A DNA stretch of 64,000 nucleotides from Paragyromitra xinjiangensis (lineage: Eukaryota > Ascomycota > Pezizomycetes > Pezizales > Discinaceae). The stretch's first letter is position 1; every line of letters begins with the position of its first letter. Made by a program: the position numbers and the translations under genes. The stretch is taken from the NCBI GenBank assembly GCA_038503065.1, contig JBCAMK010000017.1:248001-312000 (forward strand), given 5' to 3'. Under the pieces are notes generated by a model that worked only from the letters and a program-made list of their open reading frames with translations, did not search any database and was not told where the DNA came from. Below, one piece after another: positions 1 through 64,000 of the stretch.

Positions 1-928
1 CGGTCAGATCCACTATTTCTGCTGGAGCCCTAGAAGAAGGCCTGGTAGGTGGACCCAGATATTCCACAGGAGAGGAAGACCATGGTAATGGAGCACTGCT
101 ATTAGGGATAGCAGGATGTAGCGAGTTACTCTTATTCTGTGGTTCATCCTTAATACTATCGTAAGCTCTCTTATTAGGCGTTGATTCGCGGGAACTTTTA
201 TTAAGAGAGGGCGAAACCCTCGGCAGTGGAGGCGATGGCACGCTGAAACTAGCGGGCGAGTTCCCAAAACTGTAACTCGGAGACTCTTGGGTAATCGAAT
301 CATCAAAATTCAGATCTCCATCATCTTCAAAGTCACCTTCGTCAAAGAACACAGCTTGGTGAAGAGCCGATAGTTGAGTCTGGGGTTTGGAGTCCCAGGA
401 CGATGCACTAGACTGGGACTGATATGCACTTTCCGTAAAGGAGGAGGATACGCTGTTGAAGGCACGAGAAACTGTTCCCCTGGGTTTCAACCCTTGTGAT
501 GGATTCGTCCTTTGTGGTGGGGGGTTGCTCCTGTTGATAACAGTACTCAGAGATGGGCCATGTGAAGGTCTCTTTGACGGTGGCGCGTTATATCTACTCG
601 GAGCTTTCGTTTGGAAGCTAGTAACAGAGATTTGGCTCTGCTTGGGGGGCGGTGGTGGGAGGGGGGCAGGCTTTTGCTGCTGCTGTTGCTCTTGTTGTGC
701 CAAGCGGTGCTGTAAGCCATTGCCAAACATATCGTGATAAGCGGAGGAAAGAGCGGAAGCTGGTGCGTGGTTGAATCGCCCTCGAAGCGCAGCAGCAGTA
801 GGGGAGGGAGTGGGGTTGGTGAAGCAGGAGGTGGAAGCGAAGGGTTGACGTGGTGAAACGCGGAGGAGACTCGGTAGAAGGAAAGGAAAGAACAAGGACA
901 CTCTCCGACGGGACCAGCCACCCACCAT
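1..928 (-). CDS. N-terminal part of a probable PIF1-type DNA helicase (runs off the window)
   Basis: The minus strand is open from an ATG at 928 to the window edge, about 309 codons. The first residues (MVGGWSRRR, then hydrophobic and Arg/Ser-rich) resemble a mitochondrial presequence. A second ATG at 730 (MFGNGLQHRL) could start a non-mitochondrial form. After a Gln run and a Pro run the protein is low-complexity and Ser-rich, with an acidic segment (HQAVFFDEGDFEDDGDLNFD) that recalls the N-terminal extension of fungal PIF1 helicases as I remember them. PIF1 enzymes act in both nucleus and mitochondria, which would fit two starts. No helicase motif lies in the window, so the name is an inference. 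Alternative: another nuclear protein with a disordered N-terminus. I am more confident of a real gene than of its identity. Confidence 0.45.
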   Translation of the reverse strand, partial: MVGGWSRRRVSLFFPFLLPSLLRVSPRQPFASTSCFTNPTPSPTAAALRGRFNHAPASALSSAYHDMFGNGLQHRLAQQEQQQQQKPAPLPPPPPKQSQISVTSFQTKAPSRYNAPPSKRPSHGPSLSTVINRSNPPPQRTNPSQGLKPRGTVSRAFNSVSSSFTESAYQSQSSASSWDSKPQTQLSALHQAVFFDEGDFEDDGDLNFDDSITQESPSYSFGNSPASFSVPSPPLPRVSPSLNKSSRESTPNKRAYDSIKDEPQNKSNSLHPAIPNSSAPLPWSSSPVEYLGPPTRPSSRAPAEIVDLT

Positions 929-2294
929 TCACTGAGATTGCAATTGGGGAGATTTGGGCAATACACAAAAGAACAACAATGACACGGTAATTGGGGTACA
1001 CGCAGGGGGTGGTCCTGACTCTTTCGCGAGCAACTGGGGGTGGAGGCGATAAGTGATTGGCAGCCATCAGACGCGCTGGTGTTGGGATCGCGCCAAGCAT
1101 CTAAAGAGCCTGCAGAAGTCTGATTTGGGTTTAGGATCCCTCACAGTAATTTCCAGAACAACGTCCCCTGGGTCTGTCACACAAGAAATTGAAGCCACAG
1201 CTCCAGCCACGAAGCAGTACCTACCCGAATACTCCCTTCCCTAACCCTACACTACATGTATTTTCAGGGGAAAGATTCTCTAGTTGTATTTGCTCAAGTA
1301 TTTAGCTTGGGCGCGAACATTATCGAAATCTCTCCATTGTGATGTATGCAGGGCCAAGAAAAATTGGAACACAGTAACGATGCTGCAGTGTTTAAACGGG
1401 CGTATACGAAATATTTCTTACTGAGTTGATTGGATTCAGCTCGAACACGTGAAAAGTGGTGGACTTCCAAAGGCCCACTCGCAAAATTTTGATGGACAAC
1501 ACAAATTGAATTGTAGCCATTGCTAAAAAGCCACATGGGACTTTCTCAAAGGGACTGATGTTTCACCAGTCTGCCATAGAAGGAAATGTGAAAATTTAGG
1601 GGAAATTTTTCTCTAGGGAGCCAAAAATGGTATAAAGTTAATCCGAAAGGCCGTAAAGATCGTGTGTAAGTAAATCACAATGCATATGCCAAGGTTTGCT
1701 TTTAATATTGTTTTAGCGAATATACTATGCTACTGTCTTAATCTTTTCCATATACGAATATTCAGTTCCCTAATGAGGGAATATTACAAATACCGAACAA
1801 CGAAATAAGTCAAGCACCAACCATTTGATCAGAAACGCCGCCACAGCTCTGCATACATATGTGTCTTTAGGCGGCCCGTGCCGTAAGTTACCAGTACCTC
1901 GGAGCCCTACAGACCGCAATAAGACAAAGTGCATATAGGCGATACGCTGGCGCAGGTTCTTGGCAGACCCGATTTATCACTGACTGCTGCTTTCTTGGTC
2001 AAGTGGCATTGGTTCCTATGAAAACAAGGTTTCGTAAGATCTATAGTGAGGGACAATCACACTCTCTCTTCAGAAAGCTGTGCATGAGCTGTGCCACGTT
2101 GACCCCGCGTCCCAAGGAAGATAGAGATGTAAGTTCGCCTCAAAAATGTGCCAGTTACATGTATCCATCACTATCCCTGATAAGTTGCCAGTTGAAAAAA
2201 CACTATCGAAGAGTATCCCTTCCCTAGCGTTAAGGCCATCCTTTTTATCACTGCCTTGCTCAATCTCGATTTCTATAGTCACTCCTTCTCCGCT
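929..2294. other. Intergenic region between helicase-like gene and first small-protein gene
   Basis: Mixed-composition DNA without a supportable gene. Frames reported as open here are short and unlike any family. The part next to 928 should hold the promoter of the minus-strand helicase-like gene, and 2000-2294 that of the plus-strand gene at 2295. I see no clear TATA box for the latter, unlike its two paralogues. Confidence 0.5.
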
Positions 2295-2993
2295 ATGTAC
2301 GTATACCGAGGAAAGCTTAACTGGGATGGCTACGCAGTCAACGAGGCACTCACAATCATCCTACCTTCCAACATCGATCTCGGGGAGCTTGTCTGTGTCT
2401 ACTGGCAATGGACGACAGACGACGCTGGAGCTCAGAAAAAGAACGAGAGTGTCGTAGCAACCATTAACCGGGTCACACGTACGGATGACGAAAAGAGTAT
2501 AAGATTTTTCCAAGACCGAGACTACAGATTCGACGCTGTTCTAGGCCCTGATATGGAAACTCTAGACGTCACCATGAGCAACAATGTCGGTGATAATTCC
2601 TCTACGATACTGCAGCTGGGTTATTCGGATAACACCTCTATACCCATGTACCACGTTTATGTTGGGAAGCTGAATTGGTACTGGTACGCGGTTGATGAAA
2701 TGATTACGGTTGTTGTGCTTAGCACTTTTGATAAAGGGGATCCTGTCTGTGTGTATTGGCAGTGGACAGTGCATTCCACGGGAGCCAAGAAGGGAAATGC
2801 GGATATTCACGGGGCTATCGATGACGCTGTAGAGACTGGGGCAGGGAAAAAGATTGGGTTCCTTTATAATAATTACTATAAGTTTGATGGGGAGGTGGAT
2901 GAAGATGGCGAGACAATGGTATTGACGATGAGGAATCCTAATGGCGACAAATCGGGTCCTATAACCCTACAGTTGAGCTCTAGTGTTTTGTAG
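2295..2993 (+). CDS. Two-domain member of a small beta-rich protein family, function unknown
   Basis: The 232-residue protein is two tandem copies of a roughly 110-residue domain. Each copy opens with MYVYRGKLNW or MYHVYVGKLNW and has an xTVxxxSTFDxG-like strand. Then come the hallmark VCVYWQWT, a Gly-Ala-Lys turn, a YRFD or YKFDGE strand and a closing T-V/L-T-M strand. The pattern of alternating hydrophobic residues suggests an all-beta fold. There is no signal peptide or membrane segment, so it is probably cytosolic or non-classically secreted. The ATG at 2295 was chosen because homology to the genes at 5604 and 8217 begins exactly there; the upstream in-frame extension is not conserved. 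No intron is needed. I do not recognise the family and assign no function. Confidence 0.7.
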   Translation: MYVYRGKLNWDGYAVNEALTIILPSNIDLGELVCVYWQWTTDDAGAQKKNESVVATINRVTRTDDEKSIRFFQDRDYRFDAVLGPDMETLDVTMSNNVGDNSSTILQLGYSDNTSIPMYHVYVGKLNWYWYAVDEMITVVVLSTFDKGDPVCVYWQWTVHSTGAKKGNADIHGAIDDAVETGAGKKIGFLYNNYYKFDGEVDEDGETMVLTMRNPNGDKSGPITLQLSSSVL

Positions 2994-5603
2994 CAGAAGG
3001 TTAGTAGATAGCTTGCTTGGATTTTGTATTTCTTATTGAAAGTTTCTTACTGATGTAGCATAGGTATGTCGGGGTTCGCTGTAGGAAACAACCTCTCGCT
3101 ATTCAAATGGAGTAGGATATATTCGGGCTAGTTCAATATCTCGCGGTTTTTGTTCACGGCATATGTGCTTCTATGGGAATACTAGCTAGGCTTTGATAAT
3201 TGATATCTTTCTAGATCGTACAATTCCAGCCCGCCCATCTGCGATCCTCCTCCCTATTCGGTCCGAGTTCACAAGTTTAGTCCATGGATCCAGCCCAGGG
3301 TCAAGCTAACATTATGCTGACTAGTCAAGACGCATTGAAGCTTAAATATTCACTAGTATATTTATTTTATAAGTAGGGGGAGCACACACAAAACCAACTT
3401 CTCTTTACCCTCCGTAAATGATTTCACAAAAAAGAGTGGACTATCTAGCTAGATGCTATATTAGATTCAGCACGAATCTGACAATGGGGGATGCTCACAC
3501 TGAAACTGCGACTGGTGTCTTTGATTTATTGATTATTTTTCGTCACGTATTAGGAACCGGGCTGCAGTCGACTGCGGTCTGCCCAGCCAGTCGGACGGCC
3601 GTTTAGACGGGCTAGCTTGGCTAGAAAACCATTAGTCGGACTACGGTTGACTACGGTCCGCCAAGGGACTAGATGGGCTAGCGTGACGCCGTCAAGCAGC
3701 AGTCGGATATGGCCAGGCTGATAGTGACTTGCCCAGATTGCCGATTCATTCTCGTAGATGCTTCCCATTTGCAGCACACCCCCGCCTACTTCGCCTAATT
3801 TGAAAATGCATCTATAGCTATAGGCCATGTTCTTTAAACTTATCGTCGTGTTTGATCTTCCCCCGCATTTCCCGTATATTGAGCTACCGTTCTAGCTTAG
3901 AAAACTTTGGCGCAGGTCATGGGACTGTAAACTTTCGTTTTCGTACATTCTGCTCTATGCCTATACTATATCTATAGTTAAGGCAAGTTATTAATTCTTA
4001 CTGCTTGTATCCGTTATCATTCTCGTCGGTTGAAACATTCATCCCTTGTCTCATTCATGTGTTACTAGATCTAAGAAAGTATCTAGTACTACTGTCAACT
4101 GCAGTTGGGCTTCTACCCACATAATTTAGGGAGATGAGGATCTATATGCGAGGTCAATCTATGCGGTGCATGGGCACACACGGGTAAATGTTAAATTCCG
4201 CTACCGGCGTCCGTAGGTATAGGGTTTCAAACTTCGTTTTCATCCGACGGGCCCGTTTAGTAGTGCATGTGTTGGGGGGAGATTTACACAACACCAAGTG
4301 CCAAGTCCACGAGTTCTATCACTCTTGACGTGATGAAAAATGCGCTCAGTGCATACTTTGTTGGATTCTCGTGCATTGACTCACATCACTAATTGGGTAG
4401 GGAGGGAAGGAAACAAAGAGAATTCCCACTAGGTGGTGCGTTGTAGCTTGTATAGGAGACGGGAGGAGGTAGAAGCTTAAAACAAGGGTTCACTGGCTTG
4501 CAAGTATCTGGGTTCAGCTCAACAGAATCCGTGAATATAATATAGTTTGTAAATCTAGATCAACTTTAAGCACTAAATATCAATCACTAGAGTATTGGAG
4601 AAAGACAAGATGGAGTTAACTATGGCTATGATAACTACTCCATATAATGTCTATACTGTGAACTAAAAGTAGTGGTGCCACGATATTGAGCACATAGCAT
4701 CGTCGATAATTATTGACGTACCATGAAGTGCCAAAACTATTCTGGCCAGCCGGCCAGCCGTATCACTTAGCAGCCGTGTGTCCTTAAGCGGTCAGATATT
4801 GGCAGAATCATATCCAGTAATATATCTATTAATTCCTTAGGTATATCTTAGCCAAGGTGGCAAATCCCCCAGCCAACCTAAATTTAGCTCAGCTTACTAG
4901 ATTGGGAAGTGTTTCCTTACCGTCAATTGGCGCGCGTAAATGGTCACCTGGAGCGTGTCTCTAATATTTAAACACCGCACAGCGTATGGTTGGATACCAC
5001 ATGTAGTTAGTGTAAACTCCCTTTCAATCATTAATCAGCCTATGTTAGCGTCGAAGCGCATGGCCAATTTTCATATTGCACAGGACTTAGTGGGCTGAAT
5101 GGCCATGGTCGTTAAAGACTTGACCGATCAGCGCTGAGCATGATGTCATGTATAACTGATTATAGTAGGCGGTATACATGTACTAGGGTTAGGCATATGG
5201 AGATGGAACAGGTCTCACAATTTTTGTATGGTGACCTCGCAGAACGGAAAACTCCGGTGTTCCATCTCCACTAGTAACTGTAGTTCGCGCATGACGTTGA
5301 AGTGCCGATTGGCTACGGGAGTTGACCTCTTCCACAGGTTCATGTAGAACTTGATCTGCATCTCAGTTAATCTAGGAAGTGTATCCCGCTGGAAATAACG
5401 AAGGTGCAAAATTCTAAGGTATAAATACATCGACAACCCCCCAAAATTTCGGATCAAAATCAAGCGAAGAAACCGGAAGCCAAAAAACACCATCCAGAAC
5501 ATATCCTTCACTTAACGATTAACATCATTATTTCCTCCTCGATTTTCCTGCATTTGACTTCTCTATCTTCTCTGTGCCTATCATCCCTATCCATCTCGCC
5601 ATA
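2994..5603. other. Gene-poor AT-rich region with a cluster of short palindromic words
   Basis: No supportable gene. About 3558-3700 carries repeated words around GTCGAC, for example CAGTCGACTGCGGTC and ACTACGGTTGACTACGGTCC. Similar words recur at about 54577-54660 on the far side of the transposon nest. The remainder looks like decayed non-coding sequence. The minus-strand open frame at 5215-5511 lacks family-like features and overlaps the promoter region of the gene at 5604. Confidence 0.5.
5420..5428 (+). promoter_or_regulatory. TATA box shared with the paralogue at 8217
   Basis: TATAAATAC followed by ATCGACAAC lies 184 bp before the ATG at 5604. The paralogous gene at 8217 has TATAAATAC followed by GTCGATAAT at 8092, 125 bp before its ATG. 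Conservation beyond the TATA core in otherwise diverged flanks supports a retained core promoter. Confidence 0.5.
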
Positions 5604-5942
5604 ATGTACGTTTATAGGGGAATACTCAACTATGACAGTTATGCAAAGAACGAGTGGATCACGGTGATTGCGTCTACAGCTTTTGACATTGGAGAACCTA
5701 TCCTCGCCTACTGGGAGTGGACGAAGGACGCCAAGGGAGCCGAGAAATCACCTGCAGATCTCCAGGGATCTATCGACGTTCTCGAAGCCAAAGGAAGTGC
5801 ACGCAAGATAGGTATTAGCTTTGGCTACTACAGATATGATGGGGAATTGTCCGCGGATAAAACAACGATGTCTGTGACGATGACCAGCACGAAAGGCGGT
5901 GTCTCGAACTCCATTAGTCTAAAGTTAATCAATCACTCTTAG
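5604..5942 (+). CDS. Single-domain member of the small beta-rich protein family
   Basis: The protein has 112 residues and one copy of the domain found twice in the gene at 2295. It starts MYVYRGILNYDSYAKNEW, has AYWEWTKDAKGAEK in the middle, YYRYDGELSADK near residue 83, and ends with MSVTMTSTK and a hydrophobic strand. There is no signal peptide, membrane helix or cysteine. The start at 5604 is where homology to the paralogues begins; an upstream GTG frame extension is not conserved. The gene is intronless, with its TATA box at 5420. It is complete and looks under coding constraint, because aligned differences from its paralogues are mostly conservative. Function unknown. Confidence 0.7.
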   Translation: MYVYRGILNYDSYAKNEWITVIASTAFDIGEPILAYWEWTKDAKGAEKSPADLQGSIDVLEAKGSARKIGISFGYYRYDGELSADKTTMSVTMTSTKGGVSNSISLKLINHS

Positions 5943-7834
5943 TAGAAAAGGGTTCGTTATAGACTACTCGTTCTTGAGTTGACAAAACACGTTACTGATA
6001 TTTGACGTTTTATAGCTACCGGCCTTCCGCTGCAATGCCAGCGCCGGCTCTCGGATCTTTAGGCTCGGGGGAATGGGGTGATTATGGGGATTGTTACAGG
6101 AAGGAACTTTCACTTGCCGAAATTCGGGATATTATGTACTTTCACGCTTGTCGCTCTTTTACTTCTTCCAGTGTTACCTTGATTAAGGATGTTATCACTT
6201 AAGTTCTGTCTCTTTACTATATACAAAACCGCTCATTTGGCTCATTTGAGGAATCGAAAGTGCGTGATTACTACGAAATTAACGTATCTAATTTTCTCGC
6301 GCTGGCTGCGATTGAAAATCCCGGATCTGGAAAACGGCCCTTTTATTGCAGCTATTGTTAAGGGGTGGAGCTTATTATGCAGTATTGTCCTTGCTGTTTT
6401 TCTGAAATAGTGGGACTAGGGCCCGGGGATTGACCGCTTGAGTCGTTCCCCTTATGATTTTCCCAGCTCTATGCTGACTAAAGCCAAGTGATTTTATGCG
6501 GTCGGCTCCTGGGCTAGTAAAGTTATGCAGTCGATTTCAGCTATTAGCAATAGGATTCCCCGTCCCTAGTTAAGATAATAATAGTAGCAGTAGTAGCAGT
6601 ATACGTACTAGTAACAGTAGTAATAGGACGAACAAAAAAACTTAACCGAAGAAAACACTATTTAGTAACTGGTTATGCTAGCGCTTATAATGCAATTATC
6701 GAAATATTTTTTTGAAAAAACTATTAACACAAGGGAAAGCTAAGCCCCAATTAAATACAGAATCCAGCTAGGGCTAATTTTTAATTCCAGATAGGTAATC
6801 TTCCTGTTACTTTCTCGTTCCTTTCTGTCATAGTATTATTACAGTACTACCAATTAACCACATGTACCCAGACTAGAAAGGACTAGGCGGCCTTCGTCAA
6901 CCCAGCCCACAGAGCATCTTCTCCCTACCACACGGCAAACAGGCGCATGTTAGGAGGCACTCTCCACATGCAGTTATATGATATCCCTACAAGCTCTTGG
7001 CCACAAGGAACTGTCTTTTATAGAAATGGCTGAACGAAATTAGTTAAACGCCTAGGGACATTCCAGCAGATGAAAATAGTGTTGCGCCTGATCCTAGTCC
7101 GTGGAAGCTTCCTTAAAAGGTGGTCATAAAAATACAGTAGTGCAATAAGCAGTAAATGACCCTGGGGTACCGGTCACAAACCCCGTTACTTCCGAAATAT
7201 CTACAGTAGGGTAAGCGAAGATAGCATAGGCTGCCTCAGCTACCGTACCAGTTATCTTTGCTGAACGATGTGTAATTTTTTAGGTGGGTTCCAGCTAATC
7301 TTGTGCCCAGCCCCACTGCGCAGCTTGCTGCGTACCGTAGGGCCATAGGCGGAACGAGCCTAGGTTTTAGCCAATGAATTCCGGTAACAACCAACCCAAC
7401 AGGGATCCGGCAAACCTTAACCCAATATCAAAGGCTTCTAGGCGGGGTCGTCTCTCTGGGTACCCCCAACCATTTGGCGGATACCGATTGGTTAAAATAC
7501 TTAGGGCACTACGTAGAGTATACTGCAAGAATGAATTCTCATAAATTTCAGTCATATTAGTACAGCGCTGGAATTTATTCTCGTAGTAAGTAGGAATATA
7601 TATAAGTTAGATTATATTCGGGTACGGTCTCCAGGAGAAAAATCTTTCAAAAGTACTACCTTATTCTAGGTCGAAAGAGCCTCCGACGCCCAAGTTGCGA
7701 GGGCACTTATCCAATCACGTCATACACCCTCTAAATCAATATTCCAGGGCCGCACAACGCGCGTAGGATGCTTCATTAAAAAAAACGTTTGCAATTGGCT
7801 CGGGCGAGTCTCCCGTCGTACCGATATCTTACTC

Positions 7835-7928
7835 ATGTTGCTAGAATTGATGTCAGTCACGTGACGGTTCTGACTAATTAAAACTGAATCCCCGCTCAGC
7901 CCATGACCAACATCAATTCTGGCAACAT
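7835..7928. repeat. Short inverted repeat, MITE-like
   Basis: The 19-bp arms at 7835-7853 (ATGTTGCTAGAATTGATGT) and 7910-7928 are reverse complements except for one base. They enclose about 56 bp that includes the palindrome GTCACGTGAC. I see no convincing target duplication. It may be a very small miniature element or a transcriptional hairpin. Confidence 0.45.
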
Positions 7929-8091
7929 AAGTAGCTAGGCCTTAACCAAATCTATTACCTTATCTAGAGTAGACTTTTCGTGTCCAGTTTGTCGGTTGCT
8001 AGGTGAGAATACGCCCCTCTCAGCTTTCATACACATCTCATTTCAGCTGAAAGAATCTATTCCTGCCCCGAGAGAAAACAAGGTTGCCAGT

Positions 8092-8100
8092 TATAAATAC
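8092..8100 (+). promoter_or_regulatory. TATA box of the small-protein gene at 8217
   Basis: TATAAATAC followed by GTCGATAATTCCCC lies 125 bp upstream of the ATG. It matches the element at 5420 in front of the paralogue over about 20 positions with few changes. The leader between it and the ATG is rich in CT and CA, as in many fungal genes. Confidence 0.5.
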
Positions 8101-8216
8101 GTCGATAATTCCCCAGGACTCCAAGAAAACCAACAAGCTCAAACATCGAAGGACACCACCTCCATACAGTTTCCACAATCTTTCCACTTTGACTTTACCC
8201 TAAACCTCACCCATCC

Positions 8217-8597
8217 ATGTCTACTACTCTAACCGTGACCGACGGAGTAGTCATCTTTAGAGGAAAGCTAGACTACCTAGACTACGCGAAAGACGAAGGA
8301 ATCACCGTCGTCTTTCCTCAAGGTTTCCAAGTCGGAAACGCCGCCTTGGCCTACTGGCAGTGGACTGTGGACGCGCACGGAAATCTGAAACCAAACATGA
8401 ACTACCAGGGGATCATTGATCTCATTAAGATTGAAGCAAACAACTCTAGGGTTGTGGGATTCACCGATAGAAACTACTACCGATTCGACGGAGAGCTTTC
8501 CAAGGACGGCCTGACGCTGAAATTGACGATGAGCGTTAGCAGTAACAAAGATGATAAGTCGTCCCCCACGACCCTCAGCCAGCTCCACCGCGCTTAG
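8217..8597 (+). CDS. Third member of the small beta-rich protein family
   Basis: The protein has 126 residues. A ten-residue N-terminal extension (MSTTLTVTDG) precedes the common domain. The domain contains VVIFRGKLDYLDYAKDEG, ALAYWQWTVDAHG at about residues 43-55, YYRFDGELSKDG near 89-100, and LKLTMSVSSN. The signature YWxWT, the GKL start and the YYRFDGEL strand align with the genes at 2295 and 5604. The protein has no cysteine, signal peptide or membrane segment. The ATG context is CATCCATG and no intron is needed. It is the most divergent of the three genes but structurally complete. Function unknown; clustering of three paralogues within 6 kb points to local duplication. Confidence 0.7.
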   Translation: MSTTLTVTDGVVIFRGKLDYLDYAKDEGITVVFPQGFQVGNAALAYWQWTVDAHGNLKPNMNYQGIIDLIKIEANNSRVVGFTDRNYYRFDGELSKDGLTLKLTMSVSSNKDDKSSPTTLSQLHRA

Positions 8598-10567
8598 TCC
8601 ATTCCGACCGGTGACTGCCCTTGTCTAGTATTACACTTTTGGTTGAACTTGCTGACATCTGTGTTTCGTTATAATTAGATCAAATAAATATCCTGTGGGA
8701 CGACCTTGATATCTCTAATTCAAGAGATGTGCGCATGTGGTTATGATGTGAAAGATTATGAGACAGGGTTTAGGCTTGTGCGGATCTCAGGGTTTATGTT
8801 TTTGGTTCATGTTCGGCCGCGAACGACGTGTTTCCATCCTTTCTTCTATTTGATGGTTACTGGAGGAATTTGTTGTGTGAGCTCACGGTCTCTTTATAGG
8901 GCGAATAAAATCTTTTACAAAAAATTCACGCAAGAAACGTGGTTATCGCCAGACCAAAAGGCCTAGCCGGGGTGTTCAATTATAATGAGATTACCACACA
9001 TGCCTTCCCAGTCGCCGCGGCGGGTCAGTAACCGTTTTTCTCAGCATCTAAAGGATCGTGATATGCGATTGGCTGAATAGGTTGCATGTTTCATATTGGC
9101 ACTAAGTTTTCACTCGCGTAGTGACGTTTGGCAAGGTAATACTAATGACTACTCGTGATACAATCGGGTATTCAATGACACAAGGATTCCAATGAAGAGG
9201 GACGTCCTATTGGGTGAACAAAACTCAAAGCAGTAATGTATGGCACCGCCACTTTGTTGATCAAGCCATTTATGGGAGTTTTCGGGCTGTTGATGCCGTT
9301 TCTCACCATACTCGCTCCATATCTTGATTGGTTCGAATCCCTGTAATATTGAATAACTGATTATATCACGAGTAGTACCATCAGAACGATCTTCAATTAC
9401 CAGATCTGTAAATTTAGAATTTAAATCTCGACATTAAACCAACCATATTTCCGCCAAGAAAAACGGCGACTGACCCGCCACGGCGACGGAGAAGGCATAC
9501 GCGGTAACCTTATACAGTGCAATTGCCCTATGCCTATAAGAGTATGAAATTGGAGCGGGTCCGTACGCGTAGTCTCGCAAGCACTACAATATATATATAG
9601 CGGGTGGGTAGGTGGGTATGTGTAAGAAGCACAAATGCATAGTGTGAATAGCTTTGATAATATCAGTTACACAATCAAACCCCGGCTGTGTGGCGATTCA
9701 GGCTACGGCCACATTGCACAGCTACCTTGTGCAAGTTTTGTCATTTAAAAACTACAAGACAGTAAAGCACATACCTGGTTCTCTGGTGTTTTCCAACACA
9801 ACCTTATTGAAAATAGTACTGAAAACTCCAACAGTGACTTTTTTATATAGTAGATAGCAATTACAATAAAGCTCGGAATTTCAACCCTGCTGGCAGTTAA
9901 CAATGTTATGGCATGTTTACATGACACTAATTAAATTACGACCGAATGTACTTTTCTTAGATATAGTACGGTGCTACTGGCACTAACCTTGGCGCTAGCG
10001 CTCGCTACAGTATGATTTCATCTCTAATTCACTGAGGTTAAAGGTGAGAAGCACTGTAGATTAATATAATAGATCTAGATACAGGGCGGTGATAACAATG
10101 TAAAATGTTAGACTCGTTTCCCTTTGGCTACACACAATAGGAGTAACACTGATAGTAATTATTAAATAGTGTTAAGCGACGGGCGACGTCCATGGATTGA
10201 CTAATCCCTGCAAATACTATTTCCTAGCATATAAATAATGTATCCACCTACTAGATGACAGCTAAAATTTAAGAGTAACACTTCGTCTATCCTACACCGC
10301 CATAACCTTAAAGTTGGATGCGTGTATGAAATATCTATCTATTTATCTTTTGTCTATCCCAACTCCGCCACACCCAAGTGATGGTTCGTGCAGAACACGC
10401 AGTCTTACGTCTGTCTAAGACCAGCGCGCCCAACCGTTTAGTATTGAGAAAAACTTTTATATACCACGCAGCTTGGCAAAGACATGCCCGAACATTGCTA
10501 TATACCACACTTGGCTGCGGCCCTGTGTAAAACATATTATTTCACTTGAGACAGGTCTAGATCTAAA
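8598..10567. other. Gene-poor region between small-protein gene and MULE remnant
   Basis: No gene is supported. The 86-codon frame at 8706-8966 immediately follows the gene at 8217 but has no recognisable feature. A roughly 520-bp inverted-repeat element sits at 8991-9507. The segment 10000-10567 should contain the 3' terminus of the MULE, but I could not match a terminal inverted repeat with its other end near 53.5-54 kb. Confidence 0.45.
8991..9507. mobile_element. About 520-bp MITE-like element with imperfect ~50-bp terminal inverted repeats
   Basis: The left end runs from TTACC at 8991 through TGCCTTCCCAGTCGCC to CCGTTTTTCT at about 9041. The right end from about 9456 to 9507 is its reverse complement with scattered mismatches: AGAAAAACGGCGACTGACCC, then GGCGACGGAGAAGGCA, then GGTAA. 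The arms may extend a few bases further into TATAA-like sequence. The interior has no coding capacity. The termini are unlike the CATCAG family of the nest. Confidence 0.5.
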
Positions 10568-11600
10568 CTAGCTATGTGCTTCAATACATGTTCTGGCATT
10601 ATGACCCTGTTTTTTACAGCTAGAACACCGCTGTTTTGTTTCCGGTACCTCTTCCCCATTTGCTCGGCGCGCATAATTCAATGCAGATAAACCTTTATCT
10701 CCTTTCTGCGCCCGCTTTTTTTTCGGTCTTCCTGGTAACCTTCGTGTAACAGGTGGATAACAAGTTACATGATCCGGGCCAGGCTGTACCTGAAGATTCT
10801 CGATGGTAATAGGCCTCCAATTTTGTGAATAAATTGTTTTCCAAGTCTCAACAGAAAGGGCCATAGGGTAGTAATCTCTAGGTGCTTGATGTAAAGCCAT
10901 AATTAGAGTAACCGCATGCGAACAAGGTATCCCATTTTCCTGAAACCGTCCACATGTGCAGGTACGTGTTTGTACTAAAAATATTACAAGATTTAGTGAA
11001 ACGTAATATGTAAGACCTGAGATACTGGTATGTACTTACGATTAACAATAAAAGTTTTTTCATCTCCATTGACATCCTCAAGCCCTTCGTCAGGTCTAAT
11101 TCTTTGTTGTACCTCACACCATAATTGATTTGCGACATGTACAGAATTTGATTGAGCCCAAATACGACTGGTTTCCGCTTCAGTATTACAGAGTTTGGTG
11201 AATAGTAGATGACAGGAATTGGCTTCTTGATGTCGTTTGTATCGTAAAGTCATTTGTGAATGCCATATTTCGTTGAGGAGATCAAGTATTGGAAGCTCGC
11301 GTACACCCGTATGTGAAAATGTGTTGTTTAGCGATTCAACAATATTTGATGTATAGTGACCATACCGCCGTCCAGTAAAAAAGGCTGTAACCCAACATTC
11401 TATTTCAGTGTTTGCTAGGTATTGTGCTGCCGCAGGCTTCTCATTCCGCAAAAGTGAAAGTCGTTCCTCATAACTTTGTGGAGTTTTTGCGTGAGCAATT
11501 CTCCAAAAGTACTTCTCTGTTAATTCAACACCAAATCGTGTTTTGAAATTCTCACGTAAATGAAAACAGCAGTTTGCACGGTGAATTCCAGGTCCCAATA
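10568..11600 (-). pseudogene. C-terminal half of a MULE transposase, severed by insertion B1
   Basis: Read on the minus strand from 11598, the frame continues the N-terminal half at 52551-53429. It starts LGPGIHRANCCFHLRENF, typical of Mutator-like transposases. The segment GHYTSNIVESLNNTF supplies the expected catalytic Glu of the DDE triad. A 65-bp intron (11039-10975; donor GTAAGT, acceptor TTTTTAG) precedes a SWIM zinc finger (CTCGRFQENGIPCSHAV). The C-terminus has a PGRPKKKRAQK basic stretch and a zinc knuckle (CSSCKKQGHNARTC) before the stop at 10568. The exons are 11598-11040 and 10974-10568. I see no stop or frameshift other than the insertion, so the copy was probably intact when hit. 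Confidence 0.85.
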
Positions 11601-12276
11601 CATCAGCAAAACCGATTCTTGGCTCCTGGGCGCTCCCGGACCCTCATGGATGGTGCGGACCAGATGGAGGCAAGTGCCAGTCCATGGAACAGCCATATCC
11701 CAAGGACCCTTGCACACAGTTCCCGGACCACACACCACTTCTCACGGACCCTCATGGACCTTCCTGCATCAGCAAAAAATTTATTCCTCTGTGGAGGCCA
11801 CCGAGGCCGCCGAGGCCGCCGAGGAAACTTATGAATTGCAGAGACATGAACAACGCCCCGACCTCCGCCGAGGCATGAGCAAGATCCTGATCTCTGCCGA
11901 GGCATGAGCAAGATCCTGACCTCCACCGAGGAGCAGCACCACGACCCTCGTCCTCGGCAGAAATCAGGACCACGTTCTTCGTCCTCGGCCGAGATTAGGA
12001 CGACGTTCTTCGTCTCTAGAGAGACAGCATTCGGCTGTGGTCTCGCTGGAGGGTCATGTCATGCAGGAATTCAGTCACTCATCGGCTGCTGCCTCTAGGG
12101 CTCTGAATAGTGGAAATACGCTTGATTCGCTATATCTATATCTATTGAACAATATCTATGTACAGAATTCGCTATCTACAAGTCACTCTAGGACAATATT
12201 TATGTACAGGCTTCTTCATTCATATGCACCAATGTCCCAATCACCATCCACACCGACACCGAGCCCAGACCGCAGA

Positions 12277-12950
12277 CAGTGGATCCAGCAGCTAGGCGAG
12301 CCTGGAGACAGCAATAGGAAGTCAGCGAATTCAGCAGCTAGGCGCGCCTGGAGGAGTCAGTGAATCCAGCAGCTAGCCGAGCCTGGAGGCAGTAATAGGA
12401 AGTCAGCGAATTCAGCAGCTAGGCGCGCCTGCAGGCGGCAATAGGAAGTCAGTGAATTGAGCAGCTAGCCGAGCCTGCAGGCAGCAATAGGAAGTCAGCG
12501 AATTCAGCAACTAGCCGAGCCTGCAGGCAGCAATAGGAAGTCAGCGAATTCAGCAGCTAGGCGCGCCTGGAGGCAGCAATAGGAAGTCAGCGAATTCAGC
12601 AGCTAGGCGCGCCTGGAGGCAGCAATAGGAAGTCAGCGAATTCAGCAGCTAGGCGCGCCTGGAGGCAGCAATAGGAAGTCAGCGAATTCAGCAGCTAGGC
12701 GCGCCTGGAGGCAGCAATAGGAAGTCAGCGAATTCAGCAGCTAGGCGCGCCTGGAGGAGTCAGCGAATTCAGCAACTAGCCGAGCCTGCAGGCAGCAATA
12801 GGAAGTTAGCGAATTCAGCAACTAGCCGAGCCTGCAGGCAGCAATAGGAAGTTAGCGAATTCAGCAACTAGCCGAGCCTGCAGGCAGCAATAGGAAGTCA
12901 GCGAATTGAGCAGCTAGGCGCGCCTCCAGGCAAATAGTAGGAAATCCAGC
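12277..12950. repeat. 46-bp tandem repeats, left arm of element C
   Basis: About fourteen imperfect units of 46 bp contain GAAGTCAGCGAATTCAGCAG and CTAGGCGCGCCTGGAGGCAG. Some units are shortened (GGAGGAGTC instead of GGAGGCAGCAATAG). The same repeat occurs inverted at about 13600-13990, so the two blocks form the inner stem of the element C palindrome. Confidence 0.8.
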
Positions 12951-13599
12951 GAATTTGGCTGCTAGGCAGGCTCAGGAGGGATCGTGGAAGAGGAGGAACA
13001 GCGGAGGGTAGGCGAGTCGACCCGAATACCTGTAAATAACGCGTGTTAGCAAGTGATCAGCCAAAGACTTGGAGCAGACCTAGGAAAGCTGAAGATCGTG
13101 AGGTGGAGTGGCAGGAGGATAGGGGTAGGAGGATAGGGGCAAGAGGTTGGGAGGAGGTTGGGAGCAGGGAAAATTTACGCCAAGAGGCAAGCTTGGCAGC
13201 CGGTTAAGCGGAATCGAGCCACACCAAATCACTCGTTTTGTACCGAACTTTGATTTATTCTTTATGCAAATCAGCATCTCAAATGTATGGAGAACACAGC
13301 CAAAATAAATGTTGAAGTGCATTGCGAAAAAAATATGGTTCCCTTCAGCCAGGCTTAGTAAGCGGATTTACCCGGCCTAAGCAAATATCCTCATTCTGAT
13401 TTAGGCAACCTCTCCCCCTTCTCCGTCCTCCGCCTGTTGCAAATCTCGCGATCTTCTGCTTTCCTAGGTCTCCTCCAAGTCTTTGGCTGATCACTTGCTA
13501 ACACGCGTTATTTACAGGTATTCGGGTCGACTCGCCTACCCTCCACTGTTCCTCCTCTTCCACGATCCCTCCTGAGCCTGCCTAGCAGCCAAATTCGCT

Positions 13600-13990
13600 G
13601 GATTTCCTACTATTTGCCTGGAGGCGCGCCTAGCTGCTCAATTCGCTGACTTCCTATTGCTGCCTGCAGGCTCGGCTAGTTGCTGAATTCGCCGACTCCT
13701 CCAGGCACGCCTAGCTGCTGAATTCGCTGACTTCCTATTGCTGCCTCCAGGCGCGCCTAGCTGCTCAATTCGCTGACATCCTATTACTGCCTCCAGGCGC
13801 GCCTAGCTGCTGAATTCGCTGACTTCCTATTGCTGCCTGCAGGCGCGCCTAGCTGCTGAATTCGCTGACTTCCTATTACTGCCTCCAGGCGTGCCTAGCT
13901 GCTGAATTCGCTAACTTCCTAAGCTGCCTCCAGGCGCGCCTAACTGCTCAATTCGTTGACTTCCTATTGCTGTCTCCAGGCTTGCCTAGC
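13600..13990. repeat. 46-bp tandem repeats, inverted right arm of element C
   Basis: About eight units are the reverse complement of the block at 12277-12950 (CTGCTGAATTCGCTGACTTC type). Unit number differs between the arms, so the arms have diverged by unit loss or gain. Between the blocks lie the inner stem words TTGGCTGATCACTTGCTAAC and the roughly 390-bp loop at about 13085-13470. Confidence 0.75.
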
Positions 13991-15332
13991 TGCTGGATCC
14001 ACTGTCTGCGGTCTGGGCTCGGTGTCGGTGTGGATGGTGATTGGGACATTGGTGCATATGAATGAAGAAGCCTGTACATAAATATTGTCCTAGAGTGACT
14101 TCATCAGCAAAAATAATTAACGCCTCCAGGAGCATGGGCACCCCTCCCGGGGAGGCAATCTCCTCCATGTGCTCCGTGCGCTCCCAGGGCACTTGGAGGC
14201 ACGAGCGCCCCGACCTGCATCTCCCGGAGGATATGGCTTCTCCCGCGATATGCTGTATCCTCCATGAGCCAAAGGCACAATCCTAAGCCTCCACCCCACT
14301 CCTGGACCTCAACACCACTGCCAAAGACTCCCTGAATCGCAGACTATTGGATCTCGCTTAGGGACTTAGAAGAATTTCTTTCAACTTCCCGTTGCTGCCC
14401 CAACCAACCCACGCCGCCCACCCTATTCACCCACCCCCTTTTAACCCCCTGAGCTAAGCCCATACCTCCTCCTCCTCTCCTACATCTCCATCATAGACGC
14501 GTCGTTTTGTACAGTAGCTAACTCTGAATAGGCCTCGTCACTCCCCTTGCTGAATCCACGGCTGAATCGACTGCTTGCCTGCCTCCAAATCCCGTGCTTT
14601 CCTGCCTCCGAATCGACTCCTGAATAGACTCCGAATCGACTGCTGAATAGACTCTGAATTGGCTGTTTCTAAGCCTCCGAATCCAGCTGAATTGACTGCT
14701 GAATAGACTCCGAATCCCGTGCTTTCCTGCCTCCGAATTGACTCCCGAACCTCCTCCCGAGCAGCCTCCGAAGCAGCTGCTTGCTTGCCTCCAAATCTAC
14801 TGCTAAATAGACTCCTGAATTGACTCCGAATCGGCTGTTTTTAAGCCTCCGGATCCTGCTGAATTGACTGCTGAATTGACTCCGAATCAGCTGTTTCCGA
14901 GCCTCCAAATCCTGTGCTTTCCTGCCTCCGAATAGGCTGTTTCTGAGCCTCCGAATCCTGCTGAATTGACTGCTGAATAGACTCCTGAATGGACTCCGAA
15001 TCCACTGCTGAATTGACTCCAAATTGACTCCTGAATAGACTCCGAATCCACTGCTGAATAGCCTCCAAATCGACTCCGAATCGGCTGTTTCTAAGCCTCC
15101 GAATCCTGCCGAATAGACTCCGAATAGATTCCGAATAGACTCCGAATTGGCTGTTTCTGAGCCTCCGAATCCACTGCTGAATTGACTGCTAAATTGACTC
15201 CTGAATAGACTCCGAATCTGCTGTTTCTAAGCCTCCAAATCCCGTGCTTTCCTGCCTCCGAATAGGCTGTTTCCGAGCCTCCAAATCCACTGCTGAATTG
15301 GCTGCTGAATTGGCTGCTGAATAGACTCCGAA

Positions 15333-15882
15333 CATCAGTAAAAATAATTATCACCTCCTGGAGTTTGGGCACGTCTCCCGGGGAGGCAATTTTCTCCTCA
15401 ACCTCCGTGTGCTCCCTGACCTCCTTGAGGAGTGGTTGCGCTACGATTTCCTCCTGGAGGATATACCTAATCCTTTCGACTCCAGCTATCTCCTGGAGGA
15501 AATGGGTGCTCTTCGTCACTGCAGTTAGCTCGTGGAGCGCCTAACAACTTATTCATATCTCTAGGAGGATAATGCTTCTCTTTCCCGCAAATTTTCAAGT
15601 GCTTTGCTTAGTAATTGCAGCCAAGTACGCAGTATTTAGATTTTATTGGCTCTATTCGTTCAAATGATGCAGTGTTGCCACGTAGGATGTTAAGCATCCT
15701 ACGCCTACTTCCATCTCACTCCTGCTCTCATCCTTCGTCTACTCTCTCTAATCCTTCGTCTACTCTATGTTCTCTGAGTCCGAGTCCCTGACTATGTACA
15801 AGCTCCTAATCCTCGAGGATGCCCAGTTTCCTAATCCACTCATGCTTCCAAGTTCCTAGTCTTGCGAGGATACTCAGCATCC
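15333..15882. repeat. Left subterminal region of Pla-1
   Basis: This 550-bp non-coding end follows the terminal inverted repeat. It carries CTCCTGGAG/CTCCCGGGGAG words, then several AGGAT and ATCCT words, including the small inverted pair AGGATGTTAAGCATCCT near 15685. Repeated motifs close to the ends are typical binding sites for transposases of the EnSpm/KDZ type, which is my inference here. Confidence 0.5.
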
Positions 15883-18800
15883 TCAATTCTCTAATGTATA
15901 TATCTCATTGAACGTTGTAAGGTCAATTCGGTTGTTGACCAGCCATTTAGTATTATTCTCCTGGAGCTCCGGCTGCTCGGGAATGAGATGCACGATTCCC
16001 ATGATATTCTTTATCCCCACAACGAATCGATCATCCTTCAGCCTAGTAGATACTCTCACCATCCCATGGATGTCCGTAATCCTACCTCCACCTGGAAAGG
16101 CTCGTAGCATCCTCACAAGGACTAGCCGATGTGTGTACTCTGTATGAGGATCTCGAATCTTAAAGAGGCAAAGCACCTTGGCTGGAAGGCGTCCTCGAAG
16201 AGCACCAAACTGGCTCTCGTCTCTTACCTGGACCCACACCCAATCGTTTCGTGGAGCTCGACCCCTAAACGCTCGCTCCCCTGTGCATCTCACACGATGA
16301 AGCTCAAACTCCTCAGGCCGCTGAAACATAGGCACAGGGACTCGAAGGTGAGAGAACATCTCAGCTGGGTATGTAAGAAGAGCCTCTGTATCCTCCTCAA
16401 GACGACGCTCATCCTTCAAATTCTGACTGCTGTAATATAGTATTCGTTCCGGTAGATCCGGAATATTCATTAGGGAGATGATGTCATGCAGAAGGGAAAT
16501 CTTCGCTTGTCGACCACATAATCGCCGGAGGGATGCTCTTTCTCCTATATGTTGGATCTCGGATCGTCTGGGCCTAAGGATATTGTGCAGCTGCGAATTG
16601 GGAGGCTCAGCATCCCCGTAATTGGGAGGCTCAGCATCCCTAGAAAGGGCCCGGAGGTTCAATATACGCATACCCAATGCTTGTCGACGTGCATAGTAGC
16701 GCAGGATTTGCTTCGTCGAATCGATTTTATTGGATGCCCTATATCCTTCTTTGATCTGCTGCCGATGTGCTGTCTCCCCAACCTCGGTAGAAAACATGGG
16801 GATCCCTCCATACCGCTCAACATGCTCATGGAAGTGCATTAGGAGGTGCATCTTTGGAAAGTTGAAGTGGCTTTCTTCCTGCTGCGTTTCAACGAGTAGC
16901 TCTCTCCTTTCAAGCCTATCTGCATCCTCCAATCGTCTTTTTCTTGATCCTGCAAGAGGAGGTCGGGCATCCTGCGATAGCTTCAAGCGCTTGACTGTTG
17001 CCCGTGCCTTTGCGCTTGCCTTCTTCGAGGCTCTGAATTCTAGGAAGATATCCTTATGCTGGTGGAAGTCGGCGAGGTATTGATCCATATATCGCAAGGT
17101 TTCAGGTGTATGGCTCCGATACTGTGCCATAAGGTGGAAATCAATAAAACTCCACACGCAAAGGATAGCTCGCTTGAAAGGATATAGCTCATCCTTCGAC
17201 GGATGGAGCAGCGCAACTGCAAAGGCTCCGAGAAGGATACGGCCGAGATTGCGCATCTCCTTGCCCTGCCACTGGGAAACCTCTCGATAGGCTTTAGTTG
17301 GCCTAGCCAGGCCTGGGAAGGGGGGTATCGACATCCAGACTTCGTCAAATGCTTGCAGCCTCTTGTGTTTCTCAAGGAAGCTCTCTATCCACTCCATCAG
17401 ATGCTTCAATAAACCGAGATAGATGTTATGTAGGAGGTCTGGCTTGTGGAGGTCCCCAGCGCGAGGGAGGTGTGGCATCCCCCAAAAGACGTTGAATGGC
17501 GCTTTCAGCCCTCGTTCGACGAGATACTCCAACTCCTGAGGATCTCCAGTATCGGCGAAGGATTGCGCCACTTCCTGATACTCCTTATCGTTTCGTTTCG
17601 GGCTGCTGGCTTGCTCACCAAGTTGGTCTGGTTTGACCTCGCACTTTGGGCAGGCGTTTTGCTGCAGGTTGTGGAGTTGGCAATGCTCTGCGTGGTCAGC
17701 CATCCAAGCACAAAGGATTGGATAGCACATTCGGTACTGAGCATCCGCACATGCTAATCGGATTCCAGTCATCCCAGCCTCTTTCATATCCTTGAAAAGG
17801 ATGCCGAGGACCTCGTGCAGTATATCTCTATTGGCTTCTCGGCGGAGTCTATTGATTGAATTGTCTTTTGTAAACTTTGGAGGGATTGGGAGGAGCGCCA
17901 CGAGAATCATAGCCATATTCGTTGGCTTATTTCGAACTTCGGAAGGGATATTCCCTATCGTCAAGTAGATTGGCCAAGCCTTCTTATCACCTGAGAAATT
18001 GGTGAGATGTGTGCCATCCGAGCCGCAGATGACTGGAATCACCGTGGCTCCGTGAGGTAAGCTTTCCTAGCCACGAGAATTAGCAGAATAATGGATACGT
18101 AGGAGGGAATAGCTAACCTGTATTTCCCACCACCAGTCTGCTGTATGCAGCTCAGAATACATCCTCTTCTCCGCTGGCGTTGTATTCTCGTACTGGACGA
18201 TAGACCATATCCTTGGCATATGCCGGCTGTTTGAGCAAGGATTGGATACAGGCCAGTATTGGCCTGAAGTAATACCACGGCACTCTTTTCCTCCTCCCGT
18301 CCATGACTTCACAACTCCCTCGCTGCCAGTGCGCTTGGCCTAAATCAGGATCTATCCTATCGAGGAGTCTGTACATCGTATGGGCAGACCTAAATCCTGG
18401 CGTAGGAGTGCAGAGCTCCTCGTTGAAATACTCGTTGATGCGGGTTTGTGCTATCCCACTCTCTAATATCCACCTAGCGAGCTTGAAGTCAAAAGCCGTC
18501 TCAAACGGAGCGTAGGGGTTTGAGAGGAGGAATTCGACAACCTCTCGATGATCCTCCACATCCCCCAAAGAGCACGCTGCATCGGCAAATTGAATTATCC
18601 TTGGGCCAGGCAGCTGCATGGGCCCTGTGTTGGTATTCCCGTCATTATCCTCCGTATCAGAAGGATTCTCGTCATCCTTCTCACTTCCACCTGCAGTGCT
18701 CCCATCCGATGATGTGCCTCCTTCCGAGTTGGAGCAGATATCTTCCCAATCGCTGTCTGGATTCTGTTTGCGCCATGAGCCTGCTGCACCATCCCGTTCA

Positions 18801-18940
18801 TCCTCCTCGGATTGAGAGCCTCCTTGGCCAAATACGATAGAGGCATGCTTAGGATGGATATCTATCACGTGAGTATGCAACGACAGAGCTGAGCTGTAGG
18901 TGCAGCGGCACAATGGGCAGCGGGATCTTGAAACCTCCAT
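15883..18940 (-). CDS. Plavaka-like transposase of Pla-1 (one apparent frameshift)
   Basis: The start is ATG 18940 (MEVSRSRC), where homology to the Pla-2 copy begins. Exon 1 (18940-18118) encodes a C2H2 zinc finger (CPLC, x12, H, x4, H), an acidic Ser/Asp-rich linker and a conserved block (FADAACSLGDVEDHREVVEF). A 51-bp intron (18117-18067) follows. Exon 2 (18066-15883, 727 codons) carries VIPVICGSDGTHLTNFSG, a Cys cluster (ACPKCEVKPDQLG), HKPDLLHNIYLGLLKHLMEW, and the C-terminal half with EHVERYGGIPMFSTEVGETAH and RNDWVWVQV. Near 18165 one extra base (GGAGAAGAGGATG against GGGGAGAGAATG in Pla-2) shifts the frame before YSELHTADWWW. It is either a real inactivating change or a sequence error. 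Confidence 0.8.
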
Positions 18941-19641
18941 ATCAACTTGAAGGATGCCGTGTATCAACTGCGGAGCAAGATGCTAAGGGATGGATGCTGG
19001 AGCTCGCTTAACGGTAGAATGCCCTTGCTGGAAGTACGATATTAATATTTGCTAAGAGAAATTAGGATGCTGATAATCGCTGGTAGAAAGTAGGATATTT
19101 GCTCACTATTAGGGGGATGCAGGCTAGAGCTTGCGCGGGAATGGAATGTTGCCCCGTGGAGGATTTGTGGCGATCGCTGGAAATCAGCCTCGGGGATGCT
19201 AATGCCGAGGAGAAGTAGGATGCTGAGAGGGAGTAGGATGCTGGAAGGGAGTAGGATGCTGTAACTCATTTGAAGTGGAGTGATATTGATCACTAGAGTA
19301 GGATTCTGCTGCTTGCAAAGGTAGGAGGCTTTCGTTTGTTGCTCGTCGGAGTTCAGGGGGTGTTGATATGAGGTTGAACTATGGGGGTAGGCTAATCCTA
19401 AAATAGGAGGTGCAGGCGTCGCTTAGAGGATTCGGTGTGGGTTAGGGTTAGCCTGCGCACAGATCCTATCAATACCTCATATATGACCTCATAAACGCTG
19501 CCAGGGCAAACAAATCCTGCTTCTCCTCCTCTTCAGCTTCCTCCTCGCTCTCCTCCATCCTCTGCAACCTTCTCTCCTAGCTTGCCTAAGCTCACGATAC
19601 TATATATCCTTCCTAAACCAACTTGATATTACTGTTTCAAG
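18941..19641. promoter_or_regulatory. Divergent intergenic region of Pla-1
   Basis: About 700 bp separate the transposase start and accessory gene 1, which are transcribed apart from each other. The region holds many AGGATGCT words, including near-tandem GGGAGTAGGATGCTG copies at about 19230-19260. The same position in Pla-2 (44492-45056) and Pla-3 (32768-33998) is also a divergent spacer, so it is likely a bidirectional promoter. Confidence 0.5.
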
Positions 19642-21258
19642 ATGTCCAATATCCTCAAATCGGCAGTAGACTCGCAGGAAGTGGGCGGTGAGCAAACTCC
19701 ATGGCGCAGGGTATCTTGATACGTTGATGCTAATATAAATAGGCGGTGAATACTCCCAGTAAATTGAATCCAGAACCAGAACCAAGTGCTATTCAGAATC
19801 CTACGAAAGATACAGAGACTCCCTCGAAAGAACGAAAACGCCCGTCTAGCAGCGACGGCTATCAACTCAGAAAGTTTGCCCGCCTCTCCGCAGGTCCTTC
19901 ATCTCCCACATCTCCTACTCCTCGCACTCGGAGGACTGATATCGCGACTCCCCCCCCAACTCAAGCTTGGCGCCTCTTTTTGGACCAGGTACTTATACCA
20001 TTCAAGGATACGCAGTCTCCTTCTATTCCCATGGCTGCTCTGGATAAAGGTAAAGGCAAAGCTAAGGAACCATTGGAGGATCCGGAAACCCCAAAGGAGG
20101 ATACGGAGACTCAGAAGAAGGACCCAAAACCCCGAAGAAGCCTGAAACGCCGAAGAAAGTGGTAATAAAGGGAAAGGCGCCAAAGAAGGAAACGCCAAAG
20201 AAAAAACTCATGAAGGCCACCGACTACAAACCACTCCTTGGCTTCAGAGAGGATAATCCTCATCATTATACCGTCCTTCGGAGTGATGTTGTATCCTATT
20301 TGAGGATGCATGGTATCCGAGGCATCGCCAATCCTAGCGCCAATGCCTGGGAAGCATTAACAGAATGGGCTGAGGAGCATCATTCTATTGTGACCTACCG
20401 TTCAAGGCATGCTGATGATAAGGAGCAGGTAGACCAGGCGATGCAGAGTCTCCTTCGGGATTGCCTGCATCAGGTGCAGCAGACGGATACCAAGATTCGT
20501 TTAGAGCTAGAGGATACTGGTATGATCGAGAAAGAGAACGATGTGGAAGGTAAGATTTTGTTTATGATCTTCTATTTGTTTGACTGAAGGATGCTTACTA
20601 TCGTGCGGGTGATTCAGAATTCAAAGAAGTCGCAGTCCGAGTGACACTCTGTGACCCGGATGCCTGGTGGAGGGTTTCCACCAAGGAGACTCGTTATCCC
20701 TGGGAAGCACCGGCTGAGGTCAATTGGGGTTTAATCAAGTCTTGGGTTGCCGTAATTAGTGCTCCTACCCTTAACGAGTGCCTTCGCGTAGCCACGAGGC
20801 GATTACCTGCGGGCCGTACTCCTCGAAGGATGCTAGGAGCCCTTGTGGATGCTGTTCCTGGAGAGGTTTCTACGACTTTCCCAACCTCTACTATTCTTGC
20901 CGACGATGAGGATGTTGCTGGCTGGCTGGCCCAGATACAGGGTCTAACCGCTCCGAGGATGCTGGTCGTCCTTCATTGGGCCCCATACGATGGTCCGGGC
21001 CCTAAGGGGGAGCCTGCGGAGGAGTATGATGGCTCAGATACGCCACCTGCGTCAGGGGACCCTGATTATTTTACGGCTGAAGCGCTTGCCGAAGCCTTGG
21101 CTGCAGTGAAGGGAGTGGAGGAGAAGGGGAAAGCAAAGGATAAGGGGAAGGCAAAGGATAAGGGGAAGGCGAAGGATAAGGGGAAAGCAAAGGATAAGGG
21201 GAAAGGGAAGGATACGGAGGAAGTGGATGAGGATTATGAGGCAGCAGGACCTGCTTGA
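19642..21258 (+). CDS. Plavaka accessory protein 1 of Pla-1 (apparent frameshift)
   Basis: The start MSNILKSAV at 19642 matches MPNIFKTVV in Pla-2. A first intron ends at 19742. The next part is Pro/Ser/Lys-rich (VNTPSKLNPEPEP). Near 20100, inside a PKK-rich stretch, the frame must shift by one base to reach the conserved domain. That domain has YKPLLGFREDNPHHYTVLRS, an intron at about 20550-20616, DPDAWW, GECL/NECLRVATRRLPAGR, LADDEDVAGWLAQ and RMLVVLHWAP. The tail repeats KGKAKD five times. Homologues occupy the same place in Pla-2 and Pla-3. I do not recognise the family; a DNA-binding or transposition-helper role is a guess from context. The intron-1 phase also fits poorly, so the copy may be decaying. 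Confidence 0.6.
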
Positions 21259-21683
21259 ACGATTGGTATACTCCCTTCTGATGGCTATTACTAGATCAGC
21301 AAATGCTTATAATATTGAACAGAAAAACGAAAGATCGGAAGGGGGGTTTAGAGATATTGGGATTAGGATTATCGGGTATTAGGATTAGGATTGGGATTAG
21401 GGGGCGCTTGATGGAGATTACCGCGAGGATGTGGAGCATCCTTGATATTTGCTATCCGTGTATTTTTATTTTTTTATTTTTTGGGAGGTCGAAGCGCTGC
21501 GTCAGTAGTATTATGTTAGGGCTAGAGTCAATTCAAATATGTCTTAGAGATCAGACCGCACTCCTTATAAGCATCACCCCCAGAGGTCCTCCTCAGGATT
21601 CCCTCTCTCCTCCATACGCTCTTCTATCTCCTCCATACATTATCACCTATCACCTTTCCAAATCATACATTCTCCGTCGAAGG
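21259..21683. other. Spacer between accessory genes of Pla-1
   Basis: This is 425 bp of non-coding DNA with a degenerate GGATTA tract at about 21347-21400 that looks telomere-like. It also has the inverted pair GAGGATGTGGAGCATCCTTG at about 21426, and a CT-rich leader before the ATG at 21684. The corresponding spacer in Pla-2 is 46752-47215. Confidence 0.45.
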
Positions 21684-23630
21684 ATGACAGCCATCCGCAA
21701 GAGAGGCCTCGAAGCAGCAAAACGAATGCCACCACCCCCTCGCCCCGCCGAAGCAAGAAGGAGGAAGCGTATCGCAGATTCGGAAGCTGAGCCTCTCAAT
21801 TATGGTCGACGTGGTAGAGAAAGAGAAAGAGCACCAGCATCGCAAGAGGAGGAGGCAGAGGAGGAGGATGAGGAGGAGAACGAGGAGGAAGCTGAGGGGG
21901 AGACCGAGGAGGGAGTAGATGAAGAAGATTCAGCGGATGAAGACTTCTATGAGGATGAGCAAGCTCCCCCCCCAAGTCAGAACCGGACCAGAAAACCACA
22001 GACGAAGATACAGGCTGCAGCATCTGAAATGGCTCGTAATGCTAGCTATCGAGGGCAAGCTCGCTTGGTAGGAGCCCTGAGGATACGGCAAATCCTCGGA
22101 TATTGAGAATCCTAAACTATTGAGAGCTTTTCTAACTGTGATGCAGCGTGTTCCCGAACCCCTTGAGCAGGCACCAGCTCGGCGAGCTAGGCCAGGCCGC
22201 CCTCCGGCAACTCCTGCCAATTCTCCGAATCGTAGCAGTGGAAGGTCTGTATCTCCCACGGGGGATGCAGAGAGTCGTAACGGAGGTGACCTTCATAGAA
22301 GGAGCAGCAGAAGCGTATATCTGCTGGGAGAGCCTATCCGTGCCTTAGTCCATGCATCCCAGGAGAATATTCTGCAAAAGACCCTATTTTGTGAGCCCCT
22401 GCCATCCCCCGAGACATTGCTCAAGTGGATACGTACTGCTTGGGCGAAGGCTTCCGAGGATATGGAGCGTCAGGCTCCTCTGGAGGCAGCTTGTTCTCGT
22501 CAGGTATTCACTCCCAACCCACGGCCTACTACCCACAGCTGGTCAGATTTGCTTGCCTTAGAGAGCTTGGAACTGACGACAGAAAATATTTGGCAGGTAA
22601 TTACCCCTTTCCTTGAAGGATACTGCATATCCTCACATGAGATATAGATCAGCCAGCAACATTGCCGCGTGCGCTCTCACCTCGTCAGCGCAGCCAAGGT
22701 GAGCATCATCCAGCTCTATGAGCTGGATGAGCAAAATCCTGAGAGTATCCGAAACAAGGTGGAGTATTTGCTAGTCAAGGATAGGTTTATGTGCCTTGAA
22801 TCTACCATGGCGGTATGTTGAATTCGAGAGCAATGGGAGTAGGAAGCTGACCATCCTACTAGGATTTTAAGAATCGCTTTCTGAATGATGCGATTGCTGA
22901 GCTCATCTTTCTCAAGTACTATAGGGGGAGGAGGATGAGGGGACGCTCTGATTCTGCGTTTGGCTCTTTGATCAATAAGGAGTTCATTTGCTTCGTCACA
23001 GCGGCACTCCAGTACAATTTGAAAGCCTGGAAGACTGGCATGTATGTGGAGCCTACAGACTTCACTAGGGAGACCTGTTATCGTACTGCTGCCCCTCCAA
23101 TTGCTATATCTTTGCTAGGATGACTGACATCCTTTATAGCCGTCTGGCGTAGGCACTGCAGCACGTGGGATACCATAGCACTCAAAGCTCCTGAATGGGA
23201 AGCGGAAGTTCTGCATGCGATTCGGTACGAGGTAGAGAGAAAGGTTGCTAGGGTAACTAGGAGGACTGTGGACGAGTCAGCTGCTCCTTGGAGCGATGAT
23301 GACGATGACGGCGATCATATGGATGAGTTGCGGAGTCGTAAGCGGAAACGGGAGCTCGAAAGAGGAGGCTATCAAGGTACTCGAAGCAAAGCCAGGCGAA
23401 AGGGTTCGGAGTCTCCTCATCCCGAGGATAGTGAGCAGGCATCGGGGCCTGTCAATATTCCTACCCTTTTCTTGGAGCAAGAAATCCAGAGTGAGATGGA
23501 AACTGAAGCCGATACCCCTCCTCCAACTCCCGCAGCCGATACCAGTCCTCCTACTACTGATAATATGCAGGTCGACCTTTCTGCGGCTGTCGCAAGCTTT
23601 GAGCGGGAAATGGAGGATGAAGATCTTTGA
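21684..23630 (+). CDS. Plavaka accessory protein 2 of Pla-1, DUF6532-like
   Basis: Five exons (21684-22067, 22147-22596, 22648-22812, 22863-23082, 23140-23630) with GT-AG introns join in frame to 569 residues. The N-terminus is basic, then strongly acidic (Glu/Asp run), and ends ADEDFYEDE. A conserved core follows: RSVYLLGEPIRALVHASQ, LYELDEQNPESIRNKVEYLL, RFLNDAIAELIFLKYY, NKEFICFVTAALQYNLKAW and KTGMYVEPTDF. The pattern of the last segments matches my memory of DUF6532, a domain common in fungal transposon-rich genomes. The C-terminus is acidic and Pro-rich (AAPWSDDDDDGDHMDE). No stop or frameshift is seen, unlike the Pla-2 and Pla-3 copies. It probably assists transposition or regulates the element; that is inferred only from its conserved position. 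Confidence 0.7.
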
Positions 23631-24681
23631 GGGGATGCCTGGAGCCATGGAGGATACGCTGCATCTTTCCTTTCGTTTGTTTTCATCTGCTGTTTGGTTA
23701 GTCTTGGAAGTCGTGGAGGATACGCTGCATCTTTCCTTTTGTCTGTCGTTTGATTAGTTTTGGGAGTCGTGGAGGATACGCTGCATCTTTCCCTTTGTCT
23801 GTCGTTTGGTTAGTCTTGGAGGTCGTGGAGGATACACTGCATCGTTTCTTTAGTCCGTTTTTTTAGTCTGTCTTTTGGTTAGCGCTAGGAGCTTGGGAGG
23901 ATACGCCTCATCTTTGGTTTTCTGTTTGATTTATCCCTTGGTTGATCTCAATTCGCGGAGGATTATCTATATCGTATTTTGGTAGATTCTCACTATAATA
24001 GTAATTTCAATTCTTCTATGCCTATTCCACAAGTCCGAGTGATATCATGTGAATGGCTGTAGACTCGATCCGAAGCAAGGCTCCCGGGAGAGGATATGGC
24101 ATGCCTTAGTGAATATGGAGGGATTGGAAGGATGCAAAGGACCTCCAAGACGATTCAGGATATCTCCGGGAGGGATAAATGCCACAGTATGGAGTAGTAA
24201 AGTAAGAAACATCGACTCCATGAGAAGAAGCTCGATATCACGTATCCTTGGGAGGAGGTGGTTGTGCTTCTGCGCTCCTCGGGAGGGTGCTGAATGACCC
24301 ATACTTCAGGGAGGATGTAGTCGTGCTGCTGCTCTCCATGGGAGGATGCTTGATATCGCATACGTCATGGAGAAGGTAGTCGTGCCTCTGCACTCCCAGG
24401 GAGGAAGCTCGATATCGTATACTCCATGAAGAAAACAGCAATATGACTGCCCTCCCCAGGAGATCGAGTAATTACTTGCACATTATAGAGGCACCCGGAG
24501 GAGCCTTATCATCTCCATGGAGACTCATGGAGAGGGCGCTGGGGACTCCCAGGGTCTCCAGGAGGATGAGGATCATCATCCGCTCCTCCAGGTAGGCACA
24601 TATTCTCCAGGAGTCTCCCATGCCTCCCGATGATTCCGAACCTCCTGGAGCTGAGGGAGGAAATAATTAATTTTACTGATG
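23631..24681. repeat. Right subterminal repeats of Pla-1
   Basis: About 23640-23900 holds four imperfect roughly 65-bp units built on GGAGGATACGCTGCATCTTT. About 24200-24430 holds units of the GGGAGGATGCTTGATATCG type. The last 200 bp is rich in CTCC/GGAG words and ends in the terminal inverted repeat. The equivalent end of Pla-2 is 51407-52425, with the same organisation. Confidence 0.6.
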
Positions 24682-25173
24682 AATCCCGCGCTTTCCTGCC
24701 TCCGAATCAACTGCCGAATCGACCACCTCCCTGCCTCCGAATCCATGGCTGAATTGACTGTTTGCTAGCCTCCGAATCGACTCCACAGCAAGCTCAGCAG
24801 CAGGCTCAGAATAGGTGGGTAGGATGCGGCAAGGCAGGAGGATGCGGCGGGGCAGGAGGATGCGGGGGCTCGTTTGATGTATATAGATCCGTTAGATAGT
24901 CAATAATAATAGTCAAAATAATTTTCTAGACCTGGGTGACAGCGTGACATAAGTGAATTGAGTACCGTGACAGGCGTAACTTGTGCTCCTCCACAGCTCT
25001 CCATGGCACGTTAGGAGTGCCTATATCGATCTCCAAGAGTCTCCCGGAGCGCTTGCTGCCTGCTTCTCCGTGCCTCCCTGAGCAGGTCGGTCTTGGATCG
25101 CTCCTCCAGGTAGGCACATAAACTCCTGGAGTCTCCCGAGTCTCCCGATGATCCCGAGCCTCCTGGAGCTGAG

Positions 25174-25592
25174 TTTCATGGATAGGGTCAGGCACATGTG
25201 CGGTGTTAAGGATTAGTCATTGTATTATTTCGTTGTGTTTCTTTGTGATTCGGTTGGGTTGCTTCAAATGGTTGAGTCATGAATGAGTCATGGAAAGTGG
25301 AAGATTGGGTATATAAGCGATGGATTTCCGCAGTTGTGATTGTTCTTTTCTTTCGTTCCTTAAGCAACATTTCTTACTTTACTTCTACCCTACTGTTATA
25401 GAAATATCATCTCTGTTTCTACCTCAGAAACATCGTCGTCGCTGCCGCTGTCACCCCCAGAGTCACCTCGACTCTTACCCTACGTGAGGCCTGTGGAAAA
25501 CATTGTATTATCATTGTAGCGAAGTCTCATTCAAGTAGCACTGCTCACCTTTGGGGATACCGAAGGGCTTGACAAAACCTCGCTCCCTGAGA
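25174..25592. mobile_element. 419-bp unclassified insertion in A1 with 5-bp target duplication
   Basis: A2 has no sequence between the two parts of this site. In A1 419 bp are inserted, flanked by CTGAG on both sides (25169-25173 and 25593-25597). The insert contains a TATA box (GGGTATATAAGCG) and a T-rich leader-like tract. It lacks the TG and CA ends expected of a complete solo LTR. A 5-bp duplication and an internal pol II-type promoter suggest an LTR-retroelement relative. Confidence 0.55.
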
Positions 25593-26264
25593 CTGAGGGA
25601 GGAAATAATTATTTTTGCTGATGTTGTAGATAGCGAATTCTATACATAGCTATTGTTCAATAGATATAGAGATAGCGAATCAAGCGTATTTCCACTATTT
25701 AGAGCCCTAGAAGCAGCGGCTGAATTCCTGCCCCAAATGACCCTCTACCAAGGCCAGAGCCGAGCGCTGTCTCTATGAGGAAGCATAACGTCATCCTGAT
25801 CTCTACCGAGGCCAGCGAGGACGAAGAACGTCATCCTGATCTCTGCAGAGGACGAAGGCCATGATCCTAATCTCTGCCGAGGCCAGCGAGGACGGGGAGT
25901 GCTCCTAAAGTTGCAGCGAGGTCAGCGAGGAGAAACAAGATCATGAAATTTCCAGCGAGGCACAGCGAGGCAGCCGAGGCGTGACCAACGCTCTGACCTC
26001 TGTGGAGGAACGAATTTTTTGCTGATGTGGACCACCTACCATACATGGCGGACCTTCCTGGAGCTTTACCAATTCCCGTGGACCACACCATCGCTTGTAG
26101 GGCGGCTGTAGGGCGCCAATAATACTACTGGGGGCACGCAAATGCACATGATTATTGGTATCAATTCGGCTACGTATATTGAAAAGCTACACTACGGGAT
26201 CTCTATGTACAAAATCAAGCAGTCGCCACTAGAGGCAACCCCCCCCCACACTAAACCCACCTGT

Positions 26265-26800
26265 GCCTAAATCAATTGTTTGGTCTGCTATTCAGCAGTT
26301 GTTTCAGGCGCTGGCACGCAGTCAATTCGGAGTCTATTCAGGAGTCTATTCAGCAGTCAATTCGGCAGGATTCGGAGGCTTAGAAACAGCTGATTCGGAG
26401 TCTATTCGGGAGTCTGTTCAGGAGTCTATTCAGGAGTCTATTCAGGAGTCTATTCGGGAGTCTGTTCAGGAGTCTATTCAGGAGTCTATTCAGGAGTCTA
26501 TTCGGAGTCTATTCGGGAGTCTATTCGGCAGCGGTTCGGGCGTCGATTCTGAGTCTATTCAGGAGTCAATTCAGCAGTCAATTCAGCAGGATTTGGAGGC
26601 TTAGAAACAGCCGATTCGGAGTCTATTCGGAGTCTATTGAGCAGCCAATTCGGAGTCAATTCAGGAGTCAATTCAGCAGTCAATTCGGAGCCTATTCAGG
26701 AGTTGATTCGGAGTCTATTGAGCAGCCGATTCGGAGGCTGCTCAGGAGGCTCTCAGGCAGTCAATTCAGCAGGCTGTGGAAGCGAGCGAGGTCTGCTGCT
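26265..26800. repeat. 12-bp periodic repeats of B1
   Basis: Degenerate tandem words of the GAGTCTATTCAG and CAGCAGTCAATT type occur in multiples of 12-15 bp. Because the period is a multiple of three, all copies stay open and translate as Glu-Ser-Ile-Gln repeats. I treat these frames as artefacts. B2 has a shorter version at about 43060-43250, and A1/A2 carry related words. Confidence 0.65.
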
Positions 26801-27936
26801 GAAGGGGTCTGCTGCTGAGGGTCCGACCAAGCGAGGTCCGATGTAATAGGGTCCGATGTCGATGTCCGAATATATTTAGGATGTGAGAACTGAAGTCACG
26901 ATGTTAGCAAAGTTCATGTAACTGCACAGCAGGAAGGGCAATAGGGGGTGTGGATGGGTGTGGATGGGTGGGAGTAAGAGAAAAGGGGTAACATGGCAAC
27001 GGTATGGGTGGCAGCAAAAGACCTTCACTAAAAATTCACTAAGTCCCTAGGGTCAGGGTTATTGACTCGCTTGCAAGCAAGATCCTGCGATCTCCTGTCA
27101 GTGGGTGCGCAATTTGGGACCCTAATAGAGGGCAGGTACGTGCTTTAGGGGACTGGTGGAGGGCAGGCACGCGCTTCAGCAGTACCCAGATCGGTACTGG
27201 GGAAAGGTACACAGCTCCTGAGAGCGCCATGGACCTAGAAAAGCGAACCCTGATCGGTACTGGGGGGAGATACGCAACTCCAGAGAGCTCCATGGACCGT
27301 GCAGCTCAGCTTCAGGAAGCTCCAGGACGGTCCATGGGCTTGTAGGCAAGGTTCACAGCATGTACTGGAGCACAGTCCTTCCGTCCTGTAGCAACCAAAC
27401 ATCAGCAAAAATAATTACTGCTCCTGGAGATTAGCTGTGTCTCCCCGGGAGCACATTTTCTCCCTGACCTTCCTAACCTCCAGGCGCTATGGAGGATAGC
27501 AGCAATCCTCCTGGAGGATTTTGCCACTCCCCGACTCGATGTTTCCTCGTGGAGGAGCTTGCCATCCCTCTTTGCCAACTATTCGCTCCTGGAGCGCCCT
27601 TCATTCTCTGCCTATCCCCGGGAGGATAATGCTAATCATCACTGAATGATTGGGGTAAGTGCGCTTACTAATTGCAGCTCTAGATGTGGTAAATGGATCT
27701 TTATTGGTCCTATTTATTCGACCCCTCTGAGTCCTTGCAGGATACTGATCATCCTTCACCTACTTTCTATTGTCTTCGAATCTTCTATAGCATACCCCGT
27801 ATCCTCTATAAATTGACTGCCTACAAGCCCTCCAGCTTTGATCCTCTGCCTACTTTCTATTCTCTCCAAATCCTTTATAACATATCTGTATCCCTTATAG
27901 ATTGACTGCCTACAAGCCTTCTGACTTCTCTCCCGC

Positions 27937-28262
27937 CACAATGATATTGGCTATCCTACACTCACTTCCGTGCCTCCAGTACATACTTCATATCCACCTG
28001 CCGCAATGATATTGGCTATCCTACACTCACTTCCGTGCCTCCAGTACATACTTCATATCCACCCGCAGCAATGATATTGGCTATCCTACACTCACTTCCG
28101 TGCCTCCAGTACATACTTCATATCCACCTGCCGCAATGATATTGGCTATCCTACACTCACTTCCGTGCCTCCAGTACATACTTCATATCCACCCGCAGCA
28201 ATGATATTGGCTATCCTACACTCACTTCCGTGCCTCCAGTACTTCTCACTCCTGACTTCCAC
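27937..28262. repeat. 65-bp tandem repeats near the left end of Pla-2
   Basis: ATGATATTGG recurs at 27941, 28006, 28071, 28136 and 28201, a strict 65-bp period. Units alternate between CACCTGCCGCA and CACCCGCAGCA at their junctions, so the array has a 130-bp higher-order period and expanded as dimers. A diverged relative continues to about 28390 with AGGATATTGGCTATCCTAC. Confidence 0.8.
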
Positions 28263-28507
28263 CCCACCACCAGGATATTGGCTATCCTACGCTCACTTTC
28301 TATCCCTCCAAAGCCTCCAGTACATACTCCATGTACCTCTCGCTCCTGACTTCCACCCCGCCACGAGGATATTGGCCATCCCTCCCGAGCCTTCAAAACA
28401 TACTCCATAACCTTAAAATAGCTATGATATCTCCAACCTACTCAGGTTGATGATTCGGTAGTCCTCATCCCTCTCATGTCGCTAGGATGCCCAGTATCTT
28501 AATTCTC

Positions 28508-29425
28508 CTAGGCATAGATCTCATTAAACGTTGCGAGGCTGATCCGGTTGTTGACGAGCCATCTAGTATTAGTCTCTAAGAGCTCCGGCTGCTCTGGAAT
28601 GAGATGTGCTGCTCCCATGATGTTCTTTATACCCACAACAAATAGATCATCTGCTTTCCTAGTAGATACTCTCACCATCCCATGGATATCTGTAATCTGA
28701 CCTCCGCCTGGATAGGCTCGTAGCATCCTCATGAGGATAAGGCGATGCGTATACAGAATATGAGGATCCCGAATCTTAAACAGGCAAAGCACTTTGGCTG
28801 GAAGGCGACCTCGGAGTGCGCCAAACTGGCTCTCATCTCCCACCTGGACCCACACCCAATCGTTCCGTGGAACCTGACCCCTAAAGGCTCGCCCTCCTGT
28901 ACATCTCACTCGATGAAGCTCAAACTCCTCAGGATGCTGAAACTTAGGCACAGGGACTCTAAGTTGTGAGAATAGCTCAGCTGGGTACGTAAGAAGAGCC
29001 TCTGTATCCTCCCGGAGCCGGCGTTCGTCGTTTAGATTCTGACTGCTGTAGTATAGTATTCGCTCCGGCAGGTCCGGCACGTTGATTTGGCGGATGATAT
29101 CATAGAGAGTCCAGATCCTTGGTTGTCGGCCACACAATCGCCGAAGAGATGCTCTATCTCCTGTGTGTTGAACTTCTGACCGCCTGGGTTTGAGGATATC
29201 CTGCAGCTCATAATTGAGAGGCTCGGTATCCTTAGAAAGAGCTCGGAGGTTCAATATACGCATACCAAATGCGTGTCGACGTGCATAATAGTGCAGGATC
29301 TGCTTTGTGGAGTCGTTTTTATTGGATGCTCGATATCCTTCCTTGATCTGTTGCCGATGTGCTGTCTCCCCTGCCTCGGTAGAGAACATGGGGATTCCTC
29401 CATACTGCTCAACATGCTCACGGAA
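28508..29425 (-). pseudogene. C-terminal fragment of the Pla-2 transposase
   Basis: This fragment begins in frame after insertion Pla-3 and ends at the stop 28508. It carries EHVEQYGGIPMFSTEAGETA, KNDSTKQILHYYARRHAFGM, RNDWVWVQVGDESQFGALRG and LVNNRISLATFNEIYA, aligned with the last roughly 300 residues of the Pla-1 transposase. The piece itself is open. It joins 39094-39275 precisely when Pla-3 and one AA are removed, giving HLLTHFREHVEQYGG. Confidence 0.8.
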
Positions 29426-29760
29426 CATCAGCAAGACCGAAATTTCGCCCTGATACTTCGCTGCTGCGTCAGGACACACTATTTTCGTCATGCGAATCTG
29501 GAGCGTCCCGAGTGCCTGCAGCGTTCTGACGGATGCTCTGGGAGCCAGCTGCGCCCTGTTTATCAGAGGCTTATTTGCTTGCGTCAGGTTCTCCATATGC
29601 TGCAACGCAGGCTCTGAAGTCACTGAGATTGACGCGGGTAATCATGGTATATCGGAGACTTGATGGCTATTGGATCATTCTTTCTTGCTCTGGAGATCAT
29701 CGCGAAGGCTTCTGACGCTTTCTATCAAACATGCTTTATTAATCAAGCTAGCTCTTACTC

Positions 29761-32700
29761 CTAGTATAGCTCGTTCCATGTTCTAAGATCTATTCGTGTA
29801 TTTACAAGCCAATCATTTTGCCCTAGCGGCATCAAATGTGCCATTCCTAATACACTCCTGATATCCACCACCCACAGCTTCCTTGGAGAGCGCTTAGAGG
29901 CTTTGAGAAGGCCATGGGAGCTATCTACTGATCCCCTATTGGCTGCCTCTAAAACCTCCACTAGGCACAACCTGTGCCAATGGCTGCTTATGGGATTGCG
30001 AAGCTTAAATAATGCCTGAAGTCTAGCTGGCAGGCGCCCCCGGAATGCCCCCCAATTCTCCTCCGACCCTGCTTGTATCCAGACCCAGTCATTTCGTGGC
30101 GCTCTATTCCTAAACTTCCTCCGCCCTGTGCAGCGAAGGTTATGGACCTCGTATAGATCAGTTTCTTGAAAAGTCGGGATGGGAACTTGCAAACATTCAA
30201 ATCGTTCTGCCGGATAGTGGAGAAGGTTTTGTGGGTCTTCGCCAAAGCCCTCAGAGCCTTCTACATCCTTTGCCCACTCCAGGATACTTTTTCCAAGGTT
30301 GTATCGGTCCAGTTCGAGTGCCTCAGCGACATCTGCGAGGAAGCAACAGTCGCGATCCCGGTTTTTAAGGTTGCGCCGCGGCAGGCTTTCCGGATGTAAT
30401 GCCTTGATATTCGGTGCCCGTTCTTTGCCTATACCAAACAACTGTTGCAAAGTCTTTGCAGAGCCAAGAGAGCTCTCGGCATAACTCTCAGAGCTTTCTA
30501 CAATTGCTTTCAGGTTTAGCAATCGCATCTCGAAGGCTTGACGACGGGCATATATATCGAGGATCTGGAGCGTGGCATCAACTTTGTTGGATGCCTTATA
30601 GCTATCTTTGATTTGCTCTTTGTGTGCAAGCTCGCTAATATCAGTAGAGAACATGGGTATGTTACCAAATCGTTCCACATGCTGGGCAGAAGTGCGTGAG
30701 GAGATGCATCTTGATAAAGTTGAAATGAGAGGCTTGACGGATTTCCTGAAGCTCACTCAAGGCTGCGGACAAGGCTCCCTGAGCCCTCCTGGGTCTTCCT
30801 CCGCTTGTTGCCTTGGGCTGTGTTGGTTGCGGCCGACGGAGGTGGAAGGAGCCTGCAGAGCATCCATTAGTGCCTTTGTTCGTTCCTTTGCTGCTTTCTT
30901 CGTCTTCTTGTATGCTCGGAATTCCAGAAACACATCTTTATGCTCGTGGAAATCCTCCAAATACCCCTTCATATATCCCAACGTTTCCGAGGTGTGGGTG
31001 TTGTATTGCGCCATAAGGTGAAAGTCCACAAATGAGCGAACACATATCAGCGCCTTCTTGAAGATATCTTTGTACTTTTTCGGGGATCCCTGAGAGCTAT
31101 GGCGAAGGCTCCCAGGACTATCCTCCCAAGATTACGCATCTCCTTCCCCTGCCACTGCGTTACCTCCCTATAAGCCTTCGTAGGGACTGAAAATCCTGGA
31201 TATGGTGGCATCGATCGCCATGCTTCGTCAAATTGCGCTAGGCGACCATACTTCCCTAAAAACGACTGGATCCATTCCATCATATGCTTCAATACTCCCA
31301 AATAAATATTGTGCAGCAGGTCAGGCTTATGCAACTCGTGCACGAGGACATTGGGGAAAGCCCAGAGAGCATTGTAGAGAGTTTTGACGGACTTCGAGAC
31401 GAGGTATTCAATTGGAGCTGTGTTTGTAGGGTCCTGGCGGAATTGCTGTATCTTAGCTCGATAGATTGGGTGATTGCGCGGAGGGAATTCGGCAAAGTCC
31501 CCAAGGCTATCAAAATCAACTTCACACTTTGCACACGCCTGGCTTTGAATATTATGGAGGGTGGCATGCTCTTCTTGATCTGCAATCCAAGCACATAGTA
31601 TAGGGAAGCAGAGACGCTGGTGACCATCTGCGCAGTCCATAAGTTCTCCGCTCTCGCCAGGGCTCTGAAGGCCTTCGAGAATCTCTTCCAGGACCTTGTG
31701 TATAGCTTGTTGGCTCTGCCGCCGCTGGACTTTCGAGAAAGCAGACTCCTTCCCAAGCTTCGGGGGTACCGGCAGCAACGCCAGGAGTATAATCGCGAGA
31801 TTGGAAGGTTTGCCTCGAGTTGTTGATTTGATATTGCCGATAGTGATATAGATAGGCCATGCTTTCTTGTCGCCGCTGAAGTTGGTCAGCTGTGTTCCAT
31901 CCGAAGCACAAATTACAGGGACCACTGTAGCGCCTTCCGGCAGTGTGTTCTAGAGTAGCTGTTAGCGCATTGGTCAAGGCTCTAGGAGTACTCCAGAGTC
32001 TTCACAAACCTGTGTCTCCCACCACCAGTCTGCGGTATGCATTTCCCCGTACATTCGCTCCCCTGCGCTATTATACTCCATCGTAGGAGCATATACCATA
32101 TCCTTTTGTATGCCCTTTGCTTAAGCAGATAGCGTATACAGGTTATAGGATCTCGATAGTAATAAGCGAATCTGCTTCCCACCCAATTCTATATCCGAGA
32201 GGTGCCAGCTAGCCCGGCCTAATGTCGTGTGCATTTCTTCAACTTTGCGCGTGAAGCTCTTTCCGGAGCGGAAAGAGCAGTCAGGAAGGCCTAGAGAGCT
32301 TTGGAAATAGTCATCAATGGCTCCTTGCGAGACCTGAGCGCGTATGAACCAACGAGCGAGTTTGAATTCTTCCACCGACAAGAATGGTGCCCAGGGATCT
32401 TGGAGCAACACATTTTGCTCTTCTTGATAGCTTTGGGAGCTCTGAAGAGGTCGTCCAGCACCTTCGTATGGAATAGTTGTCTCTCGCTGGGGCTGATCTG
32501 TATTATGGAGGTTGAAATCTGAATCTGACTCCTGATCGGAATCATCCCCATCACTATTGCTCCTAACCGTAAGTGTCAAAATCATCATCGCCATTGAGAA
32601 GAAAGTTGCCATGCTAGGTGTGAGAGCTCTCGCCCATATTGGGTGACCTTTGGATCGTTAGAGAGGCAAGAAATGACTGAGCGATGAGGGATGCTTTCTC

Positions 32701-32767
32701 GTAGGTGGGTTTCAAAGCTGGTAGAATATTTGTAACGTTTGCGGCAATAAGGGCACTTAGTCGACAT
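29761..32767 (-). pseudogene. Plavaka-like transposase of Pla-3, with several frameshifts
   Basis: It starts MSTKCPYCRKRY at 32767 with a C2H2 finger (CPYC, x12, H). The acidic linker (DGDDSDQESDSDF) is in a different frame from the finger, through a shift or an unrecognised intron near 32580. ERMYGEMHTADWWWETQ precedes an intron. Exon 2 has VPVICASDGTQLTNFSGD, QACAKCEVDFDSLGD and HKPDLLHNIYLGVLKHMMEW. One-base frameshifts occur near 31070 (an A run before YKDIFKKALICVRSF) and near 30685 (before QHVERFGNIPMFSTDISE), and possibly one more near 30780. The C-terminus RNDWVWIQAGSEENWGAFRG ends at 29761. Motif order matches Pla-1. The gene is non-functional as sequenced. Confidence 0.8.
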
Positions 32768-33998
32768 GTTTCCGGAGTTGCTTGATGAGCTTTGGCGATA
32801 GCTTTGGCGATAATGCTGAGAGCTCAGGGGATGTAAACAAAAACACGTGCCGCCCATACCAGGGATATATCTTGGCATAGTTCCTTGGCATAGTTCCTTG
32901 GCAGGATCCCTGCCAACCACCCCTGCCAGCGCAAACAAAACCAACCTCAAACAAGCCCCGCTTTCAACTCAACCTCGACCACTCCCACCCCATATGGTGG
33001 GAGTGGTCTTTATCCACCACCTAAAGCACTCTTCAAGGCTTTGGAAGCCTTGAGGATAACTCTCAGAGCTAGCGGAATATTTCCTTTCCTCCTTTGTCGA
33101 GGTATGGTATCAAAATGGCTCGACCAACGGTATTCCTCCGACAAACCAACAACTCATGAAATGGAAGCGGGAGCTGATCTAAAAACAGACAAAGATCCTG
33201 TCAGTGCTCAGAAAGCCTTCACGAATGCTTTCTAGGCTGCAACGAACTAAATGAGAGCTGAATACAGTACTCATGGAGCGAGTGACGATTTGTGAGCCAT
33301 CAACAGGTCAAAGCTCCTGAGACACGGGCTGGATCCTGATAGCAGGCAAACTACGTCAGAATAGCCTGAGCAAACTCTAGCAGAGGTTATATATTCAGAG
33401 TTTTCTGCTCGGCGAGAGGCTTTCTGGCCCACTCCTGTATCCTACCAAGCAATACTCTCTACAAGCACCCGGCACACTCCAGTAAGCTCCGCTCGCAGGC
33501 TAATGAAGCTTTGAAGATGACTTTGTGAGCTCTGGCTAATGCTTGATTTGGGAACTTGAATTAGCTATTCGGTGGGCCTCAAGTTTTTGAAGGTGCTGTT
33601 TCAAGTTGACCATTCGACGGAAGAGTTCAAATTAGTATCGGTAAGCCTACAAAAGCTTTGAGAGGTTTCGAGATGGCTGTAAGAGCTGTCGCTAATGCTT
33701 CTTAAGCTCAGCAGGTGTTTCAAGCTATAGGCCAGTCATGTCTCATGTTGGATCCGACGCAAGCTGCGAAAGCCCAAAGGGTTTTATCGCTCTATATAAT
33801 GCCCTTACAGCGCCCTACTCCTCTCATTCCCAGACAAACATTCACTCGACTTATCAATATACTCAATTATTCGTTTACTCATTCACTGTTTACTAATACT
33901 TATTTGCAGGCAAATAAGTAATTATTGAATACCCTACAAGCACTCAGCATAGCTCCTAGAACCTCCGTTACACTCTACCGAATAAAATCTAATATAGA
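32768..33998. promoter_or_regulatory. Divergent intergenic region of Pla-3
   Basis: About 1.2 kb lies between transposase and accessory gene 1. It has no gene but many GAGAGCT-type words (for example CTGAGAGCTCAGG near 32815 and AAGAGCTGTCGCT near 33675) and a CT-rich leader before 33999. The position corresponds to the divergent spacers of Pla-1 and Pla-2. Confidence 0.5.
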
Positions 33999-35447
33999 AT
34001 GGCTCCTAGTATCAAAGTAGCCGATATCAAGGCAACTTTGCAGCTTACGGGCAAGGACTCATCCTACCGCCGGCTGCGCAAGGAGCTCGCCGCCGAAATG
34101 ACGTCTTCTGGCTGGATTAATAAGACTGCTTCTGGCCAGGCGGCGTTTGATGAGCTTTGCAACTGGATCTCCAAACACCCTTATATCAAACCACTGCGTG
34201 CCACCTGGAAGGATAAGTATAAAAAGAACCAGAGAGCCTCTGAGAACATCCAGAAGGCTTTCCAGGCTCTCATCGCTGACGTCGGAGCCAAGGAAAAGAA
34301 ATCTGCCGGTGCTGGTGATCGCCATTTTGAGGTAGAGAACCCCGAAGAAGAGGAGGAGGACGACGACGACGAGGAGGAGGAGGCCAGGCCCAAAAAGCGC
34401 AAGAGGACTGCTCTCAAAGCCGCCGCGATGATCCCCGCAATCATCCAGGCGCCGCTCTGGACTGTGGTTCGCGTTCATATGGTTGATCCGGATAACATTG
34501 GCTTCCCTCCAATTGGTGTACCCTATCCATGGTTTGGCGTTCTGACCCGGCCAGTCTATACTGGAGTCCTTGCCCATACCACCATGCGTGAGATGGTTAA
34601 TCTAGCAAAAAAGCATATGCCCGTCGGGAGAGCTCTCCGAGCTCTCTACGGAGCTACCGAGAACCCTGGACCTGCACCAGCTGGCGCCTCTGCAGATGTG
34701 AATTTTGGCAATCCTAGCTATTCACTCCTCACAGATGCAGAAGAGGTCGAAGCTTGGGTCTCCAGTAGCAATTCAAAGCCGCTGAGAGTCCTGGTGGTTC
34801 TCCACAGAGCCGAGAGAGACGCCCAGACACCCCCTCCAGATGGCTTTGTGTACGTTCAGGACCAAGACTATGATATGCTTGACCTTCCTGCGGAGGATTC
34901 TGAGCACGACGACAATGCTCGCGTCACTAAGACCGGGGAAAAGGTGGCAATGCCCAGAGCTGACGCATCCTTCCAGAGGCTCCTCAGGAAACTCGTCGCA
35001 AGGAGGGACCGCCAGGAAGCTGCACTTACTCGAGTGAGCAATGCCTACCTCAGGAAATACCCTACTGGCTTCGCTCCAAACAGTCCTCATTGGAGGGATG
35101 ACAAGATCTGGACTGCGGCAGACCGGGCTGAGTATCTCGCTGGGCTACCAGCCCCTCCACCTCCACCACCTCCACCACCTCCACCACCACCTCCAGGGCC
35201 TCTGCCTGAAGATGACGAGAATACCAACGATGATGGTAATGCTGGCGGCGGAGCTGAGGCACCACCTCCTCCTCCTCCTCCTCCTCCTCCTCCTCCTCCT
35301 CCTCCTCCTCCTCCACCACCTCCTCCAGGGCCTCCGCCTGGAGGTGAGAATACCGACGGTGGTGGTGATGCTGGCGGCGGAGCTGATGCTGGCGGCGGAG
35401 CTGATGCTGGCGGCGGAGCTGATGCTGGCGCTGGTGGTGCAGCTTGA
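33999..35447 (+). CDS. Plavaka accessory protein 1 of Pla-3 (intact, 482 residues)
   Basis: A single open exon encodes 482 residues. The N-terminal domain has DIKATLQLTGKDSSYRRLRK, WINKTASGQAAFDELCNWIS and IQKAFQALIADV, aligning with the LLGF...YTVLRSDVVSYL region of Pla-1. A Glu/Asp tract and KKRKRT follow, the latter a likely nuclear localisation signal at about residue 140. The second domain has VRVHMVDPD, HMPVGRALRALYG, LLTDAEEVEAWV and LRVLVVLHRAE, equivalent to LADDEDVAGWL and RMLVVLHWAP in Pla-1. The C-terminus has two polyproline runs (near 35150-35197 and 35262-35337) and Gly-Gly-Gly-Ala-Asp-Ala repeats. Family unknown to me. Survival of this frame beside a ruined transposase is notable. 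Confidence 0.7.
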   Translation: MAPSIKVADIKATLQLTGKDSSYRRLRKELAAEMTSSGWINKTASGQAAFDELCNWISKHPYIKPLRATWKDKYKKNQRASENIQKAFQALIADVGAKEKKSAGAGDRHFEVENPEEEEEDDDDEEEEARPKKRKRTALKAAAMIPAIIQAPLWTVVRVHMVDPDNIGFPPIGVPYPWFGVLTRPVYTGVLAHTTMREMVNLAKKHMPVGRALRALYGATENPGPAPAGASADVNFGNPSYSLLTDAEEVEAWVSSSNSKPLRVLVVLHRAERDAQTPPPDGFVYVQDQDYDMLDLPAEDSEHDDNARVTKTGEKVAMPRADASFQRLLRKLVARRDRQEAALTRVSNAYLRKYPTGFAPNSPHWRDDKIWTAADRAEYLAGLPAPPPPPPPPPPPPPPGPLPEDDENTNDDGNAGGGAEAPPPPPPPPPPPPPPPPPPPPPPGPPPGGENTDGGGDAGGGADAGGGADAGGGADAGAGGAA

Positions 35448-36214
35448 ATTAGGCAAGCTCTTGTGAGAGCCATGGGGGCTATGGTAAGTGCTTTGGGGGC
35501 CAGGTTTTTTTTTTTCTCCATATCTTTTGGTTTCTTCTATTTTCCTTCCATATTTTTCTTCCATATACGTCTGGATCTGGCTTTTCGTGAGTGCTCTGGG
35601 GGCTATGGTGAAGGTTTTGGGAGCTAGTATTACTTTTTTATATATCTTTTGGTTTCTTCTTTCTTTCTTCTTTCTCTTTTCTATTTACGTCTGGATTTGG
35701 GTATTCGCGAGTATTCTGAGGGTTGTACGGAGGATTTTGATGGGCTACAGATGTCGTCCACGTTAGGTTGGGGGCTTATTGATATCATTTCCTTATCTAT
35801 TTATTTGTTACTATTATTACCTCGTATCAGTTTCGGGCATATGTTTTGGGCTTTGGAGAGGGTTGAGAGAGCTGTCGCGAGTACTCGTAGAGCATTATTT
35901 TCTATAGCTCATTTCTCTAAGCTATTCTTCAGGAGTATGATCCAGGCTGCTTCCATTCGTAGCTAGTGGCTGATAGGAGGAAATTGATATTGTCTCACGA
36001 GCTTTGACGTCATCCGAAGTGACACGTATTGTGGTGGTTTAGGGTTACGAGTATCAAAGCACCAAATAAAGGGGTGAATGCCCCCTCAACCTTCGCCAAA
36101 GCTCTCTAAGCTCTCTGCACACATTGTCTTCTTATATTCAGTCTTTACAGCGTAATATTACATTCTCCTATTCACCTTCTATATCCACGTTCCTTATCTT
36201 CCATTTGTCATACT
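35448..36214. other. Spacer between accessory genes of Pla-3
   Basis: This T-rich non-coding DNA has a tandem duplication of about 120-130 bp: ATGGGGGCTATGGTAAGTGC with TTTTGGTTTCTTCT, repeated at about 35470-35580, 35590-35700 and partly beyond. The leader before 36215 is CT-rich. No gene is supported. Confidence 0.45.
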
Positions 36215-38067
36215 ATGTCATCTCACAAGCGAAGCTCCTCCAGAGCCTTTCCAGCATCCAAATCATCAGCTACAAAGAAAGCCAGGCTTGATCCTCCCCA
36301 TCCAGATTATCTTGAGTTCAATGAGGGCCAACCGAAGAAGACGTTGATAGCAATGAAGATAGCCGCCAGGGCCTCCGTGAAGGCTCCGAGGAGTTTTCCG
36401 ATATCGAGTTTCCTTTGGGGCAACGCACGCCCCTGGATTCGGATGACGAACTCGGTGATCGTGAGAATGAAGAATATTTAACTTCGGAGGGCGAGGGAGA
36501 TGAAGACTATGAAGAAGTTGCTCCCCCTCCTCCAAAGACACGTATTACCACTAGCAAGCTAGGAAGGAAGAGATCGAGGAAAGCTGTGCAGGTTTCGACG
36601 AAGGCTCTGGCAGCAATCAAGAAGAAAGCCTCGGAGGTAATAGCTGCCTCTGATGTGCGGTTGCACGTTGTGAAGGTAGGAAGCACTCCCTTTTATTGAC
36701 CCACGAGAACTGACGTGGCAGCATGGTAATCGGATCCCGCCTAAACTCTCGGCTAAAAGAGCTGGATCGAGAGCTCCTAGAGCACTCCACAGAGCCACAG
36801 CAACCTTCGATTCTTCTGCTTCATCTCCCCTCCGACCCCCCCCACCCCCCCCCTCTCCATCCTCTCCAGTGTCCGATTCCAGCAATGAGAGTATCCCGGC
36901 CAGGCATGTAGGTCGCAGAAGTGTATCGAGGATTATGGGGCCAGCACAAATGGTTGTTGTGCATTGCGCAGAGCTCATGAAGCAGCATACACTGCTTCAG
37001 GAGCCTTTACCTTCTGCTGCCCGTCTGTTGGCCATAGTAACCGAACTCTGGAATAGGGCGAATGAAGAACTACTATTGAGTGTGATCATGTGCGTTGACA
37101 GCCAGGCTCAAGTGAATGCTCCATCAACCTTCACGAGAGCCCTATAAGCCCCTGCTAACTACCAACATAATAGATAAAGAGTTTCCATTCTCGGGCCAGA
37201 TCGCACTTGATTTATTTGATCAAGGAGAAGGTTGAGGCGGGGGTTCTATATAAGCTCCGTCAATGCACAAGTCGGGCGGAGATAGTTGCCAGAATCGAAT
37301 ATCTCCTGGAGAACGATAGGTTTTTAAGCCATTCCGACAACTACACAGTAAGTAGCACAAGCAATGCCCCAGAAGCTATCTGAATACTCTGACAGCCATT
37401 AGGACTGCTCATGCCGCTTTTGGGCGCCCGAAATCACAAGCGTCATATTCGCCAAATACTTCCAAGGGTAAAGATGTTGGGTTCCAAAGATCCCGAATTC
37501 CTAGAAAGGATCAACCCAGTCTTCGTGTGTCTAGTAGCCACTGGGATATGGCACTGTTTGCGGGCTTGGAGCAGTGGGATCTATGTCAAGCCGGACGACT
37601 TCACAGGGAGTAATCAAAGCGTCATGCGTGAGTATCCTAAGAGCCATCTAGAGAGCTTGACTAAATCTCGTGATCACTCTAGGAACCTTCACGAGAATGA
37701 TGAACACTTGGAGGAGTCCTAGCCTTGAAAATCAGCAGGGCACGATGGAGGTGTTGAAGGAACGGCTACGAATGCTGGTATGTACGATCCGGATTTATTT
37801 TTCTGCTTGCTGACTTTATAGATTTCGAGGGCAAATGGTACCGAGGAAGTTATAGCTGTGGAAGCCTTCCGCGTAGATAATCTTGCTCTCACGAAAGCTC
37901 TGGAGGCCTTCCGAAGAGGAAAGACCACAATTCCTCCACCTACACCAAGCCGGGAGCGGTCTCCCACTCCAGATCATTCGGGATTGACACTCCTCGCACG
38001 GCTAGCAGGAGTAGAGACCTCGGCACCTTCAAATAGCGAGGGTGACGTGGAGGGAGGGGGAGGGTGA
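36215..38067 (+). pseudogene. Plavaka accessory protein 2 of Pla-3, DUF6532-like, decayed
   Basis: It starts MSSHKRSSSRAFPASKSS at 36215. The frame shifts near 36415 before QRTPLDSDDELGDREN, and again around 37457 between IFAKYFQG and the block DPEFLERINPVFVCLVATG. Recognisable parts parallel Pla-1 accessory protein 2: the acidic stretch, VGRRSVSRIMGPAQMVVVH, TLLQEPLPSAARLL, KVEAGVLYKLRQ, IEYLLENDRF, WSSGIYVKPDDF and a Pro/Glu-rich end at 38067. Several introns are plausible (for example donor GTAAGTAG near 37350). Two frame changes that no intron explains make me call it a pseudogene. Confidence 0.6.
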
Positions 38068-38144
38068 GAGGGAGAAACGGTGGATAGCAGCGAGGTTCAG
38101 GAGGAGGATAGAGAGGATGCTTTAAGGGACTAGGGGAATGCTTT

Positions 38145-38512
38145 GGGGGTTGTCGTGAAGACTATGGCTATTCAAGGTGAGCTCTTTGGGGGTGGCCAGG
38201 CACAGAATACCAGTGGCTTATTCGCGAATCAAGGCAAAACCTTTGGTGCAGTAAGAGAGTTGGAGAATGCTTCGCAGGTTAGTATGAAAACTGCAGCAAG
38301 CGAATGGGCTCTTTGGGGGTGGCCAGGCACAGAATACCGGTGGCTTATTCGCGAATCAAGGCAAAACCTTTGGTACGGTAAGGGAGTTGGAGAATGCTTC
38401 GGGGGCTGTTATGAAGACTGTAGCAAGCGAATGGGCTCTTTGGAAGTGGTCAGGCACAGAATACCGGTGGCTTATTCGCGAATCAAGGCAAACCCTTTGG
38501 TGCACAAGTGAT
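38145..38512. repeat. Three ~127-bp tandem repeats at the right end of Pla-3
   Basis: GCTCTTTGGGGGTGGCCAGG recurs at 38181, 38308 and, slightly changed, 38435. Each copy continues with AGGCACAGAATACC and GCTTATTCGCGAATCAAGGC. They lie after accessory gene 2, in the subterminal position where Pla-1 and Pla-2 have their own repeats. Open frames across them come from the repeat itself. Confidence 0.75.
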
Positions 38513-39093
38513 ATGGAGGGCATTGATAGTTCTTTTGTTGTAGCTAGTTGGTAATAGTAATAGCAGTAATATACGGAATATTTTCCACAAATCAAAGATC
38601 CCAATATAAGGATATGCAAGGAGGCTTCAGGAGCATTCACCAGGACGCAATAAGCTATCACCATGATTTCTAGCGAGGTCTTCAGACGCGGAGCTCAAAT
38701 CAGGACTTTGGGAGGTAAAATTATAGGCGTCTGACTGGATCCAGACACAATAGGCTCATCTTCACGAGTCCTCCGCAGAGCATCAGGGGTGTCAGATTAG
38801 CTCTGGGATACATATCAGTATCCTCCAGAGGTATCACGATTATTGCACAATATGATCAAGACGGACCAGAGGAGCTCCGGAGGCCTTCGCGAAAGCTTCA
38901 GGAGCTATCAGGATGGGTCAGGAAGCTATCAAAATAATGTCAGGATGCGTCCTGGCACACCAGGCACAGCGAACTTCCACCTGGCGCACCTGGCGCACGC
39001 AGCGTAATCTCCTGATCATTGATTTCCGTCACAAGCGCTAGGGGCGCTAGGAGCGCCCTATACGTCTGACGGAATTGTGTGGTCTTGCTGATG

Positions 39094-39275
39094 AAGTGCG
39101 TTAAGAGGTGCATTTTGGGAAAGTTGAAGTGACTCTCTTCCGACTGCGTTTCAACAAGTAGCTCCCTCCTCTCAAGCCTATCTGCATCCTGCAGTCGCCT
39201 TTTCCTTGATCCTGTATGACTCAGAGGAGGGCGGGCATCCTGAGATAGCTTCAAGCGCTTGACTTTTGCTCGTGC
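39094..39275 (-). pseudogene. Internal fragment of the Pla-2 transposase between Pla-3 and A2
   Basis: This 182-bp fragment encodes RAKVKRLKLSQDARPPLSHT, RKRRLQDADRLERRELLVET and SHFNFPKMHLLTHF. It aligns with Pla-1 residues around ARATVKRLKLSQDARPPL. One side is cut by Pla-3 (AA duplication) and the other by A2 (GC duplication). Confidence 0.8.
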
Positions 39276-41022
39276 CATCAGCAAAAATAATTATTTCCTC
39301 CCTCAGCTCCAGGAGGCTCGGGATCATCGGGAGACTCGGGAGACTCCAGGAGTTTATGTGCCTACCTGGAGGAGCGATCCACGACCGACCTGCTCAGGGA
39401 GGCACGGAGAAGCAGGCAGCAAGCGCTCCGGGAGACTCTAGGAGATCGATATAGGCACTCCTAACGTGCCATGGAGAGCTGTGGAGGAGCACAAGTTACG
39501 CCTGTCACGGTACTCAATTCACTTATGTCACGCTGTCACCCAGGTCTAGAAAATTATTTTGACTATTATTATTGACTATCTAACGGATCTATATACATCA
39601 AACGAGCCCCCGCATCCTCCTGCCCCGCCGCATCCTCCTGCCTTGCCGCATCCTACCCACCTATTCTGAGCCTGCTGCTGAGCTTGCTGTGGAGTCGATT
39701 CGGAGGCTAGCAAACAGTCAATTCAGCCATGGATTCGGAGGCAGGGAGGTGGTCGATTCGGCAGTTGATTCGGAGGCAGGAAAGCGCGGGATTCGGAGTC
39801 TATTCAGCAGCCAATTCAGCAGCCAATTCAGCAGTGGATTTGGAGGCTCGGAAACAGCCTATTCGGAGGCAGGAAAGCACGGGATTTGGAGGCTTAGAAA
39901 CAGCAGATTCGGAGTCTATTCAGGAGTCAATTTAGCAGTCAATTCAGCAGTGGATTCGGAGGCTCAGAAACAGCCAATTCGGAGTCTATTCGGAGTCTAT
40001 TCGGAGTCTATTCGGCAGGATTCGGAGGCTTAGAAACAGCCGATTCGGAGTCGATTTGGAGGCTATTCAGCAGTGGATTCGGAGTCTATTCAGGAGTCAA
40101 TTTGGAGTCAATTCAGCAGTGGATTCGGAGTCCATTCAGGAGTCTATTCAGCAGTCAATTCAGCAGGATTCGGAGGCTCAGAAACAGCCTATTCGGAGGC
40201 AGGAAAGCACAGGATTTGGAGGCTCGGAAACAGCTGATTCGGAGTCAATTCAGCAGTCAATTCAGCAGGATCCGGAGGCTTAAAAACAGCCGATTCGGAG
40301 TCAATTCAGGAGTCTATTTAGCAGTAGATTTGGAGGCAAGCAAGCAGCTGCTTCGGAGGCTGCTCGGGAGGAGGTTCGGGAGTCAATTCGGAGGCAGGAA
40401 AGCACGGGATTCGGAGTCTATTCAGCAGTCAATTCAGCTGGATTCGGAGGCTTAGAAACAGCCAATTCAGAGTCTATTCAGCAGTCGATTCGGAGTCTAT
40501 TCAGGAGTCGATTCGGAGGCAGGAAAGCACGGGATTTGGAGGCAGGCAAGCAGTCGATTCAGCCGTGGATTCAGCAAGGGGAGTGACGAGGCCTATTCAG
40601 AGTTAGCTACTGTACAAAACGACGCGTCTATGATGGAGATGTAGGAGAGGAGGAGGAGGTATGGGCTTAGCTCAGGGGGTTAAAAGGGGGTGGGTGAATA
40701 GGGTGGGCGGCGTGGGTTGGTTGGGGCAGCAACGGGAAGTTGAAAGAAATTCTTCTAAGTCCCTAAGCGAGATCCAATAGTCTGCGATTCAGGGAGTCTT
40801 TGGCAGTGGTGTTGAGGTCCAGGAGTGGGGTGGAGGCTTAGGATTGTGCCTTTGGCTCATGGAGGATACAGCATATCGCGGGAGAAGCCATATCCTCCGG
40901 GAGATGCAGGTCGGGGCGCTCGTGCCTCCAAGTGCCCTGGGAGCGCACGGAGCACATGGAGGAGATTGCCTCCCCGGGAGGGGTGCCCATGCTCCTGGAG
41001 GCGTTAATTATTTTTGCTGATG
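39276..41022. mobile_element. Element A2: intact 1,747-bp non-autonomous CATCAG transposon
   Basis: The ends CATCAGCAAAAATAATTATT and TTAATTATTTTTGCTGATG are flanked by GC (39274-39275 and 41023-41024). The Pla-1 transposase shows the empty site CCCGTGCCTTTGCG. A2 is the inverted, uninterrupted counterpart of A1; long translated stretches of both are identical. The interior is degenerate GGAGTCTATTCAG repeats plus a unique segment at about 40570-41000 with no convincing gene. Confidence 0.9.
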
Positions 41023-42589
41023 GCCTTTGCGCCTGCCTTCTTCGAGGCTCTGAATTCGAGGAAGATATCTTTGTGCTTATGGAAGTCGGCGAGATATTGG
41101 TCCATATATTGCAAGGTTTCAGGTGTATGGCTGCGATACTGTGCCATAAGGTGGAAATCGATAATGCTTCGGACACAGAGAATCGCTCGTCTAAAAGGAT
41201 ATACCTCATCCGACGACGGATTGAGGAGAGCAACAGCAAACGCTCCAAGAAGGATACGACCGAGGTTGCGCATCTCCTTGCCCTGCCACTGGGAAACCTC
41301 TCGATAGGCTTTTGTTGGCCTAGTCAGGCCTGGGAAGGGGGGTATCGACATCCAAACTTCATCAAATCCTTGCTGCCTCTTGTGCTTCTCAAGGAAGCCC
41401 TCTATCCACTCCATCAAATGCTTCAATATACCGAGATATATATTATGTAGGAGGTCTGGCTTGTGAAGGTCCCCAGCGCGAGGGAGGTGTGGCATCCCCC
41501 AAAAGACGTTGAATGGCGCTTTCAGCCCTCGTTCAGCAAGATACTCCAACTTCTGAGGATTGTCAGTATCCACAAAGGATTGAGCCACTTCCTGATACTT
41601 TCTGTCGTTTCGCTTCGGGCTGTTGACTAGGTCTCCAAGCTGATCCGGCCTGACCTCGCACTTTGGGCACGCATTTTGCTGTAGGTTGTGGAGTTGGATG
41701 TGCTCGGCGTGGTCAGCAATCCAAGCACAAAGGATTGGGTAGCACATTCGATATTGAGCATCTCCACACGCTAATCTGACTCCGGCCAGCCCAGCCTCTT
41801 TTATATCCTTGAAAAGGATGTCCAATACCTCATAAAGGATCTCTCTATTGGCTTCTCGATGGAGTCTATCCGCCAAACTGCCTCCAGTAAATTTGGGGGG
41901 GATAGGGAGGAGTGCTACGAGGATTATAGCCATATTCGTTGGCTTGTTTCGAACCTTGGAGAGGATGTTGCCTATCGTCAGGTAGACTGGCCAAGCCTTC
42001 TAATCGCCCGAAAAATTGGTAAGATGTGTGCCATCCGACGCGCAAATAACTGGAATTACTGTAGCCCCATCGGGCAAGTCCCCCTAGCCATGAGATTAGA
42101 AGGATGATAGATATCCTGATGCGGGATGCAGCTAACCTGTACTTGCCACCACCAGTCTGCTGTATGCAGCTCCGAGTACATTCTCTCCCCTCCAGCGTTG
42201 TATTCTCGAACCGGGCGATAGACCACATCCTTTGCATATGCAGGTTGCCTAAGCAAATATTGGATACAAGCCAATACTGATCTGAAGTAATAGGATGCCA
42301 CCCTCTTTTTTGTCCCTTCCATGACTTCGCAAGTCCCTCGTTGCCACTGGATCTGATCTAATTCCGGATCAATCCTGTCAAGGAGTCTGTGCATCGTATG
42401 GGCGGATCTAAATCCTGCTGTAGGAGCGTCTGCTGCAGGCGTGCAAAGCTGCTGATTAAAATACTCGTTGATACGGGTCTTAGCTATCCCGCTTTCTAGC
42501 ATCCATCGAGCGAGCTTAAAGTCAAAAGAGGTCTCAAATGGAGTATAAGGGTTTGAGAGAAGGAATTCGACAACCTCCTGATGGTCCTC
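41023..42589 (-). pseudogene. Central part of the Pla-2 transposase, with a nonsense codon
   Basis: Reading down from 42589, DHQEVVEFLLSNPYTPFETS continues the fragment at 44082, followed by ERMYSELHTADWWWQVQ and an intron (donor GTTAGC, acceptor GGCTAG). The next exon starts GDLPDGATVIPVICASDGTH. At 42002-42000 the codon AAG of NFSGDKKAW is TAG, a premature stop absent from Pla-1. Then come ACPKCEVRPDQLGDLVNS, HKPDLLHNIYLGILKHLMEW and FLEFRASKKAGA, up to the A2 junction. Confidence 0.8.
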
Positions 42590-44081
42590 CATCAGCAAAA
42601 CCGATTCTCGGCTCCCGGGCGCTCCCGGACCCTCATGGACGGCACGGACCAGATGGAGGCAAGTGCCAGTCCATGGAACAGCCATATCCCAAGGACCCTT
42701 GCACACGGTTCCCGGACCACACAACACTTCTCACGGACCCTCGTGGACCTCCCTGGACCACCTACCATAGATGGCGGACCTTCCTGGAGCTCTATCAATT
42801 CCTGTGGACCACACTGTCGCTTGTAGGTCGCTTATAGAGCGGCTGTAGGGCGCCAATAATACTACTACTAGGGGTACGTGAATGTTCATGATTATTGGTA
42901 TCAATTTGGCTACGTATATTGAAAAGCTACACTATAGGATCTCTATGTACAAAATCAAGCAGTCGCCACTAGAGGCAACCCCCCCCCACACTAAACCCGC
43001 CTGTGCCTAAATCAATTGTTTGGTCTGCTATTCAGCAGTTGTTTCAGGCGCTGGCACGCAGTCGATTCGGAGTCTATTCAGGAGTCAATTCGGCAGTCAA
43101 TTCAGCAGGATTCGGAGGCTGAGAAACAGCCGATTCGGAGTCAATTCAGGAGTCTATTCAGCAGTCAATTCGGCAGTCAATTCAGCAGGATTCGGAGGCT
43201 TAGAAACAGCCGATTCGGAGGCCGCTCAGGAGGCTCTCAGGCAGTCGATTCAGCAGGCTGTGGAAGCGAGCGAGGTCTGCTGCTGAAGGGGTCTGCGGCT
43301 GAAGGGGTCTGCGGCTGAAGTGGTCCGACCAGGCGAGGTCCGATGTAATAGGGTCCTATGTCTGCTGTCAACGATGTCCGAATGTATGTGGGATGTTGGA
43401 ACTGAAGTCACGATGTTAGCAAAGTTCATGTAACTGCATAGTAGGGAGGGAAGGGTAATAGGGAGTGTGGATGGGTGTGGATGGGTGTGGATGGGTGGGA
43501 GTAAGAGAAAAGGGGTAACGTGGCAACAGTACGGGTGGCAGCAAAAGACCTTCGCCAAAAATTCGCTAAGTCCTTAGGGCCAGGGTTATTGACTCAATTG
43601 CAAGCGAGATCCTGCGATCTCCTGTCAGCAGGGTGCGCAATTCGGGACCCTAATAGAGAGCAGGTACGTAGTTCAGGGTACTGGTGGAGTGGAGGTTCGC
43701 ACTTCAGGGGACTGGGGGAGGGCAGGTACGCACTTCAGTGGTGTTCAGATCGGTACTGGGGGAAGGTACACAGCTCCAGAGAGCGCCATGGAGCTAAGAA
43801 AGCAGACCCTGATCGGTACTGGGGGGAGATATGCAACTCCAGAGAGCACCATGGACTGTGCAACGAAGCTCCAGGAAGCTCCAGGAGGGTCCATGGGTTT
43901 GTAGGTGAGGTCCACAGTGTGTACAGGAGCACAGTCCTTCCGTCCTGTAGTAACCAAAATAGACCACAAGACGGGTGGCTGATCCAGTTGTGCTCAGGAC
44001 TCTCCCACACCAACGCTCAGACCTCCAGGAGAACGTGGGACCGGGAAGTAGAAGCCAGGATCAGAATCAGTTTTGCTGATG
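42590..44081. mobile_element. Element B2: intact 1,492-bp non-autonomous CATCAG transposon
   Basis: The ends CATCAGCAAAACCGATTC and GAATCAGTTTTGCTGATG are flanked by TC (42588-42589 and 44082-44083). The Pla-1 exon shows the empty site GATCCTCCACATCCCCC. B2 is the reference copy for B1 and proves the empty sites of insertions C and Pla-2. Its left part is built of GGACC words, its middle holds a 12-bp repeat tract, and its right part holds GATCGGTACTGGGGG repeats. No gene is supported. Confidence 0.9.
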
Positions 44082-44491
44082 TCCACATCCCCCAAAGAGC
44101 ATGCTGCGCTGGCAAATTGAATGACCCTAGAGCCAGACTGCCGCAAGCTCTTCATACCCACTTCCACTCCCTCTGCCTCGGATGGCGACAGATCCTCTGC
44201 ATCGGATGGTGATGGATACTCGTCATTGTCCTCGCTGCTACTCCCGGTGCTTCCATCAGAGGATCCACTTCTTTTGGAACAAATATCTTCCCAGTCGCTA
44301 TCTGGGTTCTGTCTGCGCCATGGATCACCTTCAGTGCTCCTACCTTCACCATCCTCTTTGGATTGAGAGCCTCCATGCCCGGATGTCTGGGAGGCTTGGT
44401 TGGGGTGGATAAGCATTATATGTTTCTGCAAAGAAACCACTGAGCTGTAGGTACGGCGACACAAGGAGCAACGAGTTCTTGAATCCTCCAT
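44082..44491 (-). pseudogene. N-terminal zinc-finger fragment of the Pla-2 transposase
   Basis: The ATG at 44491 gives MEDSRTRCSLCRRTYSS with a C2H2 finger (CSLC, x12, H, x4, H), then an acidic Ser-rich linker and VIQFASAACSLGDV. There it is cut by B2 and continues at 42589 as EDHQEVVEF. The start coincides with the one chosen for Pla-1. Confidence 0.8.
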
Positions 44492-45056
44492 TTATAGTTG
44501 AAGGATTGCGTGTATCAGTCGCGTGGTAAGATGCTAGGGGTAGGATATTGAGGCTCGTTTTGATGTAAGCTCAGGATGCTGCTATTTGATTGACTTCCTG
44601 TGATCGCTAGAAATCACACTGGCGGAGGAAGGGAGATACCGATGGCGGAGGGAAGTAGGATACTGATACTCGCTAAGAAGAGATAGGATGCTGGTGCTCG
44701 CTAAGGTAGGATGCTATTGCTCGTGAGGTGTTGATGCTCCTTCCGAGTCGTGTTTAGGGGGCAGCTTATTGACATGAGGTTGAAATTATGAGTAGGCTAA
44801 ACCCAAAGGAGCATGTGCATCCATAAGCGAGAGCAGGCTTGGCGACTCGGCACTGGGTTAGGGTTGACCTGCGCACAGAGCCTATCGATATCTCACATAT
44901 GACCTCATAGGCACTGCCAGGGCAAACAAATCCTGCTTCTCCTCCGCTTCAGCTTCAGCTCCCTCCTCGCTCTCCCCCAACCTCTTCAACCTTCTCTCCA
45001 AGCTCCCTACGCTCATGATACTATATATCCTTTCAACTCGATCCCACTGTTTCAAG
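44492..45056. promoter_or_regulatory. Divergent intergenic region of Pla-2
   Basis: This 565-bp spacer lies between the transposase start and accessory gene 1. It is homologous in position and partly in sequence to 18941-19641 (shared GTTAGGGTT and ACCTGCGCACAGA words) and rich in TAGGATGCT. A bidirectional promoter is likely. Confidence 0.5.
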
Positions 45057-46751
45057 ATGCCCAATATCTTCAAAACGGTAGTAACCCCAGAGGAGCCTCC
45101 GGCTCCGCAGTGGATGGTAAGCAAACTTGAGCCTAGAGCGGGGTAACTTGATACTTCGAGGCTAATATAAATAGTCGGTGAATGCCCCCCATAAATCGAG
45201 CTCAGAACCAGAACCAAGTGCTATTACAAATCCCGCGGAAGATACAGCGAATCCATCAGAAGTACATCAGCAAAAACAAACGACATTCCTCTGTGGCCTA
45301 TTTGACCTCTGTGGCCTATTTGGCTCCTATTTGGCCTCTGTGGCCTCTGCAGAGGTCAACATTCCTCTGTGGAGGTTTCTGAGGAAATTTCGATATTTTC
45401 CTCTGTAGAGGCCACAGAGGCCACAGAGGTCCAAATAGGAGCCAAATAGGTCACAGAGGTAAGAACATGATCCTAATTTCAAATAGGTCATTTTTTGTTC
45501 TTGCTGATGTACGAAAACGCAGAAAACTTACTCGCGATCCAGTAACTCCAGCTATCGATACCCCTGCCTCTCTTGCACCAACTACCCCTAATCGGAGGCT
45601 AGACTTCCATCAAAATCCAGGCAAGCGTCTTTTTCTCTCCCACGTGCTTATACCTCCGAAGGATACTCAGGCTCCTACTCCAACTACTGATATGGCGGCT
45701 CCTGATAAGGGTAAAGGTCCAGAAACTCCGAAGAAGAAGCTTTATCTAAACGCAGCGCAATATAAGCCATTGCTTGGCTTTGGGGACGGTAACGCACATC
45801 ATTATACTGTTTTTAGGAGTGATATTGTGTCCTATATGAGGATGTATCACATCCGAGGCACCGCTAATCCCAGTGCCGAAGCATGGGCTCATTTGGTGAG
45901 ATGGGCTAAAAGGCATGACTCCTTTGCCCTATTCCGTGAACTGCATTCGAAGGAAGAAGAGCAGCTAGAGCGAGCGATCAGCAGTATCCTCAGGGATTGC
46001 GTGCATCAAGTGCAGCAAGGCGATACTAGGCTCAAGAAGGAGCTTATGGGAATGGGAATGATCCCAAAGGCAAAAGCATTGACAGCGGCGGCAAAAAGTA
46101 AGCTTTGATTCCTGTTTCCTATTCGTTTGATTGATTGATTGATTGAAGGATGCTTACTATCGTTTACTAGGAGCTGCGGCCACATTTGAGGAGAGAGCAG
46201 TTCGAGTGATCATATGTGATCCTGACAACTGGCATAGAGACCCCAAGATCGATCCTGCCTATGAATGGGAAGGCGATCTAAGCGTAGTAGGTCATTGGGT
46301 CGGAGTCATCGGGGCTCCTACTTTTGGCGAGTGCTTGCGAGTGATAAGCAAGCGTTTGCCTAAGACCCGCATCCCCCGGAGGATCCTTGGAGCCCTTGAG
46401 GATGCCACGGATGATTCTAGTACAGAGAGTCCGGCTAGCGTTATTTTGGCTGACGATGAGGATGTTGCTGGCTGGCTGGGTCAAACACGGGGCCTAGCTG
46501 CTTTGAGGATGTTAGTCATCCTTCGTCGGCCGCCTGGCGAGGACACAGACACGCCACCAAATGAAATAGAAGGTCCTTATCTTACCGTGGAATTGCTGCT
46601 TAAAGTTCTGACTCGTCTAGTTGTCGAGCAAGGAATGCAGGAGGGCCCGGGCTTTGTGGAGGAAGAGAATGAGGAGGATGCGGATGTGGATGCTAGAGCT
46701 AGGGATTTGATGCTGCAGGAGGATAATGCTGGTGGCTCTTCGAGCAAATAA
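45057..46751 (+). pseudogene. Plavaka accessory protein 1 of Pla-2, interrupted by element F
   Basis: Exon 1 is 45057-45116 (MPNIFKTVVTPEEPPAPQWM), followed by an intron to 45174. Exon 2 is 45175-46097 with element F and one TA removed, and exon 3 is 46171-46751. All joins are in frame. Conserved parts are YKPLLGFGDGNAHHYTVFRS, VRWAKRHDSFALFRELH, CDPDNWH, GECLRVISKRLPKTRIPRRI, LADDEDVAGWLGQ and RMLVILRRPP, and the tail is acidic. Apart from the 245-bp insertion the frame is open, so this copy shows the undamaged gene structure better than Pla-1. Function unknown. Confidence 0.7.
45265..45509. mobile_element. Element F: 245-bp hairpin MITE of the CATCAG family
   Basis: The ends CATCAGCAAAAACAAAC and TTTTGTTCTTGCTGATG are flanked by TA (45263-45264 and 45510-45511). 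The interior is a near-perfect hairpin: CCTATTTGGCTCCTATTTGG on the left pairs with CCAAATAGGAGCCAAATAGG on the right, around a short centre, with repeated CCTCTGTGG/CCACAGAGG words. Those words also start element C, so F and C are probably related. Confidence 0.85.
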
Positions 46752-47215
46752 GGATTGGTATAGTCCCATCTAGACACCACAATTCAGTCAACATTTACTA
46801 ATATTTGGCAGGATTTTACTTTGGTAGGGGAATTGGCGTTTGGGGGCTTATGGAGGATACTGTTAGGATACTCGGCATCCTGGAGATTTGCTATCCGTGT
46901 ACTATTCGTTTATTTTTGGCGCTTATGGAGGATATTGGGCTTCCTTTGAGACTTGTTATCTGTGTATTATTTATTTATTTTTTTGGAGGTCGAAGCGTTG
47001 TGTCAGTCAAATTATGGCAGGGTTAGGGTTAATTCAATCGTATGTCTTAGTTCAGACCTCTCTTCTTATAATCGCCTCCTTCAGCCAGTCCTCCAGAGAA
47101 TCTCGCTGCTCCATAGCACTCCCCTTTCTCCGCAGCACACCCTCTTCTCCGCAGCATCCCCCTACTTCATACGATTCCGTGTCTCCTACCTACCCTTTAA
47201 CTCCAAAATATCAGT
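46752..47215. other. Spacer between accessory genes of Pla-2
   Basis: This is 464 bp of non-coding DNA containing GAGGATACTG, TTAGGATACTC and GGCATCCTGGAG in close succession near 46855, and a CT-rich leader before the ATG at 47216. It corresponds to 21259-21683 of Pla-1. No gene is supported. Confidence 0.45.
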
Positions 47216-48455
47216 ATGATGACCAGAAGAAGCATCGAAGCAGGCAAACGGATGCCACCACCCCCTCGCCCCCCACTAGCTCCTCCCGCAGGAAGAAGAA
47301 GACGCCCTGCTGGCACTCACAGCGAGAATCAGGATGCCGAGCCTCTCAATTATGGTGTAAGACGTGATAGGGGAAGAGGATTGGAGGAGCAGGAGGAGGA
47401 GGAAGAAGAAGAGGAGGAGGAGGAGGATCAAGATGAAGAGGATTCAGCTGATGAAGACTTCTACGAGGATGAGCTACCTCCCCCCTTGAGCCAGAACCTA
47501 GCAAGGAGACGGCAGCCCCAAACTAAAATACAGGCTGCTGCCACTGAAATGGCTCGCAATACTATTCATCCAGGGCAAGCCCGTTTGGTATGGTCCCTTG
47601 GGATATTGTGAATCCTAAGATATTGTGAATCGTTTCTAATGGTGTGATACAGCGTGTCCCTGAACCTTTAGAGCGGACAACAGCACGGCGAAATAGGCCA
47701 GGACGCCCTCCTAAAACACCTACAAATTCGCCGAGCTCTACTTCTGACGAAGGCCACAGCAGCAGCAGCAGCAGCAGCAGTGGACGTTCCTCATCCCCCG
47801 TGTGTGATACAGAGCATCTGCAAGAAGGGCTTGACCTCCACAGACGAGGTAGCAGAAGCATATATTTACTAAAGAGCCCAGTTCGCGCCCTAGTTCACGC
47901 ATCGCAGGAATATATTTTCAATAAGACGTTGTTTTCTGAGCCATTGCCTGCTCCTGGCAATTTGCTCACGTGGATACAGGATGCCTGAGCTAAAGCATCA
48001 CAAGATATGGATAGACAGAGCCCTCTAGAGGTTCAGTGTACCCGTCAGGTATTAGTTTCCCACCCACAAGAGCTGCGGGCTGAGGATGCTGCCCACCGCT
48101 TCTCAACATTGCTTGCCTTAGAGAGCTTAGAGCTGACGAAAGAAAACCTCCTCCAGGTAATTGACCCTTTCCCTGAAGGATAGTGTATGCCCTCTCGATA
48201 CTGTATATCCTTACATAAGATATAGATCAGCCAGCAGCATTCACGGGTCCGCTCCCACCTTGTTTGCGCAAATGGGTTGCAGACCATCGTGCAGCTCTAT
48301 GAGATGGATGAGCTTAATCCTGAAGGTATACGAATCAAAGTAGAATATTTGCTATTCCAGGACAGGTTCTTGTGCCTAGGTTCCACCATGGGGGTATGTC
48401 ACGGCCAGCAGACTGAACTGATAGGAGGCTGATTATCCTTCTAGGATTTGAGTAA

Positions 48456-50639
48456 CATCAGCAAAAAAAAATTGTCGCCCAGACACGTTCTTGTCTTCTG
48501 GAAGGCCATATTCCGCCTGCTGCGTTTGTGGTCTTCCTGCCCGCCCAGGCGAGCTGGTCCGGGTGCTGGCTGCGCCCAAGCGCAGGCTTTGCAGGCCGCA
48601 CAGTGCTCCGGCCTCCTGGCGCTCGTCCGCAGCCACCCGTGTCCGGGCGCTGGCACTTAGCAGAATCCAGCCGACTGCTCAATGGATTTTTTTTTTTCTA
48701 AGTCCCTAGAAACTCGGGACTTAGCAAAATTCACCTCGACTCCCACCAGGCACTTCGCGATTTTCAAAAATCTCCAGGTCGCTTAGTCATCGCTGAGTAG
48801 TCGCCATGCCGTCGCCAAAGCAACGCCTAATAAGACACCAATCTCCACCTCTCCCGTCCTTCCTACTATTGCTTCCCCCTATTCCCTCCCACCCATCCAC
48901 AACCTCGCTGTACCGCTGACATCGTGACATTTAGGATCGAAGCAACGAGCTCTGCTTGCAAAGAACCTCCTAGGTAACGTCTTGATTCCGTTTATTTGAC
49001 TCCGGCTGATATGCCTCCTAGACTCGCTTCGATCCGCAGCTTCAGCTTCCTCTGCCTCCGCTGGCTGCCTGCTTCGCTGCTTCCGCCTAAGCGAGCTCAG
49101 GAGCTTCCTGAGCTTCCGCCATATGGTCAATTCGCTGCCTGAGCTTCCGCTGCCTCCTGGAGGTCGTTGATCTGCTGCTGCAGCCTCCGCTGCCTGCGCC
49201 ATATGGTCGATCCGCTGCCTGAGCTTCCTCCGCCTCCGCCAAATGGTCAATTCGCTGCCTGGGCTTCCGCTGCCTGCGCCACATGGTCGATCCGCTGCTT
49301 GAGCTTCCTCCGCCTCCGCCTCCGCTAATTGGTCGATTCGCTGCCTGAGCTTCCTCCGCTTCCGCCAATTGGTCGATTTGCTGCTTGAGCTTCCGCTGCC
49401 TCCGCCACATGGTCAATTCGCTGCCTGAGCTTCCGCCGCCTCCGCCAATTGGTCGATTTGCTGCTGCTGCCTCCGCTGCCTGCGCCATATGGTCGATCCG
49501 CTGCCTGAGCTTCCGCCGCCTCCTGGAGGTCGTCAATCTGCTGCCTGAGCTTCTGCTGCCTCCTGGAGGTCGTCGATCCGCTGCCTGAGCTTCTGCTGCC
49601 TCCTGGAGGTCGTCGATCCACTGCCTGAGCTTCCTCCGCCTCCGCCAATTGGTCGATTCGCAGCTTGAGCTTCCGCTGCCTGCGCCATATGGTCAATTCG
49701 CAGCCTGAGCTTCCGCCGCCTCCGTCAATTGGTCGATTTGCTGCAGCCTCTGCTGCCTGCGCCATATGGTCGATTCGCTGCCTGAGCTTCCGCTGCCTCC
49801 GCCACATGGTCAATTCGCTGCAGCAGCCTCCGCTGCCTGCGCCATATGGCCGATTTGCTGCCTGAGCTTCCGCCGCCTCCGCCACATGGTCAATTCGCTG
49901 CTGCAGCCTCCGCTGCCTGCGCCATATGGTCAATTCGCTGCCTGAGCCTCTGGTGCCTCCGCTGACTGAGCTTCTGCCGCCTCCTGGAGGTCGTCGATCC
50001 GCTGCCTGAGCTTCCGCCGCCTCCGCCAATTGGTCGATTTGCTGCTGCTGCCTCCGCTGCCTCCGCCACATGGTCAATTTGCTGCCTGAGCTTCCGCTGC
50101 CTGCGCCATATGGTCAATTCGCAGCCTGAGCTTCCGCCGCCTCCGCCACATGGTCAATTCGCTGCAGCAGCCTCCGCTGCCTCCGCCATATGGTCAATTC
50201 GCTGCCTGAGCCTCTGCTGCCTGCGCCATATGGTCGACTCGCTGCTCAACCCCTCCCTACCCGTAGAGTACGAAGAACAGATACATGTACATATAGAACT
50301 TTATATATCCATAGAAATAATAGAACGATTGTAAACAAGCATATGGGCAAAAGCCTCCAAACTAGACCACAGGGCGACCTGCTGAAAATGTGATTCTGTG
50401 GGCGCACTGCTCTCCTCCAGCTGTCTTCCAGACGCCCATCAACCCCCCATTGTCGCCTGGAAGATAGCCTCCTGAAGCTCAGTGCGCCCTATGCTGGAGA
50501 ATGACCGACCTCTGGTAGGTTGTCGCCCAGACGCAAAGCGCAAAATTCACAACCTCGGGAAGGGCTATATTCCGCCCCGACCGCCTGGGCCGCCTGAGGC
50601 ATTGGGCGGACCGGGCGACAATCCGTTTTTTTGCTGATG
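48456..50639. mobile_element. Element G: 2,184-bp non-autonomous CATCAG transposon with minisatellite core
   Basis: The ends CATCAGCAAAAAAAAATTG and CAATCCGTTTTTTTGCTGATG-type are followed inward by TGTCGCCC/GGGCGACA in both orientations. Flanking AA duplications lie at 48454-48455 and 50640-50641. Pla-1 has the empty site GATTTTAAGAATCGC. The outer parts are rich in CGCCCAG/GGGCG words, and the centre (about 49000-50250) is a minisatellite. No transposase gene. Confidence 0.85.
49000..50250. repeat. Minisatellite of ~39-42-bp units inside element G
   Basis: About thirty units mix a few modules: CTGCCTGAGCTTCCGC, CGCCTCCGCCAATTGGTCGA, TGCGCCATATGGTCAATTCG and CTCCTGGAGGTCGTCGATCC. Unit lengths are mostly multiples of three, so the minus strand stays open in more than one frame and yields pseudo-proteins with RQRIDHMAEAAEAQAANRP-like repeats. 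I regard these as by-products of the repeat, not genes. Confidence 0.7.
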
Positions 50640-51406
50640 AATCGCTTCTTGAACGACGCCATTGTCGAGCTTATATTCCAGAAGTACTTTAAGGGGAAGA
50701 GGATGAGGGGACGCCTTGATTCCTCATTCCTCTCCTCAATCAATAAGGAATTTATTTGCTTCATCACAACAGCGATTCGCTATGCCCTGAAGGCATGGAC
50801 TACCGGCATGTATCTGGAGCCTGAGGACTTCAATAGGCGGAACTGTCACTGTATATCCTCAGCCCTATATCCCCTTTAGCAGGAAGACTGACATCCTTTA
50901 TAGCGATCTGGCTCAGGCACTATAGGATGTGGCAGGAGCGAGCATTGAGCACCCCCAAATGGGAGGTAGAGATCTTACGAGCAATTCGTCATGAGATAGA
51001 GAGGAAGCTTGCCCGTACGGCTAAGTCGTCTATGGATGAGTCTGCTACTCCTTGGAGCGACGACGATGAGGAGGATCTTATGGGTGAGTTGGAGTCCCGC
51101 AAGCGGAGGCGTGAGATGGAGACCGAATCGTATCAGGCTGCTCGAGCAAAAAGCAGGCGAAGAGGCTCGGAGTCACCTCATCCTGAGGATACAGAGCAGC
51201 AGGCGCCTGTTAAAATACCTGAACTTTTCGTGCAGGAAGAAAGCGAGATTGAGACTGAGGTGGATACGCCACCTCCTCTGCCTACGGCCGATAAGCATCT
51301 TCCGACTGACTCAATGGAAACCCACCCTCCGGACACTGATGAGATGCAGGTAGACCTTGCAGGGGTTGTCGCAAGCTTCGAACGGGAAAGAGATATTGAT
51401 CAGTAA

Positions 51407-52425
51407 GGATTTAGGGGGGTGTTGAGGGATGTGGAGCATCGTTTATTTTTTTGACTGGATATGCGTCGCCTTTCCTTTCGTCTTGTCGTTGGTTAGTGGT
51501 AGGGAACGCGTAGGATACACAGCATCTTTCCCTTTGTCTGCTTTAGGTCTTTTTGTTGGTTTGATAGGAGGAATCGCGTAGGATACACAACATCTTTCCC
51601 TTTGTCTGATTTAGGTCTTTTCGTTGGTTAGTGGGAGAAGGTGATCGCATAGGATACAGAGCATCTTTCTTTCCGTTTGTCTTTTGAGCGTTTGTTGGTT
51701 GGTCGTGGGAGCCTCGTAGGATATACTGCATCTTTTCCTTTGTCTTTGTTTATCTGTTGTTTCGTGCGAGGCTGCGAAGGATTATCTATATCCAATATTT
51801 CTTAGTCTTTAGTAATAGTAATCCTAATTGATTTCTACCCTATTCCGCACGTACGAGTGATATCATGTGAATGGCTTTAAGCCCCCCAACGATGCAGGAT
51901 ACCACGATCTCCAGGAGGGAAGTAATAATAGGCATCACATCCTCAGAGGAGGTTCGATATCCAGTGCTCCATGAAGGAAGTAGTCAAGCGTCTTCCTCCT
52001 GCGAGAAAGGCTAATATTGTGTACTCCATAGGAGGAGGGAGTTGAGCAGCTACGTCCACGGGAGGAAGCTCAATATCGTATACTCCATAGGAGGAGGGAG
52101 TTGAGCAGCTACGTCCACGGGAGGAAGCTCGATATCGTATTTACTCCCTGAGAGTTTGCCCAAATACTCGCGATTATGGAGGCACCTGGAGGAGCCACAG
52201 GATCTCCATGGCGACATGGGGAGCAGGCGCTTAGGTCTCCTGGGGTCTCCTGGAGGAGCCATATGATCTCCATGGAGACTCCGGGAGTATGTGCCAGGCC
52301 TCCCAGGGTCTCCTGGAGGATGCAGGTCATCGCGTGCTCCTCCCTGAAGGCACAACTACGCCCTGAACCTCCCGACCTCCAAAGCCTCCTGGAATTGAGG
52401 GAGTAGAAAATTGTTTTTGCTGATG
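51407..52425. repeat. Right subterminal repeats of Pla-2
   Basis: About 51480-51790 holds roughly four units on the theme GTAGGATACACAGCATCTTT. About 52030-52140 has a 62-bp duplication (CTCCATAGGAGGAGGGAGTT and GAGCAGCTACGTCCACGG). The last 300 bp is rich in CTCC/GGAG words before the terminal inverted repeat. It is homologous in organisation to 23631-24681 of Pla-1. Confidence 0.6.
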
Positions 52426-52550
52426 AAATAGGCCAGAAGATGGGTGGCTGATCCAGTTGCGCTCAGGACTCTCCCACACCAACACTCAGACCTCCTGGAG
52501 CACGCAGGACCTAGAAGCAGAAGCCAGGATCAGAATCAGTTTTGCTGATG

Positions 52551-53429
52551 TATCTTTTCTGCTGATAGGAGACCTTTATCGCGATCACTCATCACAGTAG
52601 AATACATTACTTCAGGTATCGCATTCTTCAAATGGTTCATAAAATAGCACCATGACTCTTTATTCTCTCCTTCAACAACAGCCCAAGCAAGGAGGAGAAT
52701 GTGACCATTGGCATCAACGGTAACAGCCAAAAGCAAAGTTTGTACATAGTGAGCTTTACAAAATGTTCCATCAACAGCAATAAGTTTTCGACAGTATTGA
52801 AAGGATAATCGAGCCTCTGCTGGAGAAATAAATATCCATTGAAATCGTTCAACTGGTGTTGATTTGCCTGTGACAGGATTGGTACGAGTACCAGGAATCG
52901 TTTGAAGGTTGGTATATACTGAAGGATTTTGCTCGCGCAAACGATCAAGATATGAAGGTAGTTGCTCATAAACCAGTTGTTCATAGTCGAGTATATTGTT
53001 AGAAAGCATAGCTACTGCTTTCAGCGAAGCTCCATAGCTCACTTTTTCGCTATAGTGGATTTGGATGGTATTGATGATTTCGCGAGCGGTGGTTTTTTTC
53101 ATAATGATGATGTGTTTTGGTATGTGTTCGCATAACCAAGACTGAGTATTGCAAACGGATCCACGTGAATTGAGGGAAGGGGCTGCGCCTAAACAAGTAT
53201 GTTCATTGTTGAGTCGACTAACTTTAATATCATTTTGCGTATTTGACCGAGAAGCAAATATCCTCCAACTGCAGCCAACTGTTGTTTTGCATTGGTATTC
53301 CACTCTTTTTTGGTCCTTCAGTGATATCCGAAAGTCAAATTTATCGCTAACTGCCCATGATTGAATATCTTTTTTCAAATCATTGAAACTTGCATAAAGT
53401 TGACCAAGTTGAATTGGTGTTGTAGGCAT
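52551..53429 (-). pseudogene. N-terminal half of the MULE transposase
   Basis: From the ATG at 53429 (MPTTPIQLGQ), 293 codons run to the B1 junction. The order is a MuDR-type N-terminal DNA-binding region (YQCKTTVGCSWRIFAS, VSRLNNEHTCLG), then the start of the MULE catalytic domain. That start has the first catalytic Asp in KLIAVDGTFCKAHY and the second in VMSDRDKGLLSAEKI. Removing B1 plus one TA joins SAEKI to LGPGIHRANCC at 11598 with no frame change. The whole gene would be 614 codons plus one intron, a usual size for fungal MULEs. No other damage is visible. Confidence 0.85.
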
Positions 53430-54962
53430 AATAAATGCTCGGGTGAGGTAAAGGGAATTAAAAAAATTGAGTGATATTTGGTATGAAGTGGATCGGAAGG
53501 CTGAGACACAGGCAGGTAAGTTTTGTTGTAGTATGCGATAGATAGACTTCGGTACTGTATTGGCAGTTCTGTTACAATAAAGTCAATATAAAATGTCTTT
53601 TTATACCACAATTGATTCTTCTGATTCCTTCAATCTTCACATTCCAAATTCCATATCTTGTTTTCATTTCTCCTTATTTAGTCTTTCCCCGAGCAAAATT
53701 CAGTATCATAGGTAACAGTGCCCCAAGCAATTCTGAATCACTCTTCAAGTTGACCAAACAGGTGTTGGTAGCCGAACAAATTTGACCTATGTACAGATGT
53801 GGCTAAAGACCCCATAATAGAAGAGCTTAATCCTAAGAGTTTTGCTCTGGAGCTCGGACTTGGACCTGAAACACTGAACGAAACAAAACTGCTGAGAAAT
53901 GGACCGCTGCCAAGTAACAGATCTAGGCCATCGAGTAAAACGGAACGAAACAAATGGATCCTGCCGAGTAACAAGCTGCTGAGTGAAACGAAACGAGGCC
54001 ACTGAGGAACAGGTTGCTGAGAAACAGGTTACTGAGAAACAGGTTACTGAGTGAAACAAAACAAGGCTGCTGAGAAACAGGTTGCTGAGAAACAGGTTAC
54101 TGAGCGAAACAAAACGAGGCCGCTGAGAAACAGGCTGCTGAGAAACAAACCTGTAGCAATTTGGTTAGTCAGGGTTCAAACAGAGAGTGAAGCCATACCT
54201 GATGGGTGTTGATGTCTGATGAGGGGTTTGAGTGGTGGTTTCTGCAGCTGAGCACAGATGGATGGTATGTAGCAACGTTTCACACAGCTGACATGGTATA
54301 TAAAAGGTTCACCCTTTAGTATTTGGACGTTGTCTAGCTAGTCCGTCTAAAGCTCGACTATGACCTCCTTGGCAGACTGCCATTGAGGCTCAAATGTCTC
54401 TCTTGTTAGTATGTTTCAGTGTGGTTATTATCTCCCCTCTTACATTAAACCTACCCTAGAGATTGTGGTTTGAATAGAACTAGAGGAGACTGCAAAGGAC
54501 TTGAAGCTGCAGAGTTTCCACTACTGTTGAGTTATTTCTCAAATTATTTATGTCGCTTGGCAAAAGGAATCCCAAGTCGACGATAGTCCAGCCAAGCCAG
54601 TCGACTGCGGTCCGTCTGGTCCATAGCTAGCTGCGGTCGACTGTAGTCGGGCGAAGACCACATCCAAATCCGGCTCACCCACACTTTATTCCCCGATAGT
54701 CATGCATACCTGAGCACTCAGACACACAGCATTCTTACACAGAGATCTTGATGAGCGGGCAGGAGACTCAGGTACCGCTTACTGCATATCCAGGAACAGA
54801 GAAAGCTTGGCGGCGATCGGACGGATAAGGAATTTAAGGAGAACCTCTGCGGTGGTACAAAAGCTGTGGAGATAGCCAAGGATCACCGCGGACCCCTGGA
54901 TTAGGTCTCTTCCTCCCCTCCTGAGCTCTCCGCCCTCGTCCTCTCCGCCCCACCAAGCTACC
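53430..54962. other. MULE 5' flank and intergenic region before the zinc-transporter gene
   Basis: The first few hundred bases should include the MULE promoter and terminal repeat, which I could not delimit. About 53940-54150 is an imperfect tandem repeat of AGAAACAGGTTGCTG and GAGTGAAACAAAAC words. About 54577-54660 has GTCGAC-centred words like those at 3558-3700. The pyrimidine- and CCTCCGCC-rich stretch at 54905-54962 is the probable leader of the gene at 54963. Confidence 0.5.
53940..54150. repeat. Short tandem repeats of GAGAAACAGGTTGCT type
   Basis: Units of 14-15 bp (GAGAAACAGGTTGCT, GAGAAACAGGTTACT) alternate with GAGTGAAACAAAACGAGGCC spacers, about ten units in all. Their position just outside the MULE gene could make them subterminal MULE repeats or an unrelated minisatellite. 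Confidence 0.55.
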
Positions 54963-56479
54963 ATGGCCGCCCCAATTCCAATCGCCCGCGTCGCCCCTCC
55001 GACTCCCTCTCACTCCCGCTCAAACTCCTTCACCGCCGGTCTCGGCATCGACGGCCTCTCCACGCCCATATCCTCCACCTTCGACCCGTCAACCCTCTCC
55101 CCGCCCATCGACACATTCCAATCAAACACGTACTCCTCCTCCCCCGAGCGCTCCACCCCCCCTTCAACCCACACCAATGGCGCCCGACGAGGCGGCCCAT
55201 TCAACTTCCAGCCCATGATCGCGAGTAAATCGCCACCTATCGGGAAACCCGTACGTCCCCCTCCTACCTCCTCTACCTATCTAACACCCTCTAGAACCAA
55301 CGTCGAGGCCACAGATACAAACACTCCTCCATATCGCACCAGATCTTCCTCGAGCCCCCCGTCCGCGCACCACTCGCACTGCCAGCCAGTCTCCCAATCC
55401 CAACCCGGAAGGAACTCATCAGATCTATCTCATCCGAGCAACGTATCAGACTAATATGGTGTATCTGTCACCTCTCCGTAGCAGGACTCACCCTCTGGTC
55501 AGCGCAAGGCTCGTTAGCAGTCACAGCTCTCAGCCACCTAATCATGTTCGACGCGTTAGGAGCAAGCCTCTGCGTAGTAGTAGACGTACTCTCCAACTTC
55601 GAAGTCTGGAAACGAAGTTCCGTACGACATCCATTCGGGTACCCCTCCCCTTCCTCCCTCTACACCTAATCTAACACAAACCAGCTTAGAAAGAGCCGAA
55701 GTCCTCGCCGGGTTCGCAATGGCCGTCCTCCTCCTCTTCATGGGCTTCGACATCATCTCCCACACCGCCGAACACCTCGTTGAAGGATACTACGAACTCT
55801 CCAACAGCTCGCACGGCGATGCCGAACTCCACGTCCACGAAACCCACATGCACGGTGCTCGAGTCTCACCCGGGAGCATCGACATTGCGGCGTTAGCCGC
55901 ATTAGCATCTACTGTTATTTCCGGGATCCTACTCAAGAACCATGCCAGAATCGGAAAAGGCACCTCACCCCCTCCCTCTTGCTAGAAGAGAAGCTAACTA
56001 TACTAGCTATGCAATTCGCGACTCTCTCCTCCCTCCCCACGCTATTCTCTAACCCCTCCCACCTCCTCACCGTCGCTGCATCCCTCTTCCTCCTCTTGAT
56101 CCCGCTGACGAGCACGCATTTCTCGTCGCTGCTCGACCGCGCGCTGGCGCTGTCGATGGCGCTGTGTATGATTGCGATTGGGGTACGGTTGGTTAAGGTG
56201 TTGGGGAGCATGTTGTTGATGTCGTTCGGCGGGACGGGGGTGGGGGATGTAATTAGGGAGATTGAAGGGGATGTGGGGGTGGGGGTTGTGGAGGCTAGGT
56301 TTTGGCAGGTTCATCATGGGTTGGGGATGGCGAGCTTGAAGGTTGGGGTGGCGGGGAGTGTGGTGGACGAGGCGGGGGAGAGGGTGAGGGAGCGCGTGGT
56401 GAGGTTGGTTAGGGATAGAATGGGGGGGATAGGGGTTAGGTGGGAGGTTAGTGTGGGATTGAGTACGGCGGTTGCGTAG
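54963..56479 (+). CDS. ZRG17: Zrg17-like cation diffusion facilitator (zinc transport into the secretory pathway)
   Basis: Exons 54963-55250, 55295-55638, 55685-55959 and 56007-56479 join to 459 residues. The Ser/Pro-rich cytosolic N-terminus includes a GGPFNFQPM segment. Then come GHRYKHSSISHQIFLEPP and six predicted membrane helices. Key family segments are LSHLIMFDALGASLCVVVDV, RHPFGLERAEVLAGFAMAVL, PGSIDIAALAALASTVIS and LKNHARIGKAMQFATLSSLP, and the protein ends in a cytosolic domain. In yeast, Zrg17 pairs with Msc2 to load zinc into the ER; that role is family knowledge. The third intron (55960-56006, 47 bp) must be GC-AG to give the conserved GKAM junction. The start ATG at 54963 follows TACC. 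The gene converges with the LEA-like gene, 179 bp apart. Confidence 0.85.
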
Positions 56480-56658
56480 GGGATTTTATGGGTTGGGGGG
56501 ATATGGATGTATCATAGGATGTAAGTGTATAGTACAATTATGTTTTATTTAATTGCACAGCTGGTTTCCAGCAAGTCATACAATACATGATCATAAAACT
56601 CATAAAACTAAACTAATAACACTACAGAAGCAAAACATCCATTATCAATTAATCCTAT

Positions 56659-58490
56659 CTAGTGATGACCGAGATGAAGTTTTTCTGTCCCAAATCAGCA
56701 ACCACTCACAATACCAGAGAGGAGGGGGAACAAACCCTTAATTTTAGTCCCAAGCCCTTTATGCTCTGCATCACCCTCAGCCGAGTTCTCGATCGGCTTC
56801 TGCTCAACCGGCTTATGCTCAACCGGCTTATGTTCAACAGGCTTATGCTCAACCGGTTTATGCTCCGCAGTCTTATGCTCCGCAATCTTATGCTCATGCT
56901 CCTTATGTTCTGGCTTCGCCACATCCTTATCCTTCTTATGCGGCAGCAACTTCGAATGCGGCGCCGTAATCTGCGCCGTATCAGGCTTCACCTCTTTCCC
57001 ATGGTGAATACCCTTCTCATCCAGCAGACGACTACACACCATTAGCCCTACTCAAATCCAATAGGAAAGAACACATACTCAGCCTCCCTACCAGCACCCG
57101 GTCTACTAGCATCAAAATCCCCACCCTCGGCAGCCATCCCAGTAGATTTCTCATACTTCTCGCCAGTCCCAGCACTCTTCTTCTTCTCCTCTTCCGTCTG
57201 GGGTTTATGTGGTTCCGGCTGATCCGGAGACTCTTGCGGTCGGTCTGCGCCTTGCTGTTTCGGCGTGGGCTGTTGTCCGCTGCTGGGGCCGGCGCCGGTG
57301 CTAGGTTCCACGGCGGTTCCTGGGCCGGAGCCGACACCGGAGATGAGGGATTTGGGGGCGGGGTTAGCGGTGGAGGCGACGGAGGTGGAGGGGGGGTTGG
57401 AGGATGGTTTGGTGTGGGAGAGGGTGGAGTCGCGGTTAGAGTCGTGGAGGTTGGAGTTATCACGGGAATCATGAAGGTTTGAAGAGTCGTGGAGGTCCGA
57501 GGTAGAGTCACGATTAATGGAGTCTCGCGGGAAGGTAGATGATCGGTTCTCACGGTTGAAGTCGGAGTTGGAACCCCGGTTCTCGGATCCTAGATCGGTG
57601 TTGCTGCGACGACCTTCCTCTACGATACCGGATGCGAATGTACCGTGGTTACCGCGCTGCGGGGAGTGGGTGTCTAGTCTGTCGTTGCCGCGACGACCTT
57701 CCTCTGCGATACCAGATGTGAATACACCTTGGCTACCGCGCTGTGGGGAGTATGTACCTGGCCTGTCGAAGTGCGTTGGGTCAGCGGTGTGTTCGCTAAT
57801 GCCGTGTTGCGTGGTGCTAGGGTTGTGGTGGCTCCCGCCGATACCCGCGGCGCCGCGGTCGAGTTGGTCGTGTTCACTCGTTACGGGTCTGGCGCTAGCA
57901 CCGGTGGGGGCTGAGGTCGTGAACGAGCCCGCGTTGTTCCCGGATATATCACTGATAGTAGGTCTATCTTCGCTCGCAGCGCCAGAGAAAGCACTACCGT
58001 GACGGTTCCCGTCTTTGTTAAAGTCCCCAACGGAAGGTTTATCGAATTCACTAGTAGTAGTGATCGGTTTCGTGACGCCGTGCTCGAACGGGGAGGAATC
58101 AGGGTTGTTGAAGTTCCGTGCGGAGTCGAAGGAGCTGAATCCGGCGGATTGGGTGGAGCCTGTTGAGGGGGTTTTGAAGTTGCTTGGGGGTTTGCTGAGG
58201 TGCACGTCGTCGATGGCGCTGCCGGAGGTGTGTTTGGTTCCGGAGCCGCCGATGGTGTCGGCGGTGTAGGAGGTGCTGTCGGTTGCGTGGCGGAAGGGGT
58301 TGGTGGAGGTGTCACTGCGGAGGGGGTTGGAGGAGGTGCTGGTGGTGTCGGTGGTGGTTTGGGGGTTTGTGCGGTTGGGGTTGGAGTTGAGGTTGGAGTT
58401 TGGGTTGAGGGAGTTTGGGTTTTGTTGGTCGGTGGTTTCGCCGAAGATGGCGCGGGAGGCGCTGTTGGCTGCTGAGTATATCGAGTCCAT
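56659..58490 (-). CDS. Hydrophilic, repeat-rich LEA-like protein
   Basis: Exons 58490-57079, 57031-56736 and 56684-56659 give 577 residues. Introns are 47 bp (donor GTATGT) and 51 bp (donor GTTTGT, acceptor CAG). The protein is almost devoid of hydrophobic stretches. It starts MDSIYSAANSASRAIFGE, is rich in Ser, Asn, Thr, Gly and Pro, and has two copies of SPQRGxxGxFxSGIxEEGRR and several NLHDS repeats. Exon 2 adds ADRLLDEKGIHHGKEVKPD and HKPVE pentapeptide repeats. The final intron produces GLGTKIKEKLHLGHH, an ending I know from fungal hydrophilins, which supports the model over reading through to a stop at 56695. It is probably a soluble stress-related protein; that role is inferred from composition. 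Confidence 0.75.
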
Positions 58491-60790
58491 GATTGTGGGT
58501 TGTGTGGAGTTGGAGTTGTATATGGGCTATGTGGAGTTGGTTATGGAGTTATATATGGGTTTGGTTATGTGGGTTTGGTTGAGAGTCAAGATACAGAAGA
58601 GAATAACGGTGGGAATGGCCGGTATATATAACGCTGAGAACTAACTACGTAACTGCTAACAACTTGCTTGATTCCACTCCTCACGGATACGGCAAGGATT
58701 CAAGTCCCAGATCAAGGCCTGAGTATCCAGACCAAGGCGCGGACAAAGAACACCAGGGAAGGAAGATGACCTCAACTCGAACAAAGTAATCAATTAGTAG
58801 TAAGAGTAATGCCACCTTCCAACACTCTCGCAATTCTACTCCCCCGCATCGCAATTCAATCAGGTACATAGAATCACACTATAGGAAATGATTAATTAAT
58901 CAACAACGAGACTTGTTTGCGACAAAGTGACGCCAAGTATGGATCGTCTGCAGTCTGTGAGGTCAGCGATGACGGCGTGTGACGTCATTGCTAGACGCGT
59001 ATGCGGCGTGCCCTAACCCTAGGACAGGGGTCAATGATGGGTGGGCGGGAATTTGGGGGTGCGATGGATGGTGGTTGTTTTGGATTATTGGGATTCGCGA
59101 GTGTAATATGAGACGAATTGATCTGGGGAATAGTCCTGGAGCGATTGTGGGGATTGTTGTAGAGTGATGGACAACCCTGCTCACGTGACAGATTCTACAG
59201 CCCTATGCCCCATGCCCTATGCCCTATGCCCGTCTCACTTCGTTCATACCGTTTGCTCCTTTGTCCAGCTCTCCTCTACCCCACCAAACCATCAATCCAC
59301 CCACAAAAATCATTGATAACTTAAAACTCCACCGCGCCTATCATGACGAGATTACATTCAAAGACAGCTACCAGTTACAAAACGTTCAGCAGACAATCTC
59401 ATGCTTTACGATACACCACCTCATTCCACAATAGCTTACAGCAGTACCCTCAACAAGATAGTACCAGCATGTCACCTCATACTGCAAGACCGCTAACACC
59501 CAGTAATGGGTGAATACGATTAACATTTTAATCACCAGAAGAGATGTCAGGTCTTGCCGATTCATCACAACAAGCCAAACTGATTCACTTGTTTCATTCC
59601 CTCTACGAATTGTATACACCTATCCATCTTCATCTCCTCTTCATCAGCTACTAATTAACGAAATCCTACAGAAATTTCGAGCGATGGTATGCTAAAAATG
59701 GAGACATATCGCAATCGCATTAAGACTAGCTATCAGCTAAGAATACCGAGGATACAAACTTATCATTCGCAACAGCTTAAAACCCCGCCATACTAGCTCC
59801 GTTGGACGTTCTCGATTAGCTGAGCTACTAGTACATCCCCTAACGGGCGAATTAAACCTCAGACAGCGAAAACCAAACTACTCCCAAGAAAACCAACTAA
59901 CGGGGTAAAATCGGGCTAGCTATCAAGCAGCTTTCCAAAAACGCGTTATTTTTCAGACATATCTTTACGGTCTGCGGTATATCAAACAGTTTTGTTTCAT
60001 CGTTTTAGATAGGACCATGCCCTAGGACTTGGCACTACTAACGCCTAATTAATATTCTGTGAGTCGGTCGAGTGCTGGTTTGTCTCTGCTTTGATCGTTT
60101 GGGGATAGGTTTGTTAGTCCTTCTGGGGGTTATGGCTTCATCTAATGGGATCGTTTAGGCGCTTTAAGTACACACCAAGTCGAGTTACATGGGCTGTTGG
60201 AACTTCGTACGCCATCCGCTAACAGAGAAGATATTGGGGGGGGTATAGCGTGTAGTTGCTGGCTTCTATTAGATGTACGTTGGAGGGTGAGGTTGTCGTT
60301 GGTTGAGGGGTATTATGGTTGTTTTTGAGTACGGGGTTGAAAAACTTAGGGTTTTTTCGCTCATGCTTACGATAATTCGTGGGGATAGCAAATCTATTAT
60401 CGAAGGAATATCATAGAACCATGGAGGAGACTTTTCCGATATTAGGTAAATTACTATGCTTGGATACCTAATGAAGAAACCTCTATCCTGTTAGATTAGT
60501 AGGCTTCCAGATCTCGTCTCCTAGCTTAGACCCAAGCTCGGGGAACTAAGTAGAAGGTTCTAGCAGGCTTAGACCGGAGATTGGGAGTCTATATACATAA
60601 ATCTGTAGCTCCCTCAGTCTGTAGAGAAACCAAGTCTCCTATTCACAGCTGATCTAGCCGAGTGAGAAACCATGCTTCCAACTTACCCGGCCTCACGTGA
60701 CCCCATCCGGGTAACACCAAGCTCCAACGACCACCATACCGGTACATCCAGAAGCTCCCCCACAGCTCCTCCAGCTCACCCTAATTCACC
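58491..60790. other. Intergenic region between LEA-like gene and SEC5
   Basis: No gene is supported over 2.3 kb. The part next to 58490 is the promoter of the minus-strand gene. About 59197-59232 has four CCCTATGCC-type direct repeats, and CCCTAACCCTAGG occurs near 59010. About 59775-59840 has a tRNA A-box-like word on the minus strand but no B box. The CA/CT-rich leader ending ACCCTAATTCACC precedes the ATG at 60791. Confidence 0.5.
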
Positions 60791-63700
60791 ATGGCCGACC
60801 CCCGCTCCGAAGCCGCACTTCTAAAATACTACCGTCTCCAAGACCCCTTCCCCGAGGCCTGGTCAGACCCAATCGAAGACCTCCAAGTCAAACAACGCAA
60901 GCAATTCCGCGCCTCAACAACACGGTACTCCATCCTCCAAGAAGAAGGTTTCTCCGCATCCCTCAAAGGCCTCACAGGAGAACTATACACCGGATTCGTA
61001 CCAGAGGATGAGCCGGATCCATTAGGGAGTACTAGTTCGGTAGTGAGACTACTACGGGAGCGAGGACTAGCTGTGGATGATAACGTGAGACTACGTTAGT
61101 CTACCAACCCCAAGCTACATAACACCAAACTGATCTACCACAGGTAACAGGTACCTTATATCCTCCAAGACCTTCTCCCCCACCGCCTTCCTCCGCGATG
61201 TCCACGCGACCACTCTCTCCACCGAGCTCCAACGCGGCCTCAGCCTCCTCTCCGGTTCCATCGCGCAGAAATCCGGCTCCCTGAAGCTCCTGGTCGAATC
61301 CAATTTCGACAGGTTCGTGGCCGCGAAGGGCACGATCGAGGGGGTGTATAAGGAGATGAAGGCGAACTCGTTTCTGGATAAAGAGAAAGAGAGTGAATAT
61401 GGAGTTGGGAAGATCCGCTCGTATCTTAACGAGGCGGAGACGAAATCGGATGATGTGTTTGGTCCGGTTCTGAAAGGACGAGGTAGGGAGGATGAACTAC
61501 GGACGCTACTGTCGGTGGTGGAGAGACATAGGGATATTTTGGAGATGCCTGGGTTGTTGGCGGATTGTATCAAGAGGAAGGATTATGAGAGTTTGATTGA
61601 GGAGTATCAGAAGGCGAGAAAGGCGTTGATGGATTCGAGGGGGTTGGTGCCGATTGAGCCGGGGAGTAGTGCGGGGTTTAAGGAGGAGCATATTCATCAG
61701 TTGATTATTGCGGAGAAGATGTGGATTGAGGTGACGTTTGCGATTGAGGATTTTAAGAGGGAGACGTGGAAGAAGTTGGTGGAGTGTAAGACGGAGGATA
61801 ATATGCATATGGAGTTGATTGGAATATTGCTTGAGCTGGGAGTGACTGATAACCCGATCTGGGTGTGGTTGTTGAGTCGATATGAGTATTTGAAGAATAG
61901 GATCACGACGGTGTTTGAAAGGAGTAGAATCGAGATTGAAGGTTTGTCTCCTCCAGTTTATCCTATCCATAACCCCACTCACACACCCAGTCCTCCGCCG
62001 CAAGGTCGCCACCGCACCACCACCCTCCGCCAAAGCCATCGCGCACCACCTCCGCTCCCCAACCCGCCGTATCCAACCTGACTCGCAAAAATCACTCGAC
62101 ACCTCACGCACCATCTCCCTCTGGGAATTAATCCTCTCCTCTCTAACCTCCCTCCTCGACCCCACAACCGGCATGCTCTCCGAACTCCTCAACTTCTGGA
62201 AAACCGCACAATCCTTCATCGACAGTGAAAACCTCCTCCCCGTCGGCATCGACGACCAATCCCGTAAGCACCACCGTCTCGAAGACGCAAACGTCCGCAT
62301 GCTACGCGAGGGCGCCGTCGAGATCGTGGGTCTGATCCGCGATTGTATGATTGCTTTCTTCCAGGAACCCCCTGTTGACGACGTAAGCAATATGTACTCC
62401 CCTATCCCCACCACCCCAGGTGGTGCAAACGGAGATGAATCGTTCCCGACTTCGCAGCTGCCCAACATACTCAAAGCGAAAGTCCCACAGCAGAAGGAAG
62501 GTGAGGAAGGATATGCGTTTTTCCCCCCAGGCGCGAACTCGCTCAGTGGGGTCCACTTCATGGGGAAGATTATGGTCTTGGTTGGGAACGCTGCTGTTGC
62601 GATGGCGGATATGGCTGGGAAGCTCGGTAAGGAAGGGGTTGCGGATAAACTGAAGGTTATGGTTTCGGGTGGTAGGGAGAGGGCTATTGTTGCGGTTTGT
62701 AGTGCGTGGCTGAAGGACGCGCAGAATTGTAGAGTGTTGGAGGACTGGACGAGGGCGGTGGATAATCGGGATGTGACGAAGATGCCGGGATTGTTTCTGG
62801 CGTTCGAGAGGGAGATTATTGGTGGGATGCAGGGGATGGTGTATTTGGATAAGGTGAAGAATAGTAATAGTGGGGTGATACCGCCGCCGAGTATGAAACT
62901 ACTTACTCATGTGAGAGGCCAGTTTGTAAGGAGCTTGTATAAGAGTTTACAGGGGATGGTGGAGAATGCGAAGCAGCCGGTGGAGATTGAGGAGAGGAGT
63001 GAGGAGATGGATGGGCTGGCGAGTCCGGTTACTAGTGTTGCGCCGGCAAATCTTATGGCCCATTCGGTGGATAGTGGGGATAAGAATGTGCGGATGTTGC
63101 TTACACTTAGTAATCTTGCTTTGCTGAGGTTGGATATTGTGCCAGAGTTGATCTCACAGTTTGAACAAGCTTTCTCCGTGAAGCTGACCGACGAGTCTAA
63201 GGTATTTCTTTCCTCTAACATTGTAGTTACTCCACTGACACATCTAGACAATCCGCGACGCACTCAGCCAAATCGACTCCCAGCTATTCGACGAATACAC
63301 CAAACCCATCGTCCAAACCATCGCCTCCCTAATCTCCACCGGCATCTCCTCCCCCACCTGGCCCCCAGCACGGGGTAAAATCGCCACCGAAGTCCGTCCC
63401 TACATCTACGACGCACTCCTCTGTCTCGTCCACGTCCACAGCCAAGTCACCACCACCGCCCCCTCCCTCACCTTCCCAATCCTATCCTACCTCCTCGAAT
63501 CAATGAGTAAAGAGCTCCTAGAAGCATTCAAACACCGTAAGAAATTCAACCTCGGCGAGCTGCTGCAGGCTACCCTCGATGTCGAATTTGTAAACCAGAC
63601 GTTGAGCCAGTTTAATACCCCCCGGGCGAGCGAGTGGCAGCAGCAGATCTATGTTGAGTTGGATCGTGGGAGTGATGCGGAGGCGAGACAGGGGCTGCAG

Positions 63701-63866
63701 AAGGAGTTGGGTGAGATGAAGACTATTTTGAGTCAGTTGAGAAGGTATTCTAGGGCTGAGTTGTAAGTGGTTCTTTTCTCTGACTGGTGGGTTATGCTAA
63801 TGGCTGGGTAGCTTGTGTTTTAGGGCGAAGAAGTCGAGTTCGAGGAGGCCGGCGGGGGAGAGTTGA
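60791..63866 (+). CDS. SEC5: Exocyst complex component Sec5
   Basis: Exons 60791-61094, 61144-61941, 61991-63201, 63248-63762 and 63812-63866 join to 960 residues with 46-49 bp introns. Family segments in order are LLKYYRLQDPFPEAWSDP near the start, DPLGSTSSVVRLLRERGL, TFSPTAFLRDVH and QKSGSLKLLVESNFDRFVAA. The helical Sec5 body follows (LLSVVERHRDILEMPGLLAD, ILLELGVTDNPIWVWLLSRY), with TISLWELILSSLTSLLDP further on. The C-terminus has LLQATLDVEFVNQTLSQFN and ends RRYSRAEFLCFRAKKSSSRR. The last intron has an ideal GTAAGT donor; acceptor 63811 is preferred because it gives FLCF, but 63823 would also stay in frame. Sec5 is a subunit of the octameric tether that docks secretory vesicles at growth sites. 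Confidence 0.9.
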
Positions 63867-64000
63867 GGTGGTAGATGGATTAGGGAGCTTTTGTTTTTAT
63901 ATGGCGTATGGGTATTTTTTTTGGCGGTGAGTAGATATTAATTACATAGTATTGGTTTATTTGCTTTTAGCTTGGGTGGATTCGAATCGCTGGAGGTTTG

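Follow-up and report, generated by a model that had tools for sequence, protein, structure and literature searches.

The window analysed here, a stretch of 64,000 nucleotides of the Paragyromitra xinjiangensis genome, carries a MULE (Mutator-like) transposase gene on the minus strand (10568..53429). The element B1 interrupts this gene, leaving its 5' part at 52551-53429 and its 3' part at 10568-11600. The gene has the Pfam MULE and MuDR DNA-binding domains of other MULE transposase genes (PF10551, E 2.3e-11; DBD_Tnp_Mut, PF03108, E 1.2e-10; both in 52536-53429) and differs from them in being broken by B1. When its two parts were joined, 494 codons could be read up to the first stop, which lies inside an apparent intron and is followed by an in-frame tail that we take to be zinc-knuckle-like. 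MULEs typically have terminal inverted repeats and a target duplication of about 9 bp; no inverted repeat flanking the gene was found among the window self-matches of at least 50 bits.

Elements of the nest

B1 (11601..52550, own length 1659 bp, target site duplication (TSD) TA) is the first-level insert and holds all the others. It is interrupted by C (11767..26027, TSD TG), a palindromic element of 2737 bp of its own without a transposase match, whose right arm contains A1 (14102..25623, own length 2171 bp, TSD TT), which in turn contains the 9349-bp Plavaka element Pla-1 (15333..24681, TSD AA). Further along B1 lies a second Plavaka element, Pla-2 (27400..52425, own length 9680 bp, TSD AA), split by five inserts: the 9668-bp Plavaka element Pla-3 (29426..39093, TSD AA), A2 (39276..41022, 1747 bp, TSD GC), B2 (42590..44081, 1492 bp, TSD TC), the short element F (45265..45509, 245 bp, TSD TA) and G (48456..50639, 2184 bp, TSD AA), which contains a 40-bp minisatellite. 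B1 and B2 are homologous, and A1 and A2 lie in opposite orientation with 3 mismatches over the 1721 bp that they have in common. The original prediction placed a 41-kb nest at 10568..53429; the inserts span 40,950 bp, the extent of B1, and the coordinates given are those where the split MULE gene begins and ends.

Three of the ten inserts are long and carry Plavaka transposase sequence, and seven are short. The domain PF18759 exceeded the Pfam cut-off in Pla-1 (E 1.5e-55; minus-strand transposase ORFs in 15883-18967), in Pla-2 (41004-41933 and 42056-42727) and in Pla-3 (31047-31925); of ten plus-strand ORFs from Pla-1 and Pla-3, none had a Pfam match above the cut-off. CxxC and HxxxH-type motifs occur in the pieces examined. 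Among the best 120 of 447 hits, the nearest Plavaka proteins with a named source come from Morchella and Kalaharituber, at 38-53% identity across either part or the whole of the query. The Sec5 gene of the host has distant named relatives, for example at 42% (Xylaria curta) and at 50% over 39% of the query (Histoplasma capsulatum). Among the matches listed in the genome family search, no Plavaka match fell inside A, B, C, F or G; these short elements have their termini and TSD length in common with the Plavaka-carrying elements.

With at most one mismatch, CATCAGCAAAA occurred 21 times in the window, while 100 shuffles gave 1.5 matches on average and never more than 5. Of the 21 matches, 20 formed ten inverted pairs; the unpaired match, ending at 682, is consistent with chance. 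All ten intervals were bounded by identical 2-bp flanks, a result that random re-pairing of the ends gave in only 4 of 200,000 trials. The predicted nested insertion of ten elements with 2-bp duplications is supported at all levels. Copies elsewhere in the genome also have matching flanks. F has at least 40 copies at 98-100% identity (window copy included), and matching 2-bp flanks were present in 30 of the 32 examined out of 40 scored copies, again with the window copy, and absent from 2. For A, 30 loci were taken, and after removal of 2 from the window, 8 second pieces and 1 (L036) without paired termini, 17 of the 19 distinct copies outside the window had matching flanks and 2 did not.

PlavakaB elements, which are DNA transposons of the CMCT clade, have 5'-CATCA..TGATG-3' termini and TSDs of 2 or 3 bp, according to their description (Kojima 2025, PMC12730594). 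Termini of this type were found at 20/20 nest ends and 2-bp TSDs at 10/10 insertions, and by these two features all ten inserts appear to fit this one group. The nest resembles the elements in that account in its Plavaka transposase domain, termini and 2-bp duplications. In contrast, Plavaka families described in the paper (PMC12730594) were reconstructed from Agaricomycotina, whereas the nest is in an ascomycete, and no TET/JBP match was found here in the ORFs scanned, a scan that split exons could escape.

Closure of the sites and order of events

Sorting of the 20 termini by orientation alone, with last-in-first-out pairing, gave ten nested pairs and one containment tree: the MULE gene holds B1, in which C contains A1 and A1 contains Pla-1, and in which Pla-2 separately contains Pla-3, A2, B2, F and G. 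This pairing bears out the predicted nesting order and its five levels, counting the MULE as level one. All ten sites close, and when the junction was shifted within 8 bases in either direction against sequence of the window, the best offset was 0 at 9/9 sites, by a small margin at F (39.0 vs 36.5) and G (39.0 vs 38.0). An in-window paralogue of the empty site had been claimed for all ten. This holds for eight; F closes on genome copies elsewhere, and the MULE, with no in-window paralogue of its site, closes by its reading frame and by genome paralogues that span the joint.

The bases around the joint matched at 37/40 for C and 36/40 for Pla-2, both closing on B2, at 40/40 for Pla-1, closing on A2, and at 39/40 for A1; C and A1 closed at offset 0. 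At the A1 site, what serves as the paralogue is simply the second arm of C. Within Pla-2, the sites of Pla-3 (35/40), A2 (37/40), B2 (36/40) and G (31/40) closed on Pla-1 and also on sibling copies in the genome (up to 100%, 98%, 100% and 100%, respectively). Closure of the F site on Pla-1 was rejected, because the left side alone aligns and 23/40 bases match around the joint; its empty site is contiguous in 11 other genome copies, the best at 98%. Five sibling Pla-2 loci were empty at all five of the Pla-2 insertion sites.

The nest is known from the assembly, and near-identical repeats abound in this region; collapsed or wrongly joined repeats could in principle mimic such a stack. We regard this as extremely improbable, given the matching flanks of all ten intervals, the offset-zero closure at the nine sites tested and the position of the nest inside a contig extending past 1.57 Mb. 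Moreover, A1 and A2, near-identical inverted copies, each keep their own duplication pair, and therefore no mis-join between them is visible.

The tree fixes B1 as the first insert, C before A1 and A1 before Pla-1, and Pla-2 ahead of its five inserts. However, the strict relative chronology that was first proposed is overstated, because nesting yields a partial order of events, and even this assumes that no outer element moved already loaded with its insert. A complete ordering was rejected, as 10,080 orders of the ten events are compatible with the tree. Containment would not equal arrival order if the nest had been partly built elsewhere and Pla-2 with some of its inserts, or A1 with Pla-1, had arrived loaded. 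Cut-and-paste elements are able to carry inserts, and containment alone is compatible with this history. However, an element as large as 25 kb would have had to transpose, and no sibling with the same occupied junction was found among the candidates scored (40/189, 40/141, 31/31 and 40/110), so we give it little credence.

Age and growth of the nest

The best sibling (C18) matched the closed Pla-2 sites at 100, 98, 100 and 100%, and the F site at 95%, and the first 1.5 kb of Pla-1 has three other copies at 99-100%. From these near-identical siblings, together with the MULE frame that is still open, a large part of the nest appears to be recent. The few differences between A1 and A2 and the 98-100% identity of the F copies point the same way. 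By best-match identity, this youth is apparently not uniform, and B1, C and B2 do not look young: for B1, compared over 26028-27399 only, the best partial matches were at 92-94%, the longer matches of C at 85-97% and the best matches of B2 at 92-98% over parts. A nested arrangement need not mean an old one. The original interpretation of nested insertion is supported; it overlooked both this apparent youth and the fact that all ten inserts have a common terminus and fit a single transposon group.

We suggest, with a probability of roughly 85%, that Plavaka elements of the PlavakaB group (in the CACTA/EnSpm-related clade) built a largely young nest in recent bursts, landing in a transposon island where insertions are tolerated. 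Judging from the termini, a Plavaka transposase would cut at the common CATCAGCAAAA ends and insert its own element as well as non-autonomous relatives, the cuts at insertion being offset by 2 bp. B1 would have broken the MULE gene first, and later bursts would have dropped elements into DNA that was already inert, where insertions are tolerated, rather than elements mainly seeking each other.

A rather unlikely alternative is that insertion was self-directed or aimed at hot spots: Plavaka elements would favour particular sites within one another, perhaps by way of transposase bound close to the termini, and this targeting would make nests grow. Nine of the ten inserts do have a member of their own group as host. 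However, only 4 of 32 F copies adjoin sequence of the element library (one of them on a single side) and 11 of 32 lie within 1.5 kb of it, and among A copies from outside the window 1 of 19 is in a B element and 1 more adjoins G on a single side; these counts are lower bounds, because the library is confined to the elements of this window. In addition, the only target preference over 56 empty sites is weak, a T-A at the pair that is duplicated. With so few of the examined F and A copies in kin, strict self-targeting was rejected as the chief cause. F copies nevertheless cluster near Plavaka genes, as the island reading would have it: among the 29 on contigs of known length (11 of 40 were left out), 15 have a Plavaka transposase match no more than 20 kb away, compared to 2.1 expected (0/5000 random sets).

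The hot-spot version survives through a shared site in B. An A copy (L053, on C11) lies in a B element at the position of B2 43957-43958, the very dinucleotide where Pla-2 entered B1, with the duplication CC for the A copy and AA for Pla-2. Hits by different elements at the same dinucleotide in two B copies (B1 and one on C11) go beyond tolerance alone; against this, the shared site is a single coincidence chosen post hoc. It is unlikely, in our judgement, that Plavaka elements are guided to preferred sites in their own kind, sparing genes, and that the nest grew by such self-targeting; if this were true, the reuse of the dinucleotide in the two B copies would be its trace.

Significance of the stack

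Nested transposon stacks are familiar in plants and fungi, for example in the maize adh1 region, and the familiar cases are mainly of LTR retrotransposons. Here too, elements lie within elements and can be peeled off by their target duplications; in contrast, all inserts are DNA transposons with one terminus type. Among the papers listed on nesting, on Plavaka and its termini and on Morchella, judged mostly from abstract openings, none dealt with this structure. The stack is genuine, and it illustrates a familiar phenomenon with unusual clarity. Since an empty site is at hand to test each level, and five siblings are empty at all five Pla-2 sites, it is a good test case for nest-resolving software. 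It also supplies exact PlavakaB-type ends from an ascomycete, along with their duplication length and target preference, and the same-site hit in two B copies raises a simple, testable question, namely whether these elements return to the same sites within their kin.

Termini, pairing and element type

The terminal motif CATCAGCAAAA (11 bases, up to one mismatch, both strands) occurs 21 times in the window, compared with a mean of 1.5 and a maximum of 5 in shuffled sequence. One unpaired match ends at position 682, and the other twenty consist of ten left and ten right ends. When these were paired as a stack, using their orientation only, ten intervals were obtained, and in all of them the two bases preceding the left end were the same as the two following the right end. 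Only 4 of 200,000 random re-pairings of these ends produced ten matching flanks. The tree proposed in the original prediction, in which the MULE transposase gene (10568-53429) received B1, and B1 received both C (then A1, then Pla-1) and Pla-2 (then Pla-3, A2, B2, F and G), was thereby recovered. The nest is real, its peeling was correct and the structural interpretation is right. Without their inserts, the long elements Pla-1, Pla-2 and Pla-3 measure 9349, 9680 and 9668 bp, and the short ones 1659 (B1), 2737 (C), 2171 (A1), 1747 (A2), 1492 (B2), 245 (F) and 2184 bp (G).

PlavakaB is described as having termini 5'-CATCA..TGATG-3' and duplications of 2 or 3 bp (Kojima, PMC12730594), and all ten inserts match it in termini and in duplication length. 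The whole stack, three long and seven short elements, is thus of one terminus type, a link that was absent from the earlier reading. Plavaka transposase sequence exceeds the Pfam cut-off in each of the three long elements. Next to the transposase, Pla-1 and Pla-3 carry plus-strand open reading frames (20066-20587 and 33993-35447) with a weak similarity, under the cut-off, to the Pfam Tri-helical domain PF24465; these are possibly a second Plavaka gene. The window covers bases 248001-312000 of contig C17, one of 22 contigs in a genome of 48.2 Mb, which yielded 125 listed Plavaka matches, several of them exons of one gene. Among the best 120 of 447 hits, the closest named Plavaka proteins came from Morchella and Kalaharituber. 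A Sec5 gene lies at the right edge of the window, and together with its relatives it indicates a filamentous ascomycete.

Closure of the emptied sites

Each site was closed by joining the flanks with one duplication copy, aligned to its counterpart in the window and scored over 40 bases at the joint. Pla-1 in A1 scored 40 and A1 in C, with the other arm of C as counterpart, 39; C and Pla-2 in B1 scored 37 and 36; and within Pla-2, the sites of A2, B2, Pla-3, G and F scored 37, 36, 35, 31 and 23. When the right flank was slid from -8 to +8 bases, zero was the best offset at all nine sites tested, but its lead over the next offset was small for F (2.5 points) and G (1.0 points). In a control with the insert left in, so that the left flank ran into it, the score was about that of one half alone. 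For F (45265-45509), closure on Pla-1 was not demonstrated, because Pla-1 and Pla-2 are no longer alike to the right of the site. The claim that all ten insertions have an empty-site paralogue in the window was therefore too broad: it fails for F, and the MULE gene has no paralogue there.

A genome search with the 500-base closed F site gave 32 rows. Eleven cross the joint at 84-98% identity and two correspond to the halves in the window itself; the remaining 19, like Pla-1, align on the left side alone and end near base 259. Sibling copies of Pla-2 also run through the other closed sites, at best identities of 100% (Pla-3), 98% (A2), 100% (B2) and 100% (G). Five sibling loci, at about C18:838-845 kb, C17:1493-1500 kb, C11:304-311 kb, C7:200-207 kb and C6:2071-2077 kb on contigs of this genome, lack the insert at all five sites, with 93-100% identity per site. 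The joined MULE halves read for 494 codons from ATG to a first stop that apparently falls within an intron, with an in-frame tail beyond. With a 300-residue query across the joint, the alignment was continuous over most of the query for four genome paralogues (70, 63, 62 and 50% identity) and covered residues 25-296 for another (44%).

Order and age of the insertions

The "strict relative chronology" of the original prediction was too strong. Containment gives a partial order, which leaves 10,080 linear extensions, and it is conceivable that an outer element reached the site already carrying its inserts, although no sibling among the rows listed shares an occupied junction of the nest.

Over the 1721 positions that they share, A1 and A2 show 3 differences, and the first 1.5 kb of Pla-1 has three other copies at 99-100%. 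The 40 copies of F that were scored, a lower bound on their number in the genome, are 98-100% identical, the window copy included, a sign of a recent burst. G has one full-length copy at 97% and a partial one at 99%, and the closed Pla-2 sites reach 100% identity with siblings. Best matches are more distant for B1 (92-94%), C (85-97% for the longer ones) and B2 (92-98%, in parts). The interrupted MULE halves still have an open reading frame. Judging from the near-identical copies and these open halves, much of the stack looks young, on sequence evidence from the other nine inserts besides Pla-3.

Short elements and the location of the nest

The short elements also move elsewhere with the same signature: matching 2-bp flanks were present in 30 of the 32 F copies examined and, outside the window, in 17 of 19 distinct A copies. 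At 56 empty sites, with both strands taken into account, the first base of the duplication is preferentially T and the second A, at 53% each, which by symmetry is a single number. A 12-bp minisatellite resembling ATTCAGGAGTCT is common to the A and B elements (14540-15332, 26317-26780, 39690-40590 and 43058-43260), C and G contain arrays of 46-bp and 40-bp repeats, and the interior of F is an imperfect palindrome. About 424 bp beside one A1 terminus (25174-25597) are absent from the inverted A2 (near 39301), and a subterminal motif common to both lies at the break.

A simple attraction of the elements to one another would be expected to leave most copies nested. However, at least 4 of the 32 F copies adjoin known family sequence and at least 11 have some within 1.5 kb, while at least one of the 19 A copies is nested and at least one more adjoins kin on one side; these are lower bounds, as the comparison was with the elements of this window only. 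Reuse of preferred sites in kin has one suggestive case. The nested A copy, at 893-2771 of locus L053 on contig C11, entered a B element at the position of B2 43957-43958, the dinucleotide at which Pla-2 entered B1, and since the duplications differ (CC and AA), these were two separate events. For any one pair, such a coincidence in a 1.5-kb element is unlikely to arise by chance. It is nevertheless a single case, recognised in retrospect, and gaps between match rows suggest that the breaks in other B copies lie at different places. It makes insertion directed at kin or at hot spots slightly more likely, but still improbable. Of the F copies on contigs of known length, 15 of 29 lie within 20 kb of a Plavaka transposase match, compared with 2.1 for random positions, and none of 5000 random sets reached 15. 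The favoured reading, accumulation of the elements in tolerated islands during bursts, accounts for both the few nested copies and this clustering of F; the dinucleotide hit twice in B elements speaks against it.

On contig C17 of this genome (G000:C17:995543-999450), G matches adjoin base to base (998526/998527 and 999330/999331), which suggests another nest, with G inside or beside G. Several of the families also lie close together at C9:300-347 kb, C11:1.09-1.14 Mb and C5:1.10-1.28 Mb, and these stretches may be further nests. Nests of this type are already known; the example described here is new and unusually checkable.
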